This document shows positions 1 to 56,700 of a stretch of 56,700 nt of DNA, one piece after another. The stretch's first letter is position 1; each line of letters opens with the position of its first letter. Both the position numbers and the translations under genes were made by a program. The notes under the pieces were generated by a model. The model did not search any database, had not been told where the DNA came from, and saw nothing but the letters and a program-made list of their open reading frames with translations. This DNA is from Bacteroidaceae bacterium (GTDB lineage: Bacteria; Bacteroidota; Bacteroidia; Bacteroidales; Bacteroidaceae), in the NCBI GenBank assembly GCA_017560125.1, contig JAFYOS010000023.1:1-56700 (forward strand), in the 5' to 3' direction.

Positions 1-132
1 CGTGAATGTAGTCTTTCCCGAGCCCATTGGCGCGAAGAATGCGACAAGAGTATTGTCTCCGATCTTCTCGAGGAATTCGGATGCGGCCCTGTCAAGGTCG
101 TTTACGTCTCTGATGATGATTTCATGTTTCAT
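1..132 (-). CDS. tsaE: Host TsaE, N-terminal part (t6A synthesis ATPase)
   Basis: The complement from 132 down to the window edge encodes 44 residues starting MKHEIIIRDVNDLD and reaching a P-loop, APMGSGKTTFT, as in the TsaE/YjeE ATPase family. TsaE helps TsaB and TsaD form threonylcarbamoyladenosine on ANN-decoding tRNAs. The gene leaves the window at its 5' coordinate end, so only the N-terminus is visible. It is the host gene at the left prophage junction, and its start codon overlaps the proposed attachment core. Its nearest upstream sequence is now the phage lysogeny operon, transcribed in the same direction. Confidence 0.8.
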   Translation of the reverse strand, partial: MKHEIIIRDVNDLDRAASEFLEKIGDNTLVAFFAPMGSGKTTFT

Positions 133-141
133 GCTGCAAAG
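132..141. repeat. Candidate attL core
   Basis: TGCTGCAAAG occurs here and again at 56560-56569, bracketing all phage genes. Weaker similarity continues rightward (GGAATTGCAAAT here, ATATGCAAAAT at the other end). On the minus strand the core reads CTTTGCAGCA and contains TTTGC, the conserved part of the GTANNTTTGC core used by the CTnDOT integrase. The length is short, so the assignment rests mainly on position at the host/phage boundary and closeness to the integrase gene. Confidence 0.5.
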
Positions 142-163
142 GAATTGCAAATCACTTTGCAAT

Positions 164-499
164 CTATTGTATTTCAATTGTTTGTAATTCGTTGTTTTCT
201 CTTTTGCAGTTTTTTTGCAGATTTTTGACTTTTTCGTTGTCCCAGCCCAAGTCAAAGAATGAGCCATTACCCGTTATGAGCCAATTCGCGGAAACCTTAT
301 AATCGCGTACGAGGTATTCAATCCACGCCACTTGAAATATGTCCCTTTCGGGTGATTTCTCGCAGGTATTGAAATTCCAACGGTTGATGCCGTAGCGTTC
401 CGTAAAAGTCTGCTTACCGCGTATAACTTTGTTCGCCTTCAATATTTGAATAGCCTCAAAGAAGCGACGAACTATTTTTTGACTTCGTTCTGTTTGCAT
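164..499 (-). CDS. Repressor-like HTH protein 3
   Basis: 111 residues. The central segment YLVRDYKVSANWLITGNGSF resembles the W-L-(I/L)-x-G-x-G segment of Bacteroidota phage repressors and of its two neighbours at 472-918 and 1689-2063, which suggests a DNA-binding lysogeny regulator. The N-terminal half is basic and compatible with a degenerate HTH. Its start overlaps the end of the preceding gene by 28 bases, consistent with translational coupling. It is the last phage gene before tsaE. It could instead be an excision or antirepressor factor. Confidence 0.5.
   Translation of the reverse strand: MQTERSQKIVRRFFEAIQILKANKVIRGKQTFTERYGINRWNFNTCEKSPERDIFQVAWIEYLVRDYKVSANWLITGNGSFFDLGWDNEKVKNLQKNCKRENNELQTIEIQ
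204..220. repeat. Terminal 17-bp repeat, possible integrase arm site (left)
   Basis: TTGCAGTTTTTTTGCAG here matches TTGCAGTCTTTTTGCAG at 56369-56385 with one mismatch, in the same orientation and at similar distance from each proposed core. Each copy holds two GCAG units about one helical turn apart. It may be an arm-type binding site for the integrase or excisionase; it could alternatively be the true crossover site. This copy lies inside the 3' end of a coding sequence. Confidence 0.35.
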
Positions 500-918
500 A
501 ACTCGTTCTGTCTTTTATATGCCGCCGCAAAGCGTTCGTTAATCTGTTCCTCGCGATCTGCCAGCAGTCGCGACCAGCGTTCTATCGTCGTGGTGTCAAA
601 ATCACTTCTGCCCTCTTGAATTTCCCGTAGTTCTTCGGGGGTCATTACGGGCATATACTTCTCAATCTCCAACAATCTGAAAAGATGCCGTTTCACCTCG
701 TCGGCTCCCGTTGTAATCATCGCGCCTTCTCCGAGAAGCAGCCAACGCGCATCGAGTTCCGGGAATTTTTCGAGCAGAGCAATAATTGGGCGTATGCCGA
801 TGCCTCCTTCCTTCAAAAGTTTGTTAAGGTATTGAGGCGACCATCCCATCACCTTGGCAAACTCCGCTTGATTGCCGCTTGTCTTATATTGGATAAATTC
901 AAGTAACCGGGTATTCAT
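472..918 (-). CDS. XRE-type HTH repressor-like protein 2
   Basis: 148 residues. An N-terminal helix-turn-helix (NQAEFAKVMGWSPQYLNKLL, about residues 15-35) is followed by FPELDARWLLLGEGAMI, the signature segment of Bacteroidota phage repressors. The C-terminal half is helical and charged, suited to oligomerisation. It lies in the leftward lysogeny operon, 1 bp from the lipoprotein gene. Probably a cytoplasmic DNA-binding repressor or immunity regulator; which of the three HTH proteins maintains lysogeny cannot be told from sequence. Confidence 0.65.
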   Translation of the reverse strand: MNTRLLEFIQYKTSGNQAEFAKVMGWSPQYLNKLLKEGGIGIRPIIALLEKFPELDARWLLLGEGAMITTGADEVKRHLFRLLEIEKYMPVMTPEELREIQEGRSDFDTTTIERWSRLLADREEQINERFAAAYKRQNELCKQNEVKK

Positions 919-919
919 A

Positions 920-1186
920 TCATTCTATTGAAACAAGGGTTGAACCTTTTGTAACGATTGTATGTCTCTTGGTTTTTAACGGCTCGCCGCCCTTTTTGCG
1001 AACTTCAACAAGCACATAAAACTCAACATTTTCGCCTTTGGTCGTAACAACTTCGTCTGTGATTTTGTACTCATAGTACAGATGTGACAAAGCGTATTCA
1101 CAAGCCTTGCGACCTTCTCGAATGCTGCTGGACTCACAACCGCAAAGAACGAACGCCAGCAATAATATGGTAAGTATCTTTTTCAT
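920..1186 (-). CDS. Small lipoprotein in lysogeny operon
   Basis: 88 residues with a short basic N-terminus, a hydrophobic core and a lipobox (V-L-C-G-C, Cys17), so it should be exported and lipidated. The mature part has no recognised domain and contains beta-prone stretches. It is expressed with the repressors and overlaps the TPR-like gene by four bases. Lipoproteins in lysogeny operons often block superinfecting phage DNA entry; that role is an inference here. No strong acidic surface-export signal follows the Cys. Confidence 0.65.
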   Translation of the reverse strand: MKKILTILLLAFVLCGCESSSIREGRKACEYALSHLYYEYKITDEVVTTKGENVEFYVLVEVRKKGGEPLKTKRHTIVTKGSTLVSIE

Positions 1187-1689
1187 TTCAGTTTTAACGC
1201 TTTTGCTTTTTCAAGCCTTTTCAAATACTTCTCTTTAAGTTGCGGGTATCTCTCGCAAAGACCTTCAAGAGCCTTTTGTATAACACGGATTTCATTATCA
1301 TAGTCCTTTTGCTTCCTATACAAAATCATCAATCTGTCAAATGAGTGGCAAGCGATGAACGGGGAAGATAAATTTTCCTCATAAGTAGATATGGCAAGAG
1401 CGATATTTCCTTCCCGCTCATATTTAATGCCTAAATTATTCAATGCGGCACATTTGTTCATTGCCTCTACCTTTTCCTGCTCTGCCTTCTTGTCCTTCTC
1501 AATAGACAAAATCACATCGTTCGGCAAAACCGCATATTGTTCCCCGGAAAGCAGCTTGTTCTGCAATTCTATGAACAAATCAATAGGGATAACACCACCT
1601 GCCATATTTGCGTCAATAAACTCCTGAATACGCACTTTGGTATATCCATCGGGGGTTTTCGTTCCGAATATCTTGTTCCAAAAACCCAT
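1183..1689 (-). CDS. TPR-like lysogeny-operon protein
   Basis: 168 residues. The C-terminal part (about 75-165) has paired-helix repeats with TPR-style spacing (AALNNLGIKYEREGNIALAI, then a second unit around YRKQKDYDNEIRVIQKAL). The N-terminus starts MGFWNKIFG and is amphipathic. It starts directly after the first repressor gene and overlaps the lipoprotein gene, so the three are probably co-translated. Function unknown; a partner or scaffold for the adjacent lipoprotein, or an immunity accessory, fits the context. Confidence 0.5.
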   Translation of the reverse strand: MGFWNKIFGTKTPDGYTKVRIQEFIDANMAGGVIPIDLFIELQNKLLSGEQYAVLPNDVILSIEKDKKAEQEKVEAMNKCAALNNLGIKYEREGNIALAISTYEENLSSPFIACHSFDRLMILYRKQKDYDNEIRVIQKALEGLCERYPQLKEKYLKRLEKAKALKLK

Positions 1690-2063
1690 TACTTCATTCT
1701 TTCAATAATAGACAGAAGACGGTCAATCTGCTCCTGGCTCTTGCTCAACTGCTCCGCTTGCGTCTTGATGATTTCTAAATAATCCTTCTCCGTCTTATTT
1801 ACGGTTACGGAATGACCGTGTATATTATCTCCGTGCTGGTTGTTCTGAACAACTTTCGGATTGAGCATTTCGCCTTCTCCATATATAAGCCAGTCCCTGC
1901 TTAATTCCGGGAACATTGTTAGAACATTGTTCAATTTATCATCACCAAAACCTTTTCGCATTGAGGAAATATAGCCATTGGAGAGGCTGCATAACTCCTC
2001 AAATTTCTTCACTGATATGCCCTTAAATTCGATAAAGGCGTAAACTCTTTCTTTAACGGTCAT
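1689..2063 (-). CDS. XRE-type HTH repressor-like protein 1 (promoter-proximal)
   Basis: 124 residues. N-terminal HTH (KGISVKKFEELCSLSNGYIS, about 14-33), then FPELSRDWLIYGEGEML and a C-terminal coiled coil (about 85-124). This is the standard architecture of Bacteroidota prophage repressors. It is the first leftward gene, facing the early genes across a 170-bp region with TGTTC-type operator half-sites, so it is the best candidate for the lysogeny repressor that shuts off the rightward early promoter. Confidence 0.7.
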   Translation of the reverse strand: MTVKERVYAFIEFKGISVKKFEELCSLSNGYISSMRKGFGDDKLNNVLTMFPELSRDWLIYGEGEMLNPKVVQNNQHGDNIHGHSVTVNKTEKDYLEIIKTQAEQLSKSQEQIDRLLSIIERMK

Positions 2064-2084
2064 AATATCAATCTGTTAGCATTT

Positions 2085-2144
2085 TGTTCTAAAATTTATT
2101 AGAAAAATGTTCCGAAAATATTTTGTAATATCGGAACAATGTTC
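2085..2144. promoter_or_regulatory. Operator cluster between divergent lysogenic and early promoters
   Basis: TGTTC half-sites occur at 2085 and 2108, with inverted partners. TGTTCCGA (2108-2115) and TCGGAACA (2131-2138) form an 8-bp inverted repeat, and GAACAATGTTC (2134-2144) is a palindrome with one central base lying inside the spacer of the early promoter. The arrangement suits cooperative binding by a repressor from the leftward operon. Confidence 0.6.
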
Positions 2145-2152
2145 TATTTTTG
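2122..2152 (+). promoter_or_regulatory. Early rightward promoter
   Basis: A full Bacteroidota consensus promoter: TTTG at 2122-2125, a 19-bp spacer, then TATTTTTG at 2145-2152. It fires toward the gene at 2234 with a leader of about 75 nt. The palindrome at 2134-2144 fills its spacer, so bound repressor would block polymerase. Confidence 0.7.
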
Positions 2153-2233
2153 CATCAGATTTTGAAACTGTCTTATAAAACAGCGGTAAAAATACAAATA
2201 AAAATCGGAGTAAACTAATAAGTTGAGCAAAAA

Positions 2234-2443
2234 ATGAAATTTCAAGTAACATTTTGGAAATCGGACTTCCTCGGCGAGAGCTACGACCAGCTGCTCTCGA
2301 TACTGAAACAATACGCTTGCAAAGGCGAGGGATATTGGTTCATAGTGAAAACAAACTTCGTTCGCGCTTACCTGCCCGAAGCGGACTATGAGTGGATAAT
2401 GGACAATGTAGCAAACTACGGCAACCCGGCTATAAACAAATAA
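2234..2443 (+). CDS. Small early protein, unknown
   Basis: 69 residues, first gene behind the early promoter. No recognised domain; aromatic-rich, with alternating predicted strand and helix. Position immediate-early suggests a regulatory or host-takeover role, but nothing in the sequence shows it. Confidence 0.5.
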   Translation: MKFQVTFWKSDFLGESYDQLLSILKQYACKGEGYWFIVKTNFVRAYLPEADYEWIMDNVANYGNPAINK

Positions 2444-2458
2444 TTAAAGAACAAGAAA

Positions 2459-2665
2459 ATGACTGATTTAAGAACTCCAATTGAAAAGGCAAGAGAGGAG
2501 AAACATCAGAAGATATGCGCAATGTTTCTCGACCTTTCAAACAAGCAGCCCAATGTAGCCCCGCACCGAATTTTCGGAGCAATCGCGCAGGCGGTTGGAA
2601 TGACCGTACCGGGCGTTAAGCATATCATCGTGCAGAACGGACTCTACACAACACAACCAAAGTAA
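2459..2665 (+). CDS. Small HTH-like early protein
   Basis: 68 residues. The segment HRIFGAIAQAVGMTVPGVKH (about 37-56) has the spacing of a helix-turn-helix, preceded by a charged helix. Similar small proteins sit early in Bacteroides phage operons, as I recall. It may act as a Cro-like or early transcription regulator. It follows the previous gene by 15 bp. Confidence 0.5.
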   Translation: MTDLRTPIEKAREEKHQKICAMFLDLSNKQPNVAPHRIFGAIAQAVGMTVPGVKHIIVQNGLYTTQPK

Positions 2666-2688
2666 TAAACCTTTTAATTTATTGAGTT

Positions 2689-2934
2689 ATGGATATTATG
2701 AACAAAATTGAGAAGTGGTTTCAAGTAGGCGCAGCAGCGTTATTCGTATTCTTTGCGCTCTTCAACCTTGTTAGAACATTCGTTCAAAATTCAGCGGTAT
2801 TCTACGCACTATGTTTCGCGGCAATGACGGTGGTTTCCTGGTATCTGTTGAAGATTGCTTGGCGCGAGCTGAAAGAGGAAGAAATGAAGGAGCCTGCCGA
2901 GGACATAAACAAGAATGAAGAGGACGAGGTATGA
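2689..2934 (+). CDS. Small two-pass membrane protein
   Basis: 81 residues. Two hydrophobic segments (about 13-32 and 38-57) are followed by an acidic cytoplasmic tail rich in Glu and Asp. It probably sits in the inner membrane. No family recognised. It ends in a four-base ATGA overlap with the following HTH gene. Function unknown; an exclusion role is possible. Confidence 0.5.
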   Translation: MDIMNKIEKWFQVGAAALFVFFALFNLVRTFVQNSAVFYALCFAAMTVVSWYLLKIAWRELKEEEMKEPAEDINKNEEDEV

Positions 2935-3131
2935 TAACCGCCATTGAGCCGAATGTAAGCGCGGCTGGGCGGTATTCGGTAACGGAAACTTCGGCGGTTC
3001 TCGGAATACATCGCAACAGCCTACGCAAGTACACAGAACAAGGGCTAATCAAATGCGGCTTTCGCCGTCAGACAGCCCGCAAATTTTATCTCGGTAGTGA
3101 AATTTTAAGATTTTGGAGGGCGCAGTTATGA
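2931..3131 (+). CDS. MerR/excisionase-type HTH protein
   Basis: 66 residues. YSVTETSAVLGIHRNSLRKY (about 15-34) followed by TEQGLIKCGFRRQTARKFY is the winged-helix pattern of MerR-like and HTH_17 excisionase proteins (helix-turn-helix, then a wing with Arg and Tyr). Likely roles are excisionase, assisting the integrase encoded at the far end, or transcription regulator. Start overlaps the upstream stop (ATGA). Confidence 0.6.
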   Translation: MITAIEPNVSAAGRYSVTETSAVLGIHRNSLRKYTEQGLIKCGFRRQTARKFYLGSEILRFWRAQL

Positions 3132-3403
3132 GCAGCTACAAATTAGGGAAGGAACTTGACGATCTGAAAGCCGAATATGAGGCGGCAGAGAAGATGTCAG
3201 AAGCGGAAATTCAAGACGAATACAACACGGACGACAGCAAAGCCGAGTTCCTTTCCTACCTCCAAGAAGAGATTGACGACCTGCAATCTCGATATGATGA
3301 AGCCATAGAGGAAGAGGAAGCCGAGGAAAACAGAGATTGGCGCACCGCTGGACTTGACCCGGCTTTCTCCTCTTGGGAAGAAGTAAATCGAATGTTTGTC
3401 TAA
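3128..3403 (+). CDS. Acidic coiled-coil early protein, unknown
   Basis: 91 residues from the ATG at 3128, chosen because TTGGAGGG stands about 8 bp upstream; an in-frame TTG at 3113 is less likely. Strongly acidic helical protein with heptad-like Leu/Tyr spacing (about 8-70). No domain recognised. Overlaps the end of the HTH gene by four bases. Confidence 0.5.
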   Translation: MSSYKLGKELDDLKAEYEAAEKMSEAEIQDEYNTDDSKAEFLSYLQEEIDDLQSRYDEAIEEEEAEENRDWRTAGLDPAFSSWEEVNRMFV

Positions 3404-3404
3404 C

Positions 3405-3492
3405 GGGTGTGGCAGGCGAAGCGTCGCCGCTGGAGCGCAACAAGGTTATGCAAGCACCGCCGCGCTGGGGTTCGACTCCCCGACACCCACCA
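3405..3492 (+). ncRNA. tRNA-like element 1 (T-arm, acceptor-like stem, CCA)
   Basis: Between two coding regions, GGGTGT (3405-3410) can pair with ACACCC (3483-3488), followed by A and CCA. A T-arm-like hairpin TGGGG-TTCGACT-CCCCG (3466-3482) precedes it. GGCG/CGCC (3415-3418 and 3425-3428) can form a D-arm-like stem, but the D-loop lacks GG and no normal anticodon arm is visible. It is therefore tRNA-like at its 3' half only: possibly a decayed tRNA or an RNA-processing signal. It lies 44 nt before the next start codon. Confidence 0.4.
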
Positions 3493-3536
3493 AGCAATGC
3501 CGGAAGCTGTAAGAAGGCAATTAAAATAGCACAGCT

Positions 3537-4412
3537 ATGAATGAAGTAATTCAAATCCAACAAGCAGAAATGCTTCAAGCAATCAACCGAAGCGAGGTTG
3601 ATATGCAGGTATCAACAGCGAAGCAGTACCCCCGCGAGCTGCCGAAGGTCTTGAACCAAATCGCAACCTACGCTACAATGGACGTTGAGACCGCTTCGGA
3701 GTGCTTCTATGTACTTCGCCGAAACGGGGACAACGGAGGTTCAGCCATTGAGGGCTTGTCTGTCAGAATGGCAGAAATCATTGCCGGAGCGTGGGGAAAT
3801 CTTCGAGTTCAGACACGCATCATCGGTAACGACGGCAAGACAATTACCGCACAAGGTATCTGCCACGACCTTGAAACCAATGTTGCTGTTTCAGTAGAGG
3901 TGAAGCGTCGCATCACTGACCGCAACGGTCGCACTTATTCAGAGGATATGCAGGTGGTAACGGGCAACGCTGCATCTGCTATCGCATTCCGCAACGCGGT
4001 TCTGAAAGTCGTTCCGAAGGCAGTTACAAAGAAGGTCATTGCAGAGGTTAAGCAGGTGGCACTTGGTCAAGCAATCGACCTTGAAACAAGCCGTCAGAAT
4101 TGCCTTGCAAACTTCGCAAAGGCAGGCGTAACCGAGAAGATGATTTTTGAACTCTTCGAAATCAGCAAGATTGAGGAAATCGACAAAAACCTGCTGTTCG
4201 AGTTGAAGGGACTTTGGAACGCTATCAAGGAAGGTTCCACAACCGTGCAGGAAGCATTCGTAAAGCCCGTAGAAGAGCGTAAGCAGGCAGAGGAAGCAAA
4301 GCGCAAAGCCGAGGAAACGAAAGCCAAAGCCACAGCAGCTGCCAAGCGTGCTACAAAGGGAAACGAAGTCCCTGCAAATGTTGACCCCGAAACCGGAGAA
4401 ATCAAATCCTAA
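3537..4412 (+). CDS. Candidate single-strand annealing recombination protein
   Basis: 291 residues. The central motif VTGNAASAIAFRNAVLKVVP (about 142-161) recalls the conserved Ala/Arg/Asn-rich segment of phage recombination and annealing proteins. The C-terminus (about 245-285) is a Lys/Glu/Ala-rich helix. It is followed at a short distance by a YqaJ exonuclease and an SSB-like gene, the classic partners of an annealing protein, and context carries much of the call. It would anneal single strands made by the exonuclease during phage recombination. A catalytic function is not excluded. Confidence 0.5.
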   Translation: MNEVIQIQQAEMLQAINRSEVDMQVSTAKQYPRELPKVLNQIATYATMDVETASECFYVLRRNGDNGGSAIEGLSVRMAEIIAGAWGNLRVQTRIIGNDGKTITAQGICHDLETNVAVSVEVKRRITDRNGRTYSEDMQVVTGNAASAIAFRNAVLKVVPKAVTKKVIAEVKQVALGQAIDLETSRQNCLANFAKAGVTEKMIFELFEISKIEEIDKNLLFELKGLWNAIKEGSTTVQEAFVKPVEERKQAEEAKRKAEETKAKATAAAKRATKGNEVPANVDPETGEIKS

Positions 4413-4421
4413 TTATTAACC

Positions 4422-4435
4422 GGGGCAGATGCTCC
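4422..4435 (+). other. Intercistronic hairpin
   Basis: GGGGC (4422-4426) pairs with GCTCC (4431-4435), one G-T wobble, loop AGAT. It is preceded by TAACC and lies 16 nt before the next ATG, matching the position of the pseudoknots at 6741-6771 and 7990-8034, but its loop has no GGTTA partner. Confidence 0.4.
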
Positions 4436-4450
4436 ACAACAACAAACGAA

Positions 4451-4708
4451 ATGAACGAAAATTTGAAAAAAGCCATTACAGATTGGCAGGAAGAGAACAA
4501 AGAGAATCGCGCTATCATCGTCATTGCTCTTGAAAAAATATCCTCAAACGAGGAGAGTACCAGCGCGAATATCGCGGCTGCTATCATTGGCAAGCACAAC
4601 GACCTCGTAGAAGCAATTTCGGGCTGTCTTAAGGACAAGAACCACCCCGCGCGTAGCATCATCAGAGAAGCAGAGTTGAAAATCGCTATTGACAACATCT
4701 TAAAGTAA
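4451..4708 (+). CDS. Small helical protein, unknown
   Basis: 85 residues, nearly all helical, mixed charge, no recognised domain. Lies between the annealing-protein candidate and the exonuclease, 6 bp before the latter, so it may be a recombination accessory. Its leader contains TCCACAACAACAA, shared with three other genes. Confidence 0.5.
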   Translation: MNENLKKAITDWQEENKENRAIIVIALEKISSNEESTSANIAAAIIGKHNDLVEAISGCLKDKNHPARSIIREAELKIAIDNILK

Positions 4709-4713
4709 TCGCT

Positions 4714-5673
4714 ATGTCATATACAATAATCAGACCCAAAGACCGCCGCGAGTGGTTGCGCCACCGTGAAAGCGGTATCGGTTCGTCAGAGGTCGGAACT
4801 ATCCTCGGGCTGAACCCGTTTGAGACTCCATACCAATTGTGGCGACGCAAGAAGGGACTTGATGCACCGAAGGAAGAGAACTTCGCTATGCGTGCTGGTC
4901 ATTACTTGGAGGACGCAGTGTCGCTCTTCTACCGCGATGAAACGGGAAAGGAGATTATCAAGGCTTCCGCTGGCGATTGGCTCATAGTTAATAACGACAA
5001 GGAATATTTACGCGTATCTCCCGACCGTACTTTTTGGATACCGGGCAGACCGAAATCAGACCGCAACAAGGGTATCTTGGAGTGCAAGACTACTCAAATG
5101 GAGGTGGACGGCGACAGCCTGCCGCAGCATTGGTTCTGTCAGCTTCAATATCAGTTGGGCGTTGCAGAATTGGAGCAGGGCGCGATTGCTTGGCTCACTA
5201 TGGGACGCGAGTTCGGCTACCGTGATTTAGCCTTCGACAAGGAGTTCTACGACTATATGATTGAAGAGGTTGACCGCTTTTGGATTGACAACATCGTTGG
5301 CGGTATCGAACCGCTCGCAATCAATGTTGATGATGTGCTTCTGAAAAACCCTCGCCACATCGTAGGCAAGACGGTAGAAGCCGACGAGGAACTTGCGAAG
5401 TTCTGTGCCGAATTGAAGGAGATAAAGGAAGAGTTGAGCGCACTTGATACCCGCAAGAAGGACATTGAAAGTGCTATCAAAATGGCTCTTGGCGACGCAG
5501 AAGCCCTCGTCGCACCTGGTAGCAGCATAGCGAAACCGACCGTTCTTGCAACTTGGAAAGCGGCAAAGGATAGCACGAAGTTCGACGAAAAGAGGTTTGC
5601 ATCAGAGAAGCCGGAAATCTATGCAGGCTATCAGTACACCGTTCCCGGTTCACGCAGATTTTTATTGAAATAG
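4714..5673 (+). CDS. YqaJ-family exonuclease
   Basis: 319 residues. N-terminal GIGSSE (21-26) and the PD-(D/E)XK core are visible: Glu66 in HYLED, Asp104 in SPDRTFW, and Glu123/Lys125 in ILECKTT. These are the YqaJ/lambda-exonuclease catalytic elements, which bind two metals and resect dsDNA 5' to 3'. A coiled segment (about 230-260) follows. Together with the upstream annealing candidate and downstream SSB-like protein it makes a phage recombination module. Length is normal for the family. Confidence 0.85.
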   Translation: MSYTIIRPKDRREWLRHRESGIGSSEVGTILGLNPFETPYQLWRRKKGLDAPKEENFAMRAGHYLEDAVSLFYRDETGKEIIKASAGDWLIVNNDKEYLRVSPDRTFWIPGRPKSDRNKGILECKTTQMEVDGDSLPQHWFCQLQYQLGVAELEQGAIAWLTMGREFGYRDLAFDKEFYDYMIEEVDRFWIDNIVGGIEPLAINVDDVLLKNPRHIVGKTVEADEELAKFCAELKEIKEELSALDTRKKDIESAIKMALGDAEALVAPGSSIAKPTVLATWKAAKDSTKFDEKRFASEKPEIYAGYQYTVPGSRRFLLK

Positions 5674-5675
5674 TT

Positions 5676-5984
5676 ATGGCAGGATTTTATGGTTCATTGT
5701 GCCTTACGGATATTCCGAAGGAACTGATAACGGTTGGTAAGAACGGCAAGAAATACCTAAACATCGAGATTGGAGAACGCCGCCAGCCTTCGCAGTTCGG
5801 AGCAACTCACTATGTGAAAGCCTCCGTAAAGGCAGAGCAGAAGCGCGACGGGGTTAATTACTACATCGGCGATCTAAAACCAAGCAGGTATGACAACAAC
5901 CAGCCTTCGCAGCAGGCAGCAGCCCCAGCAGCACCGCAGCAGGCGTTCAATCAGCCTAATGACGACGGCGACCTGCCATTCTAA
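5676..5984 (+). CDS. SSB-like single-stranded DNA-binding protein
   Basis: 102 residues. A compact beta-rich N-terminal region (1-72) fits a short OB fold; a Gln/Pro/Ala linker follows, ending in DDGDLPF, the acidic tip by which SSBs recruit partner proteins. It is shorter than bacterial SSB (about 170). It starts 2 bp after the exonuclease gene, and its likely role is protecting and channelling single strands in recombination and replication. Confidence 0.7.
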   Translation: MAGFYGSLCLTDIPKELITVGKNGKKYLNIEIGERRQPSQFGATHYVKASVKAEQKRDGVNYYIGDLKPSRYDNNQPSQQAAAPAAPQQAFNQPNDDGDLPF

Positions 5985-5995
5985 CACTTTCGATT

Positions 5996-6193
5996 ATGCA
6001 CCTAATAAGCAACCAGCAACGGCGTGAGATTATCGACTTCTTGACTGCCTTCGTCGAGATGAAAGCCGACAACAGCAATACAAAAGTTTTCAATCAGAAA
6101 CGCCGTGCTGGAAGGCTTATCAAGAAGTTGCGAGAGAATAAAGAAATTGATTTATCACTTGTAAAAGCATTGAAAAATGGAAATCAGAATTGA
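5996..6193 (+). CDS. Small basic helical protein, unknown
   Basis: 65 residues, helical and basic (KRRAGRLIKKLREN, about 38-52). No recognised domain. Its 3' end overlaps the start of the DGR-target gene by 17 bases, so the two are probably translationally coupled. Confidence 0.45.
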   Translation: MHLISNQQRREIIDFLTAFVEMKADNSNTKVFNQKRRAGRLIKKLRENKEIDLSLVKALKNGNQN

Positions 6194-6734
6194 TGTACCA
6201 GCCGGGAAAAAGGCTGAATGGGTAAACGGAGTTCTTACCCTTGTAGATGAAACTCCGAAGGATAACCGCCCCGTAACGGAGCGTGTGAAGACATTTGAGG
6301 ACGCAGTGCGCGAGTTGGGCGACGAACACCCGTTTGTCAAAGAATGGCACTTGGGTGACGGCTTGAGCGCAGACCTCGAAGCATACTTGAAACTTCGCAT
6401 CATAGCAGCTGCTCTCAACGAGGGCTGGGAACCAAAGTTTACGACTGACGAATACCGTTACTTCCCTTGGTTCGTATTATACACCGAAGAGGAGTACAAC
6501 GAACTTTCAGACGAGGATAAAACTCTTGTGGTTCAGCGGTCGTACTTCTACTCGTATTCGTATGGCGGTGTCGCTTTCGTGTATGCGGATTACGATTCCT
6601 CGTACACGTTCTCGGCCGGCGGTTCTCGGCTCGCCTTCAAGAATAGCGACCTCGCGAAGTACGCGGGAAAGCAGTTCATCGAGATTTACGCCGACTTCGT
6701 TTTCAAGCCGAAATGTGAGAGCGACAACAAATAA
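6177..6734 (+). CDS. DGR-diversified protein (remote target, VR2)
   Basis: 185 residues. The N-terminal half is acidic and helical. From about residue 90 comes a domain with YFPWF, then the variable segment (about 117-155), then SRLAFK and KYAGKQFIEIYADF. I recall this layout (Y-x-PWF ... SRL-x-FKS ... AEYAGKQF) in small proteins of many Bacteroidota phages, usually without a DGR. Here the variable segment matches the template repeat at 46087-46199 with every mismatch at a template A. There is no signal peptide and the gene sits among replication genes, so the product is presumably cytoplasmic; its ligand is unknown. Frame and downstream SRLAF match the adhesin variable region. Confidence 0.85.
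   Translation: MEIRIDVPAGKKAEWVNGVLTLVDETPKDNRPVTERVKTFEDAVRELGDEHPFVKEWHLGDGLSADLEAYLKLRIIAAALNEGWEPKFTTDEYRYFPWFVLYTEEEYNELSDEDKTLVVQRSYFYSYSYGGVAFVYADYDSSYTFSAGGSRLAFKNSDLAKYAGKQFIEIYADFVFKPKCESDNK
6527..6639 (+). repeat. DGR variable region 2 (VR2), remote
   Basis: 113 bp aligned without gaps to the template repeat 46087-46199. All 21 differences fall on template adenines: 15 A to T, 4 A to G, 2 A to C. The first non-A mismatch is at 6526 on the left and the next at 6640 on the right, which sets the limits. The GGTTCTCGGCTCG core at 6621-6633 is identical to template and VR1. A possible 6-bp hairpin (6651-6667) lies just downstream. Confidence 0.95.
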
Positions 6735-6740
6735 TATCAC

Positions 6741-6771
6741 TAACCGGGGCGGCTCGGTTAGTGGTCGCCCC
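6741..6771 (+). other. Intercistronic H-type pseudoknot
   Basis: TAACC (6741-6745) can pair with GGTTA (6756-6760), and GGGGCG (6746-6751) with CGCCCC (6766-6771). The order A-B-A'-B' is an H-type pseudoknot. It ends 16 nt before the ATG at 6788 and lies just after the DGR-target stop codon. The same design recurs at 7990-8034. Confidence 0.5.
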
Positions 6772-6787
6772 ACAATTTCAAAATTCA

Positions 6788-7216
6788 ATGGAAAAAGTAT
6801 TAGGACAAGAGTACGGAAGAGCAGCCGACAGAGTTGCGTTTCTCCGTGACAACTGCGACGCGGTTGAGGATTTGGGCTATGTAAAGCAGCTCAAAACCGA
6901 GGAAATCGAAGAGTTGAAAGATCGCTTGGTTGAAAACAACATTCAGTTGCGCGATGTCCGCGCCGACAAGAAGGCAGCGAACAAAGAGTTCAACGACCAA
7001 ATCAAGCAACTTGAAGACAGCAACGACGAGGTGACAGCAAAGTTGAAGGAACGCAGCGAATATGTTACTGAACCTTGCTTCAAGTTCGTTGACGAGGACA
7101 CCCGCGAGGTGGGCTACTACAACGACGAAGGTGTGCTTGTATATTCTCGCCCGGCTCGTCCAGACGAGTGTCAGAGAAACATTTTCAAGGCTCTCCGTAC
7201 AGGTACAGAGGGCTAA
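6788..7216 (+). CDS. Coiled-coil protein, unknown
   Basis: 142 residues from the ATG at 6788; a GTG further upstream (6761) would overlap the pseudoknot stem. A long central coiled coil (about 38-90) is followed by a small beta-rich C-terminus (YVTEPCFKFVDEDTREVGYY). No family recognised. The setting between the DGR target and the DUF2303-like gene suggests an early accessory role. Confidence 0.5.
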   Translation: MEKVLGQEYGRAADRVAFLRDNCDAVEDLGYVKQLKTEEIEELKDRLVENNIQLRDVRADKKAANKEFNDQIKQLEDSNDEVTAKLKERSEYVTEPCFKFVDEDTREVGYYNDEGVLVYSRPARPDECQRNIFKALRTGTEG

Positions 7217-7241
7217 TCAATAACATTAAATCATTTTCACA

Positions 7242-7985
7242 ATGGAAAAGAAAATCAAAGAAGAAGTAAAACAGCAGATTGCTGAAATGTTGGCAAACGG
7301 TCTGCCTGCTGGCTGCGGTGAAATCATTATCCGCGAGGGCAAGGCGGTGGAAGTTAAGGAACCCGTAAAGGTCGCTATTCGAGGCACTATTGACGCTGCC
7401 GCTCGCTGGTTGGAAACTCGTTTCGACTGCTTGAAGGAGAAGACCTGCCACATTCTCGTGAACCGCGAGGAGTTGTATATCAAGTTGCAGTGCAACGAGA
7501 ACAACCATTACGGAACGGTCATAGCGGGTTACCTGGAATTGTCGCCCGAATACAAGAAGTTCGGCATCAACGAAGGCAAGTACATTACTCACTTTGAAAT
7601 GGCAGAACTTATCAAAATGAACCGTTCGCACTTCGAGAACAAGACAGAAGCGATGAAACTTGTAACAGAGTTGCAGAACTTCAAGGCGAAGGTTGACAAG
7701 GAGATTGAGGACTGCGACAACAAGCGCGGCGACCGTCGCCTGCTCGTCAATCAAGCAGTACAGCACAACCTTCCAGCAGCGTTCAGCCTTGTAATTCCTC
7801 TCTTCAAGGGTGGCGAGAAGCAGACAATCGAGGTCGAGGTATATGTAAACCCAGCCGACTTCACTTGTACCCTTGTTTCCGCATCGGCTAACGACCTTGT
7901 GGAAGAGTTGCGTAACAGCGAAATTGATGCAGTTCTTAACCGTATCAAGGAGCGTTGCCCGGACATCGTGATTATTGAGCAGTAA
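7242..7985 (+). CDS. Phage protein, possibly DUF2303-like
   Basis: 247 residues, mixed alpha/beta. The central segment YITHFEMAELIKMNRSHFEN and the late LPAAFSLVIPLFKGGEKQTI recall the phage DUF2303 (YfdQ) family, but the match is from memory and weak. Lies in the early operon upstream of the helicase. Role unknown. Confidence 0.45.
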   Translation: MEKKIKEEVKQQIAEMLANGLPAGCGEIIIREGKAVEVKEPVKVAIRGTIDAAARWLETRFDCLKEKTCHILVNREELYIKLQCNENNHYGTVIAGYLELSPEYKKFGINEGKYITHFEMAELIKMNRSHFENKTEAMKLVTELQNFKAKVDKEIEDCDNKRGDRRLLVNQAVQHNLPAAFSLVIPLFKGGEKQTIEVEVYVNPADFTCTLVSASANDLVEELRNSEIDAVLNRIKERCPDIVIIEQ

Positions 7986-7989
7986 GTTT

Positions 7990-8034
7990 AACCAGCCCTG
8001 CCCGTGCTTTTCGTGGTTGCGGTACGGGTGGGGC
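7990..8034 (+). other. Intercistronic H-type pseudoknot
   Basis: GCCCTGCCCGT (7995-8005) pairs over 11 positions with ACGGGTGGGGC (8024-8034), two of them wobbles. AACCA just before (7990-7994) can pair with TGGTT (8014-8018) in the loop, giving an A-B-A'-B' pseudoknot. It ends 17 nt before the ATG at 8052, nearly the same distance as at 6741-6771. Confidence 0.5.
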
Positions 8035-8051
8035 TTAATTCCACAACAACA

Positions 8052-8327
8052 ATGAGCGAAGCAGGAAAGGAATACGGGGAACTCGTGAAGGAACTCCGAG
8101 AAAACAATTTCGAGCGGTTCAAGGCTAAAACTCTTCCCCGCTTGGAGAGCAGCGAAGAGGTTGAGAATATCACCGAAAATTGCTTCTCTTTTGTCGTTAC
8201 GACAAAGAGCAACGGCGTGATTGACATCTTCCCAAAGGCAAATAAACTCCGCATCAGAAGGCAAAATAAATGGGTTAAGCCGATAATGCCTTGGTTGCGC
8301 AAACATATACTCAAATGTACGAATTAA
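8052..8327 (+). CDS. Small protein upstream of helicase, unknown
   Basis: 91 residues from the ATG at 8052, which carries the leader TCCACAACAACAATG. A helical N-terminus is followed by a beta-rich half with SFVVTTKSNGVIDIFPKANK and a basic end. No domain recognised. Its end overlaps the helicase start by 13 bases, so the two are likely co-translated. Confidence 0.5.
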   Translation: MSEAGKEYGELVKELRENNFERFKAKTLPRLESSEEVENITENCFSFVVTTKSNGVIDIFPKANKLRIRRQNKWVKPIMPWLRKHILKCTN

Positions 8328-9469
8328 GAGATTATCAGAAGCAGGCTGTTGATGTTGCTGTTAACTTTTTCCAAACCGGGAACAAGAAGAACGGCATAAT
8401 TGTCCTACCTACGGGAGCGGGCAAAAGCCTCGTGATAGCCAATATAGCATATAGGCTGGACGCTCCGGTGCTTATATTCCAGCCCTCAAAGGAGATTTTG
8501 GAACAGAACTACGAGAAGCTGTGTTCCTACGGGGTTATGGATGTAGGTATCTTTTCCGCATCTTTTGGGCGCAAGGAGGTTCGCAAAATCACATTCGCCA
8601 CTATTGGCAGCGTGAAGAGCCATAAAGACTACTTCCGATTGTTTCGCTATGTAATCATTGACGAGTGTCACGGTGTCAATGCAGAGGCGGGTATGTACAA
8701 AGACTTCATCGAAACCATACAATGCAAGGTGCTGGGACTTACTGCCACCCCTTACCGTCTTTATTCAAGCAGGTTCTACGGCTCAATGCTCCGTTTCATC
8801 ACTCGAACCAATCCGAGGATATTCAACGAAATGCTGTATGCGGTGCAGGTTCGCACGCTGCTTAATCGCGGCTACCTTGCGCCAATGAATTACTATCAGT
8901 TGAACATCGTTGACACTTCGAGATTGAAGGTGAATAGCACGGGAGCCGACTTCACCGATGCGAGTGTACGCCGTTACTACCGCGAAATCAAGTTCAACGA
9001 CAGCCTCGAAAACATAATCAGAAGGCTGCTTGTCGCAGGGCGTTCCTCTATTCTCGTGTTTACGCGCTTCATTGACGAGGCAAACCACATCGCCAGGACT
9101 TTTTCAGATTGTGCCGCCGTCGTTTCGAGCGACACCAGCAAGACAGATCGCGAAAATATCCTTCGGCTTTTCAAGAACAAGCAAATCAAGGTTGTGGCAA
9201 ATGTCGGCGTACTGACAACGGGTTTCGACTTCCCGGAACTCGCTACGGTTGTGCTGGCTCGACCTACAATGTCGCTTGCACTCTACTATCAGATGTGCGG
9301 CAGGGCTATACGCCCGTTCCCCGGTAAAGTGAGTTGGGTTGTCGATTTGTGCGGCAATTACAAACGCTTCGGACGCGTCGATGATTTGGAACTCCGTCAG
9401 ACAAAGCCCGGTATATGGGCTGTATTCTCGGGGGCAAAGCAATTGACGAATGTTTATTTTAGAAAATAA
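8315..9469 (+). CDS. SF2 DEAD/DEAH-type helicase
   Basis: 384 residues from the ATG at 8315. Motif I PTGAGKS (32-38), motif II DECH (116-119), motif III TAT (143-145) and motif VI QMCGRAIRP near residue 330 are present, preceded by the Q-motif-like LRDYQKQAV. This is a single helicase core of the SSL2/RadD type without an added nuclease. It probably unwinds duplex or branched DNA in phage replication or recombination, in the cytoplasm. Size is at the short end for the family. Confidence 0.85.
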   Translation: MYELRDYQKQAVDVAVNFFQTGNKKNGIIVLPTGAGKSLVIANIAYRLDAPVLIFQPSKEILEQNYEKLCSYGVMDVGIFSASFGRKEVRKITFATIGSVKSHKDYFRLFRYVIIDECHGVNAEAGMYKDFIETIQCKVLGLTATPYRLYSSRFYGSMLRFITRTNPRIFNEMLYAVQVRTLLNRGYLAPMNYYQLNIVDTSRLKVNSTGADFTDASVRRYYREIKFNDSLENIIRRLLVAGRSSILVFTRFIDEANHIARTFSDCAAVVSSDTSKTDRENILRLFKNKQIKVVANVGVLTTGFDFPELATVVLARPTMSLALYYQMCGRAIRPFPGKVSWVVDLCGNYKRFGRVDDLELRQTKPGIWAVFSGAKQLTNVYFRK

Positions 9470-9471
9470 GT

Positions 9472-9486
9472 GATTACAATATAATC
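9472..9486. promoter_or_regulatory. 15-bp regulatory palindrome, site A
   Basis: GATTACAATATAATC, the exact reverse complement of site B at 28431-28445. It lies 12 bp before the ATG of the replication initiator gene, in its leader. A weak TATTTTAG is seen upstream at 9455. One of six related sites at transcription-unit heads. Confidence 0.6.
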
Positions 9487-9498
9487 GTTGAGTAAATT

Positions 9499-10374
9499 AT
9501 GGGCGGTTGGATTAAGATATTTAGCAAGTTTCTTCAATGGGAATGGTTCGATAAAGCAGAAATGGTTCAACTCTTTATCTACCTTCTCCTATGTGCAAAT
9601 TACAAGGATTTGTATTGGAGAGGCATTCCCGTCAAGAGAGGTCAGCTATTGACCAGCCGGGACAAAATTAGTAAAGATACGGGACTCACAGAACGACAGA
9701 TAAGAACCTGCCTTTCGCGCTTGAAAACGACGGGCGAAATAGCCGTCAAAACGACCAACAAATATTCAATCATAACTATCTGTAAATATGAGGAATATCA
9801 AGACGATTTGCAGAGTGCGCGACCAGCAGAACGACCAGCAGAATGTCAGTCAAACGACCGACAAGCGACCAGCAAAACGACCGACAAAGCGACCACAAGT
9901 ACAGAAGATAAGAATATAAGAAATAAAGAAATATCTATATCAGAAGATATAGATACAAAGAAAAGCCGCAAAGCGACTTCTCCTTCTGCCTCTGCCGAGG
10001 CACAAGCCGAAGAGCCTACCGAGAAGATTCCTTTTGCGGAAATTAAAAACCTTTGGAACTCTACCTGCACGGGCTTCGCCCGCTTGGTAGTGATATCCGA
10101 CAACCGCCGAAACAAAATAAGAAACCGCGTTGCGGAAATGGGCGGCGTTGAAAAGGCACTCCCCATCATCAAGACGATTTTCGAGAAGGCGCAGGCAAGC
10201 AGCTTCCTTAAAGGCGATAACAAGCGAGGCTGGAAGGCTTCTTTCGATTGGTTCTTTGAGAACGACAAAAATTGGGTGAAGGTCTTTGAAGGCAATTATG
10301 ACGAAAAGCCAGCAGGAACACCACAAGTAAGACAATACAAACCTAAAGATGATGTAAACGACTTATGGAAGTAA
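9499..10374 (+). CDS. DnaD-like replication initiator (replisome organiser)
   Basis: 291 residues. The N-terminal winged helix (about 1-100) has WIKIFSKFLQWEWF and KISKDTGLTERQIRTCLSRL, the pattern of phage replisome organisers. A low-complexity Asp/Lys/Thr/Ser linker (105-165) follows, then a helical C-terminal domain (170-275) with GWKASFDWFFENDKNW, as in DnaD-type C-termini. It would bind the origin and recruit the DnaC-like loader encoded next, whose start overlaps this stop by 10 bases. The DNA for the linker carries iteron-like repeats, a candidate origin. Confidence 0.75.
   Translation: MGGWIKIFSKFLQWEWFDKAEMVQLFIYLLLCANYKDLYWRGIPVKRGQLLTSRDKISKDTGLTERQIRTCLSRLKTTGEIAVKTTNKYSIITICKYEEYQDDLQSARPAERPAECQSNDRQATSKTTDKATTSTEDKNIRNKEISISEDIDTKKSRKATSPSASAEAQAEEPTEKIPFAEIKNLWNSTCTGFARLVVISDNRRNKIRNRVAEMGGVEKALPIIKTIFEKAQASSFLKGDNKRGWKASFDWFFENDKNWVKVFEGNYDEKPAGTPQVRQYKPKDDVNDLWK
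9820..9894. repeat. Iteron-like CGACC repeats, candidate origin
   Basis: CGACC begins at 9820, 9832, 9855, 9866, 9878 and 9890; the first two are a perfect 12-bp tandem, CGACCAGCAGAA. Steps are 12, 23, 11, 12 and 12 bp, close to one or two helical turns. The array is inside the initiator gene, as lambda iterons lie inside gene O, and is followed by AT-rich DNA. Confidence 0.5.
9897..9960. other. AT-rich candidate unwinding region with dyad
   Basis: About 60 bp of strongly A-rich sequence directly after the CGACC repeats. TATCTATATC (9932-9941) and GATATAGATA (9946-9955) form a perfect 10-bp inverted repeat around AGAA. This fits a duplex-unwinding element, although the same bases encode the protein linker. 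Confidence 0.45.
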
Positions 10375-11147
10375 TTGACAACATTTTGAGAAGAATACAG
10401 AGCGAAGGTTATTTCAAGTCGGTCAAGCGTTACGCATACCTTCCCTACGACCTCAATTTGGCGATGCAGGTTGTCGAGGCTATCGGCAAGAGCAGGAACC
10501 CTAATTTCGTGATTGACGACGAAAACCGCTTCACATACGAAAACCTCGTGCGCTGGGTGCAGGGAGATAACGCAATGATGTGTCTTGACCCCGAAACTAA
10601 ACAACCCGTACCGGGAAGGCTCGACAAGGGCATATACATCGCGGGTAATACGGGAACGGGCAAGTCGTGGGCGTTGGAGATTATGAGCGTATATACTACG
10701 ATTGACAAAATTCAGATCGGGTTCGGAAAGGACTACAACGGCAAGGATATACTTGGGTGTCTTCATTGGGCGAATGTCCGCACCGATACGATGTGTGAGG
10801 AGTTCAGCCGCGAAGGTACTTATGACAAGTACAAGCAATGGAAATGCCTAGGCATTCAAGACCTGGGAGCAGAACCCGTCGAAAGCCTCTATATGGGAAA
10901 CCGCGTAGATGTGTTGCGAATGATACTCGAATACCGAGGCGACCGCACAGACCGCATTACGCTGGTAACATCTAACCTCCCAATCAATCATCAGAAACTG
11001 ATTGACCGCTACGGCGACCGCGTCGCAAGCCGTCTGACGGAAATGTGCAACTATTTCGAGATAAAAGGAGCAGACCGCCGCAAGGTGCGTAATCTTGCGC
11101 CTAACGCAACGAAATCCGACGGAGCAAGTAACGCTCCAAACAAGTAG
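10365..11147 (+). CDS. DnaC/IstB-like helicase loader ATPase
   Basis: 260 residues. Walker A GNTGTGKS (94-101), Walker B region GIQDLGAEPVE (about 163-173), and sensor segment LVTSNLPI (about 204-211) are as in DnaC-type AAA+ loaders. It should load the host replicative helicase at the origin bound by the initiator encoded just upstream, to which it is overlapped by 10 bases. No phage replicative helicase of the DnaB type is seen in the window, which fits recruitment of the host enzyme. Confidence 0.8.
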   Translation: MEVIDNILRRIQSEGYFKSVKRYAYLPYDLNLAMQVVEAIGKSRNPNFVIDDENRFTYENLVRWVQGDNAMMCLDPETKQPVPGRLDKGIYIAGNTGTGKSWALEIMSVYTTIDKIQIGFGKDYNGKDILGCLHWANVRTDTMCEEFSREGTYDKYKQWKCLGIQDLGAEPVESLYMGNRVDVLRMILEYRGDRTDRITLVTSNLPINHQKLIDRYGDRVASRLTEMCNYFEIKGADRRKVRNLAPNATKSDGASNAPNK

Positions 11148-11203
11148 AGTTCGTTGCTCTCGGTTGAGATTTGAAAAAATTAACTAATAAATCCACAACA
11201 ACA

Positions 11204-11551
11204 ATGGAAGAAATCAAAATCAAGAGGGAGGCGTATTTCAAACGCCTTGACGAATTGAGAGAAAAGGAACGAGCCGCCACAAACGCGGACGAGTTGAAGA
11301 AAATCGCTGGTCAAATCCGGTATGTTGAACGCAAAATTCATCGAACAAACTTCCCGCCGGAACGAAGGGATTACACCGTAAAAGTCAAGTTGGTTTTTGA
11401 AGGCGAAGTGACGGTTTACACCACCAGCAAAAAGGAGGCTTTGGAAAGCGTGAAAAACAACTTCGGTGCTGTGCTTGGCAATGTTCAGAGAAGCACGCCC
11501 GAGATAATCAATTGGGATATTCCCGTACACCCTCAAAAGATTGTAAAATGA
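11204..11551 (+). CDS. Small protein, unknown
   Basis: 115 residues from the ATG at 11204, which has the repeated leader TCCACAACAACAATG. The N-terminal half is a charged coiled coil (1-55); the C-terminal half is a small alpha/beta domain (VKVKLVFEGEVTVYTTSKKE). No family recognised. Its stop overlaps the methyltransferase start by four bases (ATGA). Confidence 0.5.
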   Translation: MEEIKIKREAYFKRLDELREKERAATNADELKKIAGQIRYVERKIHRTNFPPERRDYTVKVKLVFEGEVTVYTTSKKEALESVKNNFGAVLGNVQRSTPEIINWDIPVHPQKIVK

Positions 11552-13152
11552 AAAATTTGCTATACATAGACCTATTTTGCGGAGCAGGTGGCACATCTAC
11601 GGGTGTAAACTCCGCACGACTTAATGGCGAACAATGCGCCGAAGTTATTGCTTGCGTCAATCACGATGCGAATGCGATAGCCTCTCACGCCTCAAACCAC
11701 CCCGACGCACTCCATTTTACGGAGGACATCAGAACGCTGGAACTTTCCCCGCTCATTGCTCACTTGGAGAACTGCCGCCAGCAGAACCCCGGAGCGTTGG
11801 TTGTGTTGTGGGCTTCGCTTGAATGTACCAATTTCAGCAAGGCAAAAGGAGGTATGCCACGCGATGCGGACAGCAGGACGCTTGCCGAACACCTCTTCCG
11901 TTACATTGAGGCAATCAAGCCGGATTACATTCAGATTGAGAATGTGGAAGAGTTTATGAGTTGGGGCGAAGTGGACGAGAACGGCAAGCCCCTTTCAATG
12001 GATAAGGGAAAGAGTTATACGCGCTGGGTTCGCAATGTAAAGAAATACGGCTACAAGTTCGAGCATCGCATATTGAACGCCGCTGATTACGGAGCATACA
12101 CCAGCCGCAAACGCTTCTTCGGTATCTTCGCAAAGGCGGGTTTGCCAATCGTATTCCCGGAGCCTACCCACTGCAAGGAAGGTTCGACAACGCTTTTCGG
12201 CAACTTGAAGAAGTGGAAGCCCGTTAAAGATGTTTTGGACTTCGAGGACGAGGGTAATACTATTTTCCGCGAAAAGCCTCTTTCGGAAAAGACGCTGGAA
12301 CGCATTTATGCTGGGCTGATTAAGTTTGTTGCAGGCGGCAAGGAGGCGTTTTTGGTTAAATGGAACTCAATGAGCCGCACGGGAAAGTATCAAGCACCTG
12401 GAATTGACGAGCCTTGTCCGACGGTTGCGACACAGAACCGCTTGGGAGTAGCGAAGGTGTCTTTCCTCTCGAAGCAGTACAGCGGACACCCCGAAAGCAA
12501 GAACACTTCGATAGATGCCCCGGCTGGCTCAATAACCTGCATTGACCACCACGCTTTTGTTTCCGCATACTACGGGAACGGACAGAACCATTCGTGCGAA
12601 GCACCTTCGCCGACGCTGACGACGAAAGATCGCCTTGCGCTCATTCAGTCGGAATGCTTCATCGATATGCAGTATGGGAACGGTACGGCTGCTTCCGTTG
12701 AAACCCCAGCGAATACCGTAACGACAAATCCGAAATTCAACCTTGTAACGGTCAAACGCTTCTACTTGATGAACCCGCAGTATAATTCGGCTGGCGGTTC
12801 TGTGGATAATCCTTGTTTTACGCTCATAGCCCGAATGGATAAAATGCCGCCTTATTTGGTTGCTACTGAAACGGGCGAGGCTGTGATTGAGGTCTATTCA
12901 ACAGACAGCCCAATGACGGCTAAAATCAAGGAATTTATGGCACTCTACGGCATTGTGGATATTAAGATGCGTATGCTGAAAATTCCCGAACTCAAAAAGA
13001 TTATGGGCTTCCCCGAAGACTATGTGCTGGTCGGTTCGCAGGCAGACCAAAAGAAGTTCATCGGCAACGCCGTAGAAGTTACTATCGCCCGTGCTTGGTG
13101 TGAGGCTCTTTGCGAACAATTATCGAGAACGAAAATCAAAAACATAGCGTAA
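11548..13152 (+). CDS. C5-cytosine DNA methyltransferase, variant motif IV
   Basis: 534 residues from the ATG at 11548. Motif I DLFCGAGG (8-15), motif IV with the catalytic Cys93, motif VI ENV (132-134) and an R-K-R motif VIII (TSRKRFFGIF) identify a C5-MTase using SAM. Motif IV reads LECTNFS instead of the usual PPCQ-x-FS. In place of an ordinary recognition domain, about residues 265-430 contain five loosely repeated units with a Y-x-G...(D/E)-x-P-x-x-T pattern. It likely methylates phage DNA to escape host restriction. No paired nuclease is seen, so it is an orphan. Confidence 0.85.
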   Translation: MKNLLYIDLFCGAGGTSTGVNSARLNGEQCAEVIACVNHDANAIASHASNHPDALHFTEDIRTLELSPLIAHLENCRQQNPGALVVLWASLECTNFSKAKGGMPRDADSRTLAEHLFRYIEAIKPDYIQIENVEEFMSWGEVDENGKPLSMDKGKSYTRWVRNVKKYGYKFEHRILNAADYGAYTSRKRFFGIFAKAGLPIVFPEPTHCKEGSTTLFGNLKKWKPVKDVLDFEDEGNTIFREKPLSEKTLERIYAGLIKFVAGGKEAFLVKWNSMSRTGKYQAPGIDEPCPTVATQNRLGVAKVSFLSKQYSGHPESKNTSIDAPAGSITCIDHHAFVSAYYGNGQNHSCEAPSPTLTTKDRLALIQSECFIDMQYGNGTAASVETPANTVTTNPKFNLVTVKRFYLMNPQYNSAGGSVDNPCFTLIARMDKMPPYLVATETGEAVIEVYSTDSPMTAKIKEFMALYGIVDIKMRMLKIPELKKIMGFPEDYVLVGSQADQKKFIGNAVEVTIARAWCEALCEQLSRTKIKNIA

Positions 13153-13596
13153 ATGAGTGCGGCAGCGGGTAGATTGAAAGTGTACTACGGTATCGAAAGG
13201 ACAAATGCAGTAAAGCATAAACGCGCAGTATGTGTGCTATTCGAGAACGCGAGGGCATTTAGGGTAGATAACAAGGGAAATTCCTATCAAGATAGGTTTG
13301 TAGCCCGACAGATGCACTTGGCATATACGCGCAATCAGACAGCAGAAGAGGCGGCAGACGCAACCGAGCAAAATCAAGTATTTACGAGTTATTCGCTGTT
13401 TGTGGATGACAAGAGGTTCAAAGGGTCGCTTGATGCCGTTCTTGCTTTCAATTCGCAGGCTGATAGCAAGAATGTGAGCAGAGCAGAGCGTGAGCGTATT
13501 TCGGAAGCCCTTCGCAGGGTATTTATGGAAATTTACCCGGACTACCGAGAGCCGCAAGAGCAGGGATTATTATTCACGAATGAAGATTTTTTATAA
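13153..13596 (+). CDS. Phage protein, unknown
   Basis: 147 residues directly after the methyltransferase stop codon. Mixed alpha/beta; a C-terminal helical part with SRAERERISEALRRVFMEIY. No domain recognised. Tight spacing suggests joint expression with the methyltransferase. Confidence 0.5.
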   Translation: MSAAAGRLKVYYGIERTNAVKHKRAVCVLFENARAFRVDNKGNSYQDRFVARQMHLAYTRNQTAEEAADATEQNQVFTSYSLFVDDKRFKGSLDAVLAFNSQADSKNVSRAERERISEALRRVFMEIYPDYREPQEQGLLFTNEDFL

Positions 13597-13605
13597 GCAA
13601 CAGAT

Positions 13606-14064
13606 ATGAAACTCAAATTGAAATGGAAGTACGCCGAGGGCGAATTTGATATGGAAACGATGCAGCTTCTCTGCATCAAGGCGAGAGGTAAGAGAATGTG
13701 TGGACCCGACGAGATAGATGCGGAACTCTGCATAAAGGACGGGATGAATTTCACTATTGCCGATATTCATTTGGGCGATGTGGATAGTTCAAATATCCTT
13801 TGCGAAGAGATAGCAAGACGCTGGAACGAGTTCCAGGATTGGCACGATGCGGAGAATGACGAAGAACCGCCCAAAGACGCTCATTGCCTCTTGCGCGTTG
13901 AGTTCTGCGATGAAGGCGAGGAAATGCAGGTGGACTACTTGACGGCTGTTTGGGGAGAATACGGCTGGTCAGAGGACTATTTAGACCAGATTGCAGACCA
14001 TTACGCGACGCATAAAATCACACATTGGAAACAGATTAGCATACCAAAAGGAGTTGAGAAATGA
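13606..14064 (+). CDS. Phage protein, unknown
   Basis: 152 residues, acidic, with many Trp, Cys and Asp. The C-terminal HKITHWKQISIP recalls the ending of DUF551-like phage proteins (H-x-x-THW-x-x-I-x-x-P), a weak resemblance. Stop overlaps the ASCH gene start by four bases. Confidence 0.5.
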   Translation: MKLKLKWKYAEGEFDMETMQLLCIKARGKRMCGPDEIDAELCIKDGMNFTIADIHLGDVDSSNILCEEIARRWNEFQDWHDAENDEEPPKDAHCLLRVEFCDEGEEMQVDYLTAVWGEYGWSEDYLDQIADHYATHKITHWKQISIPKGVEK

Positions 14065-15191
14065 AAGCAATAACAATAAAGCAGCCTTGGGCGAGCCTCA
14101 TTGCTACCGGGCTTAAAGACATCGAGAACCGCAGTTGGAAAACGAATTATCGCGGTCGTGTACTTATCCACGCAGCAGCTTCCCCCGTCAAGGAAGGACT
14201 TGCAGCCCTCAATAACAAGCAGCTGTTTGACTTGATGCAGCGCGAGAATTGGGAAACGGAGTTCGAGAACCTTCCCAACGGTGCTATCGTCGGCAGTGTT
14301 GAGATAGTCGATTGCGTACAGAACCACCCTTCAAAATGGGCGCAGGAAGGTTTTTGGCATTGGGTATTGGCTAACCCGGTGTTGTTCACCGAACCAATTA
14401 CGGGCGTAAAGGGCAAACTATCATTTTGGGAGTACGAAGGAGAAGTCCCCCAGCAGAATGAAGAACCCACATCGGAACCGGAGCAGCAGAACGCAGAACC
14501 AGCAGAGCCAGCTAAGCCCGTACAAGTACCGAGTGTTGAAGTTATGCGAGAAGCAGCGTTCCGAAAGTCTGTATCTGACAGCACCCGAAAGATGATTGAG
14601 TGTTTGACGGTGGACGAACAGATGAAAGTTTCTTTTGTCCCTCTCGTAATCACGCAGATTGCTTGGGTATATGCTCACAAGTCAATGGAACTTGCTGCAC
14701 GCGATAAAATACAAATCTTGAAAAAGTTGAGCCGTACTCTCAAACTCGTTCATCAGAAATACGACGAGGAATTGCGCCGGGAACTCGATTGGAAGAGCAG
14801 AACGAGAATATCCACGATCGCAGAGCAGTTTATGAACGGAATTGCCCGCGATATGAAGATACTCTACTTCACGGTACGACAAGAGATTTTGCGATGCGCC
14901 CCCGAATATCCTTGTGTTGACCAAAGAGCCTACGCGATTATATCGTTGCTGTTCATTAGCCTTCTCGAAGAGCATAACCGGGAAATGGATAAACTGCTTG
15001 CGGAAAAACTGAACGACAGCAACCTTGCTCCGAATGTAACGAACCCTCTGACAATCCACCTGCGCACGGGAATGACCGCCTTTGCTGGCGTTGAAGGTAA
15101 GTTCAATTTCGACGACTTCAATGTCAAACTTGCTATGAAGGTTGTAAAAAAACGCTTGAACGAGGTTGAATATTCTGTAATTGACGAATGA
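14061..15191 (+). CDS. ASCH-domain protein with long helical C-terminal domain
   Basis: 376 residues. Residues 1-115 form an ASCH domain (KQPWASLIATGLKDIENRSW), a beta-barrel fold that binds RNA or modified nucleic acid bases. A Pro/Glu/Gln linker (128-160) leads to a helical domain (165-376) I cannot assign. ASCH proteins are usually 110-160 residues and stand alone, so this is a fusion. In a phage with a methyltransferase and a hypermodification cassette, recognition of modified bases or tRNA is possible but unproven. Confidence 0.65.
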   Translation: MKAITIKQPWASLIATGLKDIENRSWKTNYRGRVLIHAAASPVKEGLAALNNKQLFDLMQRENWETEFENLPNGAIVGSVEIVDCVQNHPSKWAQEGFWHWVLANPVLFTEPITGVKGKLSFWEYEGEVPQQNEEPTSEPEQQNAEPAEPAKPVQVPSVEVMREAAFRKSVSDSTRKMIECLTVDEQMKVSFVPLVITQIAWVYAHKSMELAARDKIQILKKLSRTLKLVHQKYDEELRRELDWKSRTRISTIAEQFMNGIARDMKILYFTVRQEILRCAPEYPCVDQRAYAIISLLFISLLEEHNREMDKLLAEKLNDSNLAPNVTNPLTIHLRTGMTAFAGVEGKFNFDDFNVKLAMKVVKKRLNEVEYSVIDE

Positions 15192-15195
15192 CGCT

Positions 15196-15528
15196 ATGGG
15201 ACATAACGGAAAAACACTCAAAGAGTGCGCAGAGGAACTTTCAAAAGCCGCCGCACAAGCGAGAGCCAATATATGCGAACTTATGCAGATAGAAGCCGTT
15301 ATCGCTGTCCTTAACGGCACTTTCGAGCAATTAACGGAGAAGTTTGATGAAGCGTTTGAATTGTTGAGAAAACTCCAAACGAGCATCGAAAGGATAACGC
15401 CGAGGATGCAGTACCGCAAACGCCCGAGAAGGATATATTACCGCTCCAAGATGAAGCCTTACCACAAACGAACCTCATACAAACCGCGCTGGTATTGGAA
15501 GCGAACCCGCTCAAATCCGCGCCGCTGA
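15196..15528 (+). CDS. Small protein with very basic tail
   Basis: 110 residues from the ATG at 15196, 4 bp after the upstream stop. Helical N-terminus (1-70), then an Arg/Lys/Tyr-rich tail (YRKRPRRIYYRSKMKPYHKR) probably binding nucleic acid. It is the last gene of the early operon before a 126-bp gap, so it could be a regulator of the following units. No family recognised. Confidence 0.5.
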   Translation: MGHNGKTLKECAEELSKAAAQARANICELMQIEAVIAVLNGTFEQLTEKFDEAFELLRKLQTSIERITPRMQYRKRPRRIYYRSKMKPYHKRTSYKPRWYWKRTRSNPRR

Positions 15529-15654
15529 CACAGCGGGAGAAGGGGGACTATAGGGGGTTAAGGGTTAAAAGTACAGTATCTGTAATATTCAATTACTGTA
15601 ACTGCCGTTAATCCCCGTTTTGCTTGATAAAACAACCTAAATAACTGAAAATCA
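15529..15654. other. Non-coding gap with inverted repeat
   Basis: No coding sequence. TACAGTA (15572-15578) and TACTGTA (15594-15600) form a 7-bp inverted repeat, a possible operator. No clear -7/-33 promoter was seen. Confidence 0.35.
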
Positions 15655-16227
15655 ATGAGTAAGAAAAAGATAACATCAAATATAACTGCCTCAATACCAA
15701 CAAGAAAGCTGGTAAAAGTCGATTATGTCATAGGGATTGACCCCGATGTGGAAAAGAACGGAGTTGCCTTCCTGGAATGTGCGACGAAAAGGCTTGAAGT
15801 AACATCGCTGACCTTCCCCGACCTCTTGGACTTCCTTCGCTCGACACAGCGACAAGCCGAGGTGCTGCAAAAGAACCTTCGCGTAATCATTGAAGCAGGC
15901 TGGCTGAATAAAGCCCATTGGCATTTGACATCGAAGGACAGCAAGCAAAGTGCAGCAGCAAAAGGTAATGCGGCTGGGAGAAATCACGAAGTCGGAAGGA
16001 AGATCGCGGAGATATGCGAGCATTGGCAACTGCCTTACGAGTTGATTAAGCCTCTTGCGCTCAAAACGGGAGGCGTAAACCTATGGAAAGGCAAGGAAGG
16101 AAAGATAACCCACGAGGAATTGTCAGCCTTTACCGGGATAACGGGCAAGACAAACCAAGAAGGCAGGGACGCTGCTCTGATTGCGTGGACTTGGGCGGGT
16201 TTTCCTATGCGAATTTTGAGAAAATAA
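15655..16227 (+). CDS. RuvC-like Holliday junction resolvase
   Basis: 190 residues. YVIGIDPDVEKNGVAFLE (24-41), VIIEAGW (about 79-85) and GRDAALIAW near the C-terminus supply the Asp-Glu-Asp acidic set of the RuvC/RNase H fold. A basic disordered N-terminus precedes it. It should cut branched DNA before packaging, a usual need in phages that replicate by recombination. Confidence 0.75.
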   Translation: MSKKKITSNITASIPTRKLVKVDYVIGIDPDVEKNGVAFLECATKRLEVTSLTFPDLLDFLRSTQRQAEVLQKNLRVIIEAGWLNKAHWHLTSKDSKQSAAAKGNAAGRNHEVGRKIAEICEHWQLPYELIKPLALKTGGVNLWKGKEGKITHEELSAFTGITGKTNQEGRDAALIAWTWAGFPMRILRK

Positions 16228-16257
16228 ACCAAAAGGTTGATATTTTACCCCGTAAAC

Positions 16258-16289
16258 GATTACAATGTAAACGCTTTTGTGTAAATTTG
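16258..16289 (+). promoter_or_regulatory. Promoter with 15-bp site F upstream of modification operon
   Basis: Site F, GATTACAATGTAAAC (16258-16272), matches site A at 13 of 15 positions. A -7 element TAAATTTG lies at 16282-16289, 9 bp downstream; no TTTG -33 is present because the site covers that position. The gap of 9 bp is identical at site E (53108). The direct repeat GTAAACG (16252 and 16267) overlaps. The promoter would drive the genes from 16325. Confidence 0.55.
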
Positions 16290-16324
16290 CTGCAAAATTG
16301 GTATCATATAAAGTTTATCGACCG

Positions 16325-17116
16325 ATGAAAACAGAACAAGTCAAACTTACACAAGTTAAGGCGAACGGAGAGAACCCCCGTTCAATTACAACCGACAAAT
16401 TCGCCAAGTTGGTAAATTCAATCCTCGTGTTCCCGAAGATGTTGGCAATTCGCCCGGTTGTCGTGGATAACAAAATGGTCGCCCTCGGCGGCAATATGCG
16501 CCTTCAAGCGTTGAAAGCCATTGCGAAAATGACACACGGCGACATCTGCAACCGTCTTGGAACAATCAACGACTTCTTGAAGAAGGGCGAAGGCGAGCGC
16601 GAAAAGATTGTGCAGTATTGGGCTGGCTGGCTTCAAAAACCCGTTGTTGAGATTATCAACGCAAGCGAATTGACAGAGGACGAGCGCAAGCAGTTCGTTA
16701 TCAAGGACAATGTTTCGTTTGGTAATTGGGATTACGATGCGCTTGCCAACAAGTGGGATAACGCGAGCCTCGGCGATTGGGGTATGGATGTGTGGAACGC
16801 CAACCCGACAGCGTTTGCCCCTATTCAGGGCGCGGCTTCTCCTTCTGCACCCGCTCCAGCGATGCCCGATGCGAGCGAAGAGGACGACCCGACAGCAATG
16901 TTCCAGGACGCTCTACCTCCCGAATTGCAGGGTGCTGACCTTTCGCCTGCTAACCTTCCAAAGATACAAGGCAGTGACGAAACCGCTATGGAGCGCGTGA
17001 TTATCGTCTATCCGAAAGACCAATTGCAGCATTTGTGCAATCTTCTTGGTATGCCTTCTATCGACAAGGTCGTTTACCGTCTTGAAGAGATTTTGCCCGA
17101 ACTCGCTGAGGAGTAG
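16325..17116 (+). CDS. ParB/Srx-fold domain protein
   Basis: 263 residues from the ATG at 16325. The N-terminal domain (1-125) contains NGENPRS and LGGNMRLQALKAI (about 52-64), the ParB-type nucleotide-binding pattern in which the usual GERR is replaced by GNMR. Residues 125-155 are a WD/NW-rich helical segment; a Pro/Ala/Asp linker and a small C-terminal domain follow. Such proteins precede DNA-modification genes in many phages. It probably acts with the next four genes, either as DNA-binding or NTP-using partner. Confidence 0.7.
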   Translation: MKTEQVKLTQVKANGENPRSITTDKFAKLVNSILVFPKMLAIRPVVVDNKMVALGGNMRLQALKAIAKMTHGDICNRLGTINDFLKKGEGEREKIVQYWAGWLQKPVVEIINASELTEDERKQFVIKDNVSFGNWDYDALANKWDNASLGDWGMDVWNANPTAFAPIQGAASPSAPAPAMPDASEEDDPTAMFQDALPPELQGADLSPANLPKIQGSDETAMERVIIVYPKDQLQHLCNLLGMPSIDKVVYRLEEILPELAEE

Positions 17117-17119
17117 CCT

Positions 17120-17794
17120 ATGACCTACGACGAATACATACGCTATCACCTCGGCGGCGATGCAGGGGTTGAAGAAAAAATGATTGCTTCCCTCTCGACT
17201 TACTTTCGTTTGTCGAGGTGGGACAGCTTTCGTTTGGCGTATTATTACACAACGACCTATCATATCCCCAGTGCGTTGAAGCTGCTCCGCAATCATAACA
17301 CCCCGAAAAGCGAATTGAAGTTCAGAACCGACCGCCGATATGTGCGTATAGGCGACAATTTCAGCCGCATTATGAAGCAACTTTCACCGAAGCTGCTTGA
17401 AGACCTCGACAGAGCGACAACAACGACCGAGCAGTACAACATCGTTTCGGGCTGGTACTTCTTTGGGCGTTACGCCTCGTTCCTCTTTCTCGAAGTATGG
17501 GCTAAATTAAGCGGAAAGCAAATTATTGACGACCTCGCACTGAAATTCGAGCAGGAAGAGAACTACACAAAGGGCGCGGAAATAATTGCAGGAACGCAAG
17601 AAAAAGCCGCATTAACGGCATTTATAGAGCGAGCCAAGACCGACACCCGCGACAATGTGTTTTCGCTTGAAACAAGCCTATGTGCAGTTGCCAAGTTGAA
17701 GAAGGGTACACGCTGGAATGGGTTCTATACCGAAAGGCTCTTGACGGATATTGCCGGGAGCGAGTGGGAAAATCTAATCATAACACTGCTATGA
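17120..17794 (+). CDS. Amino-acid:DNA-transferase-like helical protein (aGPT-PPlase type)
   Basis: 224 residues, all helical. FRTDRRYVR (68-76) and FFGRYASFLFLE (114-125) match motifs I recall from the alpha-glutamyl/putrescinyl thymine pyrophosphorylase (amino-acid:DNA transferase) family, which swaps a phosphorylated hydroxymethyl group on DNA thymine for an amino acid. The next gene is a P-loop kinase with an overlapping start, the expected supplier of the phosphorylated base. The call is from motif memory plus context. It could instead be the helical domain of a 5-hmdU DNA kinase encoded separately. Confidence 0.6.
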   Translation: MTYDEYIRYHLGGDAGVEEKMIASLSTYFRLSRWDSFRLAYYYTTTYHIPSALKLLRNHNTPKSELKFRTDRRYVRIGDNFSRIMKQLSPKLLEDLDRATTTTEQYNIVSGWYFFGRYASFLFLEVWAKLSGKQIIDDLALKFEQEENYTKGAEIIAGTQEKAALTAFIERAKTDTRDNVFSLETSLCAVAKLKKGTRWNGFYTERLLTDIAGSEWENLIITLL

Positions 17795-18339
17795 CAACGA
17801 AAGTGATATTTGTCGCGGGCGTACCAGCGACGGGAAAAACAACGCTCTTCAAGCGCATACGCGAACGATTGTTTGCGCAGTGCAGCGAGTTTAAGGAAGG
17901 GAAGGTACGCGGCATTGAGAACGAGCAGTACAAGATGCTGGGTGTTTTCGACGGCTCCACATTCGAGGGAACAGACCGTTTGAGTATGACCGTCATTGAC
18001 GATGCTATCGATTATATCAGAAGGCTGGACCAGGAGCCGGGACGGAAGGTCGTGTTTGTCGAAGGCGACCGACTTTTCAACTTTCGTTTCCTGCAAGAAA
18101 CGCGGGCAAGCCTCATTCTGCTCGATGCGTCCCCGGAAGTGCTTGCACAACGCCACAAGAAGCGCGGCGACAATCAAACTGAAACCTTCCTGCAAAGCCG
18201 CAGAACGAAGGTTGAGAACTTCGCGAATAAATACCGCATCAGTAGAGCCTACAACAACACGCCCGAAGATGCGGAAAAGATATTTCAGTTCATCATCAAA
18301 ACAGCAGAGCAATGGGTTGGAGAGTGTACGACCACATAA
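17791..18339 (+). CDS. P-loop nucleotide/DNA kinase
   Basis: 182 residues from the ATG at 17791, overlapping the previous stop. Walker A is GVPATGKT (10-17); FVEGDRLF near residue 90 is a Walker B-like segment, and QRHKKRGDNQTETFLQSRRTK supplies a lid with Arg and Lys. This is a small nucleoside/nucleotide-kinase fold. In this neighbourhood it may phosphorylate a hydroxymethylated base in DNA. An ordinary dNMP kinase role is the alternative. Confidence 0.65.
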   Translation: MTTKVIFVAGVPATGKTTLFKRIRERLFAQCSEFKEGKVRGIENEQYKMLGVFDGSTFEGTDRLSMTVIDDAIDYIRRLDQEPGRKVVFVEGDRLFNFRFLQETRASLILLDASPEVLAQRHKKRGDNQTETFLQSRRTKVENFANKYRISRAYNNTPEDAEKIFQFIIKTAEQWVGECTTT

Positions 18340-18728
18340 AGGACGACAAAGTTTTGAAGGATATTTGCTACAACTGCGGCAGTGCTTCGGTAAAAGGGAC
18401 TTACCCGTTCTTTCGCCGTATGATGTATTACTCGCACGGCAATTATTGGTGCGAAATCCTCGATGATAAAGCCTTCTATTTCGCAAGCAGGGCGAGAAAG
18501 CACGTGCGCCTCATTGCCATTGCGGTAAAGCAGGAGCACCAGCGGCAGAAGTTAGGCGAAAAGGTTCTTTTCCGCTTGTTACAGCGAGTTTCCCTTGCTG
18601 GGCTGGATACTTTAACACTCCGAACATCTATGCACGAAAACGGGCAATTCTTTTGGCTTAAACAAGGCGCAAGGATTATGGATGTAAAGGGCGATGACTA
18701 CGAAATGGAAATCAAAATAATCAAATAG
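18312..18728 (+). CDS. GNAT-family N-acyltransferase
   Basis: 138 residues. AIAVKQEHQRQKLGEKVLFR (about 66-85) is the acetyl-CoA-binding motif A, with Q-x-x-x-L-G; LTLRTSMHENGQFFWLKQGA follows as motif B. An N-terminal CYNCG pair of Cys is unusual. Overlaps the kinase gene by 28 bases. In DNA hypermodification clusters GNATs acylate the installed amine, and the Mu Mom protein is also of this fold, so a DNA-base acyltransferase is the favoured role. Confidence 0.7.
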   Translation: MGWRVYDHIKDDKVLKDICYNCGSASVKGTYPFFRRMMYYSHGNYWCEILDDKAFYFASRARKHVRLIAIAVKQEHQRQKLGEKVLFRLLQRVSLAGLDTLTLRTSMHENGQFFWLKQGARIMDVKGDDYEMEIKIIK

Positions 18729-18730
18729 AT

Positions 18731-19987
18731 ATGGCACAAAAGTATTATCAAAGCCCCCGTTGGAGCAACGAAATAGCCGATTGCAGTATGCCAATGACAT
18801 TTGACACATACAGCAACTGCTCGTTTGGCTGTCTTTACTGCTTCTCGCAGTTCCAGCGAGGCGTAGGCGACACAAAGGAAGCCTACCTGCACAAAGATGT
18901 TCGCAATGTGTCTGTTGAACATATCAAGAAGATGTTTACCGACCCCGACAAGTACGGCGGTCAGTTCAAGGAGTATATCAAGCAGCGAAAGGTAATGCAA
19001 TGGGGCGGTCTTTCCGACCAATTCGACGGATTCGAGAAGCAGCGCGGCAAGACGCTCGAACTGCTCCGTTTCTTCAAGGAGATAGATTACCCGTTATGCT
19101 TCTCAACGAAGGCTACTTGGTTCACTGACGACGACCGTTATATGAGCCTTATCGAAGGTCAGAAGAATTGGAATTTCAAATTTTCAATCATTACGCTTGA
19201 CGAGGAAAAAGCGCGACGCATTGAACGCGGTGTGCCTTCTCCTATGGAACGCCTCGAAGCAATACGCCGTATTGCGGCGGCTGGGGCTGGAGGTGCTACG
19301 CTTCGCCTCCGTCCGTTCATCATCGGTATCTCAACGCCGACCTACCTCGATTTGATAAGAGAGGCGCACAGCAGAGGCGCAGACGCTATGAGTACGGAGT
19401 TTTTCTGTGTAGAGCAGCGTAGCCCAACGCTCAAAGGTTTTATGCCTACAATCAACGAACTTGCTGGATTTGATGTAATGGAGTTCTACCGCCGTTTCTC
19501 TGTATCTTCCGGCTATCTCCGTCTGAATAGAAAAGTCAAGGAGCCTTTTATGCGCAATATGAAAGAGTTGTGCGACGAATTGGGTATGCGTTTCTATGTT
19601 TCTGATGCGCATTTCAAGGAATTATGCTGCAACGGCTCTTGTTGCGGTCTGCCTCCAACTTGGAACTACTCGCGCGGTCAATGGTGCGAGGCGTTGCAGA
19701 TAGCCAAGAACAACCCCGACGGCATTGTTACCTGGGACGATGTGTGTACGGATATTCAAGGACTTGTTTCGCAGTTCCAATGGATAAGGGCGCAGGGCTT
19801 CAACTGCAATAGCAGCGAGAAACGCGCCAAGTACGAAGGTATGACAATGGCTGATTATATGCGCTGGTTGTGGAACAATCCGCAGAGCGGTCAAAGCCCG
19901 TACAAGTTGTTTGAAGGCGCACTTGTTCCCGTAGGAAAGGACGAGAACGACAATTTGATTTACAAGTTTAACGGTGCAAGGTTTTAG
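18731..19987 (+). CDS. Radical SAM enzyme
   Basis: 418 residues. C-x3-C-x2-C (Cys30, Cys34, Cys37 in NCSFGCLYCF) binds the 4Fe-4S cluster that cleaves SAM. A second Cys cluster, LCCNGSCCG (about 297-305), may hold another metal centre. The layout recalls the spore-photoproduct-lyase-like and DNA-hypermodification radical SAM proteins. In characterised phage pathways such an enzyme rearranges the amino acid attached to thymine. It starts 2 bp after the GNAT gene and ends the cassette before the terminase. Confidence 0.8.
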   Translation: MAQKYYQSPRWSNEIADCSMPMTFDTYSNCSFGCLYCFSQFQRGVGDTKEAYLHKDVRNVSVEHIKKMFTDPDKYGGQFKEYIKQRKVMQWGGLSDQFDGFEKQRGKTLELLRFFKEIDYPLCFSTKATWFTDDDRYMSLIEGQKNWNFKFSIITLDEEKARRIERGVPSPMERLEAIRRIAAAGAGGATLRLRPFIIGISTPTYLDLIREAHSRGADAMSTEFFCVEQRSPTLKGFMPTINELAGFDVMEFYRRFSVSSGYLRLNRKVKEPFMRNMKELCDELGMRFYVSDAHFKELCCNGSCCGLPPTWNYSRGQWCEALQIAKNNPDGIVTWDDVCTDIQGLVSQFQWIRAQGFNCNSSEKRAKYEGMTMADYMRWLWNNPQSGQSPYKLFEGALVPVGKDENDNLIYKFNGARF

Positions 19988-19990
19988 GCA

Positions 19991-20563
19991 ATGGGAGCAA
20001 CGGGAAAGAAAATGAAGGATTACCGCCAAGCGCAGATCGTGCGCCTTGACATCATCGCTGGGCTATACAAACGCGGGTACTCGTATCGAGAAATCCGCGA
20101 AGAGGTTATGAGCCGTCTTGACCTGCAAAGCTATTCATTGCGAACCGTCCACAAGGATATTCAACAACTCTTGGAGGAATGGCGCGAAACGCGAATTGAT
20201 AACTTCGACCACGCCGTACAGCTCGAATTGGAGCGTATCGACGAGATTATCAAGGAGGCTTGGGCTGCTTGGGATAAGTCGAAGACTGACTACGAGAAAA
20301 AGAAGGCAAAACAGCAAGGAATACCGGGCAGCAGTGGAGAGGACGGTGAGAGCAGCGAAGGTGTTATCACTATCAAAATGGAGCAGCAGCGTGAGGAGGT
20401 TATTTGCTATGGCGACCCCCGCTATTTGGAGGTCGTGCATAAAAACCTCATTGAACGCCGCAAGTTGCTCGGTCTTTACAGCCCCGAAAAGAAGGAAATT
20501 TCGGGCGACCTTTCATTTACCAACCTTCTTATGCAAACGGGTATAGTTGATGAAGAGAAATGA
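19991..20563 (+). CDS. terS: Terminase small subunit
   Basis: 190 residues. An N-terminal HTH (about 20-48, GYSYREIREEVM then SLRTVHKDI) is followed by a coiled coil (50-95), a Gly/Ser/Glu loop and a C-terminal oligomerisation region. Its end overlaps the large subunit start by 14 bases. It should recognise the pac or cos site and load the large subunit onto phage DNA. Confidence 0.75.
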   Translation: MGATGKKMKDYRQAQIVRLDIIAGLYKRGYSYREIREEVMSRLDLQSYSLRTVHKDIQQLLEEWRETRIDNFDHAVQLELERIDEIIKEAWAAWDKSKTDYEKKKAKQQGIPGSSGEDGESSEGVITIKMEQQREEVICYGDPRYLEVVHKNLIERRKLLGLYSPEKKEISGDLSFTNLLMQTGIVDEEK

Positions 20564-22145
20564 GGCAGAAATCAGAAGGAACGCGGAAGCACTCTTTGCC
20601 GCTTGGCGCAACGATTGGAATTTGTTCATTAGGGACGCTCTGGGCGTTACCCTTGACGACGAACAGAAAGCAATCGTTTCTGCCGTGCAGCATAACAAAC
20701 TCGTATCAGTGCGTAGCGGAACGGCGCGAGGCAAAGACTTCGTCGCCGCCTGCATTGCTGTGTCCTTCCTCTACCTCACGCCCCGTTGGAACAAGCGCGG
20801 CGAACTCATTGAGAATACCAAAGTAGCACTGACAGCACCGACCGACCGACAAGTGAAAAACATTATGATGCCGGAAATCTCGCGTCTATTCAACAGAGCC
20901 AAGAAAAGGGGCTTTGTGCTTCCCGGTAAGTTGAACGCATACGACATCAGAACGGAAAACGAAGAGTGGTTTTTGACGGGCTTCAAAGCCGACGAGAACA
21001 ATCACGAGGCTTGGTCGGGTTTCCACGCGGTAAACACGATGTTCGTAGTCACGGAGGCGACGGGTATTCTCGATGATACCTATACCGCCATTGAAGGTAA
21101 CTTGCAAGGTAACTCACGCCTTCTGCTGGTATTCAACCCAAACACGACTATCGGATATGCAGCCCGCAGTCAGAAGTCTGCCCGCTGGAAAAAGTTCTGC
21201 TTGAATAGTCTTACCGCGCCCAATGTGGTTGAAAAGAAAATCATCTTGCCCGGTCAAGTAGACTACGAGTGGGTGATTGACAAGGTGGAGAACTGGTGCG
21301 AGCCGATAACGACCGACGAAGTGAAGGAAAGCGAAAACGACTTTCAATTTGAAGGCTCTTGGTATCGCCCCTCCGACCTTTTCCGCAAGAAGGTTCTTGG
21401 AGAGTTCCCGAAGGTTGACGAGGATATATTGATACCGCAGAAGTGGGTTGAGTTGGCGCAAGAGCGTTGGAGAAACTACCAATTGGAAAGCCACAACGAT
21501 TGTATTCTCGGTGTCGATGTTGCGGGTATGGGACGAGATTGCAGCGTAAGGTGTTACCGCTATGGCGACTATGTGGAACGCTTCGACAAGCACAATTCGG
21601 GCGGCAAAGCAGACCATATGAAGGTTGCAGGGCAGGTTGTGAACGAAATCCGAACCCATTCCGGCTATTCGGTTTCAGTTGATACTATCGGCGAGGGCGC
21701 AGGAGTTTACGCCCGCTTGGTTGAGATATGTGAAGAGAGCGACGGCAGACTTGACGAGAAGACAATCATCAGTTGTAAATACAGCGAAGCAGCCAAGAAC
21801 AGCAGCGGCGACGACCTCACGGACATAACCGGGCAATACAAGTTTGCCAATATGCGAGCCTATTTGTTTTGGGCTGTCCGTGATTGGCTCAATCCAGACA
21901 ACGGGACAAACGCGATGCTACCACCAGGCGGCAGCTTCATTGAAGAGGCTACCGAAATCAAATGGTCGTTCCTCTCCAATGGTAAAATCATCATTGAACC
22001 GAAAGAGGACATCAAGGAACGCCTTGGTCATTCTACGGACGAGTTCGACGCGCTGGCAAACACCTTCCACCCGAAGGCGGTGAAAATGGTAGGTAGCAGC
22101 AGCGAAGAGTATTACGACGAGGAAATTGAAGATATGTTGTACTAA
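20550..22145 (+). CDS. terL: Terminase large subunit
   Basis: 531 residues from the ATG at 20550. The ATPase has Walker A RSGTARGKD (about 55-63, with K-D instead of K-T/S) and Walker B MFVVTEAT (about 165). The nuclease domain begins ILGVDVAGMGRDCSV (about 322-336), continues with SVDTIGEGAG, and ends with DEFDALANTF, giving the RNase H-like Asp triad. It packages DNA into procapsids and cuts it. Length is normal. Confidence 0.9.
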   Translation: MKRNEAEIRRNAEALFAAWRNDWNLFIRDALGVTLDDEQKAIVSAVQHNKLVSVRSGTARGKDFVAACIAVSFLYLTPRWNKRGELIENTKVALTAPTDRQVKNIMMPEISRLFNRAKKRGFVLPGKLNAYDIRTENEEWFLTGFKADENNHEAWSGFHAVNTMFVVTEATGILDDTYTAIEGNLQGNSRLLLVFNPNTTIGYAARSQKSARWKKFCLNSLTAPNVVEKKIILPGQVDYEWVIDKVENWCEPITTDEVKESENDFQFEGSWYRPSDLFRKKVLGEFPKVDEDILIPQKWVELAQERWRNYQLESHNDCILGVDVAGMGRDCSVRCYRYGDYVERFDKHNSGGKADHMKVAGQVVNEIRTHSGYSVSVDTIGEGAGVYARLVEICEESDGRLDEKTIISCKYSEAAKNSSGDDLTDITGQYKFANMRAYLFWAVRDWLNPDNGTNAMLPPGGSFIEEATEIKWSFLSNGKIIIEPKEDIKERLGHSTDEFDALANTFHPKAVKMVGSSSEEYYDEEIEDMLY

Positions 22146-22157
22146 TAACTTTACAAT

Positions 22158-23543
22158 ATGGATATAAAAGAAATCACCCAGCAAGGAAGGGACGCGAACA
22201 GCGTTATTTCCGACCTCAAACGCAAGAGCGTTTCAGTACCCGCGTGGTCAAAACTCCGTAAAGAGTACGACCCCAAGGAACACCCCGTAATGACGGACAA
22301 GAACTATCGTGACAAGTTCAACAAAAAGACGGGACAAATGGAAAAGGTTACACGCATTACACTTGGACTGCAGAAGTTGGCAGTAAAGCGTATGACCGAG
22401 TTGATGTTTGCTATCCCGGTTCGCCGTGTTTACAGCCCGCAGGACGATGCGGAAAAGAAGGTAGCCGAGATTATGGAAGCAATCTTCAAGAAGAACCGCA
22501 TCAACAGCGTAAACAACGAGCGAGGGCGTTATCTCTTTGCTTCGTGCGAGAATGTAACGCTATGGTACAGCCAAGAGAAGGACACAATCTACGCAGGCGA
22601 GAAGAGCAAACTACGCCTTCGCTGCAAGAACTTTTCGCCAATGAACGGCGATGCGCTCTATCCTCTGTTTGACGAGTACGACGATTTGATTGCTCTGTCA
22701 ATGGAATACACCCGTACCGAGAACAACAAGACAATCACATATTTTGACACCTACACCGATAGCGAGCATATCCGCTGGCGCACAGACGGAGGAACAACCG
22801 AGGAGGAGGTGCGCGAACAAATCGAGTTGGAAAAAATCACGGGCTTGTATATCCAACGCCCGGAGCCTATTTGGGAAGACCAGTCGTCAAATGTGTATGA
22901 AGCCGAATGGACTCTGAGCCGCAACGGTAACTATATCCGCAAGAACGCCCGCCCTGCTTGGGTTGTATTCTCTGACGAGAAGATAGCGCACGGCAAGAGT
23001 GCTGGCAACGACAATTCGGGGCGCGATGTTATTCAGTATGGCAAGAACGACAAGGCAGGCTATGTTACTTGGCAGCAGGCTATCGAAAGCATCAAATTTC
23101 ACATTGAGGAAATCAAGCGAGAGTTCTTTATGGAATTGCAGCTGCCCGATATGTCAATGGAGAATATGAAGGCAACCCCTATGTCGGGAGAAGCCCGTAA
23201 GATGATGTTTATCGACGCGCAGTTGAAGGTGGAGGACGAGAGCGGCATTTGGTTGGAGTTCTTCGACCGCGAAATCAATGTCATTCGTGCCTTTATGAAG
23301 AAGATGTACCCTCAATACGCGACCGCGATTGACAGCCTTGCGGTAGAGGTTGAGATTACCCCTTACCAAATCCGTGACGAGGCAGAGAGAATTAGCAACC
23401 TCACCAACGCTACGGGCGGCAAGGCTATTATGAGCCAAAAGACAGCCGTTGCGAACCTCGGCTATGTGGACGATGTGGATGAAGAGTTGGCGCAGATCGC
23501 GAAGGAAAGCACGGTCAGCCTATTTGACGAACCAACAGAGTAA
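22158..23543 (+). CDS. Portal protein
   Basis: 461 residues following the terminase by 12 bp, in the canonical position. It has portal features: KLAVKRMTELMF near residue 75, a beta-rich clip and wing, the helical stem around WQQAIESIKFHIEEIKREFF (about 295-314), and a C-terminal part with ITPYQIRDEAERISNLTNAT. It forms the dodecameric ring through which DNA enters and leaves the head. Confidence 0.8.
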   Translation: MDIKEITQQGRDANSVISDLKRKSVSVPAWSKLRKEYDPKEHPVMTDKNYRDKFNKKTGQMEKVTRITLGLQKLAVKRMTELMFAIPVRRVYSPQDDAEKKVAEIMEAIFKKNRINSVNNERGRYLFASCENVTLWYSQEKDTIYAGEKSKLRLRCKNFSPMNGDALYPLFDEYDDLIALSMEYTRTENNKTITYFDTYTDSEHIRWRTDGGTTEEEVREQIELEKITGLYIQRPEPIWEDQSSNVYEAEWTLSRNGNYIRKNARPAWVVFSDEKIAHGKSAGNDNSGRDVIQYGKNDKAGYVTWQQAIESIKFHIEEIKREFFMELQLPDMSMENMKATPMSGEARKMMFIDAQLKVEDESGIWLEFFDREINVIRAFMKKMYPQYATAIDSLAVEVEITPYQIRDEAERISNLTNATGGKAIMSQKTAVANLGYVDDVDEELAQIAKESTVSLFDEPTE

Positions 23544-23548
23544 AGCCT

Positions 23549-23716
23549 ATGGCGAAGAAGGCAGTTTTACCCAATTGCAACGAGTGTATGCACCACCACA
23601 GCCTGCACGAGATAGGCGCAAATGGAAAGCCGTTCTTGTGTAAGTGTAGTAAACACCCGGAGCGCAGCAGATTTATAACCAAAGACGGCTGCAACGACTT
23701 CAAAAAGCAGATGTAA
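23549..23716 (+). CDS. Small Cys/His zinc-ribbon-like protein
   Basis: 55 residues. C10-x2-C13, then a His-rich loop HHHSLHE, then C31-x-C33 and H36, with a last Cys near residue 48; this is a plausible zinc-binding site. It starts 5 bp after the portal stop, and its own stop overlaps the next ATG (TAATG). Tight packing and a clean start support a real gene. Function unknown; a head-assembly accessory fits. Confidence 0.65.
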   Translation: MAKKAVLPNCNECMHHHSLHEIGANGKPFLCKCSKHPERSRFITKDGCNDFKKQM

Positions 23717-25620
23717 TGGCAAAGAAAGCGCAAAAGTTCAAGTTTGACCTATACGACAAAAGACACCTCAATAACCTTCTGAAACGGTTGAAGGGCGTTG
23801 TTGAACTCTTCGACGCTACGGTAAAGGAAGCGGCAAGAGCGGGAGCGGCATCGGGGTTCATCGACCCCGAACGCCCCTTCTACCTTGCTGACTTTCCCGC
23901 AGTTCAGCGAAGGGTTGATGAAGCGATAAAACAGCTTCACGACAATATAGTTTCAACCATTGAAGAGGGAAACCGCGACGAATGGCTGTTATCTTGCGAG
24001 AAAAACGACAAATTCATTGAGGCAATGACAGCTTCAACGGGAATACCAAACGCGCAAATTTCGCAATGGAAACAGCCGAATTTGGACGCTTTGGAGGCGT
24101 TTCAAGCCCGTAAAATCAACGGAATGGGGCTATCTGCCGCCGTGTGGAATATAACAGACCAATTTAAGCAGGAACTTGAATTGGCTCTTGACATTGGTCT
24201 TGGAGAAGGGAAAAGCGCGGCAGATTTAAGCCGCGATGTGCGCCGTTATCTCAACGAACCCGAAAGGCTATTCCGTAGGGTTAGGGACAAGCACGGTGTA
24301 TTGAGATTGTCGAAGGCGGCGAAGGCATACCACCCCGGACAAGGAGTGTACCGTTCCTCGTACAAGAATGCTTTGCGCCTCACTGCTACCGAAAACAATA
24401 TCGCCTACCGTACAGCAGACCACGACCGCTGGCAGTCTATCCCGTTTGTTATCGGTATTGAAATTAAATGCTCGAACAATCACCCGGTTTATGATATTTG
24501 CGATGAGTTGGCAGGTATTTTCCCAAAGGACTTCAAATATACGGGCTGGCATCCGTTCTGCCGTTGCTTTGCTGTCCCGGTTCTTGCTAAGCAGGACGAG
24601 TTTTTGGAATACCAGCGCAAGTTGCTTGCTGGCGAAGATGTTTCGGACTTCAAGTTTACGGGAACGGTCAAAGATGTGCCGGACAATTTCAATGCGTGGC
24701 TTGACCGCAATAGAGAGCGCGTGAAAACTACGACTTCCGTCCCGTACTTCATCAAGGACAACGGTAAATATATCCCGAAAGATTGGGTGGACGGCATAGG
24801 TTCTTTGGCGAAAGGGAGAAACAAGGGAATTATCACCGATGTAAAGGAGGCTATAATCAAGATGAAAGACCCGACATTCGTCACCGAAAAAGAGGTTCGC
24901 ACTATGATTGAGAAGTATGCAACAGCGGAACCGGGCGAATTTTACGGTGGGCTTATGGGTGTTAAGATGGCAAAGGCGAACGACGGAACGATGATGTCCT
25001 GCGAACGATTGTACTATCGAAATACGGGTGCTTATGACCAAAATGGCAACACGATAAGGATTTACAAAACCGACCATATAGTTATCGACCCGCTTGGTAA
25101 TACGGTTGTGTTCAATCCGCTTCACGAGGTAAAGGAAGCGATGAAGTCTATTGCAGCCCAAATACCGCTTTCCTTCAACCAAGAATACGCTATCGAGAGC
25201 CTTTGGCACGAGATAAGACACGCAGGTGCATTCGGCTGGAAGGACATTAGAACACGAACCGAAGATTTGACAGCAGCAATGGAATGTATCAATCAGTTTT
25301 GCGCTCGCCGTTCTTACGGAAAGTTCCTTCGCGCTATTGGTGGTAGCGTTTCTCACAAGAAGGAAATCATCAAGAGCGGCTACGGGTATAGTCGTTCTGT
25401 GCGACATTTTGAAGAAATGCTTGCGGCTCTGAATGTATCAAGTTCAGAGGCTTATGCGCATTTCAGCAAAATGATAATGGTAGAGCCGTATGAGAATATA
25501 TTTGGCAATATCGTTCAATTCCTCGTAGGAAAGGGTGTAGATAAAAAGAAAGCCGAAATGCTGGTAAAAACACTTCGGCACTCTGATGATATGTTTGGCA
25601 AAGTTCTTACGGGTGCGTAA
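23716..25620 (+). CDS. MuF-type minor head protein fused to HEXXH domain
   Basis: 634 residues. The N-terminal part is helical, then comes the head-morphogenesis domain (about 140-290) ending GWHPFCRCFAVPV, the HPxCRC signature of MuF/SPP1 gp7 proteins. The C-terminal half is a separate domain with LWHEIRHAG, an HEXXH zinc-peptidase-like motif at 498-502. MuF proteins enter the capsid near the portal and can be injected with DNA, so the added domain could act as a protease on capsid proteins or in the host. Ends 14 bases into the convergent leftward operon. Confidence 0.75.
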   Translation: MAKKAQKFKFDLYDKRHLNNLLKRLKGVVELFDATVKEAARAGAASGFIDPERPFYLADFPAVQRRVDEAIKQLHDNIVSTIEEGNRDEWLLSCEKNDKFIEAMTASTGIPNAQISQWKQPNLDALEAFQARKINGMGLSAAVWNITDQFKQELELALDIGLGEGKSAADLSRDVRRYLNEPERLFRRVRDKHGVLRLSKAAKAYHPGQGVYRSSYKNALRLTATENNIAYRTADHDRWQSIPFVIGIEIKCSNNHPVYDICDELAGIFPKDFKYTGWHPFCRCFAVPVLAKQDEFLEYQRKLLAGEDVSDFKFTGTVKDVPDNFNAWLDRNRERVKTTTSVPYFIKDNGKYIPKDWVDGIGSLAKGRNKGIITDVKEAIIKMKDPTFVTEKEVRTMIEKYATAEPGEFYGGLMGVKMAKANDGTMMSCERLYYRNTGAYDQNGNTIRIYKTDHIVIDPLGNTVVFNPLHEVKEAMKSIAAQIPLSFNQEYAIESLWHEIRHAGAFGWKDIRTRTEDLTAAMECINQFCARRSYGKFLRAIGGSVSHKKEIIKSGYGYSRSVRHFEEMLAALNVSSSEAYAHFSKMIMVEPYENIFGNIVQFLVGKGVDKKKAEMLVKTLRHSDDMFGKVLTGA

Positions 25621-25828
25621 TGGTTCGCCAAAATTCGTTCTTCATATCGAGAGGGAGTTTGTCTGCGTATTCGCGGGCTTTCTCCTTCTCGTTTCGTATG
25701 TGGAAGAGTAAAGCCAAATCCATATTGGCATCGTCTTCGGTGCAGTTCTCCAAATAAAAGCCTTTGTCAAGCATACCGATACGCTGGCACTCTTCGGGGT
25801 TGATGTTGTAGTCAAAAACTGTTTCCAT
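25607..25828 (-). CDS. Cassette protein 6, unknown
   Basis: 73 residues, acidic, no recognised domain. Last gene of the leftward cassette; its 3' end overlaps the 3' end of the minor head gene by 14 bases, so the two transcription units converge here. Confidence 0.5.
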   Translation of the reverse strand: METVFDYNINPEECQRIGMLDKGFYLENCTEDDANMDLALLFHIRNEKEKAREYADKLPLDMKNEFWRTITHP

Positions 25829-25840
25829 AGTGCAAAATTA

Positions 25841-26074
25841 CTACTTTTTCTGCTTCTTTCGATGAAGTTCGTGCTTGGAAATTACACAAAGCCGGGTTGA
25901 TTTTGGTTTCCCTTCCTCAATTCCAGCCCCCCAAAGGGCTTCAAGTTTGCAGCCGATCTGTTGGGGCGTGAAAACCTCGTAGATAGCAGCCAGCGAACCG
26001 AAATAGTGGTCCTTCTTGCCTTGTACGGGCAAAAAGAACTCCACCTTGATAATTTTTTCGCTTAATTTTTCCAT
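25841..26074 (-). CDS. Cassette protein 5, unknown
   Basis: 77 residues with a beta-rich start (KIIKVEFFLPVQGKKDHYFG) and a basic C-terminus (HELHRKKQKK). Residues 22-50 (YFGSLAAIYEVFTPQQIGCK) recall a short domain seen in Bacteroidota mobile elements. No assigned function. A 75-bp leader separates it from the next upstream gene. Confidence 0.5.
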   Translation of the reverse strand: MEKLSEKIIKVEFFLPVQGKKDHYFGSLAAIYEVFTPQQIGCKLEALWGAGIEEGKPKSTRLCVISKHELHRKKQKK

Positions 26075-26149
26075 TTTTTGCGTTCCTTTGACGATTGTTA
26101 TTGTTTTGATAATCTCCTTGCCCCAATAGGCAAAACAACGCGAGAGAGG

Positions 26150-26344
26150 CTAATTTTGCTCCAGCAAATCGTAGTCCATAATCGTAAACCCTCTTGCCTT
26201 GAATATCTCTCTTATGGTGTCAAGATACTGATGACCGGGGCAGAGTAAACGAACTTCTCGCGTCTTGTTGAGCCTATCGCATTTCAGTTTGACGCGATAG
26301 GCACAATCAGAATTGTAAAACGAGTTGTATTTGATAGCAAGCAT
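26150..26344 (-). CDS. Cassette protein 4, unknown
   Basis: 64 residues; small alpha/beta protein (YRVKLKCDRLNKTREVRLLC). Its start overlaps the stop of the larger cassette gene by one base, so it is likely co-translated. No domain recognised. Confidence 0.5.
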   Translation of the reverse strand: MLAIKYNSFYNSDCAYRVKLKCDRLNKTREVRLLCPGHQYLDTIREIFKARGFTIMDYDLLEQN

Positions 26345-27522
26345 TATCTTGAATTTTTTAACTTGGTTATGAACTGCTGACGCTCTTCACTCAAAACATC
26401 GTTCCCATACAATACGCGGGCGGCTCCGTAGTATGAGTTGTCGGTAAGTTGTCTTTGCCAGCAACCGTTGAACCTTGACCACTTAAAACCATTTGACTTC
26501 AATCTGCTAATAACATCGGCAGCTGGTTTCTCGTCGTGGAAAATCTGCAGGCGGTTATCTGCAAAGTTCTTGACGATTCTACCGCCGTTAAACTCTATCT
26601 CAACGCTATCGCGGTTTTCGCGCTCTTCCTGCGCTTTGATAGCCTTTTCGCAAGCCTCTTGCAAGTTCCAAATCTTATGGCGGGAGGTAAACAAAGGCTT
26701 CTTCAACCCGGTTGCCTCGTTGTCCTGCAGTTGCTTTATATATTCGAGAGCCTTCAAGACGAGAGCGGAACGACCATTGTTCGCCAATCTCTCCACCTTC
26801 CCGAAAATTGAGTTTGTGAAAGCCATACGATGAGAACCTTTCGCGCCTCCGTCAATCTCTACGCAAACGCCGGTGCAATAGTCAATGTCGCGTTTGAGCG
26901 CATTCCATTCGTCAGCCTCGCGTTCCTCCGGGCTTTTTGCCGCCTCGTTACGCTTCGCAATGCGCTTTGCGTATTTCTCTCTCCACTCCTGGAACTCGTC
27001 AACGGCTTTGCTGTATGAGTTGTTTGCCTTCTCGTTTCGGGCTGTCGGGAAACGCGCTGGACCCGCTACCATAACGCTGATGATGCGAGAGTGTTTATCG
27101 AAGAGAGTTTCAACCCAGCCGTGAAACTTGCTGATATATTCCTCGTGTTCCTCTGCTGGTAGTTCCTGCAAATCTGCAAGGCAAGCAGCTTCATAATCGC
27201 GTATGTACGCTTCTGCTCTCTCTTCGGGGCTGAAACTCGTACCGTCAAAGGCTCTGACCGCTTTCGTCCAAAGGTCTTCAAACGATAGTTCGTATTTCCA
27301 GGAAACAACTTCCCAATTACCGAGTTCAACTGCAATGTGACGGACGCGAACTTCGTGTTCGCCCTGCTTTGCCAAATGTTCGTACTCGTTTCGCATAAAG
27401 CCCTCACGAACCTTTACGCCTCTGAAACTCCATTCGTACACGCCGTTCTCGGGAGCGGATACCAATCTCACCTGCGCTGCTCTGTGGCAATTGCGCTTGC
27501 TTAAAATAACTTGTTCATTCAT
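26344..27522 (-). CDS. Polyvalent-protein-like accessory protein (DUF3560/LPD type)
   Basis: 392 residues. SVMVAGPARFPTARNEKANN (about 149-168) and the C-terminal FKWSRFNGCWQRQLTDNSYY (about 348-367) are segments I associate with large polyvalent proteins of Bacteroidota conjugative elements and phages, many of which protect incoming DNA. A central coiled coil lies between. The ATG carries the leader TCCACAACAACAATG. Anti-restriction or establishment is the likely theme; no catalytic motif was identified. Confidence 0.55.
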   Translation of the reverse strand: MNEQVILSKRNCHRAAQVRLVSAPENGVYEWSFRGVKVREGFMRNEYEHLAKQGEHEVRVRHIAVELGNWEVVSWKYELSFEDLWTKAVRAFDGTSFSPEERAEAYIRDYEAACLADLQELPAEEHEEYISKFHGWVETLFDKHSRIISVMVAGPARFPTARNEKANNSYSKAVDEFQEWREKYAKRIAKRNEAAKSPEEREADEWNALKRDIDYCTGVCVEIDGGAKGSHRMAFTNSIFGKVERLANNGRSALVLKALEYIKQLQDNEATGLKKPLFTSRHKIWNLQEACEKAIKAQEERENRDSVEIEFNGGRIVKNFADNRLQIFHDEKPAADVISRLKSNGFKWSRFNGCWQRQLTDNSYYGAARVLYGNDVLSEERQQFITKLKNSR

Positions 27523-27535
27523 TGTTGTTGTGGAT

Positions 27536-27940
27536 TTAATTGTTTATGAGGTAATCTATCTTTTCTTTAACTGACAGAGCGAGAGCAATGCCCTTGTCGC
27601 CAAACGCCTGCGCCTCGCTGCAAATGTTATCCCGGTATGTTAGAAAACAAGAAGTGCCGTCGGGAAGGTCTATCCCAAGTCGCGGTTTACCGAAGTGCAT
27701 ATCAATCTCAATCTTTGGACGGCGTTTGCTCTCGTCCTTCTCCTCCTCAAATTGCGGGTAGATGTATTTGCACGACTGAATTTCCAGCGTGTAGCCTTCC
27801 AGCCTTGCTTTTGCTCCCAAGAACTTATTACCCCAAAATGAATCGCGTTCCGCGTTAATGGTGTGCTTGCTCACTTCGATAAAGCCGTACCACCTTGCCG
27901 TTAATTCGGCTACCTTCAACATTGCTTGATTTGCTTCCAT
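27536..27940 (-). CDS. Cassette protein 3, unknown
   Basis: 134 residues, alpha/beta, with a beta-rich centre (PKIEIDMHFGKPRLGIDLPD). No recognised domain. Lies 13 bp upstream of the polyvalent-like gene in the leftward operon. Confidence 0.5.
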   Translation of the reverse strand: MEANQAMLKVAELTARWYGFIEVSKHTINAERDSFWGNKFLGAKARLEGYTLEIQSCKYIYPQFEEEKDESKRRPKIEIDMHFGKPRLGIDLPDGTSCFLTYRDNICSEAQAFGDKGIALALSVKEKIDYLINN

Positions 27941-27947
27941 ATTGCTG

Positions 27948-28154
27948 TTATTTATTAGTTCTTACCCATTCATCACGCTTGCGGCGGCAATCCTCTATAT
28001 CCTTGCCTACGCAACTGAACAACTCTCCTTCGGGAGTACGATAGTCGTACTGAACCCGCTTTACAGACTTACGACCGAGTCTTGCTGTGAAGGTCGTGTA
28101 ATTCTCGCTACCAGCAGCACATACGCTGCAACCGTTCTGATTGATTGTTCCCAT
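27948..28154 (-). CDS. Cassette protein 2, unknown
   Basis: 68 residues from the ATG at 28154; codons further upstream would run into the preceding gene. Three Cys (NGCSVCAAG, FSCVG) and a Tyr-rich centre. This resembles a short protein found in Bacteroides mobile DNA (GCSVCxxGxENYTTF) from memory only. Possibly metal-binding. Confidence 0.5.
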   Translation of the reverse strand: MGTINQNGCSVCAAGSENYTTFTARLGRKSVKRVQYDYRTPEGELFSCVGKDIEDCRRKRDEWVRTNK

Positions 28155-28159
28155 AACGA

Positions 28160-28402
28160 TTACTTGAAATAAAGTGAAACTTGAAGACCTCTGCGGAGTT
28201 TGCAAACACATTTATCAAGACCGCAATTCAAAGCTCTTTCGATAAACTTGTTGATGAAATCTACTCCGATAAGAGCGATAAGACCAGCAACGCCGACCAA
28301 CTTGTTGATTTTGTTTCCTTCGTTGTCGAAGCCGTACACCTTCAAACGGAAGTTTCTGTTGATGAAACTCTTCGTGTACTTCAAAATGCTATTCTTTTTC
28401 AT
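28160..28402 (-). CDS. Cassette protein 1, small membrane-like protein
   Basis: 80 residues, first gene of the leftward cassette. A basic N-terminus, a hydrophobic segment (LVGVAGLIALIGVDFI, about 35-50) and a basic Cys-containing tail suggest a single-pass membrane protein. The leader shows GTTGTTGTTGG on the plus strand, i.e. an ACAAC-rich start. Function unknown. Confidence 0.5.
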   Translation of the reverse strand: MKKNSILKYTKSFINRNFRLKVYGFDNEGNKINKLVGVAGLIALIGVDFINKFIERALNCGLDKCVCKLRRGLQVSLYFK

Positions 28403-28430
28403 TGTTCAAAAATTTGTTGTTGTTGGAACT

Positions 28431-28445
28431 GATTATATTGTAATC
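28431..28445. promoter_or_regulatory. 15-bp regulatory palindrome, site B
   Basis: GATTATATTGTAATC, exact reverse complement of site A. It starts 6 bp beyond the -7 element of the leftward cassette promoter, roughly +1 to +15, where a bound protein would repress. Confidence 0.6.
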
Positions 28446-28451
28446 ACACCG

Positions 28452-28482
28452 CGAAGATAGCGGGTTATTTTGATATAACAAA
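28452..28482 (-). promoter_or_regulatory. Leftward promoter of the accessory cassette
   Basis: On the minus strand: TTTG (28482-28479), 19-bp spacer, TATCTTCG (28459-28452), one base from the TAnnTTTG consensus. It drives the cassette from 28402 down to 25607. Site B lies at or just after the predicted start of transcription. Confidence 0.6.
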
Positions 28483-28515
28483 ATTTTTCGTGAGGTTATT
28501 ATAAACTTTTTTGTT

Positions 28516-28530
28516 GATTATATCGTAACA
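28516..28530. promoter_or_regulatory. 15-bp regulatory palindrome, site C
   Basis: GATTATATCGTAACA, 12 of 15 identical to site B, in the middle of the 240-bp bidirectional control region between the cassette and structural genes. No promoter element touches it; it may aid looping or cooperative binding with B and D. Confidence 0.4.
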
Positions 28531-28579
28531 GCCAAAGGTATTGGCTATTAAAAAATTGCGCGAAAAATCCAAATTTAAT

Positions 28580-28620
28580 GCTTACAATATAATCATATTG
28601 CAAAATTTCATTTACCTTTG
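28580..28620 (+). promoter_or_regulatory. Structural-operon promoter with site D
   Basis: Site D, GCTTACAATATAATC (28580-28594), differs from site A at one base. The -7 element TACCTTTG is at 28613-28620. The expected -33 position (28588-28593) is inside the site and is not TTTG. It fires toward the scaffold gene at 28643. The design suggests activator-dependent late transcription. Confidence 0.6.
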
Positions 28621-28642
28621 CATAAACTAATTGGTTTATCTT

Positions 28643-29356
28643 ATGAAAAAAGAAGCATTAGACGCGCTGAAAGCCAAGTATCCGGGGGTCAGCGAAGCAA
28701 TTTTGAGCAGGATTGCCGATAAAATCGCCAAGACTGCAAAGACGCAGGAAGAGGTTACAGCCGCAGTAGAGGGGGTAACATTCCAGCAGGTGTTAGAGAG
28801 TTACGGCGACAGCAGAGCGACAGAAGCCCAGCAGACCGCAGTAACAAACTACGAAAAAAAACACGGTCTGAAAGACGGAAAGAAGGTTGAAGACGGGATT
28901 GAGAAACCGGGCGAAACCAAAGGTGCAGGAGAAGGCGAAAAAGGAGGAAGCGACCTCGCAGCACAGATCGCCGCTGCCATTGCAGCCGAAATGAAGCCTT
29001 TGAAGGACGAACTTGCCGCAATGAAGGGCGAGAAAACCACAAACAGCCGCAAGGCTGCTTTGAACAAGGTTTTGGAAGGCGCACCCGAGAAAATCCGTCA
29101 GCGTTACGAAAAGGACTTTGCGCGAATGACCTTCAATGACGACGAGGATTTTAACGCCTGGATTGGCGAGATTACCCCCGATATCGAGGCTATCACGAGC
29201 GATTTCAATGCAAAGGGCGGCGTAGTTGGCAGACCAAAGGGAGGCGCAGCCGGAAACGGGGACAAAGAGAACCCGCACTTGAAGGCTCGCATCGCAGAAA
29301 GAGAGGCGGCAACGACGACCCCCGCCATTGTTGGGTTGTCAACTGAAACCAAATAA
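28643..29356 (+). CDS. Capsid scaffold protein
   Basis: 237 residues from the ATG at 28643. Helical and charged, with Gly/Lys/Glu-rich linkers (about 75-105), a coiled coil around residue 110-130 and a C-terminal region. Composition and position immediately before the head fibre and capsid genes are those of a scaffolding protein, which shapes the procapsid and leaves or is degraded. First gene behind the late promoter. Confidence 0.65.
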   Translation: MKKEALDALKAKYPGVSEAILSRIADKIAKTAKTQEEVTAAVEGVTFQQVLESYGDSRATEAQQTAVTNYEKKHGLKDGKKVEDGIEKPGETKGAGEGEKGGSDLAAQIAAAIAAEMKPLKDELAAMKGEKTTNSRKAALNKVLEGAPEKIRQRYEKDFARMTFNDDEDFNAWIGEITPDIEAITSDFNAKGGVVGRPKGGAAGNGDKENPHLKARIAEREAATTTPAIVGLSTETK

Positions 29357-29361
29357 TCAGT

Positions 29362-29913
29362 ATGGAAGTAAATTTCAAGCACAACGACCCTGCTGCTGTT
29401 GAGCCAATTCGCATTGAGCAGGTGTTCGCGGAAAAGCCGGGCGGCGGCTTGGTCGAAAATCCGACCTTCGACGCTCCCGCCACAACTGCCGTCGGTGAGA
29501 AGGACGGAAAATTCGCACTGATTAAGGCTTACCGACTTGTTGCAGCCGTAGCAGCAGGCGACACTACCATTAGCATTGCAAAGGGTAGCGGTGTTGCTGT
29601 TGGCGACGTTATCGCAACGGGCAAGAAGGGCGTTGCTTGTTCAAAGGTAGATACATCTGCCGCTGACAAGGATGTCGTTACCGTTACGCTGGGTGTAGAG
29701 GTAGCCGCAGGCAAGGTGCTTTACCAGGCGAAAGCCGCAAGTGCTGATGCTGCAACACCTTTGTTCACTCCCGTATATGTCACGGGCAACGGCTTGAAGG
29801 CGAACGAGGGCGACCAGCCAGTGCGTCTTATCAACGGTGCGAATTTGAGAAAAGAAACGGCGAACATCGCCAGCGAGGTAGCCGCATTGCTGCCAACCAT
29901 TCATCTTGTGTAA
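29362..29913 (+). CDS. Head fibre / decoration protein
   Basis: 183 residues. Beta-rich N-terminal region with repeated VAAGDTTISIAKGSGVAVGD-like strands, then the C-terminal GNGLKANEGDQPVRLINGA and LRKETANIASEV, a pattern I associate with phage head fibre proteins (Phage_head_fibr) in Bacteroides phages. It probably decorates the capsid exterior. Lies 13 bp before the capsid gene. Confidence 0.7.
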   Translation: MEVNFKHNDPAAVEPIRIEQVFAEKPGGGLVENPTFDAPATTAVGEKDGKFALIKAYRLVAAVAAGDTTISIAKGSGVAVGDVIATGKKGVACSKVDTSAADKDVVTVTLGVEVAAGKVLYQAKAASADAATPLFTPVYVTGNGLKANEGDQPVRLINGANLRKETANIASEVAALLPTIHLV

Positions 29914-29926
29914 GGAGGATTGATTT

Positions 29927-31039
29927 ATGGCAGATATGAATAAACCCCTATTTGACATTGACCAGCCCGGTATGCAGGTCGCTGTCAATTCGTATAAGCC
30001 CGGTAACGGCTTGGCGTGGCGACAACTCTTCCCGTTGAAGTACACACCTAAATTCGACCTCAAAGGCTTGGAGGGCAACGAAGGTATTCCCGTTGCGGCT
30101 GACCGCGTAGCGTTCAACACCAAGGCACCAAAGAAAACCCGTAAAACGGTTGGTTCTTGGAGCGGTAAACTCGGCAAGTACGCTGTTTCTCGCGAGAAGG
30201 ACGAAATCGCAATCAACGAGTACAACGACTTGCAGACACTTGCCGCTGCTAACACAGAGGACGCTGCAACCGCTCGCTATCTCGTGGATTTGGTTTACGA
30301 CGACCTCGACTTCTGCAACTCTGCAATGGACTACAAGGTAGAGATTGACGCTATGCGTATCGGTTGTTCGGGTCAGCAGACATTCTCAAAGTCTATCGAC
30401 GGCGATATGGCTACCGAGGATGTTATCAACTTCAATGTACCGAAGGAGAACTTCGTTGGTGTAGAAACCAAGTTCAGCGACGCAGAGAACGCAGACGGAT
30501 TGAAGGTCATTGCAGCTGAGCAGGAGAAGGTTGCAAAGAAGGGCTTGAAGAAGCCAATGTACGCAATCTTGGAGAAGACAAAGTTCGAGCAGATTTGCGC
30601 ACAGAAGGCAACCGCTCGTCGCCTCTTCCCTCGCTACGACCAGACGCTTGTTACAGCGGATATGATTTCGCTCGACAGCATCAACGCTTATATGCGCGGC
30701 AAGGGCTATCCGCAGCTGCTTGTTCTCGACACCTATGCTACCATTGAGCATAAGGACGGCAAGCAGGAAACTATCAAGCCTTGGAACGAGAATGTGATTA
30801 CACTTTCACCTGTTCCTCAGTTGGGTTACACCTACTACAAGCCAGTGCCTAATGTGCCTAACACAGAGGCATTACAGCAGCAGGCAGCCTACTATAAGAT
30901 GACCCGCTACTCGGAAATCAACCCGATGTTGGAGGTTACTATGGCAGAGGCTTATGTTCAGCCGGGCTTGATTAACCGTGCATCGCTCGTGTTCATCAAT
31001 ACCGAGGCTACAACTTGGAACAACGGAGCAGCGAAGTAG
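29927..31039 (+). CDS. Major capsid protein
   Basis: 370 residues preceded by AAGGAGG. Position (after scaffold, before connectors) and content (YTPKFDLKGLEGNEGIPVAA, a DRVAF strand, RKTVGSWSGKLGKYAVSREK) fit a gpE-type major capsid protein with an HK97-like fold. It should form the icosahedral shell. Confidence 0.8.
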   Translation: MADMNKPLFDIDQPGMQVAVNSYKPGNGLAWRQLFPLKYTPKFDLKGLEGNEGIPVAADRVAFNTKAPKKTRKTVGSWSGKLGKYAVSREKDEIAINEYNDLQTLAAANTEDAATARYLVDLVYDDLDFCNSAMDYKVEIDAMRIGCSGQQTFSKSIDGDMATEDVINFNVPKENFVGVETKFSDAENADGLKVIAAEQEKVAKKGLKKPMYAILEKTKFEQICAQKATARRLFPRYDQTLVTADMISLDSINAYMRGKGYPQLLVLDTYATIEHKDGKQETIKPWNENVITLSPVPQLGYTYYKPVPNVPNTEALQQQAAYYKMTRYSEINPMLEVTMAEAYVQPGLINRASLVFINTEATTWNNGAAK

Positions 31040-31040
31040 T

Positions 31041-31367
31041 ATGAATGTTCTACAATCATTGAGAAGCCTATCAAGTTATCCTATCCCTACGGCTACGATT
31101 GAAGATGTAGCCGAGGTGGTAGGCTTGGCTATTGATACCGAATTGACGCAGGAACTCCGCAAGGACAAGCGTTTCAAACGCGCACAAGCCCGCGTGTATA
31201 TGTTCCTTTCGGAAGCACCCAATGTGTCGCAGGGCGGTATCTCGTACAGCTTTTCGGAGGAGGAACGCAGACGCTTTCGATTGAGGGCTGAAAATCTATT
31301 GGAACAGATCGGTGACGCTACCAGCGAAGCCGGAGTTGAGTACGGTTATAAGGGTGAGGACTTATGA
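31041..31367 (+). CDS. Head-tail connector (DUF6706-like)
   Basis: 108 residues from the ATG at 31041, 1 bp after the capsid stop. LSSYPIPTATIEDVAEVVGL and APNVSQGGISYSFSEEERR match a small Bacteroidota phage family known to me as DUF6706, found after capsid genes. Helical adaptor, equivalent to gp6-type connectors. Overlaps the next gene by four bases. Confidence 0.6.
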   Translation: MNVLQSLRSLSSYPIPTATIEDVAEVVGLAIDTELTQELRKDKRFKRAQARVYMFLSEAPNVSQGGISYSFSEEERRRFRLRAENLLEQIGDATSEAGVEYGYKGEDL

Positions 31368-31678
31368 TAATTGAAAACGGAACATTGCAGACGATTGAAA
31401 AGACGGGCGGCGGTATGAAGAACGGCAAGCCCGTAAAGGTTGAAGAGGTAGTCGGAAACCCCATTCCCTGCAACCTCAAAACCATAACGCACAACCATAA
31501 GGGAAAGACCATTGACGGCGTATTTACGCAAGCCTCTTTCGAGGTATTGATTGATGTTCCTTTGTTCTCGGCTGAAAGGGTCATTCTGACTGATAACCGA
31601 GGTGTGCGCTTGGGAGAGTTCCGAGTACAAGACATTCAGCACCTCGATTGTGTAAATGCTGTAAAAATCACTGTCTGA
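31364..31678 (+). CDS. Head-tail joining protein, stopper-like
   Basis: 104 residues, beta-rich (PIPCNLKTITHNHKGKTIDG, VPLFSAERVILTDNRGVRLG). Position two after capsid fits the head-closure stopper. No direct family match recognised. Confidence 0.5.
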   Translation: MIIENGTLQTIEKTGGGMKNGKPVKVEEVVGNPIPCNLKTITHNHKGKTIDGVFTQASFEVLIDVPLFSAERVILTDNRGVRLGEFRVQDIQHLDCVNAVKITV

Positions 31679-31679
31679 T

Positions 31680-32117
31680 ATGCCTATAAAGCGAATAACA
31701 CCCAAAGGAGCGGCGAAAGCCTACCTTGACAAGCAGTTAAAGATGTGGCAGGAAGCCATAATCAACAACCTTGTGTATGTCGGGGAAAGCGCACTGACGC
31801 AAGCCCGTAACGGACACCGCTACACAGACCAAACGGGAAACCTTACAAGTTCCATTGGATACGCGATAGTCGTAAACGGCAGGGTGTTCAAGAAAAGTGC
31901 TTTTGAGGTCGTAAAGGACGGGAAGCAGGGAGCAAGCGCAGGAAACAAGTTCTTGCAGAAACTTATATCGCAGAACTCGAAAGGTATTGTGTTTATAATG
32001 GTCGCAGGAATGCCGTATGCGCAGTATGTGGAGGCAATGAGCCTCGATGTGCTGGACTCGGCAGAGGTAATGGCGAAGAAGATGTTACCAAATATATTCA
32101 AAGCATTGAAACTATAA
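31680..32117 (+). CDS. Tail completion/neck protein (HK97 gp10-like)
   Basis: 145 residues. GHRYTDQTGNLTSSIGYAIV (about 46-65) and AGMPYAQYVEAM (about 113-124) are typical of HK97 gp10-type proteins: a T-x-x-L-x-x-S segment followed by a YA-x-x-VE segment. It helps join the tail to the head. Start is 1 bp after the previous stop. Confidence 0.7.
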   Translation: MPIKRITPKGAAKAYLDKQLKMWQEAIINNLVYVGESALTQARNGHRYTDQTGNLTSSIGYAIVVNGRVFKKSAFEVVKDGKQGASAGNKFLQKLISQNSKGIVFIMVAGMPYAQYVEAMSLDVLDSAEVMAKKMLPNIFKALKL

Positions 32118-32121
32118 CGAT

Positions 32122-32541
32122 ATGGCAAGAAAAAACACTATCACGATTGAGCAGGAGATTTTGACGGCGTTAGAACCTCTCTTTGCTGGCAGAATTTCGG
32201 GTAGCCTCTATCCGAGCGACTGCCGCCCGCTCAATTCGCAGTTGGAAGATGTTGTTATCACGGTTTCAAGCGCATCTGCTGAACAAATCCAGGAAGGCAG
32301 GGCAAGGGTGAATATATATGTTCCCGACATTGACAACAATTCGGGACGGCTTGTGCCGGATAAGGAGCGACTTGAAGAACTCGCAGCACTCGACGAAGAG
32401 GTGCTTGCCGTTCTCAATAAAGCTGACACCGACTTCGATTTTGAACTTTTCCAAGCAACTGCATCCATTGCTGACCCCGATATAAAGCAGCATTTTGTGA
32501 ATATCAATTTAGAGTTTAAGTACATAACATTTAATTCTTGA
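32122..32541 (+). CDS. Tail terminator-like protein
   Basis: 139 residues, alpha/beta with a middle strand segment (EDVVITVSSASAEQIQEGRA) and an ending with paired strands (HFVNINLEFKYITF). Position between the gp10-like gene and tail-tube gene is that of the terminator that caps the tail. No motif is diagnostic. Confidence 0.55.
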   Translation: MARKNTITIEQEILTALEPLFAGRISGSLYPSDCRPLNSQLEDVVITVSSASAEQIQEGRARVNIYVPDIDNNSGRLVPDKERLEELAALDEEVLAVLNKADTDFDFELFQATASIADPDIKQHFVNINLEFKYITFNS

Positions 32542-32545
32542 AACT

Positions 32546-33064
32546 ATGGCAAAGAAGAATATCAAAATGGCGTGGTCGAAGTGTACCATTGAAATTGGTA
32601 AGGCTGGCGACGACGGTTCTATGGCTACCGAGTTGACAAGTATCGGTACTATCAAGGACAAATCTTCAACGCTCGAACCTTCTGACGGAGAAACCCTCGA
32701 AGCGAAGGCAACGGGAGGCGAAACCGTAGCAAAGGAGGCGCAGGAGGGCGGTTTGACGCTCAAAACCCGCGTTATTGAACCCGAAGACACCCTTCTGACA
32801 ACTCTCGGCATTGCCAAGGTCGAGGGCGAGGAGTTGAAGGTAACAACCCACCTCGTAGAAGGCGATTGGTCAGTTAAGGTTACACCGAAGAATGTAGGCG
32901 CAAAGGGTATCAAGGTTCCTTGCTCTACAATCACCTACAAGCCCGGCTGGAGCGAAGAGGAAGGTAACTACGCAGACATCGAGTTCGAGATTATCAAGGG
33001 TGCAGCTGGCTATTGGTACTCAAAGTTTACCAAAAAGGCTGCAGAGCAGACCCAGCAGTCGTAG
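32546..33064 (+). CDS. Major tail (tube) protein
   Basis: 172 residues, beta-rich (SIGTIKDKSSTLEPSDGETL, GLTLKTRVIEPEDTLLTTLG). Sits just before the chaperone and tape measure genes, as tail-tube proteins do. It should polymerise into the non-contractile tail tube. No extra Ig-like domain. Confidence 0.7.
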   Translation: MAKKNIKMAWSKCTIEIGKAGDDGSMATELTSIGTIKDKSSTLEPSDGETLEAKATGGETVAKEAQEGGLTLKTRVIEPEDTLLTTLGIAKVEGEELKVTTHLVEGDWSVKVTPKNVGAKGIKVPCSTITYKPGWSEEEGNYADIEFEIIKGAAGYWYSKFTKKAAEQTQQS

Positions 33065-33070
33065 AACGGT

Positions 33071-33142
33071 AGGGCTTTCGTCTATCGGTTAGGACGCGCC
33101 GCAATCATCGGTGAAAGTCGGGTTCGACTCCCGAAAGCCTTC
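33071..33142 (+). tRNA. tRNA-like element 2 (Glu/Asp-like body, altered anticodon loop)
   Basis: A 72-nt cloverleaf can be drawn. The acceptor AGGGCTT/AAGCCTT has one wobble. T8, a GTCT/GGAC D-stem and A14, G18, G19 and A21 are present. The anticodon stem is CGCCG/CGGTG, and the T-arm is TCGGG-TTCGACT-CCCGA. The body resembles Bacteroides tRNA-Glu as I recall it. The anticodon loop reads CAATCAT, so position 33 is A, not T, and the anticodon would be ATC. CCA is not encoded. Its end is 18 nt before the chaperone start codon. A decayed tRNA or a non-decoding tRNA mimic is more likely than a working tRNA. Confidence 0.5.
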
Positions 33143-33160
33143 AAATTGAAATTTTCAGTT

Positions 33161-33706
33161 ATGGAAAGCATTGAGAAAAAAGTAACAGACGCAATCCTTC
33201 AACGCGCTTCTTTGAGCATCGAGATTGAAGGCAAAGAATATCCCATTGCGCCCGCGACACCCGCGACGCTCATTCTTGTTTCGGAACTCATAGCAGAAAT
33301 GCCGGAGGTGCGAAGCGATGTGGATAACATCTTATTTGAAACACTTCGTACAGCCCGCGATTGCAAGGTTGTTGGAAAGATTGTCGCGACGCTCATTCTT
33401 GGAGCAAAGCGCATCAAGGAACACAGAACCTTGATGATTGAGAAGGTCAGCAACTCTCGCAATTTCTCTTGGCGAAAATTACGCTTTGTAAACGAGGTCA
33501 AGAAGGAGTTCGAGGAGGTTAGCGAATTTGAACACCTCTCAACGCTGATACTTGAAAATTGTTCCCCTGCCACTATCGGGCAGGTAGTCAGCAAACGCCT
33601 AATCGATATGGGGTTAAGCGATTTTTTCGGGCTTACCACTTCCCTCAGCGAAGCAAATATGCTAAAAAGCACAAAGGAAGTGGAAGCGACTCAATTTGGG
33701 GAATAG
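33161..33706 (+). CDS. Tail assembly chaperone (gpG-like)
   Basis: 181 residues from the ATG at 33161. Helical, with a beta-rich start (IEIEGKEYPIAPATPATLIL). It lies between the tail-tube and tape measure genes, where the G-type chaperone belongs. Near its end the codons CTA AAA AGC (33662-33670) sit on an A5 run where a -1 slip lets translation continue in the next frame to 33903. The chaperone coats the tape measure during tail assembly. Confidence 0.7.
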   Translation: MESIEKKVTDAILQRASLSIEIEGKEYPIAPATPATLILVSELIAEMPEVRSDVDNILFETLRTARDCKVVGKIVATLILGAKRIKEHRTLMIEKVSNSRNFSWRKLRFVNEVKKEFEEVSEFEHLSTLILENCSPATIGQVVSKRLIDMGLSDFFGLTTSLSEANMLKSTKEVEATQFGE

Positions 33707-33903
33707 TTTACGGCTGGGCAAAACTCTTCGGAACGACGCCCGATTATGTGTTGTACGAAATGAGTTACGAGAACCTGATTATGTACGGTTGCGCAGCTCC
33801 ACATTACGACGACGAAGAGGACGACTGGGACGAGAGCCTGGACGCAAACAATCCCGACAATTTCAATAGTGATAACGACGACGAAGAGGAATTTGTACGA
33901 TGA
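33667..33903 (+). CDS. Chaperone -1 frameshift extension (gpT-like)
   Basis: Read in the -1 frame after AAA at 33665-33667, the product gains about 78 residues (KHKGSGSDSIWGIVYGWAKL onward), including YVLYEMSYENLIMYGC and a very acidic end, and stops at 33903, overlapping the tape measure start. This is the position and size of the T part of GT chaperones. The slip site is an A run, not a textbook X-XXY-YYZ heptamer, so the exact point is tentative. Confidence 0.6.
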   Translation, partial: KHKGSGSDSIWGIVYGWAKLFGTTPDYVLYEMSYENLIMYGCAAPHYDDEEDDWDESLDANNPDNFNSDNDDEEEFVR

Positions 33904-36900
33904 ACAATCAAGACGGAAAAACATATTTCTCGCTCGGGATAAAGAACGCCCAATTACAGCGGGACGCAGAACAAGCGATAAAGATATTCAACGGCATAGG
34001 CGACGAAGCCGAGCGCGAAGGTAAGCGTATTGACGAAACTTTCAAGAACATTGGCAAGGCGGCAGCAGCCTATTTTACCGCAACTCAAATTTGGGAGTTC
34101 GGCAAGTCCGTTGTGAACGCACGCAAGGAAATAGAATCGTTTGAAATCAGTTTTTCAACCCTTCTCGGTTCGGAGCCGAAAGCAAAAGCGTTCTTTGCAG
34201 AAATAAAAGATTTTGCCGTCAAGACACCTCTTCAACTTAACGATATTGCAGGAGCAGCGCAAACGCTTCTTGGTTTTGGTATATCTGCCGAGAAGATTAT
34301 GCCTATTTTGCGACAGCTCGGCGATGTGTCTATGGGTAATGCGGAACGCTTCAAGTCGCTTGCCCTCGCCTTTGCGCAGGCTACCAGCGCGGGTAAATTG
34401 CAGGGGCAAGACCTCTTGCAGATGATTAACGCAGGTTTCAATCCGCTCAATGAGATTGCCAAGAAAACGGGCAAAAGCATTAGCCAATTGAAGGACGATA
34501 TGTCAAAGGGCAAAATATCAGCCCAAGACCTTGCGGACGCTCTTGCTGGTGCTACTGCACAAGGCGGTCAGTTCTATGGTATGCTGGAGAAGCAGAGCAA
34601 GGGTATTGAGGGTGCGTTATCCAACCTCGAAGGCGCGTGGAACGACGCTCTGAATGAAATCGGAACATCGACGCAAGGTGTGTTTACCGATGCTATCGGT
34701 TTGGCAACAGCGGCAGTTCAGAACTACGATGTATTCATCAAAACCATTCTTTCGCTCGCAGCAGCCTACGGAACATACAAGGCTGTTCTTATGGCTACCT
34801 ATGTCATTCAGAAATCGCAGGTTCTTATTGAGAACATACGCCTGGTAATGATGTTTCGCAAGGAACTCGGCTTACTAACAGCAGCACAGCAGGCATTCAA
34901 CCTTACAGCGTTGAAAAACCCTTACATACTCCTTGCTTCTGTTATCGTCGGAACTATCACGGCTCTTGTCCTCTTCAACAAGAAGGAGGACGAAACCGCA
35001 AAGGTTATAGACGAATGTAACGAGAAAATCAAGCAGCAGGAAGCCGCTTTGGAGGAGTTGAAGAACCGCAAGGACGCTGTTTTGGAAGCGGAGAAGGAAG
35101 CCGCCAAAAGCACAGCCGACCAAATCAACCAAATTGAACTACTCTCCAATGCTATTCACGATGAAACAGCCTCTATTGACGACCGCCGCAAGGCTATCAA
35201 GCAAATGCAGTCTATCGTGCCTAAATACCACGCAGAACTCGACGACGAAGGACGCTTGCATAGAGAGAACAAGAAAGCGATTGACGAGCATATAGAGAGC
35301 CTAAACCGCCTTGCGTTGGCAAAGGCTCTTCAAGCGAAGCGCGAGGAACTTGTTGCGCAAAGAGTGAATGCGGAGTTAGATCGTCGCGCAGCAAAAAAAG
35401 AAGAGGCAGACGCACAGAAAGGCGTAGATGATGCGACACGGAAGGTGTCTGACGAGCAAGCAGCCTACGACCGCCGTATGAACGAATGGGACAAGGCTAC
35501 GATTGAAAGCGATAATTGGTTTGTTCGAGGCGCATTTGCAAGCACAGAAGGACAAATAAGCCGTCAAGGAACTGCAATGGCTGAAAGAACAGCGTTGAAC
35601 GCCGCAGAGGATAGTCTAAAAGCCGCAAATAAAGTTCTTGAAGTTGCGCAGGGTGCGGTTGCTGTTGCGGACGCGAATATAGCCGCTGCAAAAGAGGACA
35701 TCGCCGTGCTGGACGAAATGATGAAGGACTACGATGAGGAGTTGAAAAAAATCGCCAGCGGGAAGGTTACGATCACCGTTGACCCGAAAGAAGCAAAGCG
35801 TTTTGCAAACTACACCTCATTGCAGGAGAAGCAAGCCGTTGAAGCTGCACGCGCCGCAAAGGATATGGAGTTTGCTGTTGAGCAATCCCGCATAGACGCT
35901 ATGGAAGAGGGAAGTGAAAAAATCCTTGCTCAAATGAAACTCGACCACGCCAAAGAGCAGGAAGAGCTGGAGCGCGAGAAAGCCGACTACCTACAACGCA
36001 AGATTGACAACGCGAAGGCTGCTTTCGAGGCAAACCCGGCTAACAAAGACAAGGTTTTTGACGGTTCGGGGATAACCCTCACAAAAGAGGAAAATGACGC
36101 TTTCGAGGCTCGCAAACAAAACCTCGCCAAGAAGCAGTCTAATGACGCTCAAAACCTCGTAGCAGAGCAGAAACGCTTGATGAACGAGTATTTGAAGGAC
36201 TACGGCACATACCTGGAGCAGCGAAACGCCATTATCGCCCTATACAACGAGCAGATAGCGAACGCCACCAGCGATGGTGAGAAACTTTCGCTTGCAGCAC
36301 AGATGCGTGAGGACTTGTCAGAACTCGACATCGAAGCCAACAAGACCACAGCAGCAATCAGTCAGTTGTTCGGAGATATGACGAACAAGACCGTTGCGGA
36401 TATGCGGAAGATTGCAGACGCAGCCCAAAACGCTCTTGACTTCCTCATAGCCGGGGAATGGGACGAGCAGAAAGGCTTGGAGTTCGGAATGACGAAAGAA
36501 ACCTTTGACACGCTCCGTAAGTCACCCGAAGAGCTGGAGAAGATACGCAAGGGCATTCGTGAGTGCCGGGAGGAAGCAGACGCAGCCGAGGGTGCTTTCA
36601 ATAAGATGGGTAACGGCTTGAAGAAACTTTTTGCAGCAGGAAACGATGCAGGAAAGACAAAGCAGGCTCTATCCGAAATTGAAGCTGGTTTAAGCCAAGT
36701 TCTCGACCTTGCTTCGTTCTTGTCTGATACATTTGCAAGTCTTGGCGACGCTTTCGGCAATGACACACTATCTGGAATTGCAGAGGGTATCAATGTCGCT
36801 ATGGACGCTGTTAATTCTACAATGGCAGGTGCGCAAGCTGGCTCAATGTTCGGTCCTATTGGAGCTGCAGCAGGAGCAGCCATAGGTCTTGTTTCTTCCC

Positions 36901-37856
36901 TTGCAAGTTCGATTGCTAAAATCCACGACAAGAAGAACGAAAAGCGAATCCAGCAGTTGCAGACGCAAATCGAAACTCTTGAAAGAAGTTACGAGAAGTT
37001 GGGGCGTTCGATTGAGAAAGCCTACTCAAAGGACGCTTCCAAGATGATTGAGCAACAGAACACCCTGCTTGCACAGCAAAAGGTTCTCATTCAACAGCAG
37101 ATAGCCGAGGAAAAGGACAAGAAGAAAACCGACTGGGATAGAATTGCCGAGTGGGAACAGCAGATAGAGGACATTGATGCACTCATAGCCGAGAACAAGG
37201 AAAAAGCCGTCGATGCAATCTTTGGCGAGGACTTGAAGAGTGCCATTGATAACTTCTCGTCAGCGTATGCCGAAGCGTGGGCGTCGGGTGGCGACAAGGC
37301 AAAATCGGCAAAAGAGGTTGTCAAGAAGATGATGCAGCAGATGGTTACTGAAAGCATCAAGGCTGCTATCCAATCTTCGGGCAAAATGGAAGAGATACGC
37401 CAAAAGTTGCAGCAGTTCTACGCAGACAATGTTCTGTCGGGCTGGGAGCAGGACTACATCTACAATATGGCAGAGCAGCTTCAAGCGGAACTTGACGAGA
37501 AATTCGGTTGGGCTGACGGTCTTATGGGCGGTGACGACGAGAGCCAGCGTGAGGGTGTGAAGAAAGGCATTGCCACCGCTTCGCAGGAGAGTGTGGACGA
37601 GAATAACGCCCGGCTGACTACGATGCAGGGACACACCTACACATTGGTTCAGAACTCGAACGAGAACAAAGCGCACCTTGCAGCGTCAAGGGAGCATTTG
37701 AAGGAGATTCGGGAACTTGCCAACACAAGCATTCGCCACCTCGAAGACATATCGCGCAACACCTACCAGCTGTACGAAACCAATCAAAGGCTGAAACGGG
37801 TTGAAGACGAATTGTCGGACATCAACACAAAGGGAGTAATAATTCGTAAAGTATAG
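33900..37856 (+). CDS. Tail tape measure protein
   Basis: 1318 residues, the longest tail-shaft gene. Long coiled coils (370-430, 475-640, 680-780) surround hydrophobic segments near 278-300, 340-360 and a Gly/Ala-rich stretch near 972-1000 (AGSMFGPIGAAAGAAIGLVS). The N-terminus resembles TP901-type tape measures (LQLNDIAGAAQTLLGFGISA). Length sets tail length; at the usual 1.5 angstrom per residue this predicts about 0.2 micrometre. It starts inside the chaperone stop codon. Confidence 0.9.
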   Translation: MNNQDGKTYFSLGIKNAQLQRDAEQAIKIFNGIGDEAEREGKRIDETFKNIGKAAAAYFTATQIWEFGKSVVNARKEIESFEISFSTLLGSEPKAKAFFAEIKDFAVKTPLQLNDIAGAAQTLLGFGISAEKIMPILRQLGDVSMGNAERFKSLALAFAQATSAGKLQGQDLLQMINAGFNPLNEIAKKTGKSISQLKDDMSKGKISAQDLADALAGATAQGGQFYGMLEKQSKGIEGALSNLEGAWNDALNEIGTSTQGVFTDAIGLATAAVQNYDVFIKTILSLAAAYGTYKAVLMATYVIQKSQVLIENIRLVMMFRKELGLLTAAQQAFNLTALKNPYILLASVIVGTITALVLFNKKEDETAKVIDECNEKIKQQEAALEELKNRKDAVLEAEKEAAKSTADQINQIELLSNAIHDETASIDDRRKAIKQMQSIVPKYHAELDDEGRLHRENKKAIDEHIESLNRLALAKALQAKREELVAQRVNAELDRRAAKKEEADAQKGVDDATRKVSDEQAAYDRRMNEWDKATIESDNWFVRGAFASTEGQISRQGTAMAERTALNAAEDSLKAANKVLEVAQGAVAVADANIAAAKEDIAVLDEMMKDYDEELKKIASGKVTITVDPKEAKRFANYTSLQEKQAVEAARAAKDMEFAVEQSRIDAMEEGSEKILAQMKLDHAKEQEELEREKADYLQRKIDNAKAAFEANPANKDKVFDGSGITLTKEENDAFEARKQNLAKKQSNDAQNLVAEQKRLMNEYLKDYGTYLEQRNAIIALYNEQIANATSDGEKLSLAAQMREDLSELDIEANKTTAAISQLFGDMTNKTVADMRKIADAAQNALDFLIAGEWDEQKGLEFGMTKETFDTLRKSPEELEKIRKGIRECREEADAAEGAFNKMGNGLKKLFAAGNDAGKTKQALSEIEAGLSQVLDLASFLSDTFASLGDAFGNDTLSGIAEGINVAMDAVNSTMAGAQAGSMFGPIGAAAGAAIGLVSSLASSIAKIHDKKNEKRIQQLQTQIETLERSYEKLGRSIEKAYSKDASKMIEQQNTLLAQQKVLIQQQIAEEKDKKKTDWDRIAEWEQQIEDIDALIAENKEKAVDAIFGEDLKSAIDNFSSAYAEAWASGGDKAKSAKEVVKKMMQQMVTESIKAAIQSSGKMEEIRQKLQQFYADNVLSGWEQDYIYNMAEQLQAELDEKFGWADGLMGGDDESQREGVKKGIATASQESVDENNARLTTMQGHTYTLVQNSNENKAHLAASREHLKEIRELANTSIRHLEDISRNTYQLYETNQRLKRVEDELSDINTKGVIIRKV

Positions 37857-37861
37857 CAGAT

Positions 37862-38290
37862 ATGAGAGAACTGATAGAAAAGATATACCGCAGGGCGCAG
37901 GCTATCGGAGCCTGCTCCCTCTTTACGGGAAAGGAAACAATGGAGGAACTTATCGAACTTATGTTCCGTCCGCAGGGCGTTGAATTTATGCTGAATAACA
38001 AGTTCCCCGACATTGATACGCTCCGAGAGTTCAAACCGTACCACCCCGAACGCTACGGAGTGTATATAGATTGCGGAGAAATTGACCTTACAGAAGCCCG
38101 AAAGGTGTTTCTGATAGGAAATACCGTCGCCCGTCTGAAATACCGCGAAATCGCCCGAAATCGTGTTTATATGATGTGTGGCGCAAAGGCTCACATCACG
38201 GCTTCCGGATATGCGGTTGTACGCATTGAAAAGGACTTCCATTCGGACATTGACTCAACAGCAACCGAAAATGCAGTGATACTATGGTAG
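37862..38290 (+). CDS. Tail-tip protein, unknown
   Basis: 142 residues. N-terminal helix with one Cys, then beta strands (YMMCGAKAHITASGYAVVRI, about 100-119). I recall similar proteins right after tape measure genes in Bacteroides siphophages; no function known. Overlaps the Dit-like gene by seven bases. Confidence 0.55.
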   Translation: MRELIEKIYRRAQAIGACSLFTGKETMEELIELMFRPQGVEFMLNNKFPDIDTLREFKPYHPERYGVYIDCGEIDLTEARKVFLIGNTVARLKYREIARNRVYMMCGAKAHITASGYAVVRIEKDFHSDIDSTATENAVILW

Positions 38291-39216
38291 GCAAATTCTT
38301 CATCGACGGTGTGGACGCTTTCACTGAATACGGTGTGTTCGTGGAGCAATACGGCTACAAAGGTGTCGTGCAGTTTCCTAAATTCAAGACGATAGAAACA
38401 ATCGAGTGGGACGAGTACGACGGAGAGGAAGCCGACTTGACAAACCCGGTGCTGGACGCAAAGAGCGTTTCAATACCGTTCTGCATCACGAATGTTCGTT
38501 TTGCGGAAGACCTTTTCGCCTCATTGTGCGACAAGGCATATCACACATTCGAGTTCAGCGATCTGAAAAGAGAATACCGCTTGCGTATGACTTCCGTAGG
38601 CTCGTTCTCTTCCCTGCTGAAACTTGGTAAACTACAACTTTCATTTTCTGACGACTTTCCCCCAACTCCTATTGCACAGCCTTACGAGTTGGGGCAGTCG
38701 GATATTAGGCAGTTGGGGTACGCCATTGACGGCATAGACTTTTCGCAGTTCGGTTCCCATATCCTCAAAGGGACTGACGACAGCATACGCAAAGCACCGA
38801 ATATCCGTCCGGCATTGAGCGTGAACCACAAGACGGAAGCCGGGCTTGTATATGACGAAGTGGCAGTGCCGAGGTTCAAGGCAAAGGACATCACGATAAA
38901 GCTGCTTATCAACTGCTCGGACATTGACGAGTTTTGGAAGCGTTACGACAGCCTTTTTGCCATTCTTGCAAAGAGCGATTCAAGGGTATTATACTTCCCG
39001 AAACTCGAAACGGAATACGAGTGCTACTACAAGTCCAGCAATGTTCAGAAGTTCGAGATTACACCGTCTGGCAGGGTGTGGTGCGAATTTGATGTAGTGC
39101 TTCGCTGCTTGTCGTCGCGTCCTGGAACAACCTATTGGATATTGATTGCGGAGGACGGCTCACTGATTATAACGGAGCCGGAGGAAGCGTCAATAACTCT
39201 TCGTAAAACATTCTAA
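38284..39216 (+). CDS. Distal tail (Dit-like) protein
   Basis: 310 residues. Begins FFIDGVDAFTEYGVFVEQYG and has LGKLQLSFSDDF, the beta-sandwich style of siphophage distal tail proteins; the second half has a galectin-like strand pattern ending FDVVLRCLSSRPG. It follows the tape measure by one gene. It would form the ring joining the tail tube to the baseplate. Confidence 0.6.
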   Translation: MVGKFFIDGVDAFTEYGVFVEQYGYKGVVQFPKFKTIETIEWDEYDGEEADLTNPVLDAKSVSIPFCITNVRFAEDLFASLCDKAYHTFEFSDLKREYRLRMTSVGSFSSLLKLGKLQLSFSDDFPPTPIAQPYELGQSDIRQLGYAIDGIDFSQFGSHILKGTDDSIRKAPNIRPALSVNHKTEAGLVYDEVAVPRFKAKDITIKLLINCSDIDEFWKRYDSLFAILAKSDSRVLYFPKLETEYECYYKSSNVQKFEITPSGRVWCEFDVVLRCLSSRPGTTYWILIAEDGSLIITEPEEASITLRKTF

Positions 39217-39229
39217 ACACTTATTCACT

Positions 39230-39451
39230 ATGGCAGATGAAATTCAGAAGAAACGAGTATCAGAACTACCCGAGAGTACGGACACAGAAGGTCTTTACAC
39301 TCTTGGCGTGAACAAGATGAACGAGAGTGTGAAAGTGCCTTTGGGAAAGATTGTCGCATCGGTAACGCCTATACTCTTGTCGGAAGAAGCCTTTGACAAC
39401 CTTACCACAAAGGACGAGAACGCAACCTATTTCGTGTATGAGGAGGATTAG
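39230..39451 (+). CDS. Small tail-region protein, unknown
   Basis: 73 residues. The start KKRVSELPESTDTEGLYTLG and the end NATYFVYEED resemble short segments found at the N-termini of Bacteroides phage tail fibres. It may be a structural adaptor for the adhesin. No domain name known. Confidence 0.5.
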   Translation: MADEIQKKRVSELPESTDTEGLYTLGVNKMNESVKVPLGKIVASVTPILLSEEAFDNLTTKDENATYFVYEED

Positions 39452-39454
39452 GCT

Positions 39455-39628
39455 ATGATATACAGCAAAGGCAAAGAGATAGTCGCCATTCAACACAAGG
39501 GAAAGGTTGTCAGTGCGATTTACAAAGGTGCAAAACTCGTATGGCAGGCGGTTCGGTCGTGCTTTGGCAGCGGGCATTGGATAAATGCCAAAGAGTGGGC
39601 GAACCAAGAAGCGTGGAGAAATAACTAA
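39455..39628 (+). CDS. Small tail-region protein (57 residues)
   Basis: 57 residues from the ATG at 39455 to TAA at 39626. IVAIQHKGKVVSAIYKGAKL is a beta-hairpin-like segment, followed by a Trp-rich end (FGSGHWINAKEWANQEAW). It is packed 3 bp after the previous gene and 12 bp before the adhesin, which supports a real gene. The Trp-rich end resembles that of the 48592-48894 protein. Confidence 0.6.
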   Translation: MIYSKGKEIVAIQHKGKVVSAIYKGAKLVWQAVRSCFGSGHWINAKEWANQEAWRNN

Positions 39629-39640
39629 TAACATATCGTT

Positions 39641-42600
39641 ATGGCAAAGAAAACGTATAATGAAAAAATTACCCCAAAAACCGATTGGGGCGGTGACAGC
39701 AGCACGGGCGGTCTTCCCGTTGCTGGTTACCGAGTTCAAGAGTTCATCAAGGAGCAGTTGAACCTACGAGCGACCACCGAGCAGGTGCAGAAACTCGAAA
39801 AGGCGTTGGCTGGCAAGGCTGGTGTGTTCTATCTTGACGATGTGAGCAAACGCTATCTTATCTTCGCAGACGAAGCGAGCAAAGAAGCGTACCTTGCCGA
39901 TCCAAAGAAAACGGAACTGCTTCTTGGAGTGATTAACGCAGGTTCGGGTACTGATGACGGTTACAGTGCTATCATCAATCTTGAATCGCAGATGTACAAC
40001 ACTATATCGTTGGGAACGGTCGGCAATTACATCGACTTCACTTTCCAAGTGTATAACAAGAGTGGTATGCCGACGGGCGAGCCGGTTATCTGTACCTACA
40101 CTTTCCGCAAGGCTTCGATGAAGCAGACCGTTGTAGAGCAGTACGCAGCAGGCAGAAGCATTCATTTCAACATCGACAAGTATCTGTCGGAGGGAACGAA
40201 CCAAATTACGGTGTCAATCCAAGGTCTTACCTCAATGGCTACCGTTGCGGTCGGTATCACTTACCAGGTCGTGGAACTTTCGCTGACTTGCGACTACGAC
40301 ATTGCGCAGGTGTTCAACCTCTCCAGCGGAGCAAAGACGCTCGCAGCCGAGTTCTCCGTTTCGGGTTACGGAACAAAGACGCTCGAATGGTACATAGACG
40401 GTGAGAAACTTGCTTTTGACAGCATCACTGACGAGGTTGTGAACGAATCAGCGACAAGAACGAAGTACATTCAGTTGTCAGACCTCCAAGAAGGCGTACA
40501 CTCGCTGCAAGTGAGAGCCTGCACGACGGTAGATGGCGAGGTGTTCTACTCCGATACCGAATACCGTGAGATTATGGTGTACAACGGTGTTGCGATACTG
40601 CCTCTCGCAGCAATAGCAATGACGGTTCCGGCAGCGTATGGAATCATCAGCACCAAGCGTCTGTATTCGATGCAGCAATATGTTTCCTATGCGCTCAACT
40701 TTGCGACCTACCACCCGAAGAGTTCGACGACGGAGGTAGTCGTTATGCTCGGAGGTGTGCAGCAGGGTTCGCTCATTTCGGAGAACGGAACAGCAAACCA
40801 AATAACCCTCTTCCCGACCAAATCGGGCGACAGCAGCATAGACCTTGTTATGGACGAAACGACCTATACGCTGGGGGCTGAAATCGCACAATCGGCTATC
40901 TCGGTAGCGGAGATTACCAACGCACTGCAACTCGACTTCCGGGCGCAGGGAAAGAGCAACAACGCAACCGACAAGGATAGCTGGGCTTACGGCAATTACG
41001 AGGGTACATTTGCAGGCTTTAATTGGAACAACACTTCGGGCTGGGTAAACAACGCGCTGCACATCAACGCTGGTGCTTCGTTTGACATCGACCTTGCCCC
41101 TCTCGGTGTAAATCCTGCTTCACTCGGAAAGACTATCGAGATTGAGTTTGCATCAACCAATGTGAACGATGATGATGCGGTGCTTCTCGACTTGCGCAAT
41201 GCAGACGGAGCCGGACTGCTCATTACGGCTACAAATGTAAAACTCGTTTCGCAGGCTGGTGTTACCATTGAAACCTCGTACAAGGACAACGAGTTTATCC
41301 GTGTGGCTTTCGTAATCAACAAGACATCGGGAACGACCAACAAATGTATGTCGTTTATCTATGTGAACGGTATTGTTTCGCGCGGTATTGCGTGGGCTTC
41401 GACAGACCGCTACACCTCGGACGCTCTTCTGCACTTTACGGGAACCGCTGGGGCTGAAATGCTCTTGAAGTCGCTCCGTATCTACGATATGGCTCTGACC
41501 AACGACCAGGTGCTGAACAACTACACCCTTTACCGTGATACGGTGGCAGAAATGATTGAGGTGTACGACCGAAACAATGTGTATGCGGAGAACTCAAACG
41601 CATTCGACTACGAGAAGATGATGAGCCGTCTTCCGGTTATGATTGTTACGGGCGACATTCCTACGCTCGAAAGCACCTCGGACAAGGACACGCAGATTAC
41701 CGTCGATATTGAGTATTACAACCTGCAAGACCAGTCGCGTTCGTTCAAGATGAAGAACGCTGCTATGCGCCCGCAGGGTACATCTTCAATGGGTTATCCG
41801 AAAAAGAACTTCCGTATTTACACACAGAAGCGTGACGATACGGTTGTTTATGACGCTAACGGCGCAGTCATTACAGACAAGTTGTATTCGTTCACGAAAG
41901 AAGCGCAGCCCGTAAACTGCTGGTGCTTGAAAGCCGACTATGCGGAGAGTTCGGGAACGCACAACACGGGTATTGCAAGGCTTTGGAACAAGGTTCTTGT
42001 TGATACCAAGATTGACGACGAGTACCCGTTGAGAACGAACGCACAGAAAGCTGCTTTGGCTGCTGCATATCAGTATGATGTGAGAACGACCATTGACGGC
42101 TTCCCTATCCTTATGTTCTACCGTCTGACCGACAACGACCCTCTTGTATTCATCGGAAAGTACAATTTCAACAACGACAAGAGTACGGAGAGCGTTTTCG
42201 GCTTCGTAGGCATACCGGGCTTCGACAATACGAAGATGCAGTGCTGGGAGGTGCTGAACAACGGTAATGCTTTGGCTCTGTTTACCAGCGTGGCAGGCTT
42301 TGACAGCGGTTGGAAAGAGGCGTTCGAGAGCCGTTACCCGGACACCAAGACACCCGACACAACCGATTTGAAGGCTTTCTGCTCGTGGATGACAAATGTA
42401 ACCGCAGCGGACTTTGCTACGCAGAAGTGGGAACACCTCGATGTTTACAAGGTGGCTGCATACTACATCTATCTGATGCGCTTCGGTGCTGTTGACCAGA
42501 CCGTCAAGAACTCAATGTTCACATCGGAGGACGGAGTGCATTTCTACTTCATCAACTACGATAACGATACAATCAACGGTCTTATCAATACGGGACACCT

Positions 42601-45600
42601 TGTAGCCCCTTGGAACACCGTCAGAACCACTTTGGGCGCGGACGGTGAGCCTTACTACGCTGGTAAGGATTCAAGGCTTTGGAATCTGCTTGAAGCCGAC
42701 GCAGAGTTTATGGCAATCGTTAGGCAGGTCGATGAAGCGTTGTATGTAGCCGGACTTCGCTACGACAATGTGATTAAGATGTTCGACGAGGAGCAGGCAG
42801 GCAAATGGGTTGAGCGCGTTTACAATCAAGATGCGCAGTACAAGTACATCGGTCCATACGCTGAAAAGGGCGTGAACAACTTGTTTATGTTGCAGGGAAA
42901 TCGTTCGCAGCACAGAAAGTTTTGGCTTGCGAAACGCTTCTCATACTTCGATTCAATCTTTGTTTCGGGAGCATACAAGGCGCAGGCAATCGAAATCAAG
43001 TGTATAGACAACACCCCAGCCGGGCAGAAGTTCACAATCACAGCCGGAACGGATATGGACTACGGCTACGGTATCAACAATGTGGCTCGTGCAAGCAACA
43101 TCACGCTTGACGAGAACGCCACACATACATTCACTACGGAGGAAACCGTAAACCGTGGCGACCCTATCCGTATCTATGCTGCACCGAACATCAAGGGACT
43201 TGACCTTTCCGCTATGGCTGACCGTCTTGCGGTAGTCACTATCGACAATGTGTTTGACGAATCGCTGGGAACGAAGTTCAAGGAACTTATCATCGGCAAC
43301 CCGGTTAAGGAGAACACCACCGTAGAGGACATTTCGGGTATCACTCGTGCCGAGAAACTCGAATACCTCGATGTACGCAATATGAAGGGGCTGACCTCGC
43401 TGAACCTCTCCAATCAGAAGAACATTCAGTATGTGGACGCGACCGGAAGCAACATCGCCAATATCGAGTTTGCCAAGGGTGCTGCATTGCAGACCTTCAA
43501 AATGCCTATCGCTATGCAGACAATGAGATTGGAGCAGCTTCCGTATCTGTCAAGCGTGGTTTCAGAAAACAACTTTATGACCTTGCGTACAATCGTCGTG
43601 AAGAACTGCCCTTACCTTACGCAGAACTTCAAACTGATTTACGATTGGAGAATGAACACGCAGATCGGCGCGGAAAACCTTGAACTCGAAATGACGGGCG
43701 TTCAGTGGTCGAACATTACACCCGAAGAACTCATTTCGCTGGGCGCATTAGGCAGTATCAACCTCAAAGGCAAGGCGTATATCAGCGCAGCAACGCAGGA
43801 GCAGATAGACGCCCTTACAAACATTTTCGGTGTGAACTGCTTCGAGCAGGGTAACGACTTTCAGATTATCGTTCCCGACGGTCTTTTCATCGGAGGTCTT
43901 AACGAGGTCAGAGGTGGTAAGACAATCGAATTGAGCGCGGTTATCTTCGCTGAAAATCCGGGTTCCGTAACTTGGAGCATAATCAGCGGTAGCGGTGCAT
44001 CAATACAGAGCAGTAGCGGTCTTTCGTGCGTGGTATCAACAACCGAATCAACATCAGACCGTGATATAGTCGTGCAGGCAAGGCACGTGCCAAGCGGTGC
44101 TGGAGAAGTAACCTATGCTACAAAGACAATCAAGGTTACAAAGGTTGTCCGCGCCACCAGCGGTACGGTAAGTGGACCCGCTACGGTCGGTAGTCTTGGA
44201 GAGTTCAAGTACAACCCAAGCCCAAGCAACATCAATGAGCCTTACAGCGTAGTGTGGTCTGTAACGGGCGATGCTGCAACAGCTGGGTATGTGAATGTGA
44301 AGAGCCAAAACAACGAATCGTGTCAGGTGCAAGTAACGCAGAAGGTCAATAACACCTCGTTCAATGTGGTTGCTACCGTGAACAACGGCAAATCGACCTT
44401 TACCGTGAGCAAATCAGTGATTATCGGTGTGAAAATGGTTCTGAACATCTATTCAAATCAGTCGGGCGACGAAGCCACCTTTGCCAATGTAAAGGCGACC
44501 GTGAAGTACGGTTCATCTTCTACGACTATGGGTAACGGGGACGAACTGAACCTTGCAGCGAATACGGAAATCAAGATTACTTTCCCTGCTGTTTCGGGTT
44601 ATAAAGCTCCGAACCCTATTGAGTTCGTTATCGGTGAAAACGACGCTGTAAAGGCTGGAACATATCAAGCAGAGCAGGTGGAAGTTCGTCTATCGGCAAC
44701 TGACGGAAGAAACCTTTCCGGCACTACCGTAAAAATCAACGGAACGCAGTACACTTGGAGCGGAACACCTATCAAGGTGAAGATTGCATTTGACCAGTCT
44801 TATACAATCGAGTTCAGCCGTATTGCGGACTGCTTTACCCCAGCAAAGCAAACTATAACCGCATCGCAGGTAACAAGAACGGTTATCGGTTCTTATGAGC
44901 CACTGCCGGAGGGATTAGTTCTCATAGACCAAAGCGTGAAAGACCCAACAACGATGATTTCGGGCGACATCAATTCAAGCGTAATTCAAGCAATCCGCGC
45001 TGGTTCGCATCGTTATCTCGGTAAGTACACCGCAGACGGTCAAATGACACTCTGCCAACTTGACGATGCGGATTCGACGAAGTATGCAGACGGAACAGAT
45101 GCAGTTCTTACTGGTGCAGAGGGCGATGTATTTATGAAAATGCCTGACTTTTGGTACAGAGCCGTAGAAGCCGGTACGGATATGTGGGGCATTCAGTTCC
45201 AATTAGGTTCAACCTCGCCCGGTAATGGTTGGATTAAGTGGGACACCAACGCACTGATAGGAGTTTACGAAGCGTATAGTACTGGCTCGAAGTTGTACAG
45301 CCGAAGTGGTGTTTCAAGTTCGGGTAGTATCTCGCAGGCGAACTTCAAGGCGTATGCCCGCGCCCGTGGTACTGGCTTCCAAATTGTCGATTGGCAGATG
45401 CACTGCGTAATGGCTATTCTTTACTATGCGGAGTACGGACACACCAACTGCCAAGAGAAAATCGGTGCTGGTACAAGCAGTAGTTCAAAGCAATGCGGAC
45501 AGACTAACGCTTGCGGTATGAACGACACCAAAGGAACAAGCCCGGTTAGCGGTCTAAACGATGCAGGAGTTGACGGTAATACTCAATCAATCAACTTTTG

Positions 45601-46018
45601 GGGACTTGAAAACTGGTGGGGTAACAAATACGAGTGGATTGACAATGTGGTCGTAGATGCCTACGAATGGAAGATTACCGAACCCGACGGAACGGTACGC
45701 AATCCTGGTAAGGCTTACACTTCGAACAACTACATTACCAAGATGATGTTTGGCGACCAATGCGACCTCATACCGACTGCTGCAAGTGGTAGTGAAACAA
45801 CGGGCTTCTGTGATTACTACTATGGTTCAAGTTCAACCGCTCGTGTGGTTCTGCGGTCGTACTACAACTCGGATGCGATTGGCGGTGTCGCTTTCGTGCA
45901 TGCGTATGACGTTTCCTCGGTCACGTACTCGGGCAGCGGTTCTCGGCTCGCCTTCAGAGGTCAATGCGTCGAAGCGGAAAGCGTGGCGTCGTTCAAATCT
46001 CTGACGGCAATCGGATAA
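39641..46018 (+). CDS. Large tail adhesin with LamG-like and CotH-like domains, DGR target (VR1)
   Basis: 2125 residues. Order: attachment region (1-130); beta repeats (130-420); LamG-like sandwich (about 428-633); CotH-kinase-like region (about 667-1100) with RPQGTSSMGYPKKNFRI and INYDNDTING; leucine-rich-like repeats (about 1183-1400); Ig-like and PEGA-like modules (1407-1750); and a C-terminal C-type-lectin-like domain (1755-2125) with FWGLENWWGNKYEW, as in formylglycine-enzyme-fold DGR targets. Residues about 2067-2106 are the variable region. It should bind the host surface, and the DGR changes its specificity. Confidence 0.85.
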   Translation: MAKKTYNEKITPKTDWGGDSSTGGLPVAGYRVQEFIKEQLNLRATTEQVQKLEKALAGKAGVFYLDDVSKRYLIFADEASKEAYLADPKKTELLLGVINAGSGTDDGYSAIINLESQMYNTISLGTVGNYIDFTFQVYNKSGMPTGEPVICTYTFRKASMKQTVVEQYAAGRSIHFNIDKYLSEGTNQITVSIQGLTSMATVAVGITYQVVELSLTCDYDIAQVFNLSSGAKTLAAEFSVSGYGTKTLEWYIDGEKLAFDSITDEVVNESATRTKYIQLSDLQEGVHSLQVRACTTVDGEVFYSDTEYREIMVYNGVAILPLAAIAMTVPAAYGIISTKRLYSMQQYVSYALNFATYHPKSSTTEVVVMLGGVQQGSLISENGTANQITLFPTKSGDSSIDLVMDETTYTLGAEIAQSAISVAEITNALQLDFRAQGKSNNATDKDSWAYGNYEGTFAGFNWNNTSGWVNNALHINAGASFDIDLAPLGVNPASLGKTIEIEFASTNVNDDDAVLLDLRNADGAGLLITATNVKLVSQAGVTIETSYKDNEFIRVAFVINKTSGTTNKCMSFIYVNGIVSRGIAWASTDRYTSDALLHFTGTAGAEMLLKSLRIYDMALTNDQVLNNYTLYRDTVAEMIEVYDRNNVYAENSNAFDYEKMMSRLPVMIVTGDIPTLESTSDKDTQITVDIEYYNLQDQSRSFKMKNAAMRPQGTSSMGYPKKNFRIYTQKRDDTVVYDANGAVITDKLYSFTKEAQPVNCWCLKADYAESSGTHNTGIARLWNKVLVDTKIDDEYPLRTNAQKAALAAAYQYDVRTTIDGFPILMFYRLTDNDPLVFIGKYNFNNDKSTESVFGFVGIPGFDNTKMQCWEVLNNGNALALFTSVAGFDSGWKEAFESRYPDTKTPDTTDLKAFCSWMTNVTAADFATQKWEHLDVYKVAAYYIYLMRFGAVDQTVKNSMFTSEDGVHFYFINYDNDTINGLINTGHLVAPWNTVRTTLGADGEPYYAGKDSRLWNLLEADAEFMAIVRQVDEALYVAGLRYDNVIKMFDEEQAGKWVERVYNQDAQYKYIGPYAEKGVNNLFMLQGNRSQHRKFWLAKRFSYFDSIFVSGAYKAQAIEIKCIDNTPAGQKFTITAGTDMDYGYGINNVARASNITLDENATHTFTTEETVNRGDPIRIYAAPNIKGLDLSAMADRLAVVTIDNVFDESLGTKFKELIIGNPVKENTTVEDISGITRAEKLEYLDVRNMKGLTSLNLSNQKNIQYVDATGSNIANIEFAKGAALQTFKMPIAMQTMRLEQLPYLSSVVSENNFMTLRTIVVKNCPYLTQNFKLIYDWRMNTQIGAENLELEMTGVQWSNITPEELISLGALGSINLKGKAYISAATQEQIDALTNIFGVNCFEQGNDFQIIVPDGLFIGGLNEVRGGKTIELSAVIFAENPGSVTWSIISGSGASIQSSSGLSCVVSTTESTSDRDIVVQARHVPSGAGEVTYATKTIKVTKVVRATSGTVSGPATVGSLGEFKYNPSPSNINEPYSVVWSVTGDAATAGYVNVKSQNNESCQVQVTQKVNNTSFNVVATVNNGKSTFTVSKSVIIGVKMVLNIYSNQSGDEATFANVKATVKYGSSSTTMGNGDELNLAANTEIKITFPAVSGYKAPNPIEFVIGENDAVKAGTYQAEQVEVRLSATDGRNLSGTTVKINGTQYTWSGTPIKVKIAFDQSYTIEFSRIADCFTPAKQTITASQVTRTVIGSYEPLPEGLVLIDQSVKDPTTMISGDINSSVIQAIRAGSHRYLGKYTADGQMTLCQLDDADSTKYADGTDAVLTGAEGDVFMKMPDFWYRAVEAGTDMWGIQFQLGSTSPGNGWIKWDTNALIGVYEAYSTGSKLYSRSGVSSSGSISQANFKAYARARGTGFQIVDWQMHCVMAILYYAEYGHTNCQEKIGAGTSSSSKQCGQTNACGMNDTKGTSPVSGLNDAGVDGNTQSINFWGLENWWGNKYEWIDNVVVDAYEWKITEPDGTVRNPGKAYTSNNYITKMMFGDQCDLIPTAASGSETTGFCDYYYGSSSTARVVLRSYYNSDAIGGVAFVHAYDVSSVTYSGSGSRLAFRGQCVEAESVASFKSLTAIG
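45841..45957 (+). repeat. DGR variable region 1 (VR1)
   Basis: 117 bp aligned without gaps to the template repeat 46084-46200. All 20 differences are at template adenines: 11 to T, 7 to G, 2 to C. The GGTTCTCGGCTCG core (45938-45950) is unchanged. It ends about 60 bp before the adhesin stop codon. Confidence 0.95.
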
Positions 46019-46021
46019 CAA

Positions 46022-46052
46022 GGAGGGCAGAAAAGCCCTCCCCCTTGTGGGG
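46022..46052 (+). terminator. GC-rich hairpin after adhesin gene
   Basis: GGAGGGC (46022-46028) pairs perfectly with GCCCTCC (46035-46041); CCCC/GGGG (41-44, 49-52) gives a second, competing hairpin. It lies directly after the adhesin stop and before the template repeat. With no T run, it may be an attenuating structure or the hairpin/cruciform that aids DGR retrohoming rather than a terminator. Confidence 0.45.
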
Positions 46053-46083
46053 GAAACAAATCGGGCGGATGCAAGCAACGTAC

Positions 46084-46200
46084 TCGTGTGGTTCAGCGGT
46101 CGAACAACAACTCGAATACGAATGGCGGTGTCGCTTACGTGAATGCGAATAACGATTCCTCGAACACGAACTCGAACAACGGTTCTCGGCTCGCAAACAG
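46084..46200 (+). repeat. DGR template repeat (TR)
   Basis: Non-coding 117 bp rich in AAC/AAT codons in the target frame, so mutation at A mostly varies Asn positions. It matches VR1 and VR2 with differences only at adenines. Lies between the adhesin and the reverse transcriptase on the same strand. The RNA copied from it is the template for mutagenic cDNA synthesis. Confidence 0.95.
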
Positions 46201-46355
46201 TTAATGAAATAACGCAAAAGGCTTTCGGATATGAAAGATATGTGTGTGGGTACGCTATATGGGCTACGGGTTAGCCGTAATATCGTCCACAGCTTGCAAA
46301 GCCCTACTACACTTTCTGAAACATTGAAAGAAGTAAAACATCACTTGCGTGGGCT
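46201..46355 (+). ncRNA. DGR RNA 3' region between TR and RT
   Basis: No coding sequence and no avd-like gene. Two hairpins are visible: CTTTC/GAAAG (46222-46226 and 46233-46237) and GGCTA/TAGCC (46262-46266 and 46272-46276). In other DGRs the RNA downstream of TR folds to recruit the RT complex and prime cDNA synthesis; the same is inferred here. Confidence 0.5.
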
Positions 46356-47741
46356 ATGGCGTTAAGTAGGTTTATTCTCGAACAAGGCAAGCCCGGAAAA
46401 CTGAAGGCTAAAAACAAGGGAAAAGGACAAATGAAACGATATGGATACATCATAGAGGAAATTATAGACGAAGCGAATATGAATGAGAGTTTCGACTATG
46501 TAATGCGTGGCAAGAAGCGTAAGAGAAGCCACGCAGGACGGTTGCTGATGAAGAACCGTGAAGCGGTCATAAAGAAGTTGCAGAAGAGGATTGGCGACGG
46601 CTCCTATCGCATAGCCGGGTATCGCACCCACACGATAAACGAACGTGGCAAGATAAGGGAAATTCAATCAATTGCACTGACTGACAGAATAGCCCTCAAT
46701 GCGATAATGAGGATTGTCGAAAAGTATCTGAACCGTCGCTTTATCCAAGACAGCGCAGCGAGCATCAAGGGACGTGGTACACATTATCTGCTCAAACGAA
46801 TGGTTCGGGATATGTTGAAAGACAAGGACGGTACTCGGTATGTCTATAAATGCGACATCAAGAAGTTCTACCAATCCATAGACCAGGAAGTGATGATGTT
46901 CGTTCTGCACCGCACATTCAAGGACAAGAAACTGCTTGCTATATTGGAGGGTTGCGTGCGTATGCTGCCGGAGGGTTTGAGTATCGGGCTTCGCACCTCG
47001 CAGGCATTGGGAAACCTTATGCTTGATTACTACCTCGACCACATCATCAAGGACGAAATGGGCGTAGCCTATTACCGCAGATATTGCGACGACGAGGTTA
47101 TGCAGGCTGGGAGTTTCTACGAACTGACCCCTATACGAAGAGCCGTTCACGAGTGTATCGGGCGAATGAACCTGCAAATCAAGGGCAATGAACAGATGTT
47201 CTGTGTCGAAGACCGCCCGGTGGACTTTTTAGGGTTCCAAGTATTCAGCAATGGTCGCATCAAGGTTCGCAAACATATCAAGAAGCGTTTCGCCAACCGT
47301 TGGAAAAGGGTTAAGAGCAACAAAAGGCGTGTGGCTCTTGCTGGCTCATTCTACGGGATAGCCAAGCACGCACAAGCAAAACATTTATTCAAGAAAATAA
47401 CAGGTATCAGTATGAAGAATTTTGCAGATTTCGGATTGAATTTCGTTGCCAAAGACGGCAAGAAAAGGTTTGATTGCACCTCTTATCCGCTCGGAGAATT
47501 GCAGAACGAAACAATCATCGTTCTTGACTACGAAACGGGTATCAAGACAAAGGAGGGCGAAGGTCGATATGTAGTACACTTCAAGTTTGCCGATAGTGAA
47601 AAGGAGGGCAAGTTTTTCACGAACTCGGAAGAGTTGAAGCAGTTGCTTGACAAGGTATCGGAGATTGACGACGGCTTCCCATTCCGCACGACTATCAAGC
47701 GAACCACTTTCAACGGTAAAAGCAAGTATTCATTCACTTAA
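46356..47741 (+). CDS. DGR reverse transcriptase
   Basis: 461 residues if started at 46356; the ATG at 46431 (MKRYGYIIEE) is an equally good start and matches the usual beginning of these enzymes. Asp167 in KCDIKKFYQS, IGLRTSQ (210-216) and YCDD (243-246) are the RT motifs; IGxxxSQ instead of QGxxxSP is the hallmark of DGR RTs. The thumb ends near residue 345. A C-terminal extension of about 110 residues (KKRFDCTSYPLGEL to the end) follows. It copies the TR RNA with errors at A. Confidence 0.95.
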   Translation: MALSRFILEQGKPGKLKAKNKGKGQMKRYGYIIEEIIDEANMNESFDYVMRGKKRKRSHAGRLLMKNREAVIKKLQKRIGDGSYRIAGYRTHTINERGKIREIQSIALTDRIALNAIMRIVEKYLNRRFIQDSAASIKGRGTHYLLKRMVRDMLKDKDGTRYVYKCDIKKFYQSIDQEVMMFVLHRTFKDKKLLAILEGCVRMLPEGLSIGLRTSQALGNLMLDYYLDHIIKDEMGVAYYRRYCDDEVMQAGSFYELTPIRRAVHECIGRMNLQIKGNEQMFCVEDRPVDFLGFQVFSNGRIKVRKHIKKRFANRWKRVKSNKRRVALAGSFYGIAKHAQAKHLFKKITGISMKNFADFGLNFVAKDGKKRFDCTSYPLGELQNETIIVLDYETGIKTKEGEGRYVVHFKFADSEKEGKFFTNSEELKQLLDKVSEIDDGFPFRTTIKRTTFNGKSKYSFT

Positions 47742-47752
47742 AATTTACAGCA

Positions 47753-48271
47753 ATGAGAAGAGTACAAGGAACAATCGGTGTGGCACTCGTGGAGTGTATA
47801 AACCACTACATCGGCAAATATCGTGTTCGCTGGGACATACAGCCCGAAGCGGGCGAAGATGCAGACAAGCAGGCGGTATCGTACTACGAAACCGAAATAA
47901 TCTTGCGACACAAGCCCAATATCAACGACATCAAGCAGGCGGTGTTGGAGGGTGTTAACCGAATGATTGACGAGAAAATCATATCGGAATTTGTGTGGAA
48001 CGATATGCCCGTATGGTTGAGCAGTGAAAACCAATTCAACTACAAGGCAGCTTACGACTTGTGCGTTCAGAACGGAGGGCAGACGCTCCCGGTGTTGTTC
48101 AAGTTCGGAGATACGGAAAACCCGATCTACCACCAATTCACTACGCAGGAGGAATTGAGCGACTTCTACATCAAGGCTATGCAGTTCATCAGCGATACGC
48201 TTTCGGCTGGCTGGATTATGAAGGACTCGATAAAATGGATCGAGTACGAAGAGTGTCTGAAAACCATTTAG
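47753..48271 (+). CDS. Tail accessory protein (DUF4376-like end)
   Basis: 172 residues. VWLSSENQFNYKAAYDLC (about 87-104) and LPVLFKFGDTENPIYHQF (about 110-127) recall the DUF4376-type segment of tail proteins. No catalytic motif. Lies between the RT and baseplate genes, perhaps as adhesin chaperone or baseplate part. Confidence 0.5.
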   Translation: MRRVQGTIGVALVECINHYIGKYRVRWDIQPEAGEDADKQAVSYYETEIILRHKPNINDIKQAVLEGVNRMIDEKIISEFVWNDMPVWLSSENQFNYKAAYDLCVQNGGQTLPVLFKFGDTENPIYHQFTTQEELSDFYIKAMQFISDTLSAGWIMKDSIKWIEYEECLKTI

Positions 48272-48284
48272 AAAGGAGGAGCGT

Positions 48285-48590
48285 ATGGATATAGTTGATA
48301 TTGGAACGGAAGTCAAGTTGAATGTTCATCTTGACCCCACCGACGGACAGCATATGTCCGGCTATGATTTCGCTGTGGACTTCTACACATTCACAGACAA
48401 CAGACTGACCCTCACGAAAGAGGATATGACGCAGATAGATGATGACAATTATTCGGTCATTGTCGATACGGCAAAGGTCGGTTGCGGTGAACTGAAAGCG
48501 AAGATTACCGCCTATATTCCCGACAGCGACTGCAAGGACAACTACCGAAAAGAGGTTCTATCCGTAAGCACTGACATAAAAATCAAGTGA
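48285..48590 (+). CDS. Baseplate-region beta protein, unknown
   Basis: 101 residues preceded by AAAGGAGG. A single Ig-like beta sandwich seems likely (VKLNVHLDPTDGQHMSGYDF, VGCGELKAKITAYI). Such proteins often accompany Bacteroides baseplate genes. Function unknown. Confidence 0.5.
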   Translation: MDIVDIGTEVKLNVHLDPTDGQHMSGYDFAVDFYTFTDNRLTLTKEDMTQIDDDNYSVIVDTAKVGCGELKAKITAYIPDSDCKDNYRKEVLSVSTDIKIK

Positions 48591-48591
48591 T

Positions 48592-48894
48592 ATGGGCTGT
48601 CTTGTTGGGAAAATAGAACGCATCGGCGAGGGCTTGGAAGGCTGTATCGCACGGACGGGGAACGCTCTTTCGTGCGGTATTACCCTCGCTTGCGAGATAC
48701 GCCCTGCTCTCGTCCGCAGGATTGGGGACGGTTTGGCTGGCAGCTTTTCACGTATCGGAGGGCTGAAAGCGAATGTTTCGCTTGTCTGTGCAGTGAATGA
48801 CACCTACTCCTGCTTCGGTCACGGTTATTGGACTAACGAAGATGATTGGCTCAATGGGGACGATTGGAGAAATGACGATATTGTAGAAGATTAA
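48592..48894 (+). CDS. Small Trp/Cys-containing tail-region protein
   Basis: 100 residues. The first half has repeated I-(E/R)-x-I-G-x-G-L units (around 8-13 and 42-54). The end is Trp/Asn/Asp-rich (GHGYWTNEDDWLNGDDWRND), similar to the tail of the 39455 protein. Starts 1 bp after the previous stop. Function unknown. Confidence 0.5.
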   Translation: MGCLVGKIERIGEGLEGCIARTGNALSCGITLACEIRPALVRRIGDGLAGSFSRIGGLKANVSLVCAVNDTYSCFGHGYWTNEDDWLNGDDWRNDDIVED

Positions 48895-48905
48895 AAACCG
48901 ATTGT

Positions 48906-51900
48906 ATGATAACATTACATTACGACGATAAGACGATTGATGTGCAAGAGAGCGAGAGCAGTTACCGCTATCGCGCTCTAATGGTAAAACCCCAACTTGT
49001 GTTGAAGTTGAGCCTTGCCGAATACATCGAGTTTCCCGTTGGTACTTGGTGCGAGTTTATGGGACAGCGTTTTACCCTGCCATCGCTGCAGAACATCAAG
49101 AAGAACGGAACGCGCAACCTTGAACTGACCCTTACAATGGGTGGCGACGAAGATAGGCTTGCAGACTACAAGTTACGCAATATTCAGGACTTCCGCTTGA
49201 AGTTCTCGATGTGCGCCAAACCGCACGAGTTCCTGGAACTGATTGTAGCGAACCTCAATGCGAGGGACGGAGCCGGGGTGTGGTCTGTGGGCGACTGCAT
49301 CGAAGCGACGGAAAAGACCGTCGAGTTTAACCATACCTATGTTGATGAAGGGCTTGCCGATGTGGCGAACATCTTTGAAACGGAGTACGAAATCAACAAC
49401 CGCAGAATATCACTGCACAAGGTAGAGTATTTCAAGGACAGCCCGCTGGTGCTTTCCTACGGCAAGGGCAACGGCTTTGTGCCGGGTGTCGGTCGCTCGA
49501 CATTGAGCAGTCAGAAGCCAATCAAGCGTTTGTATGTGCAGGGCGGTGAAGAGAATATCGACCGCAGCAAGTACGGTTCGCCAACGCTTCTGCTTCCGAA
49601 AAATCAGACACTCGAATATGAGGGCAGAACCTACCGCAGCGATGAATACGGCTTCTCGATAGAGCGTATCGACAAGGTTTCTGATGCGGTCAAGGAGGAT
49701 AGTTTGGACTGCTCCGAGATAAGTCCGAAGCGTGAGGGTGCTGTTTCCAGCGTTATTGTCGTGAACGCTGAAAAGAACTTCTATGACTTCATCGACGAGA
49801 GCATACCCGAAAATCTGAACTTCAACGACTACATCATTGAGGGAGAAACACCGATTATCCGTTTTCAGACGGGAATGCTTTCGGGCGAAAAGGAGTTTGA
49901 ATTTAAGTACATACACGCTGAACGACGCTTTGAACTCGTACCGCAGGAGATTGACGGTGTGGTTATGCCGGGCGAAGTGTATGCCCCAGCCGTAGGCGAC
50001 ACATACGCAGTGTTCGGAATCAACCTGCCGGACGAATATGTTTGCGACAACGAGAGCCAAACGGGTGCTTCGTGGGATATGTTCCGTGAAGCAGCCAAGT
50101 TCTTGTATGAGAACGAAGACCAAAAATTCACATTCTCGGGCGAGCTGCAGGGCTTGTGGGCGAAACGTAATTGGGAGAATGTAGGCGGTAAGTTGGTCGT
50201 TGGCGGTTATGTTCAGTTTACGGACGAGCAGTTTGCCCCCGACGGTGTGAAGATACGCATTGTAGGTATCAAGGACTATCTGTCGAACCCTTATGCCCCT
50301 ACGATAGAGATTTCAAACGAAGCGCAGGGAGCGGACATCAATTCATCGTTGCGCGAGATAGAGAACAAGGAAATTGAGATTGACGACAAGACCAAGAGCG
50401 TTATCCGCTTTACCAAGCGTCGCTTCCGCGATGCAAAGGAAACGATGCAGATGCTCGAAGATGCGTTGCTCAACTTCTCGGATTCGATTAACCCGGTTGC
50501 GGTTCAGACTATGGCGTTGCTAGTGGGCGACGAGAGCCTGCAATTTAGGTTCGTCAAGTCCAAAACCAATCTTACGCAGGTTGCTTTCAACATTCAGTAC
50601 GACAATACCACAAAGCAGCTTCATTGCCCGGCTGGCTTCTTGCAGCATATGACGCTCGGCATTAGGTCGCTTTCGTCTGAACACAAGGCAAACGAATACA
50701 AGGTTTGGAAGATGAAGGAGTTTCAGTCGGGAACTCTTAATGACGGGGCAAAGAAATACTACCTATACGCCAAAGTGAGCAGCACAAGCACAGATGCGGA
50801 GGGCGAATTTGTGCTAATGGAGTGGGCTGTGGATTTGGACGAGATTAGCGGGTATTACTATCTGCTTGTGGGCGTTCTCAACAGCGAATTGGAGGGCGAA
50901 CGCTCCTATGTGGACTTGTACGGATATACGGAGATTCTGCCGGGACGCATCAGCACCGACCGCATCGTGTCCGCTTCGGGTGATTCGTATTTCGATATGC
51001 TCAACAACGCTATGAAGTTGGGCGATGTGCTGGACTTCAATTCGCAGGGCGACGGCAAACTTCGTCTGAAAGGAACGCTGGTGCAGAGCCAAAGCGGAGT
51101 TGAAAGCGTCCTCGGCTGCTTCCGAGGTGCTTACAACGCTTCATACACCTACTACAATGGTGACGAAGTAACATACAACGACGGCAAGTTTACATCGACC
51201 TACCGCTGTATTCATACATCGTCTGTGAAAGGCATAGCACCGACCAATACAACCTATTGGCAGATAATCGCAGAAGGTAGCAAGGGCGACAAAGGAGATA
51301 CGGGAGATACTGGCGACGACGGAAAGAATGGTGACTACTACGAATACCGTTATGCAGTCAACGGTTCGATAACCAGCGCACCGTCATTGACCAACACATC
51401 GAGAACTCCGAGCGGTTGGAGTACAAGCGTCCCAGCCGTTGGAACACTGCAATACCTTTGGTTTACGGTAGCCAAGATTTCGGGCGCGGACAATACGCTG
51501 CTGTCAAATTGGAGTACACCGCAAAGGCTCACACCAAAGGACGGAGAGAAAGGCGACAAGGGCGACGACGGCAAAAGTCCTGCACTTGTATTCAGAGGAG
51601 AGTATAAAAGCGATGTTACCTACTACGGCAATCAGTACCGTGTCGATTGTGTAAAAGGTAGCGACGGGGCGTATTATGTGGCTCGCATTGACGCTGGAGA
51701 GTTCAAGAATGTAGCACCTCCCGGAACATCAAAATGGAACTCTTTCGGTGCAGTGTTCGAGAGCGTGGCGACAAACCTCCTGCTTGCGGAGAATGCGAAT
51801 ATCGCCGATTGGATTATAAAGAGTGGCAAAATAACCTCCCAAAACAAGACTTCTGATGGTTCGCCAAAAGCCCAATTGAGCGGTAAAGACGGAAGTATGG

Positions 51901-52586
51901 TTCTTCAAACCGATGTGTATAAATACACAAGTACGGCAGGGGAAAAATCAGTAAAGCAGATAATCAACATCAAGAGTGAGGAGGGCGTGGTTGAAGCAAG
52001 AACAACTGATTATGATACAGCCCGTTTAGAGTCGCAAGGCGTGTTTGCTAATAGAGCAGGACAGGATGCCGTAGCAGCCAGCACGGGTATTTCGCTCAAA
52101 GGCTCTATCGTTGGTCTCGGGTTCGGAGAAATGGACGAAGACTATTGGGGTAGCAATTACGGCATAGCAGGCGTTGTTGGTCGTGCGTCAAATTCGGCTT
52201 CAAACCCTGCCCCTGCTTACGGCGGATATTTCTGGGATTTGATGGCTGCGGGATTGATATTGAATATCAAGTATCTTTCAGGCTCTTCGAACAGCTCAAC
52301 CTATTTGAGCAGGAATACTCCGTACGTATTATCCTTAGCGTCTGCAGGTATTCAAACCGTTTATTTACCGTCGTCGCCTTACGAGGGGCAGGTAATGATG
52401 TTCAAACAAATAAACGGAGGAACTATGCGAATAACCCCGTACTCGGGTCAAAAATTATTCGATGACTCGACTGAAAACGCAAATTACGATGTGACTGACG
52501 GTCAATGCGTAATCGCTGTTGCCTGCAAAGCGTCTATCAACTCTGTTAGTTATACCGTTTGGGTGTTAAGCAGATTCAAATTCTAA
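48906..52586 (+). CDS. Baseplate hub / tail-associated protein with collagen-like repeats
   Basis: 1226 residues. The N-terminal third (1-480) resembles hub/Tal-type proteins, with FPVGTWCEFMGQRFTLPS and long beta-rich parts. Helices follow (about 480-545), then short Gly-x-Y collagen-like runs near 798-812 (GSKGDKGDTGDTGDDGKNGD) and 880-890. The end (about 940-1226) is a fibre-like beta region (AEGSMVLQTD, then GGYFWDLMAAGLILN). It probably links the tail tip to receptor-binding parts. No peptidoglycan hydrolase motif was found. Confidence 0.65.
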   Translation: MITLHYDDKTIDVQESESSYRYRALMVKPQLVLKLSLAEYIEFPVGTWCEFMGQRFTLPSLQNIKKNGTRNLELTLTMGGDEDRLADYKLRNIQDFRLKFSMCAKPHEFLELIVANLNARDGAGVWSVGDCIEATEKTVEFNHTYVDEGLADVANIFETEYEINNRRISLHKVEYFKDSPLVLSYGKGNGFVPGVGRSTLSSQKPIKRLYVQGGEENIDRSKYGSPTLLLPKNQTLEYEGRTYRSDEYGFSIERIDKVSDAVKEDSLDCSEISPKREGAVSSVIVVNAEKNFYDFIDESIPENLNFNDYIIEGETPIIRFQTGMLSGEKEFEFKYIHAERRFELVPQEIDGVVMPGEVYAPAVGDTYAVFGINLPDEYVCDNESQTGASWDMFREAAKFLYENEDQKFTFSGELQGLWAKRNWENVGGKLVVGGYVQFTDEQFAPDGVKIRIVGIKDYLSNPYAPTIEISNEAQGADINSSLREIENKEIEIDDKTKSVIRFTKRRFRDAKETMQMLEDALLNFSDSINPVAVQTMALLVGDESLQFRFVKSKTNLTQVAFNIQYDNTTKQLHCPAGFLQHMTLGIRSLSSEHKANEYKVWKMKEFQSGTLNDGAKKYYLYAKVSSTSTDAEGEFVLMEWAVDLDEISGYYYLLVGVLNSELEGERSYVDLYGYTEILPGRISTDRIVSASGDSYFDMLNNAMKLGDVLDFNSQGDGKLRLKGTLVQSQSGVESVLGCFRGAYNASYTYYNGDEVTYNDGKFTSTYRCIHTSSVKGIAPTNTTYWQIIAEGSKGDKGDTGDTGDDGKNGDYYEYRYAVNGSITSAPSLTNTSRTPSGWSTSVPAVGTLQYLWFTVAKISGADNTLLSNWSTPQRLTPKDGEKGDKGDDGKSPALVFRGEYKSDVTYYGNQYRVDCVKGSDGAYYVARIDAGEFKNVAPPGTSKWNSFGAVFESVATNLLLAENANIADWIIKSGKITSQNKTSDGSPKAQLSGKDGSMVLQTDVYKYTSTAGEKSVKQIINIKSEEGVVEARTTDYDTARLESQGVFANRAGQDAVAASTGISLKGSIVGLGFGEMDEDYWGSNYGIAGVVGRASNSASNPAPAYGGYFWDLMAAGLILNIKYLSGSSNSSTYLSRNTPYVLSLASAGIQTVYLPSSPYEGQVMMFKQINGGTMRITPYSGQKLFDDSTENANYDVTDGQCVIAVACKASINSVSYTVWVLSRFKF

Positions 52587-52590
52587 AATT

Positions 52591-53049
52591 ATGGAAACAA
52601 CAATAGGAAAATTCATCGACGGACAAATCCGTTACCAAGTCCTTGAAGAATACAAACGGGAAGTGCGATTGGAGAACGGGAAAATAGTTCACGAGACCGT
52701 AACCGTTGAACAGCAATTCGAGCCACTTCGCAAGGACGGGTGGAAAATGGTCGAACTTTTCGACGAAAGTCAAATGCAGAACGAACAGGAGTTTTATTCT
52801 ACCACCGCCATACCGATTGACAACGGCGAAACAATCGGGTTTGCTTACCAAAAAAGCCTCGACAAACGCCTTGTTCAGCGAGAAATTGAACGGTTAAAAT
52901 CCTACCTTTCTGACACCGACTACAAGGTAGTCAAATGCTACGAGGCAACTATGATGAAGAAGACTTTGCCTTACGATCTGAACGAAATATGTTCTGAAAG
53001 GCAAATCGTCAGAGATAGAATTAACGAACTCGAAGCAATGATTTCTTGA
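52591..53049 (+). CDS. Tail fibre assembly-like protein
   Basis: 152 residues. The C-terminal half (YLSDTDYKVVKCYEATMMKK, then LPYDLNEICSERQIVRDRIN) is the pattern at the C-termini of tail fibre assembly and related proteins. It follows the hub gene and closes the structural operon before a terminator. Likely a fibre chaperone or accessory. Confidence 0.55.
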   Translation: METTIGKFIDGQIRYQVLEEYKREVRLENGKIVHETVTVEQQFEPLRKDGWKMVELFDESQMQNEQEFYSTTAIPIDNGETIGFAYQKSLDKRLVQREIERLKSYLSDTDYKVVKCYEATMMKKTLPYDLNEICSERQIVRDRINELEAMIS

Positions 53050-53057
53050 TGTTTACG

Positions 53058-53098
53058 CTCGCACTTTGGGGAAAACTCGGGGTGCGAGTTATTTTTAT
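53058..53098 (+). terminator. Intrinsic terminator after tail operon
   Basis: CTCGCAC (53058-53064) pairs with GTGCGAG (53082-53088), followed by TTATTTTTAT. It separates the tail operon from the lysis operon, which has its own promoter. Confidence 0.55.
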
Positions 53099-53107
53099 CC
53101 CCTAAAT

Positions 53108-53139
53108 GATTATCATATAATCACATTTGTATATCTTTG
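53108..53139 (+). promoter_or_regulatory. Lysis-operon promoter with 15-bp site E
   Basis: Site E, GATTATCATATAATC (53108-53122), has perfect 6-bp inverted arms. The -7 element TATCTTTG is at 53132-53139, 9 bp downstream, as at site F. The expected -33 is covered by the site and is not TTTG. It would drive the genes from 53166. Confidence 0.6.
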
Positions 53140-53165
53140 CAGTGGAAATCAACAAATAAGTCAAT

Positions 53166-53768
53166 ATGAACGAAGTACAAGGTGTAACAGAGATTGCGGA
53201 AGGTATCAGCAATTTCGGGGTAATGGCGGTGATTTGTGCGGCTTTCATCGTCCTTTCGCTGCTTATGTGGGTAGCGATTTTCAAATGGTTCAAGAGTATC
53301 ATCAACAGCACAATGGAGAATTACGCAAAGACGATGAGCGAACTATTGGAAACTACCAACACGCAAAACGAACTGCTGAACGACATCGCAGACGGAATGC
53401 GTCCCGCCACTCTCTTGCAAATAAAGAACATATCAAACACTTGCTTCGACTTGGCTGTTGAGCGCGTTTGCCGCATAATTAAGAAGGTTCGAGAGGAAAA
53501 CAATATCGTCAATAAAGAGGCGACGAGGGCAAAGGTTAGAACCCTTCTTTGCAATCTTCACGAAGATAGAAACAGCCGTTTTGACAACCACCGTTTCAGA
53601 GGTAAAACCCTAACGCAATACACTTCCCCCGAATGGGTTGATTGGGTTGCAGAGGTCGTAGAGCGCGAGGTGTATGCGGAAACACAGAACAACTCACGAG
53701 CCTTCACGAATGTAGAAGCGGTTTACGCTAAAATTCGACTTGACTTTTACCACCGTCTAAATGGTTAA
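53166..53768 (+). CDS. Single-pass membrane protein, candidate holin-region protein
   Basis: 200 residues. One strong transmembrane segment (about 18-42, VMAVICAAFIVLSLLMWVAI), a coiled coil (50-75), then a soluble helical domain. Directly upstream of the amidase, so it may serve holin or lysis regulation, but holins are usually shorter and two-pass. The large soluble domain is of unknown function. Confidence 0.5.
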   Translation: MNEVQGVTEIAEGISNFGVMAVICAAFIVLSLLMWVAIFKWFKSIINSTMENYAKTMSELLETTNTQNELLNDIADGMRPATLLQIKNISNTCFDLAVERVCRIIKKVREENNIVNKEATRAKVRTLLCNLHEDRNSRFDNHRFRGKTLTQYTSPEWVDWVAEVVEREVYAETQNNSRAFTNVEAVYAKIRLDFYHRLNG

Positions 53769-53771
53769 TAT

Positions 53772-54371
53772 ATGAAAATCTTAATTGACAACGGACACGG
53801 CGAGAACACGCCGGGAAAGCGCAGCCCCGACGGGCTGTTTCGCGAATACAAGTATGTTCGTGAGATTGCGGAAGAGATAGAACGCGAATTGCTTGCGAGA
53901 GGCTACGACGCAGAGCGTATTGTGAGGGAAACCGTAGATGTACCTCTGTCTGAACGCTCGCGCCGTATCAACGAAATTTGCGGAAGGCTCGGAACTGCTA
54001 ATGTTATCCTTGTTTCGATTCATTGCAATGCGGCTGGAAATGGCGAAGAGTGGAAAACCGCTCGCGGTTGGGCTGCATACACGAGCAAGGGAAACACCAA
54101 AGCAGACAAATTGGCTGATTTCCTATACGAAGCTGCCGAAAACAATTTCCCCGGTAAAAGCATACGAAAAGATTTCCAGGACGGCGATCCCGATTGGGAA
54201 GAGAATTTCCATATGCTGGCAAAGACCAAATGCCCCGCTGTGCTGACGGAAAACTTCTTTATGGATAATCAGAAAGATGTTTCCTACCTTCTTTCGCTGG
54301 AAGGAAGAACCTCAATTGTTCGCGCCCATATCGAAGGTATCATCAACTATATTAAATCGGTCGGAAAATGA
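53772..54371 (+). CDS. N-acetylmuramoyl-L-alanine amidase (endolysin)
   Basis: 199 residues. Zn-binding and catalytic motifs of the Amidase_3 family are present: His9 in DNGHGEN, Glu25 in FREYKY, His in LVSIHCNAAG (about 75-84) and the catalytic Glu in VLTENFFMDN (about 157-166). No signal peptide, so export depends on a holin. It cleaves the amide bond between MurNAc and the stem peptide at lysis. Stop overlaps the next start (ATGA). Confidence 0.9.
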   Translation: MKILIDNGHGENTPGKRSPDGLFREYKYVREIAEEIERELLARGYDAERIVRETVDVPLSERSRRINEICGRLGTANVILVSIHCNAAGNGEEWKTARGWAAYTSKGNTKADKLADFLYEAAENNFPGKSIRKDFQDGDPDWEENFHMLAKTKCPAVLTENFFMDNQKDVSYLLSLEGRTSIVRAHIEGIINYIKSVGK

Positions 54372-54961
54372 AAAAAGAGTTGTGGAATATCTTTGTATAT
54401 GTCTTGATTGGCGTACTGCTGTGCCTCAATGTGTTTCAATGCAGCCGAGGTACGCAAGGGAATTTGCCGCCCGGTTCCTATGCAGACACGCTGACCGTGT
54501 ATGATACCGTTCGCGTTGAGATACCAGCCCCGAAAGACGAAAAACCGCTGGGGAGTGTAACTGCCAAATTGCCCGTAAGTGTTCCAAAACAGAGCGAAAA
54601 CGAACGGAAATTGCAGGAAACCGTTCAAATGTTGCGTGATAGTTTAGCAAATTACGGTAAAATCGTTCCCGACCATTTCGAGGAATTGAGCGAAAAGGTA
54701 ACACCCGACAGCGTGAGCGTTGAGATACCAATAACGCAGAAGGTTTACGAAACAGACCGCTACCGTGCTGTTGTCAGTGGCTACAAGCCGAGCCTTGACG
54801 ACATATATATATACCAGCCTACACAGATAGTCCAAGTAAAGAGCAAGCCCAAACGCTGGGGAGTAGGAATACAAGTCGGTTACGGCGTAACCTTGAAGCA
54901 AACGCCACAATTCAGCCCGTATGTTGGTGTGGGCGTTTCTTACAATTTATTTCAGTTTTAG
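54368..54961 (+). CDS. Inner-membrane-anchored protein with beta-barrel-like end (DUF6808-like; candidate spanin)
   Basis: 197 residues. N-terminal transmembrane anchor (about 8-25), periplasmic coiled coil (75-100) and a C-terminal pair of amphipathic strands (WGVGIQVGYGVTL, then FSPYVGVGVSYNLFQF) ending in Phe, as outer-membrane beta signals do. I recall the DUF6808 family in Bacteroides phages right after amidases. An envelope-spanning protein acting as spanin would fit the position. No lipobox is convincing. Confidence 0.6.
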   Translation: MKKELWNIFVYVLIGVLLCLNVFQCSRGTQGNLPPGSYADTLTVYDTVRVEIPAPKDEKPLGSVTAKLPVSVPKQSENERKLQETVQMLRDSLANYGKIVPDHFEELSEKVTPDSVSVEIPITQKVYETDRYRAVVSGYKPSLDDIYIYQPTQIVQVKSKPKRWGVGIQVGYGVTLKQTPQFSPYVGVGVSYNLFQF

Positions 54962-54984
54962 AGTTCGTGTTTGGGGATTTTTTG

Positions 54985-54992
54985 TACCTTTG
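54985..54992 (+). promoter_or_regulatory. -7 element upstream of a short non-coding unit
   Basis: TACCTTTG, full match to the TAnnTTTG consensus. A TTTG lies only 11 bp upstream, not 19-21, and no better -33 is seen. It fires into a 75-bp stretch that ends in a strong terminator and has no gene. Confidence 0.45.
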
Positions 54993-54998
54993 CACTGT

Positions 54999-55068
54999 TG
55001 TTGTGGAACGGAGCAGAAATGTTCCCGCCCCGAGAAGCCCGGTTCGCTATTCTTGACCGGGCTTTTTT
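54999..55068 (+). ncRNA. Candidate phage small RNA
   Basis: The region between the -7 element at 54985-54992 and the terminator at 55035-55068 has no convincing coding sequence. A transcript of about 70 nt with a strong 3' hairpin and U tail is predicted, the usual shape of a bacterial sRNA. It lies between the lysis genes and the convergent integrase. It could instead be just the lysis-operon terminator. Confidence 0.4.
55035..55068 (+). terminator. Intrinsic terminator
   Basis: AAGCCCGGT (55035-55043) and ACCGGGCTT (55056-55064) form a perfect 9-bp stem with a 12-nt loop, followed by a T run. It ends rightward transcription before the convergent integrase gene. Confidence 0.8.
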
Positions 55069-55158
55069 CGTGCGTTTTCGCCAACGAAAATTTCTGCGGC
55101 AAGGAAGTTATCAATTTGCTCGCAATCGTTGCGAGAACGCAAAATTTGAAAAAAATAA

Positions 55159-56361
55159 CTACCTTTTTCCGTATAACACCCAATCTATCACGCGTCGGTT
55201 GGCTTCGTCCACTTTTTTGCGGTCAAAATCAATATAAATATCAGTAACGGTATTACCTCCGTGACCGAGAGCGGCGGCAATAGTTTCCTTCGGAATTTCG
55301 AGTTCAGCCGCCAGCGTCGCCCAAGTATGACGCGCCCAATATGTTGTGAGGTTCGGGAACATTGCTTTGCTGTTCTCGTCGCCCTCAATTACGCCAATCT
55401 CTTTCAGTTGCTTGTTGAGCATACCCGTATATGAGCGATGCGTTTTGTGAAGGTCAAGAACATTTATCAGATATTCCGTTCCTTTGTGCTTGTTGATTAT
55501 CTCCAATGCTTCCGGCTCCACCTTTATAGAATATAGTCTATTTGTCTTGGAACGGTAAAACTCAATCCTGCCGTTGGTTATTTCTCGAAGTTTGCACAAG
55601 TCAATTATATTGATACCGATTAGCAGGAAAATGAGTTTGAATATATCAAGAGCCTTTTCGGTGTGTTCGTCCGTTGGTGCATTGAACAACATACGAAGCT
55701 GCTCAACGGTAAACGAGCGTTTGACGGTTGCGACCGGGCGAATTTTGAACCTGCGGAACGGGTATGCCTTTGTTACTCCGTCGTCGATAGCCTCGTTGAA
55801 TACGGCGCGAATGTTTCTGAAATGAACATTCCTCGCGTTCCTTGAAGGCGAAGTTTGGGAAAGATATGTATCGTAAGAGGTCAGCCACTCTTTCGTTATG
55901 TCCTCAAAGGTCAGTTTGTCGAAGTCCTCGCAGAACTGCCCCAGCCGACGATATGTGTTCATATATACAAAGCGGGTGCTTTCCTTCTTGCTCTCCGCAA
56001 ATTTCAAGAAGCGTTTGGCGAATAGCTTTTCCTTGCCGTCCTCCTGCTTTTCGGGCGATAGTTGATGCAATATGTGCCTTTTTATGTCGAGTGCGCTCAT
56101 ATTGCCTATTTCCCCGCTTTCCGTCAGTTTTAGAACCATTGTATCAATATCAAGCATACGCCTTGTGATATAGTTGTTCAGAAATAGGCGGTTTGGGTGA
56201 TTGACGACTTTGCCTGCCCGTTTGTCCCATTGAGAAGGGAGCAAAAGAACATTCAGCGATATAAGAGCCGTTTCCGACTTCTTGTTTATCGCCACTTTCA
56301 GAGGTGCTGGATTACCGCTTTTTACTGCCCTCGTATCTAAATATAATTTCGTCCGCGCCAT
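55159..56361 (-). CDS. int: Tyrosine integrase
   Basis: 400 residues. N-terminal arm-binding region (1-95), SAM-like core-binding domain (about 105-210), catalytic domain (215-400). TYWARHTWAT carries the second Arg and His, LGHGGNTVTDIYI the later His and the Tyr nucleophile in DIYIDF. The first catalytic Arg position reads LIGINIIDL with Asn, an arrangement also seen in the CTnDOT integrase and relatives. It catalyses integration and excision between the flanking cores. A host-type promoter at 56565-56595 faces this gene. Confidence 0.9.
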   Translation of the reverse strand: MARTKLYLDTRAVKSGNPAPLKVAINKKSETALISLNVLLLPSQWDKRAGKVVNHPNRLFLNNYITRRMLDIDTMVLKLTESGEIGNMSALDIKRHILHQLSPEKQEDGKEKLFAKRFLKFAESKKESTRFVYMNTYRRLGQFCEDFDKLTFEDITKEWLTSYDTYLSQTSPSRNARNVHFRNIRAVFNEAIDDGVTKAYPFRRFKIRPVATVKRSFTVEQLRMLFNAPTDEHTEKALDIFKLIFLLIGINIIDLCKLREITNGRIEFYRSKTNRLYSIKVEPEALEIINKHKGTEYLINVLDLHKTHRSYTGMLNKQLKEIGVIEGDENSKAMFPNLTTYWARHTWATLAAELEIPKETIAAALGHGGNTVTDIYIDFDRKKVDEANRRVIDWVLYGKR

Positions 56362-56564
56362 ATCTTCATTGCAGTCTTTTTGCAGTTCTCATTCAGCAAA
56401 AGTAATCATAAATCAGCAATAATGTGCGAAAAATCATCGCTTTAACATTTCGCCATAGAATTATTTACGCTGGATAAAAACCTTGATTTAGATGTGATTC
56501 GCTGATTATTAGCCCATTTCGCAGACAGACGGCAAAAATGCTTTTCTTTTTATTTGCTGTGCTG
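56362..56564. other. Non-coding attP-side region
   Basis: No gene found. It contains the 17-bp terminal repeat near the integrase start and AT-rich sequence with several ATCA/TGAT motifs. It probably forms one arm of the phage attachment site. Confidence 0.4.
56369..56385. repeat. Terminal 17-bp repeat, possible integrase arm site (right)
   Basis: Partner of the repeat at 204-220 (16 of 17 identical). It sits only 8 bp from the integrase start codon, which suggests integrase autoregulation if it is a binding site. Confidence 0.35.
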
Positions 56565-56569
56565 CAAAG
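56560..56569. repeat. Candidate attR core
   Basis: Second copy of TGCTGCAAAG, about 200 bp from the integrase start and about 30 bp from the end of the flanking host gene. It overlaps the -7 element (CAAAGATA on the plus strand, 56565-56572) of a minus-strand host-type promoter. Recombination with the left copy would join that promoter directly to the tsaE start codon. Confidence 0.5.
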
Positions 56570-56595
56570 ATATGCAAAATACATTCTTTGACAAA
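56565..56595 (-). promoter_or_regulatory. Host-type promoter captured at the right junction
   Basis: On the minus strand: TTTG (56595-56592), 19-bp spacer, TATCTTTG (56572-56565), a perfect Bacteroidota promoter. It lies just after the host ComM-like stop codon and overlaps the attachment core. Before integration it would have pointed at tsaE; now it points at the integrase gene about 200 bp away. Confidence 0.65.
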
Positions 56596-56599
56596 CATG

Positions 56600-56700
56600 T
56601 CAGTATTCAAGTCCCTGCTTGTCAAGAAAACGATAGCTTGAAGCTTCCGTAAGATGCTCGCAAGAAATGTCCCTGACGCCTTCAAGGTCAGCAATCGTAC
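56600..56700 (-). CDS. Host ComM/YifB-type Mg-chelatase-like ATPase, C-terminal end
   Basis: The complement from the window edge encodes TIADLEGVRDISCEHLTEAS, then SYRFLDKQGLEY and a stop at 56600. This is the C-terminal lid of YifB/ComM AAA+ proteins (TIADL, H-x-x-EA-x-x-YR-x-LD). Only the last 33 or so codons are present. It marks the right-hand host flank. Confidence 0.7.
   Translation of the reverse strand, partial: TIADLEGVRDISCEHLTEASSYRFLDKQGLEY

Follow-up and report, generated by a model that had tools for sequence, protein, structure and literature searches.

A prophage DGR with a tail-gene target and a second target, VTP2, set among recombination and replication genes

Most of what is known about phage DGRs concerns changes in receptor-binding proteins. 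The prophage described here, of a virus infecting gut bacteria, raises the question of whether a single DGR diversifies two unrelated proteins and, if so, where the second of them acts: one target lies beside the tail genes, and the other is distal, outside the structural module (Table 1). The window, by which we mean the whole stretch of DNA analysed, is a contig of exactly 56,700 bases; its ends gave Pfam matches to TsaE and Mg_chelatase_C, both weak and below threshold, which fits a prophage flanked by host genes, and terminal redundancy of the contig was looked for and none was seen.

Table 1. Features of the window that bear on the DGR and its two targets
Feature	Position	Strand	Description
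RecE-like exonuclease (YqaJ domain)	4714..5673	+	Upstream of VTP2
VTP2 (second DGR target)	6177..6734	+	185 aa; phrog_11581 (residues 24-179), E 9.1e-50
VR2	6524..6640	+	In register with TR, inside VTP2 gene
DNA helicase	8291..9469	+	Downstream of VTP2
DnaD-like and DnaC-like helicase loader genes	9499..11147	+	9499-10374 and 10365-11147
DNA methyltransferase	11512..13152	+	–
First target, tail protein	39641..46018	+	2,125 aa; phrog_14959, phrog_5302 tail; CotH stretch at Pfam cut-off
VR1	45841..45957	+	Near 3' end of tail protein gene
TR	46084..46200	+	117 nt, 33 A; between tail gene and RT gene
DGR-type reverse transcriptase (RT)	46356..47741	+	461 aa; RVT_1 E 5.8e-13, phrog_1423 E 4.8e-92
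Gene directly after RT	47753..48271	+	172 aa, phrog_19239; possible accessory gene, candidate only
Phage integrase	55159..56361	-	–

Template, VRs and target genes in the window

The window contains a DGR, with a DGR-type RT beside the template repeat (TR) and TR/VR differences confined to template A. The RT is a single ORF whose sequence carries YCDD and IGxxxSQ, which we take to be RT- and DGR-typical motifs. In a plain base-by-base count VR1 differed from the TR at 20 positions, 20/20 at template A, and VR2 within 6527-6639 differed at 21, 21/21 at template A, which bears out the claim of the preliminary description that both VRs depart from the TR only at A; in the full TR register (6524-6640) VR2 showed 23 differences, the additional two lying at the edges (positions 3 and 117), where the template is not A. 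For mismatches placed randomly over the 113 bases, the chance of 21/21 at A would be about (33/113)^21, or about 6e-12. These counts of A changes include positions 112-114, where the TR reads AAA and both VRs read CTT, which suggests a fixed difference between TR and VRs at the 3' end; without them, the A-only differences are 17/17 for VR1 and 18/18 for VR2. Between the two VRs there are 18 differences, 16 at template A, which means that neither is a copy of its counterpart. TR, VR1 and VR2 share one reading frame, the VRs ending in GSRLAF and the TR in GSRLAN, and the common frame and SRLAF ending described earlier are thereby confirmed. A search of the whole host assembly returned these three TR/VR copies only and one match to the window RT.

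The gene order around the second target is RecE-like exonuclease, phrog_24909, VTP2, phrog_12688, phrog_11501 and helicase. VTP2 had been placed between SSB-like and helicase genes; the helicase stands, but no SSB match was found among the window genes searched (a subset of all its genes). Similarly, the 39.5 kb given for the gap between VR2 and the TR holds as a distance on the contig, but on a circular phage it would shrink to roughly 17 kb.

VTP2 is an intact ORF whose match to phrog_11581 takes in the body outside the VR, and its similarity to the tail target is confined to the 43-column VR, with none detectable beyond. Searches of 20 members of the family against Pfam and NCBIfam gave no credible known domain, and no credible solved relative was found for VTP2 or for the end of the tail protein. 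VTP2 has no hydrophobic N-terminus. Phage tail proteins also lack an export signal, so its absence here does not settle where VTP2 is located.

Natural variation and recurrence of the second target

The close relative L004 differed from the window at 24 of the 117 VR2 bases, 23 of them at template A in a plain count, a comparison that for the window's own phage bears on VR2 only; outside VR2 the same pair differed at 18/438 bases, and 15 of the 17 changed codons were synonymous. Among six LoVEphage records the TR was identical and all departures of VR2 from it were at A (91/91, plain count), with VR2 differences between pairs of records reaching 20, and differences outside it going down to 0/473, so that a VR varying while the TR stays constant is seen in these relatives. 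The preliminary description had named two findings that would speak against its reading, namely a VR2 fixed across populations while VR1 varies and a VR2 that is a decayed duplicate. The former was not found: VR2 varies in nature, the variation is concentrated in the VR and, for phages whose TR is known, all or nearly all of it falls at template A. Nor was the latter found, given an intact VTP2 and a VR2 that varies in L004 and LoVEphage; specifically, descent of VR2/VTP2 from a decayed adhesin duplicate is ruled out by the intact ORF, the mostly synonymous change outside VR2 and the lack of likeness to the tail target beyond the VR.

The search of related prophages that had been proposed for the same pair was productive. 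Phage BT-TP2 carries it, with 11/11 VR1 and 10/10 VR2 differences at A in a scan penalising non-A mismatches, and it was present in 10/11 further genomes with VTP2 and an RT on one contig, the eleventh (G314, locus L017) having an RT fragment at a contig end and no TR on the sequence examined. Among further distant VTP2/RT pairs, 49/54 matched their own TR, with 726 mismatches on 1,318 A positions vs 35 on 3,911 other positions over the matched pairs. The A share is partly selected in all of these TR/VR2 scans (BT-TP2, further genomes, distant pairs and the frame count), which penalise or filter non-A mismatches; plain, unfiltered counts are those for the window, L004, the LoVEphage records and the comparison of variation in the VR and outside it. 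In a mismatched-phage control 1/132 scored as high, and that one was a near-identical pair. VR1 and VR2 were in one frame in 44/44 distant cases, and random A changes were unable to create a stop in 35/49, which together suggest that VTP2 is a selected target.

The input to the RT search was 40/58 new viral loci and 39/55 genome loci. G406, G407 and G408, in which VTP2 adjoins the RT, were left out of the distant pairs and G396 and G409 were added; G390, with a weak RT match, was left out of the comparison, and three RT loci were tried for G387. The five misses (G354, G355, G379, G381 and G396) do not enter the mismatch sums: G354 and G396 match with many non-A differences, the scan of G379 and G381 for an own TR/VR2 match found nothing, and one of the five is an RT fragment at a contig end. 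For G109, G178, G212, G077, G304, G320, G309 and G325 no RT was found on the same contig, and no TR/VR2 pair on the stretches examined apart from one weak 57-base match in G178.

Recurrence spans 39 groups at 70% identity. An early or replication gene lay within 6 kb of VTP2 at 74/92 loci and a structural gene at 3/92, a count biased to early hits by the use of 31 early vs 13 late queries; 18/92 loci had no early hit at all. As far as searched, two tandem early-region VTP2 genes were the only DGR targets found in Mu-like phages of Apibacter and Chitinophagales, their neighbours being Mu Gam, Mu portal and transposase genes. Since some phages thus keep a whole DGR for VTP2 genes alone, VTP2 appears to be selected for its own sake. 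Within the order of Apibacter, VTP2 was present in 2/296 genomes, one of them Apibacter itself; the short loci L205 and L206 (7.4 kb or less) hold one and two VTP2 copies, with no TR or RT found there. Conversely, no VTP2 was found in seven other DGR phages, and in p00, BS-TP4 and cr10_1 the DGR has a single VR and VTP2 is missing; in general, DGR phages can do without VTP2.

Comparison with described phage DGRs

A second target of this kind is less novel than the preliminary description assumed, as the published passages on Quimbyvirus already set out, by the same reasoning, one DGR with a tail-gene VR and a second VR in a distal gene that is probably non-structural (Benler et al. 2021, PMC8008677). 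According to those passages the distal target lies near methyltransferases, its variation is A-specific, C-type lectin domains were assigned to both targets, and the RT is split over three frames. Quimbyvirus and LoVEphage are both reported, in the portions of the sources compared, to be about 95% identical to B. dorei CP011531.1, so LoVEphage is apparently the same phage; its VR2 sits in a phrog_11581 protein, and through LoVEphage we infer that Quimbyvirus ORF 80/84 is VTP2. As far as these passages go, the tail-side VR and distal second target are shared with the window, whereas the window RT is one ORF and the window VTP2, unlike the distal Quimbyvirus target, stands beside RecE, helicase and helicase-loader genes.

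Four gut prophage species reported in Nature in 2025 (PMC12629997) likewise have, in the passages compared, a second VR far from the RT cassette, near counter-defence genes; neither a target family nor a function is named in those passages. In the relevant parts of PMC8143477, Bacuni phages of B. uniformis resemble the window in having two targets of one DGR, one of them distant, and we found the distant one to be flanked by genes for DNA polymerase, methyltransferase and primase. However, the Bacuni targets are of DUF1566 type (phrog_4245), unrelated to VTP2 by the comparisons made, and the Bacuni DGR has an Avd gene; homology of VTP2 to the distant Bacuni target was sought by blastp, phmmer and PHROGs and none was found. 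One phage DGR also diversifies two different proteins in Tentaclin phages nd4 and nd12, but there, in the sections compared (PMC10743442), both targets belong to the DGR cassette, and a receptor-binding role is discussed for them. The closest named RT to that of the window, about 49-50% identical, belongs to Hankyphage p00, whose VR lies in a large protein adjoining TR and RT, as VR1 does here, although p00 has one VR only. New here are the occurrence of a single orthologous target family throughout Bacteroidota phages, the replication-block setting of that family and the VTP2-only DGRs.

Probable role of VTP2

Sequence comparison strongly supports the diversification of two unrelated proteins by one DGR, through A-only differences in both VRs, natural VR2 variation and recurrence of the pair in relatives. 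In the mechanism that we propose, a temperate phage would rewrite both proteins from one template: the RT would copy TR RNA with errors at adenines, a chemistry taken from known DGRs, and the cDNA would replace VR1 in the tail protein, which probably grips the host, or VR2 in VTP2, strand and frame being the same for both. VTP2 belongs to one conserved family (phrog_11581), whose constant body bears no relation to the tail protein and whose genes usually stand with those for recombination and replication; most likely it is made early, inside the host cell. Its variable face would bind a host factor that itself varies, plausibly a protein of defence or DNA processing, and many VTP2 binding variants would be present in the phage population, in parallel to what the tail target provides for surface receptors. 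An intracellular role for VTP2 is plausible: of the earlier case for an intracellular second target, the recurrent early or replication setting and the VTP2-only DGRs of Mu-like phages count in favour, whereas the missing export signal does not decide.

It is unlikely that VTP2 is instead part of the virion or ejected from it, as a minor tail, fibre-associated or pilot-like protein encoded among early genes, so that both targets serve adsorption or entry. The lack of a hydrophobic N-terminus is equally in keeping with a virion and a cytoplasmic protein, the homologue in phage Versailles is annotated 'tail protein', two homologues have weak phrog_5302 'tail' matches, and the Bacuni authors, in the passages of PMC8143477 compared, read both of their targets, the distant one included, as adhesins. 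The 'tail' matches, however, cover the VR stretch only, which VTP2 and tail proteins have in common because both derive from one TR; furthermore, the VTP2 body is unrelated to the tail target, structural genes are rare nearby, and Mu-like loci place VTP2 with Gam and transposase genes.

We consider it highly improbable that VTP2 is a cofactor or regulator of phage recombination or retrohoming whose VR is mutated as a side effect of TR homology. RecE-, RecT- or SbcC-like neighbours of VTP2 are common, and there is a weak correlation between the distances of VTP2 and those of the RT (Mantel rho 0.24, p 0.001), yet p00, BS-TP4 and cr10_1 do without VTP2, and the shared TR frame and the inability of random A changes to create a stop in most cases also speak against it. 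That VR2 is a passive landing site or relic, hit now and then by retrohoming in a gene of no consequence, would fit the few homologues that have lost or drifted from the pattern (G354, G396 and G178) but is extremely improbable in view of the intact ORFs, the mostly synonymous L004 changes outside VR2, the recurrence across groups and the DGRs with VTP2 targets only. Taken together, we regard it as likely that one DGR serves two targets and that VTP2 is an early intracellular binder of a variable host factor, selected itself. More tentatively, and at rather less than even probability, phrog_11581 as a family may be a phage intracellular binder that evolves by DGR against variable host defence or DNA-processing proteins, widespread in Bacteroidota phages, usually sharing the DGR of the tail protein and, in Mu-like phages, present as two tandem copies that have an early-region DGR to themselves, with no tail target as searched.

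With an early-region target in many related phages, part of the diversity is probably aimed inside the cell. If this is true, entry and takeover would be two fronts served by a single hypermutation machine. The early-region family is conserved, undergoes hypermutation in dozens of lineages of Bacteroidota phages and is the sole target found in some. Phrog_11581 becomes a candidate anti-host binding protein whose VR positions mark its probable binding face, and a DGR role inside the cell becomes directly testable in culturable Bacteroides phages (BT-TP2 and LoVEphage).

Repeats and prophage in the window

The template repeat (TR) was compared base by base, without filtering, with the variable repeats of the tail protein (VR1) and of the second target, VTP2 (VR2). 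VR1 departed from TR at 20 positions, all 20 at template A, and VR2, read in register, at 23, of which 21 were at template A and the other two lay at the edges, so that the slightly shorter interval of the preliminary description gave 21 of 21. These counts bear out its statement that all 20 VR1 and 21 VR2 differences fall at template adenines, and its reading of one diversity-generating retroelement (DGR) with two targets is right. TR positions 112-114 are AAA and read CTT in VR1 and VR2 alike; these three A differences are more plausibly a constant TR/VR difference at the 3' end. The whole host assembly held no fourth repeat copy and one match to the reverse transcriptase (RT).

The contig, whose length is exactly 56,700 bases, carries a temperate tailed phage with genes for a portal, head proteins (minor and major), a tape measure, a tail protein, an endolysin and an integrase; given the weak matches at its ends, the prophage may lie between the two host genes they suggest. 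The minor head protein also matched phrog_16625, labelled Bxa ADP-ribosyl transferase (E 1.2e-87; best stretch residues 201-354).

Coordinates of the features discussed (window, or locus handle of a compared record)
Feature	Location	Source or remark
TR	window 46084-46200	
VR1	window 45841-45957	
VR2	window 6524-6640	in register with TR
VTP2 gene	window 6177-6734 (+)	
RT gene	window 46356-47741 (+)	
Tail target gene	window 39641-46018	
Minor head protein gene	window 23716-25620	
Contig ends	window 1-267 and 56600-56698	weak sub-threshold matches to TsaE and Mg_chelatase_C
VTP2-only DGR	L203:9992-12018	Apibacter muscae; two tandem VTP2, TR and RT together; Mu-like early region
VTP2-only DGR	L201:9959-11943	Chitinophagaceae; two tandem VTP2, TR and RT together
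VTP2-only DGR	L202:8094-10118	Chitinophagales; two tandem VTP2, TR and RT together; Mu-like early region
VTP2-only DGR	L207:325-2341	Bacteroidales bin; two tandem VTP2, TR and RT together
TR and two tandem VTP2	L210:9968-10991	
VTP2 gene at contig end	L016:8453-8974	viral contig
VTP2 gene of BT-TP2	L060:44874-45224 and 1-450	cut by record ends; unannotated
Distant target of Bacuni phage F1	L141:22548-23222	

The two target proteins

The tail protein that contains VR1 towards its end has 2,125 residues (phrog_14959, phrog_5302); far upstream of this repeat, a CotH-kinase-like stretch (residues 888-1049) scored exactly at the Pfam cut-off. VTP2 has 185 residues and belongs to phrog_11581 (E 9.1e-50). 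Its gene had been placed between SSB-like and helicase genes; the helicase does lie downstream, as do a methyltransferase and loaders of DnaD-like and DnaC-like type. A RecE-like exonuclease is encoded upstream, and no SSB match was obtained among the window genes searched. In profile comparison, similarity between VTP2 and the end of the tail target was confined to 43 VR columns, which rules out VTP2 as a copy of the tail protein; conserved stretches flank its variable segment on both sides. The VTP2 homologue of phage Versailles is annotated 'tail protein', and its tail-profile match spans the VR stretch only. Neither a credible Pfam or NCBIfam family (20 members searched) nor a credible solved structural relative was found in the searches.

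None of 152 VTP2 members had a strongly hydrophobic N-terminus; a hydrophobic 19-mer occurred somewhere in 6/152 and a lipobox-like motif in 1/152. Tail proteins likewise lack an export signal, and its absence is therefore weak evidence of location. Gene setting was more informative: of the 92 VTP2 loci flanked by 3 kb or more on both sides, an early/replication match fell within 6 kb in 74 and a structural match in three, a contrast biased toward early matches by the larger early query panel (31 early, 13 late).

Selection of VTP2 for its own sake is best argued from the VTP2-only DGRs, whose only targets detected are two tandem VTP2 genes. In L201, L202, L203 and L207 both VTP2 genes bear VRs of the adjoining TR with 0 or 1 non-A mismatches each. 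At L210 the two VRs showed A mismatches of 13/13 and 12/12, and no RT was recognised downstream; this locus is apparently an RT-less DGR remnant. By their bodies, the tandem genes of L201, L202, L203 and L210 were phrog_11581 in 8/8 cases. A transposase (phrog_310) and matches to Mu Gam and the Mu portal surround L203; a Mu transposase match was present at L210 and fell just under the cut-off at L202. No further VR was detected in the Apibacter genome beyond those of the two VTP2 genes at the sensitivity used, nor a third within 60 kb around L201.

Distribution and natural variation

Profile searches with VTP2 yielded 55 genome loci and 170 viral stretches (80 of the latter retained); an RT was present in 25/40 viral records and 33/39 genomes given to the RT search. 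Distant VTP2/RT pairs matched their own TR in 49/54 cases (44/52 in a first round, four of its eight misses at other RT loci, and one of two added genomes), with 726 mismatches on 1,318 A positions and 35 on 3,911 others, a share partly selected because the scans penalise non-A mismatches. VR1 was located for 44 pairs and shared the VR2 frame in 44/44; in 35/49, random A changes could not create a stop codon in the VTP2 frame. When VTP2 was set against RT loci of other phages, 1/132 exceeded the same score, a near-identical pair. Fifty VTP2 proteins, including that of the window, fell into 39 groups when clustered at 70% identity over the part outside the VR; the correlation of VTP2 with RT distances was weak (rho 0.24, p 0.001, n 49).

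TR, VR1 and VR2 recur in BT-TP2, a phage isolated on B. thetaiotaomicron (A mismatches 11/11 in VR1 and 10/10 in VR2). VTP2 and RT shared one contig in 11 further genomes or records, ten with the TR/VR arrangement (0-3 non-A mismatches in VR2) and one, G314, in which the RT is present just as a terminal fragment. Most record titles name Bacteroidales; the others include Chitinophagales, Apibacter and a few bins labelled Firmicutes; among 301 genomes of the host family, 19 gave a match at E 0.001, some to the tail-protein VR only. In L016 the VTP2 gene continues directly into asparagine-rich, TR-like sequence in place of its usual C-terminus, probably through an assembly jump from VR2 to TR, alternatively as a real fusion. 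VTP2 is not universal among DGR phages: p00, BKO1-TP1, BX-TP2 (Hankyphages), BS-TP4, BKO1-TP3 and cr10_1 matched its profile at the VR/TR stretch only and Bacuni not at all. p00, BS-TP4 and cr10_1 have one TR-linked VR each; the same scan gave none in BKO1-TP3.

Judged by natural variation, VR2 is alive. Between the window and L004, a viral contig 95.7% identical to it over 11 kb, 24/117 VR2 bases of VTP2 differed, 23 at template A, against 18/438 outside VR2, where 15/17 changed codons were synonymous. Across six LoVEphage records TR was identical (0/118 differences), and VR2 departed from it 91 times in sum, 91/91 at A, 12 of these being two positions fixed in all six. Two records had identical VTP2 genes; in the remaining pairs VR2 differed at 12-20 bases, each of them a template A, and the bases outside it at 0-14/473. 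VR1 differed by 12-19 bases per pair in five records, at template A save one base per BI-TP1 pair, and was not found in the stretch examined of the sixth. This variation, all or nearly all of it at TR adenines, speaks against a fixed VR2. The LoVEphage data largely repeat what Benler et al. (PMC8008677) report for Quimbyvirus. In the LoVEphage records (L061, L146, L147, L150-L152) the RT match falls in three pieces in different frames, yet both VRs vary; a split RT is also reported for Quimbyvirus (PMC8008677). Family-wide, 65 near-identical, non-independent pairs (24 fully identical) differed at 562/7,731 VR bases and 247/30,597 others; a few ran opposite, L221 showing 0 VR differences and 2 outside against L220, L222 and L223.

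Known systems and possible role

In Quimbyvirus, Benler et al. 2021 (PMC8008677) described a second DGR target that is distal and probably not structural, with methyltransferases and a tRNA ligase nearby, and proposed that it has a role in phage-host conflict. Since Quimbyvirus (PMC8008677) and LoVEphage are each reported to match B. dorei CP011531.1 at ~95%, the two names seem to denote the same phage; in LoVEphage the distal target is phrog_11581, like VTP2 of the window. A distal second VR is reported in four prophage species (Nature 2025, PMC12629997), Tentaclin phages have two targets within one cassette (PMC10743442), and Roux et al. 2021 (PMC8144416) left room for secondary targets, with mention of non-structural ones. 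The distant target of Bacuni phages (PMC8143477) belongs to another family, phrog_4245; in phage F1 we find it between genes for DNA polymerase A, a methyltransferase and a VirE-type primase, so that a DGR target stands among replication genes in a second lineage as well. None of the text passages surveyed joined the distal targets into one family, located such a family in the replication block across Bacteroidota phages, or described DGRs with only targets of this kind.

Because of its gene setting and the VTP2-only DGRs, VTP2 is most likely an early intracellular binding protein, and the proposal that an intracellular protein is diversified alongside the tail protein, sound as to the two targets, is likely in its intracellular part. 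The analogy to the tail target, together with the neighbouring genes, leads us to favour a host defence or DNA-processing protein as its partner. The observation is real, and the window adds to a kind of two-target DGR already known though little studied; of greater interest than the window itself is the wider pattern to which it belongs.
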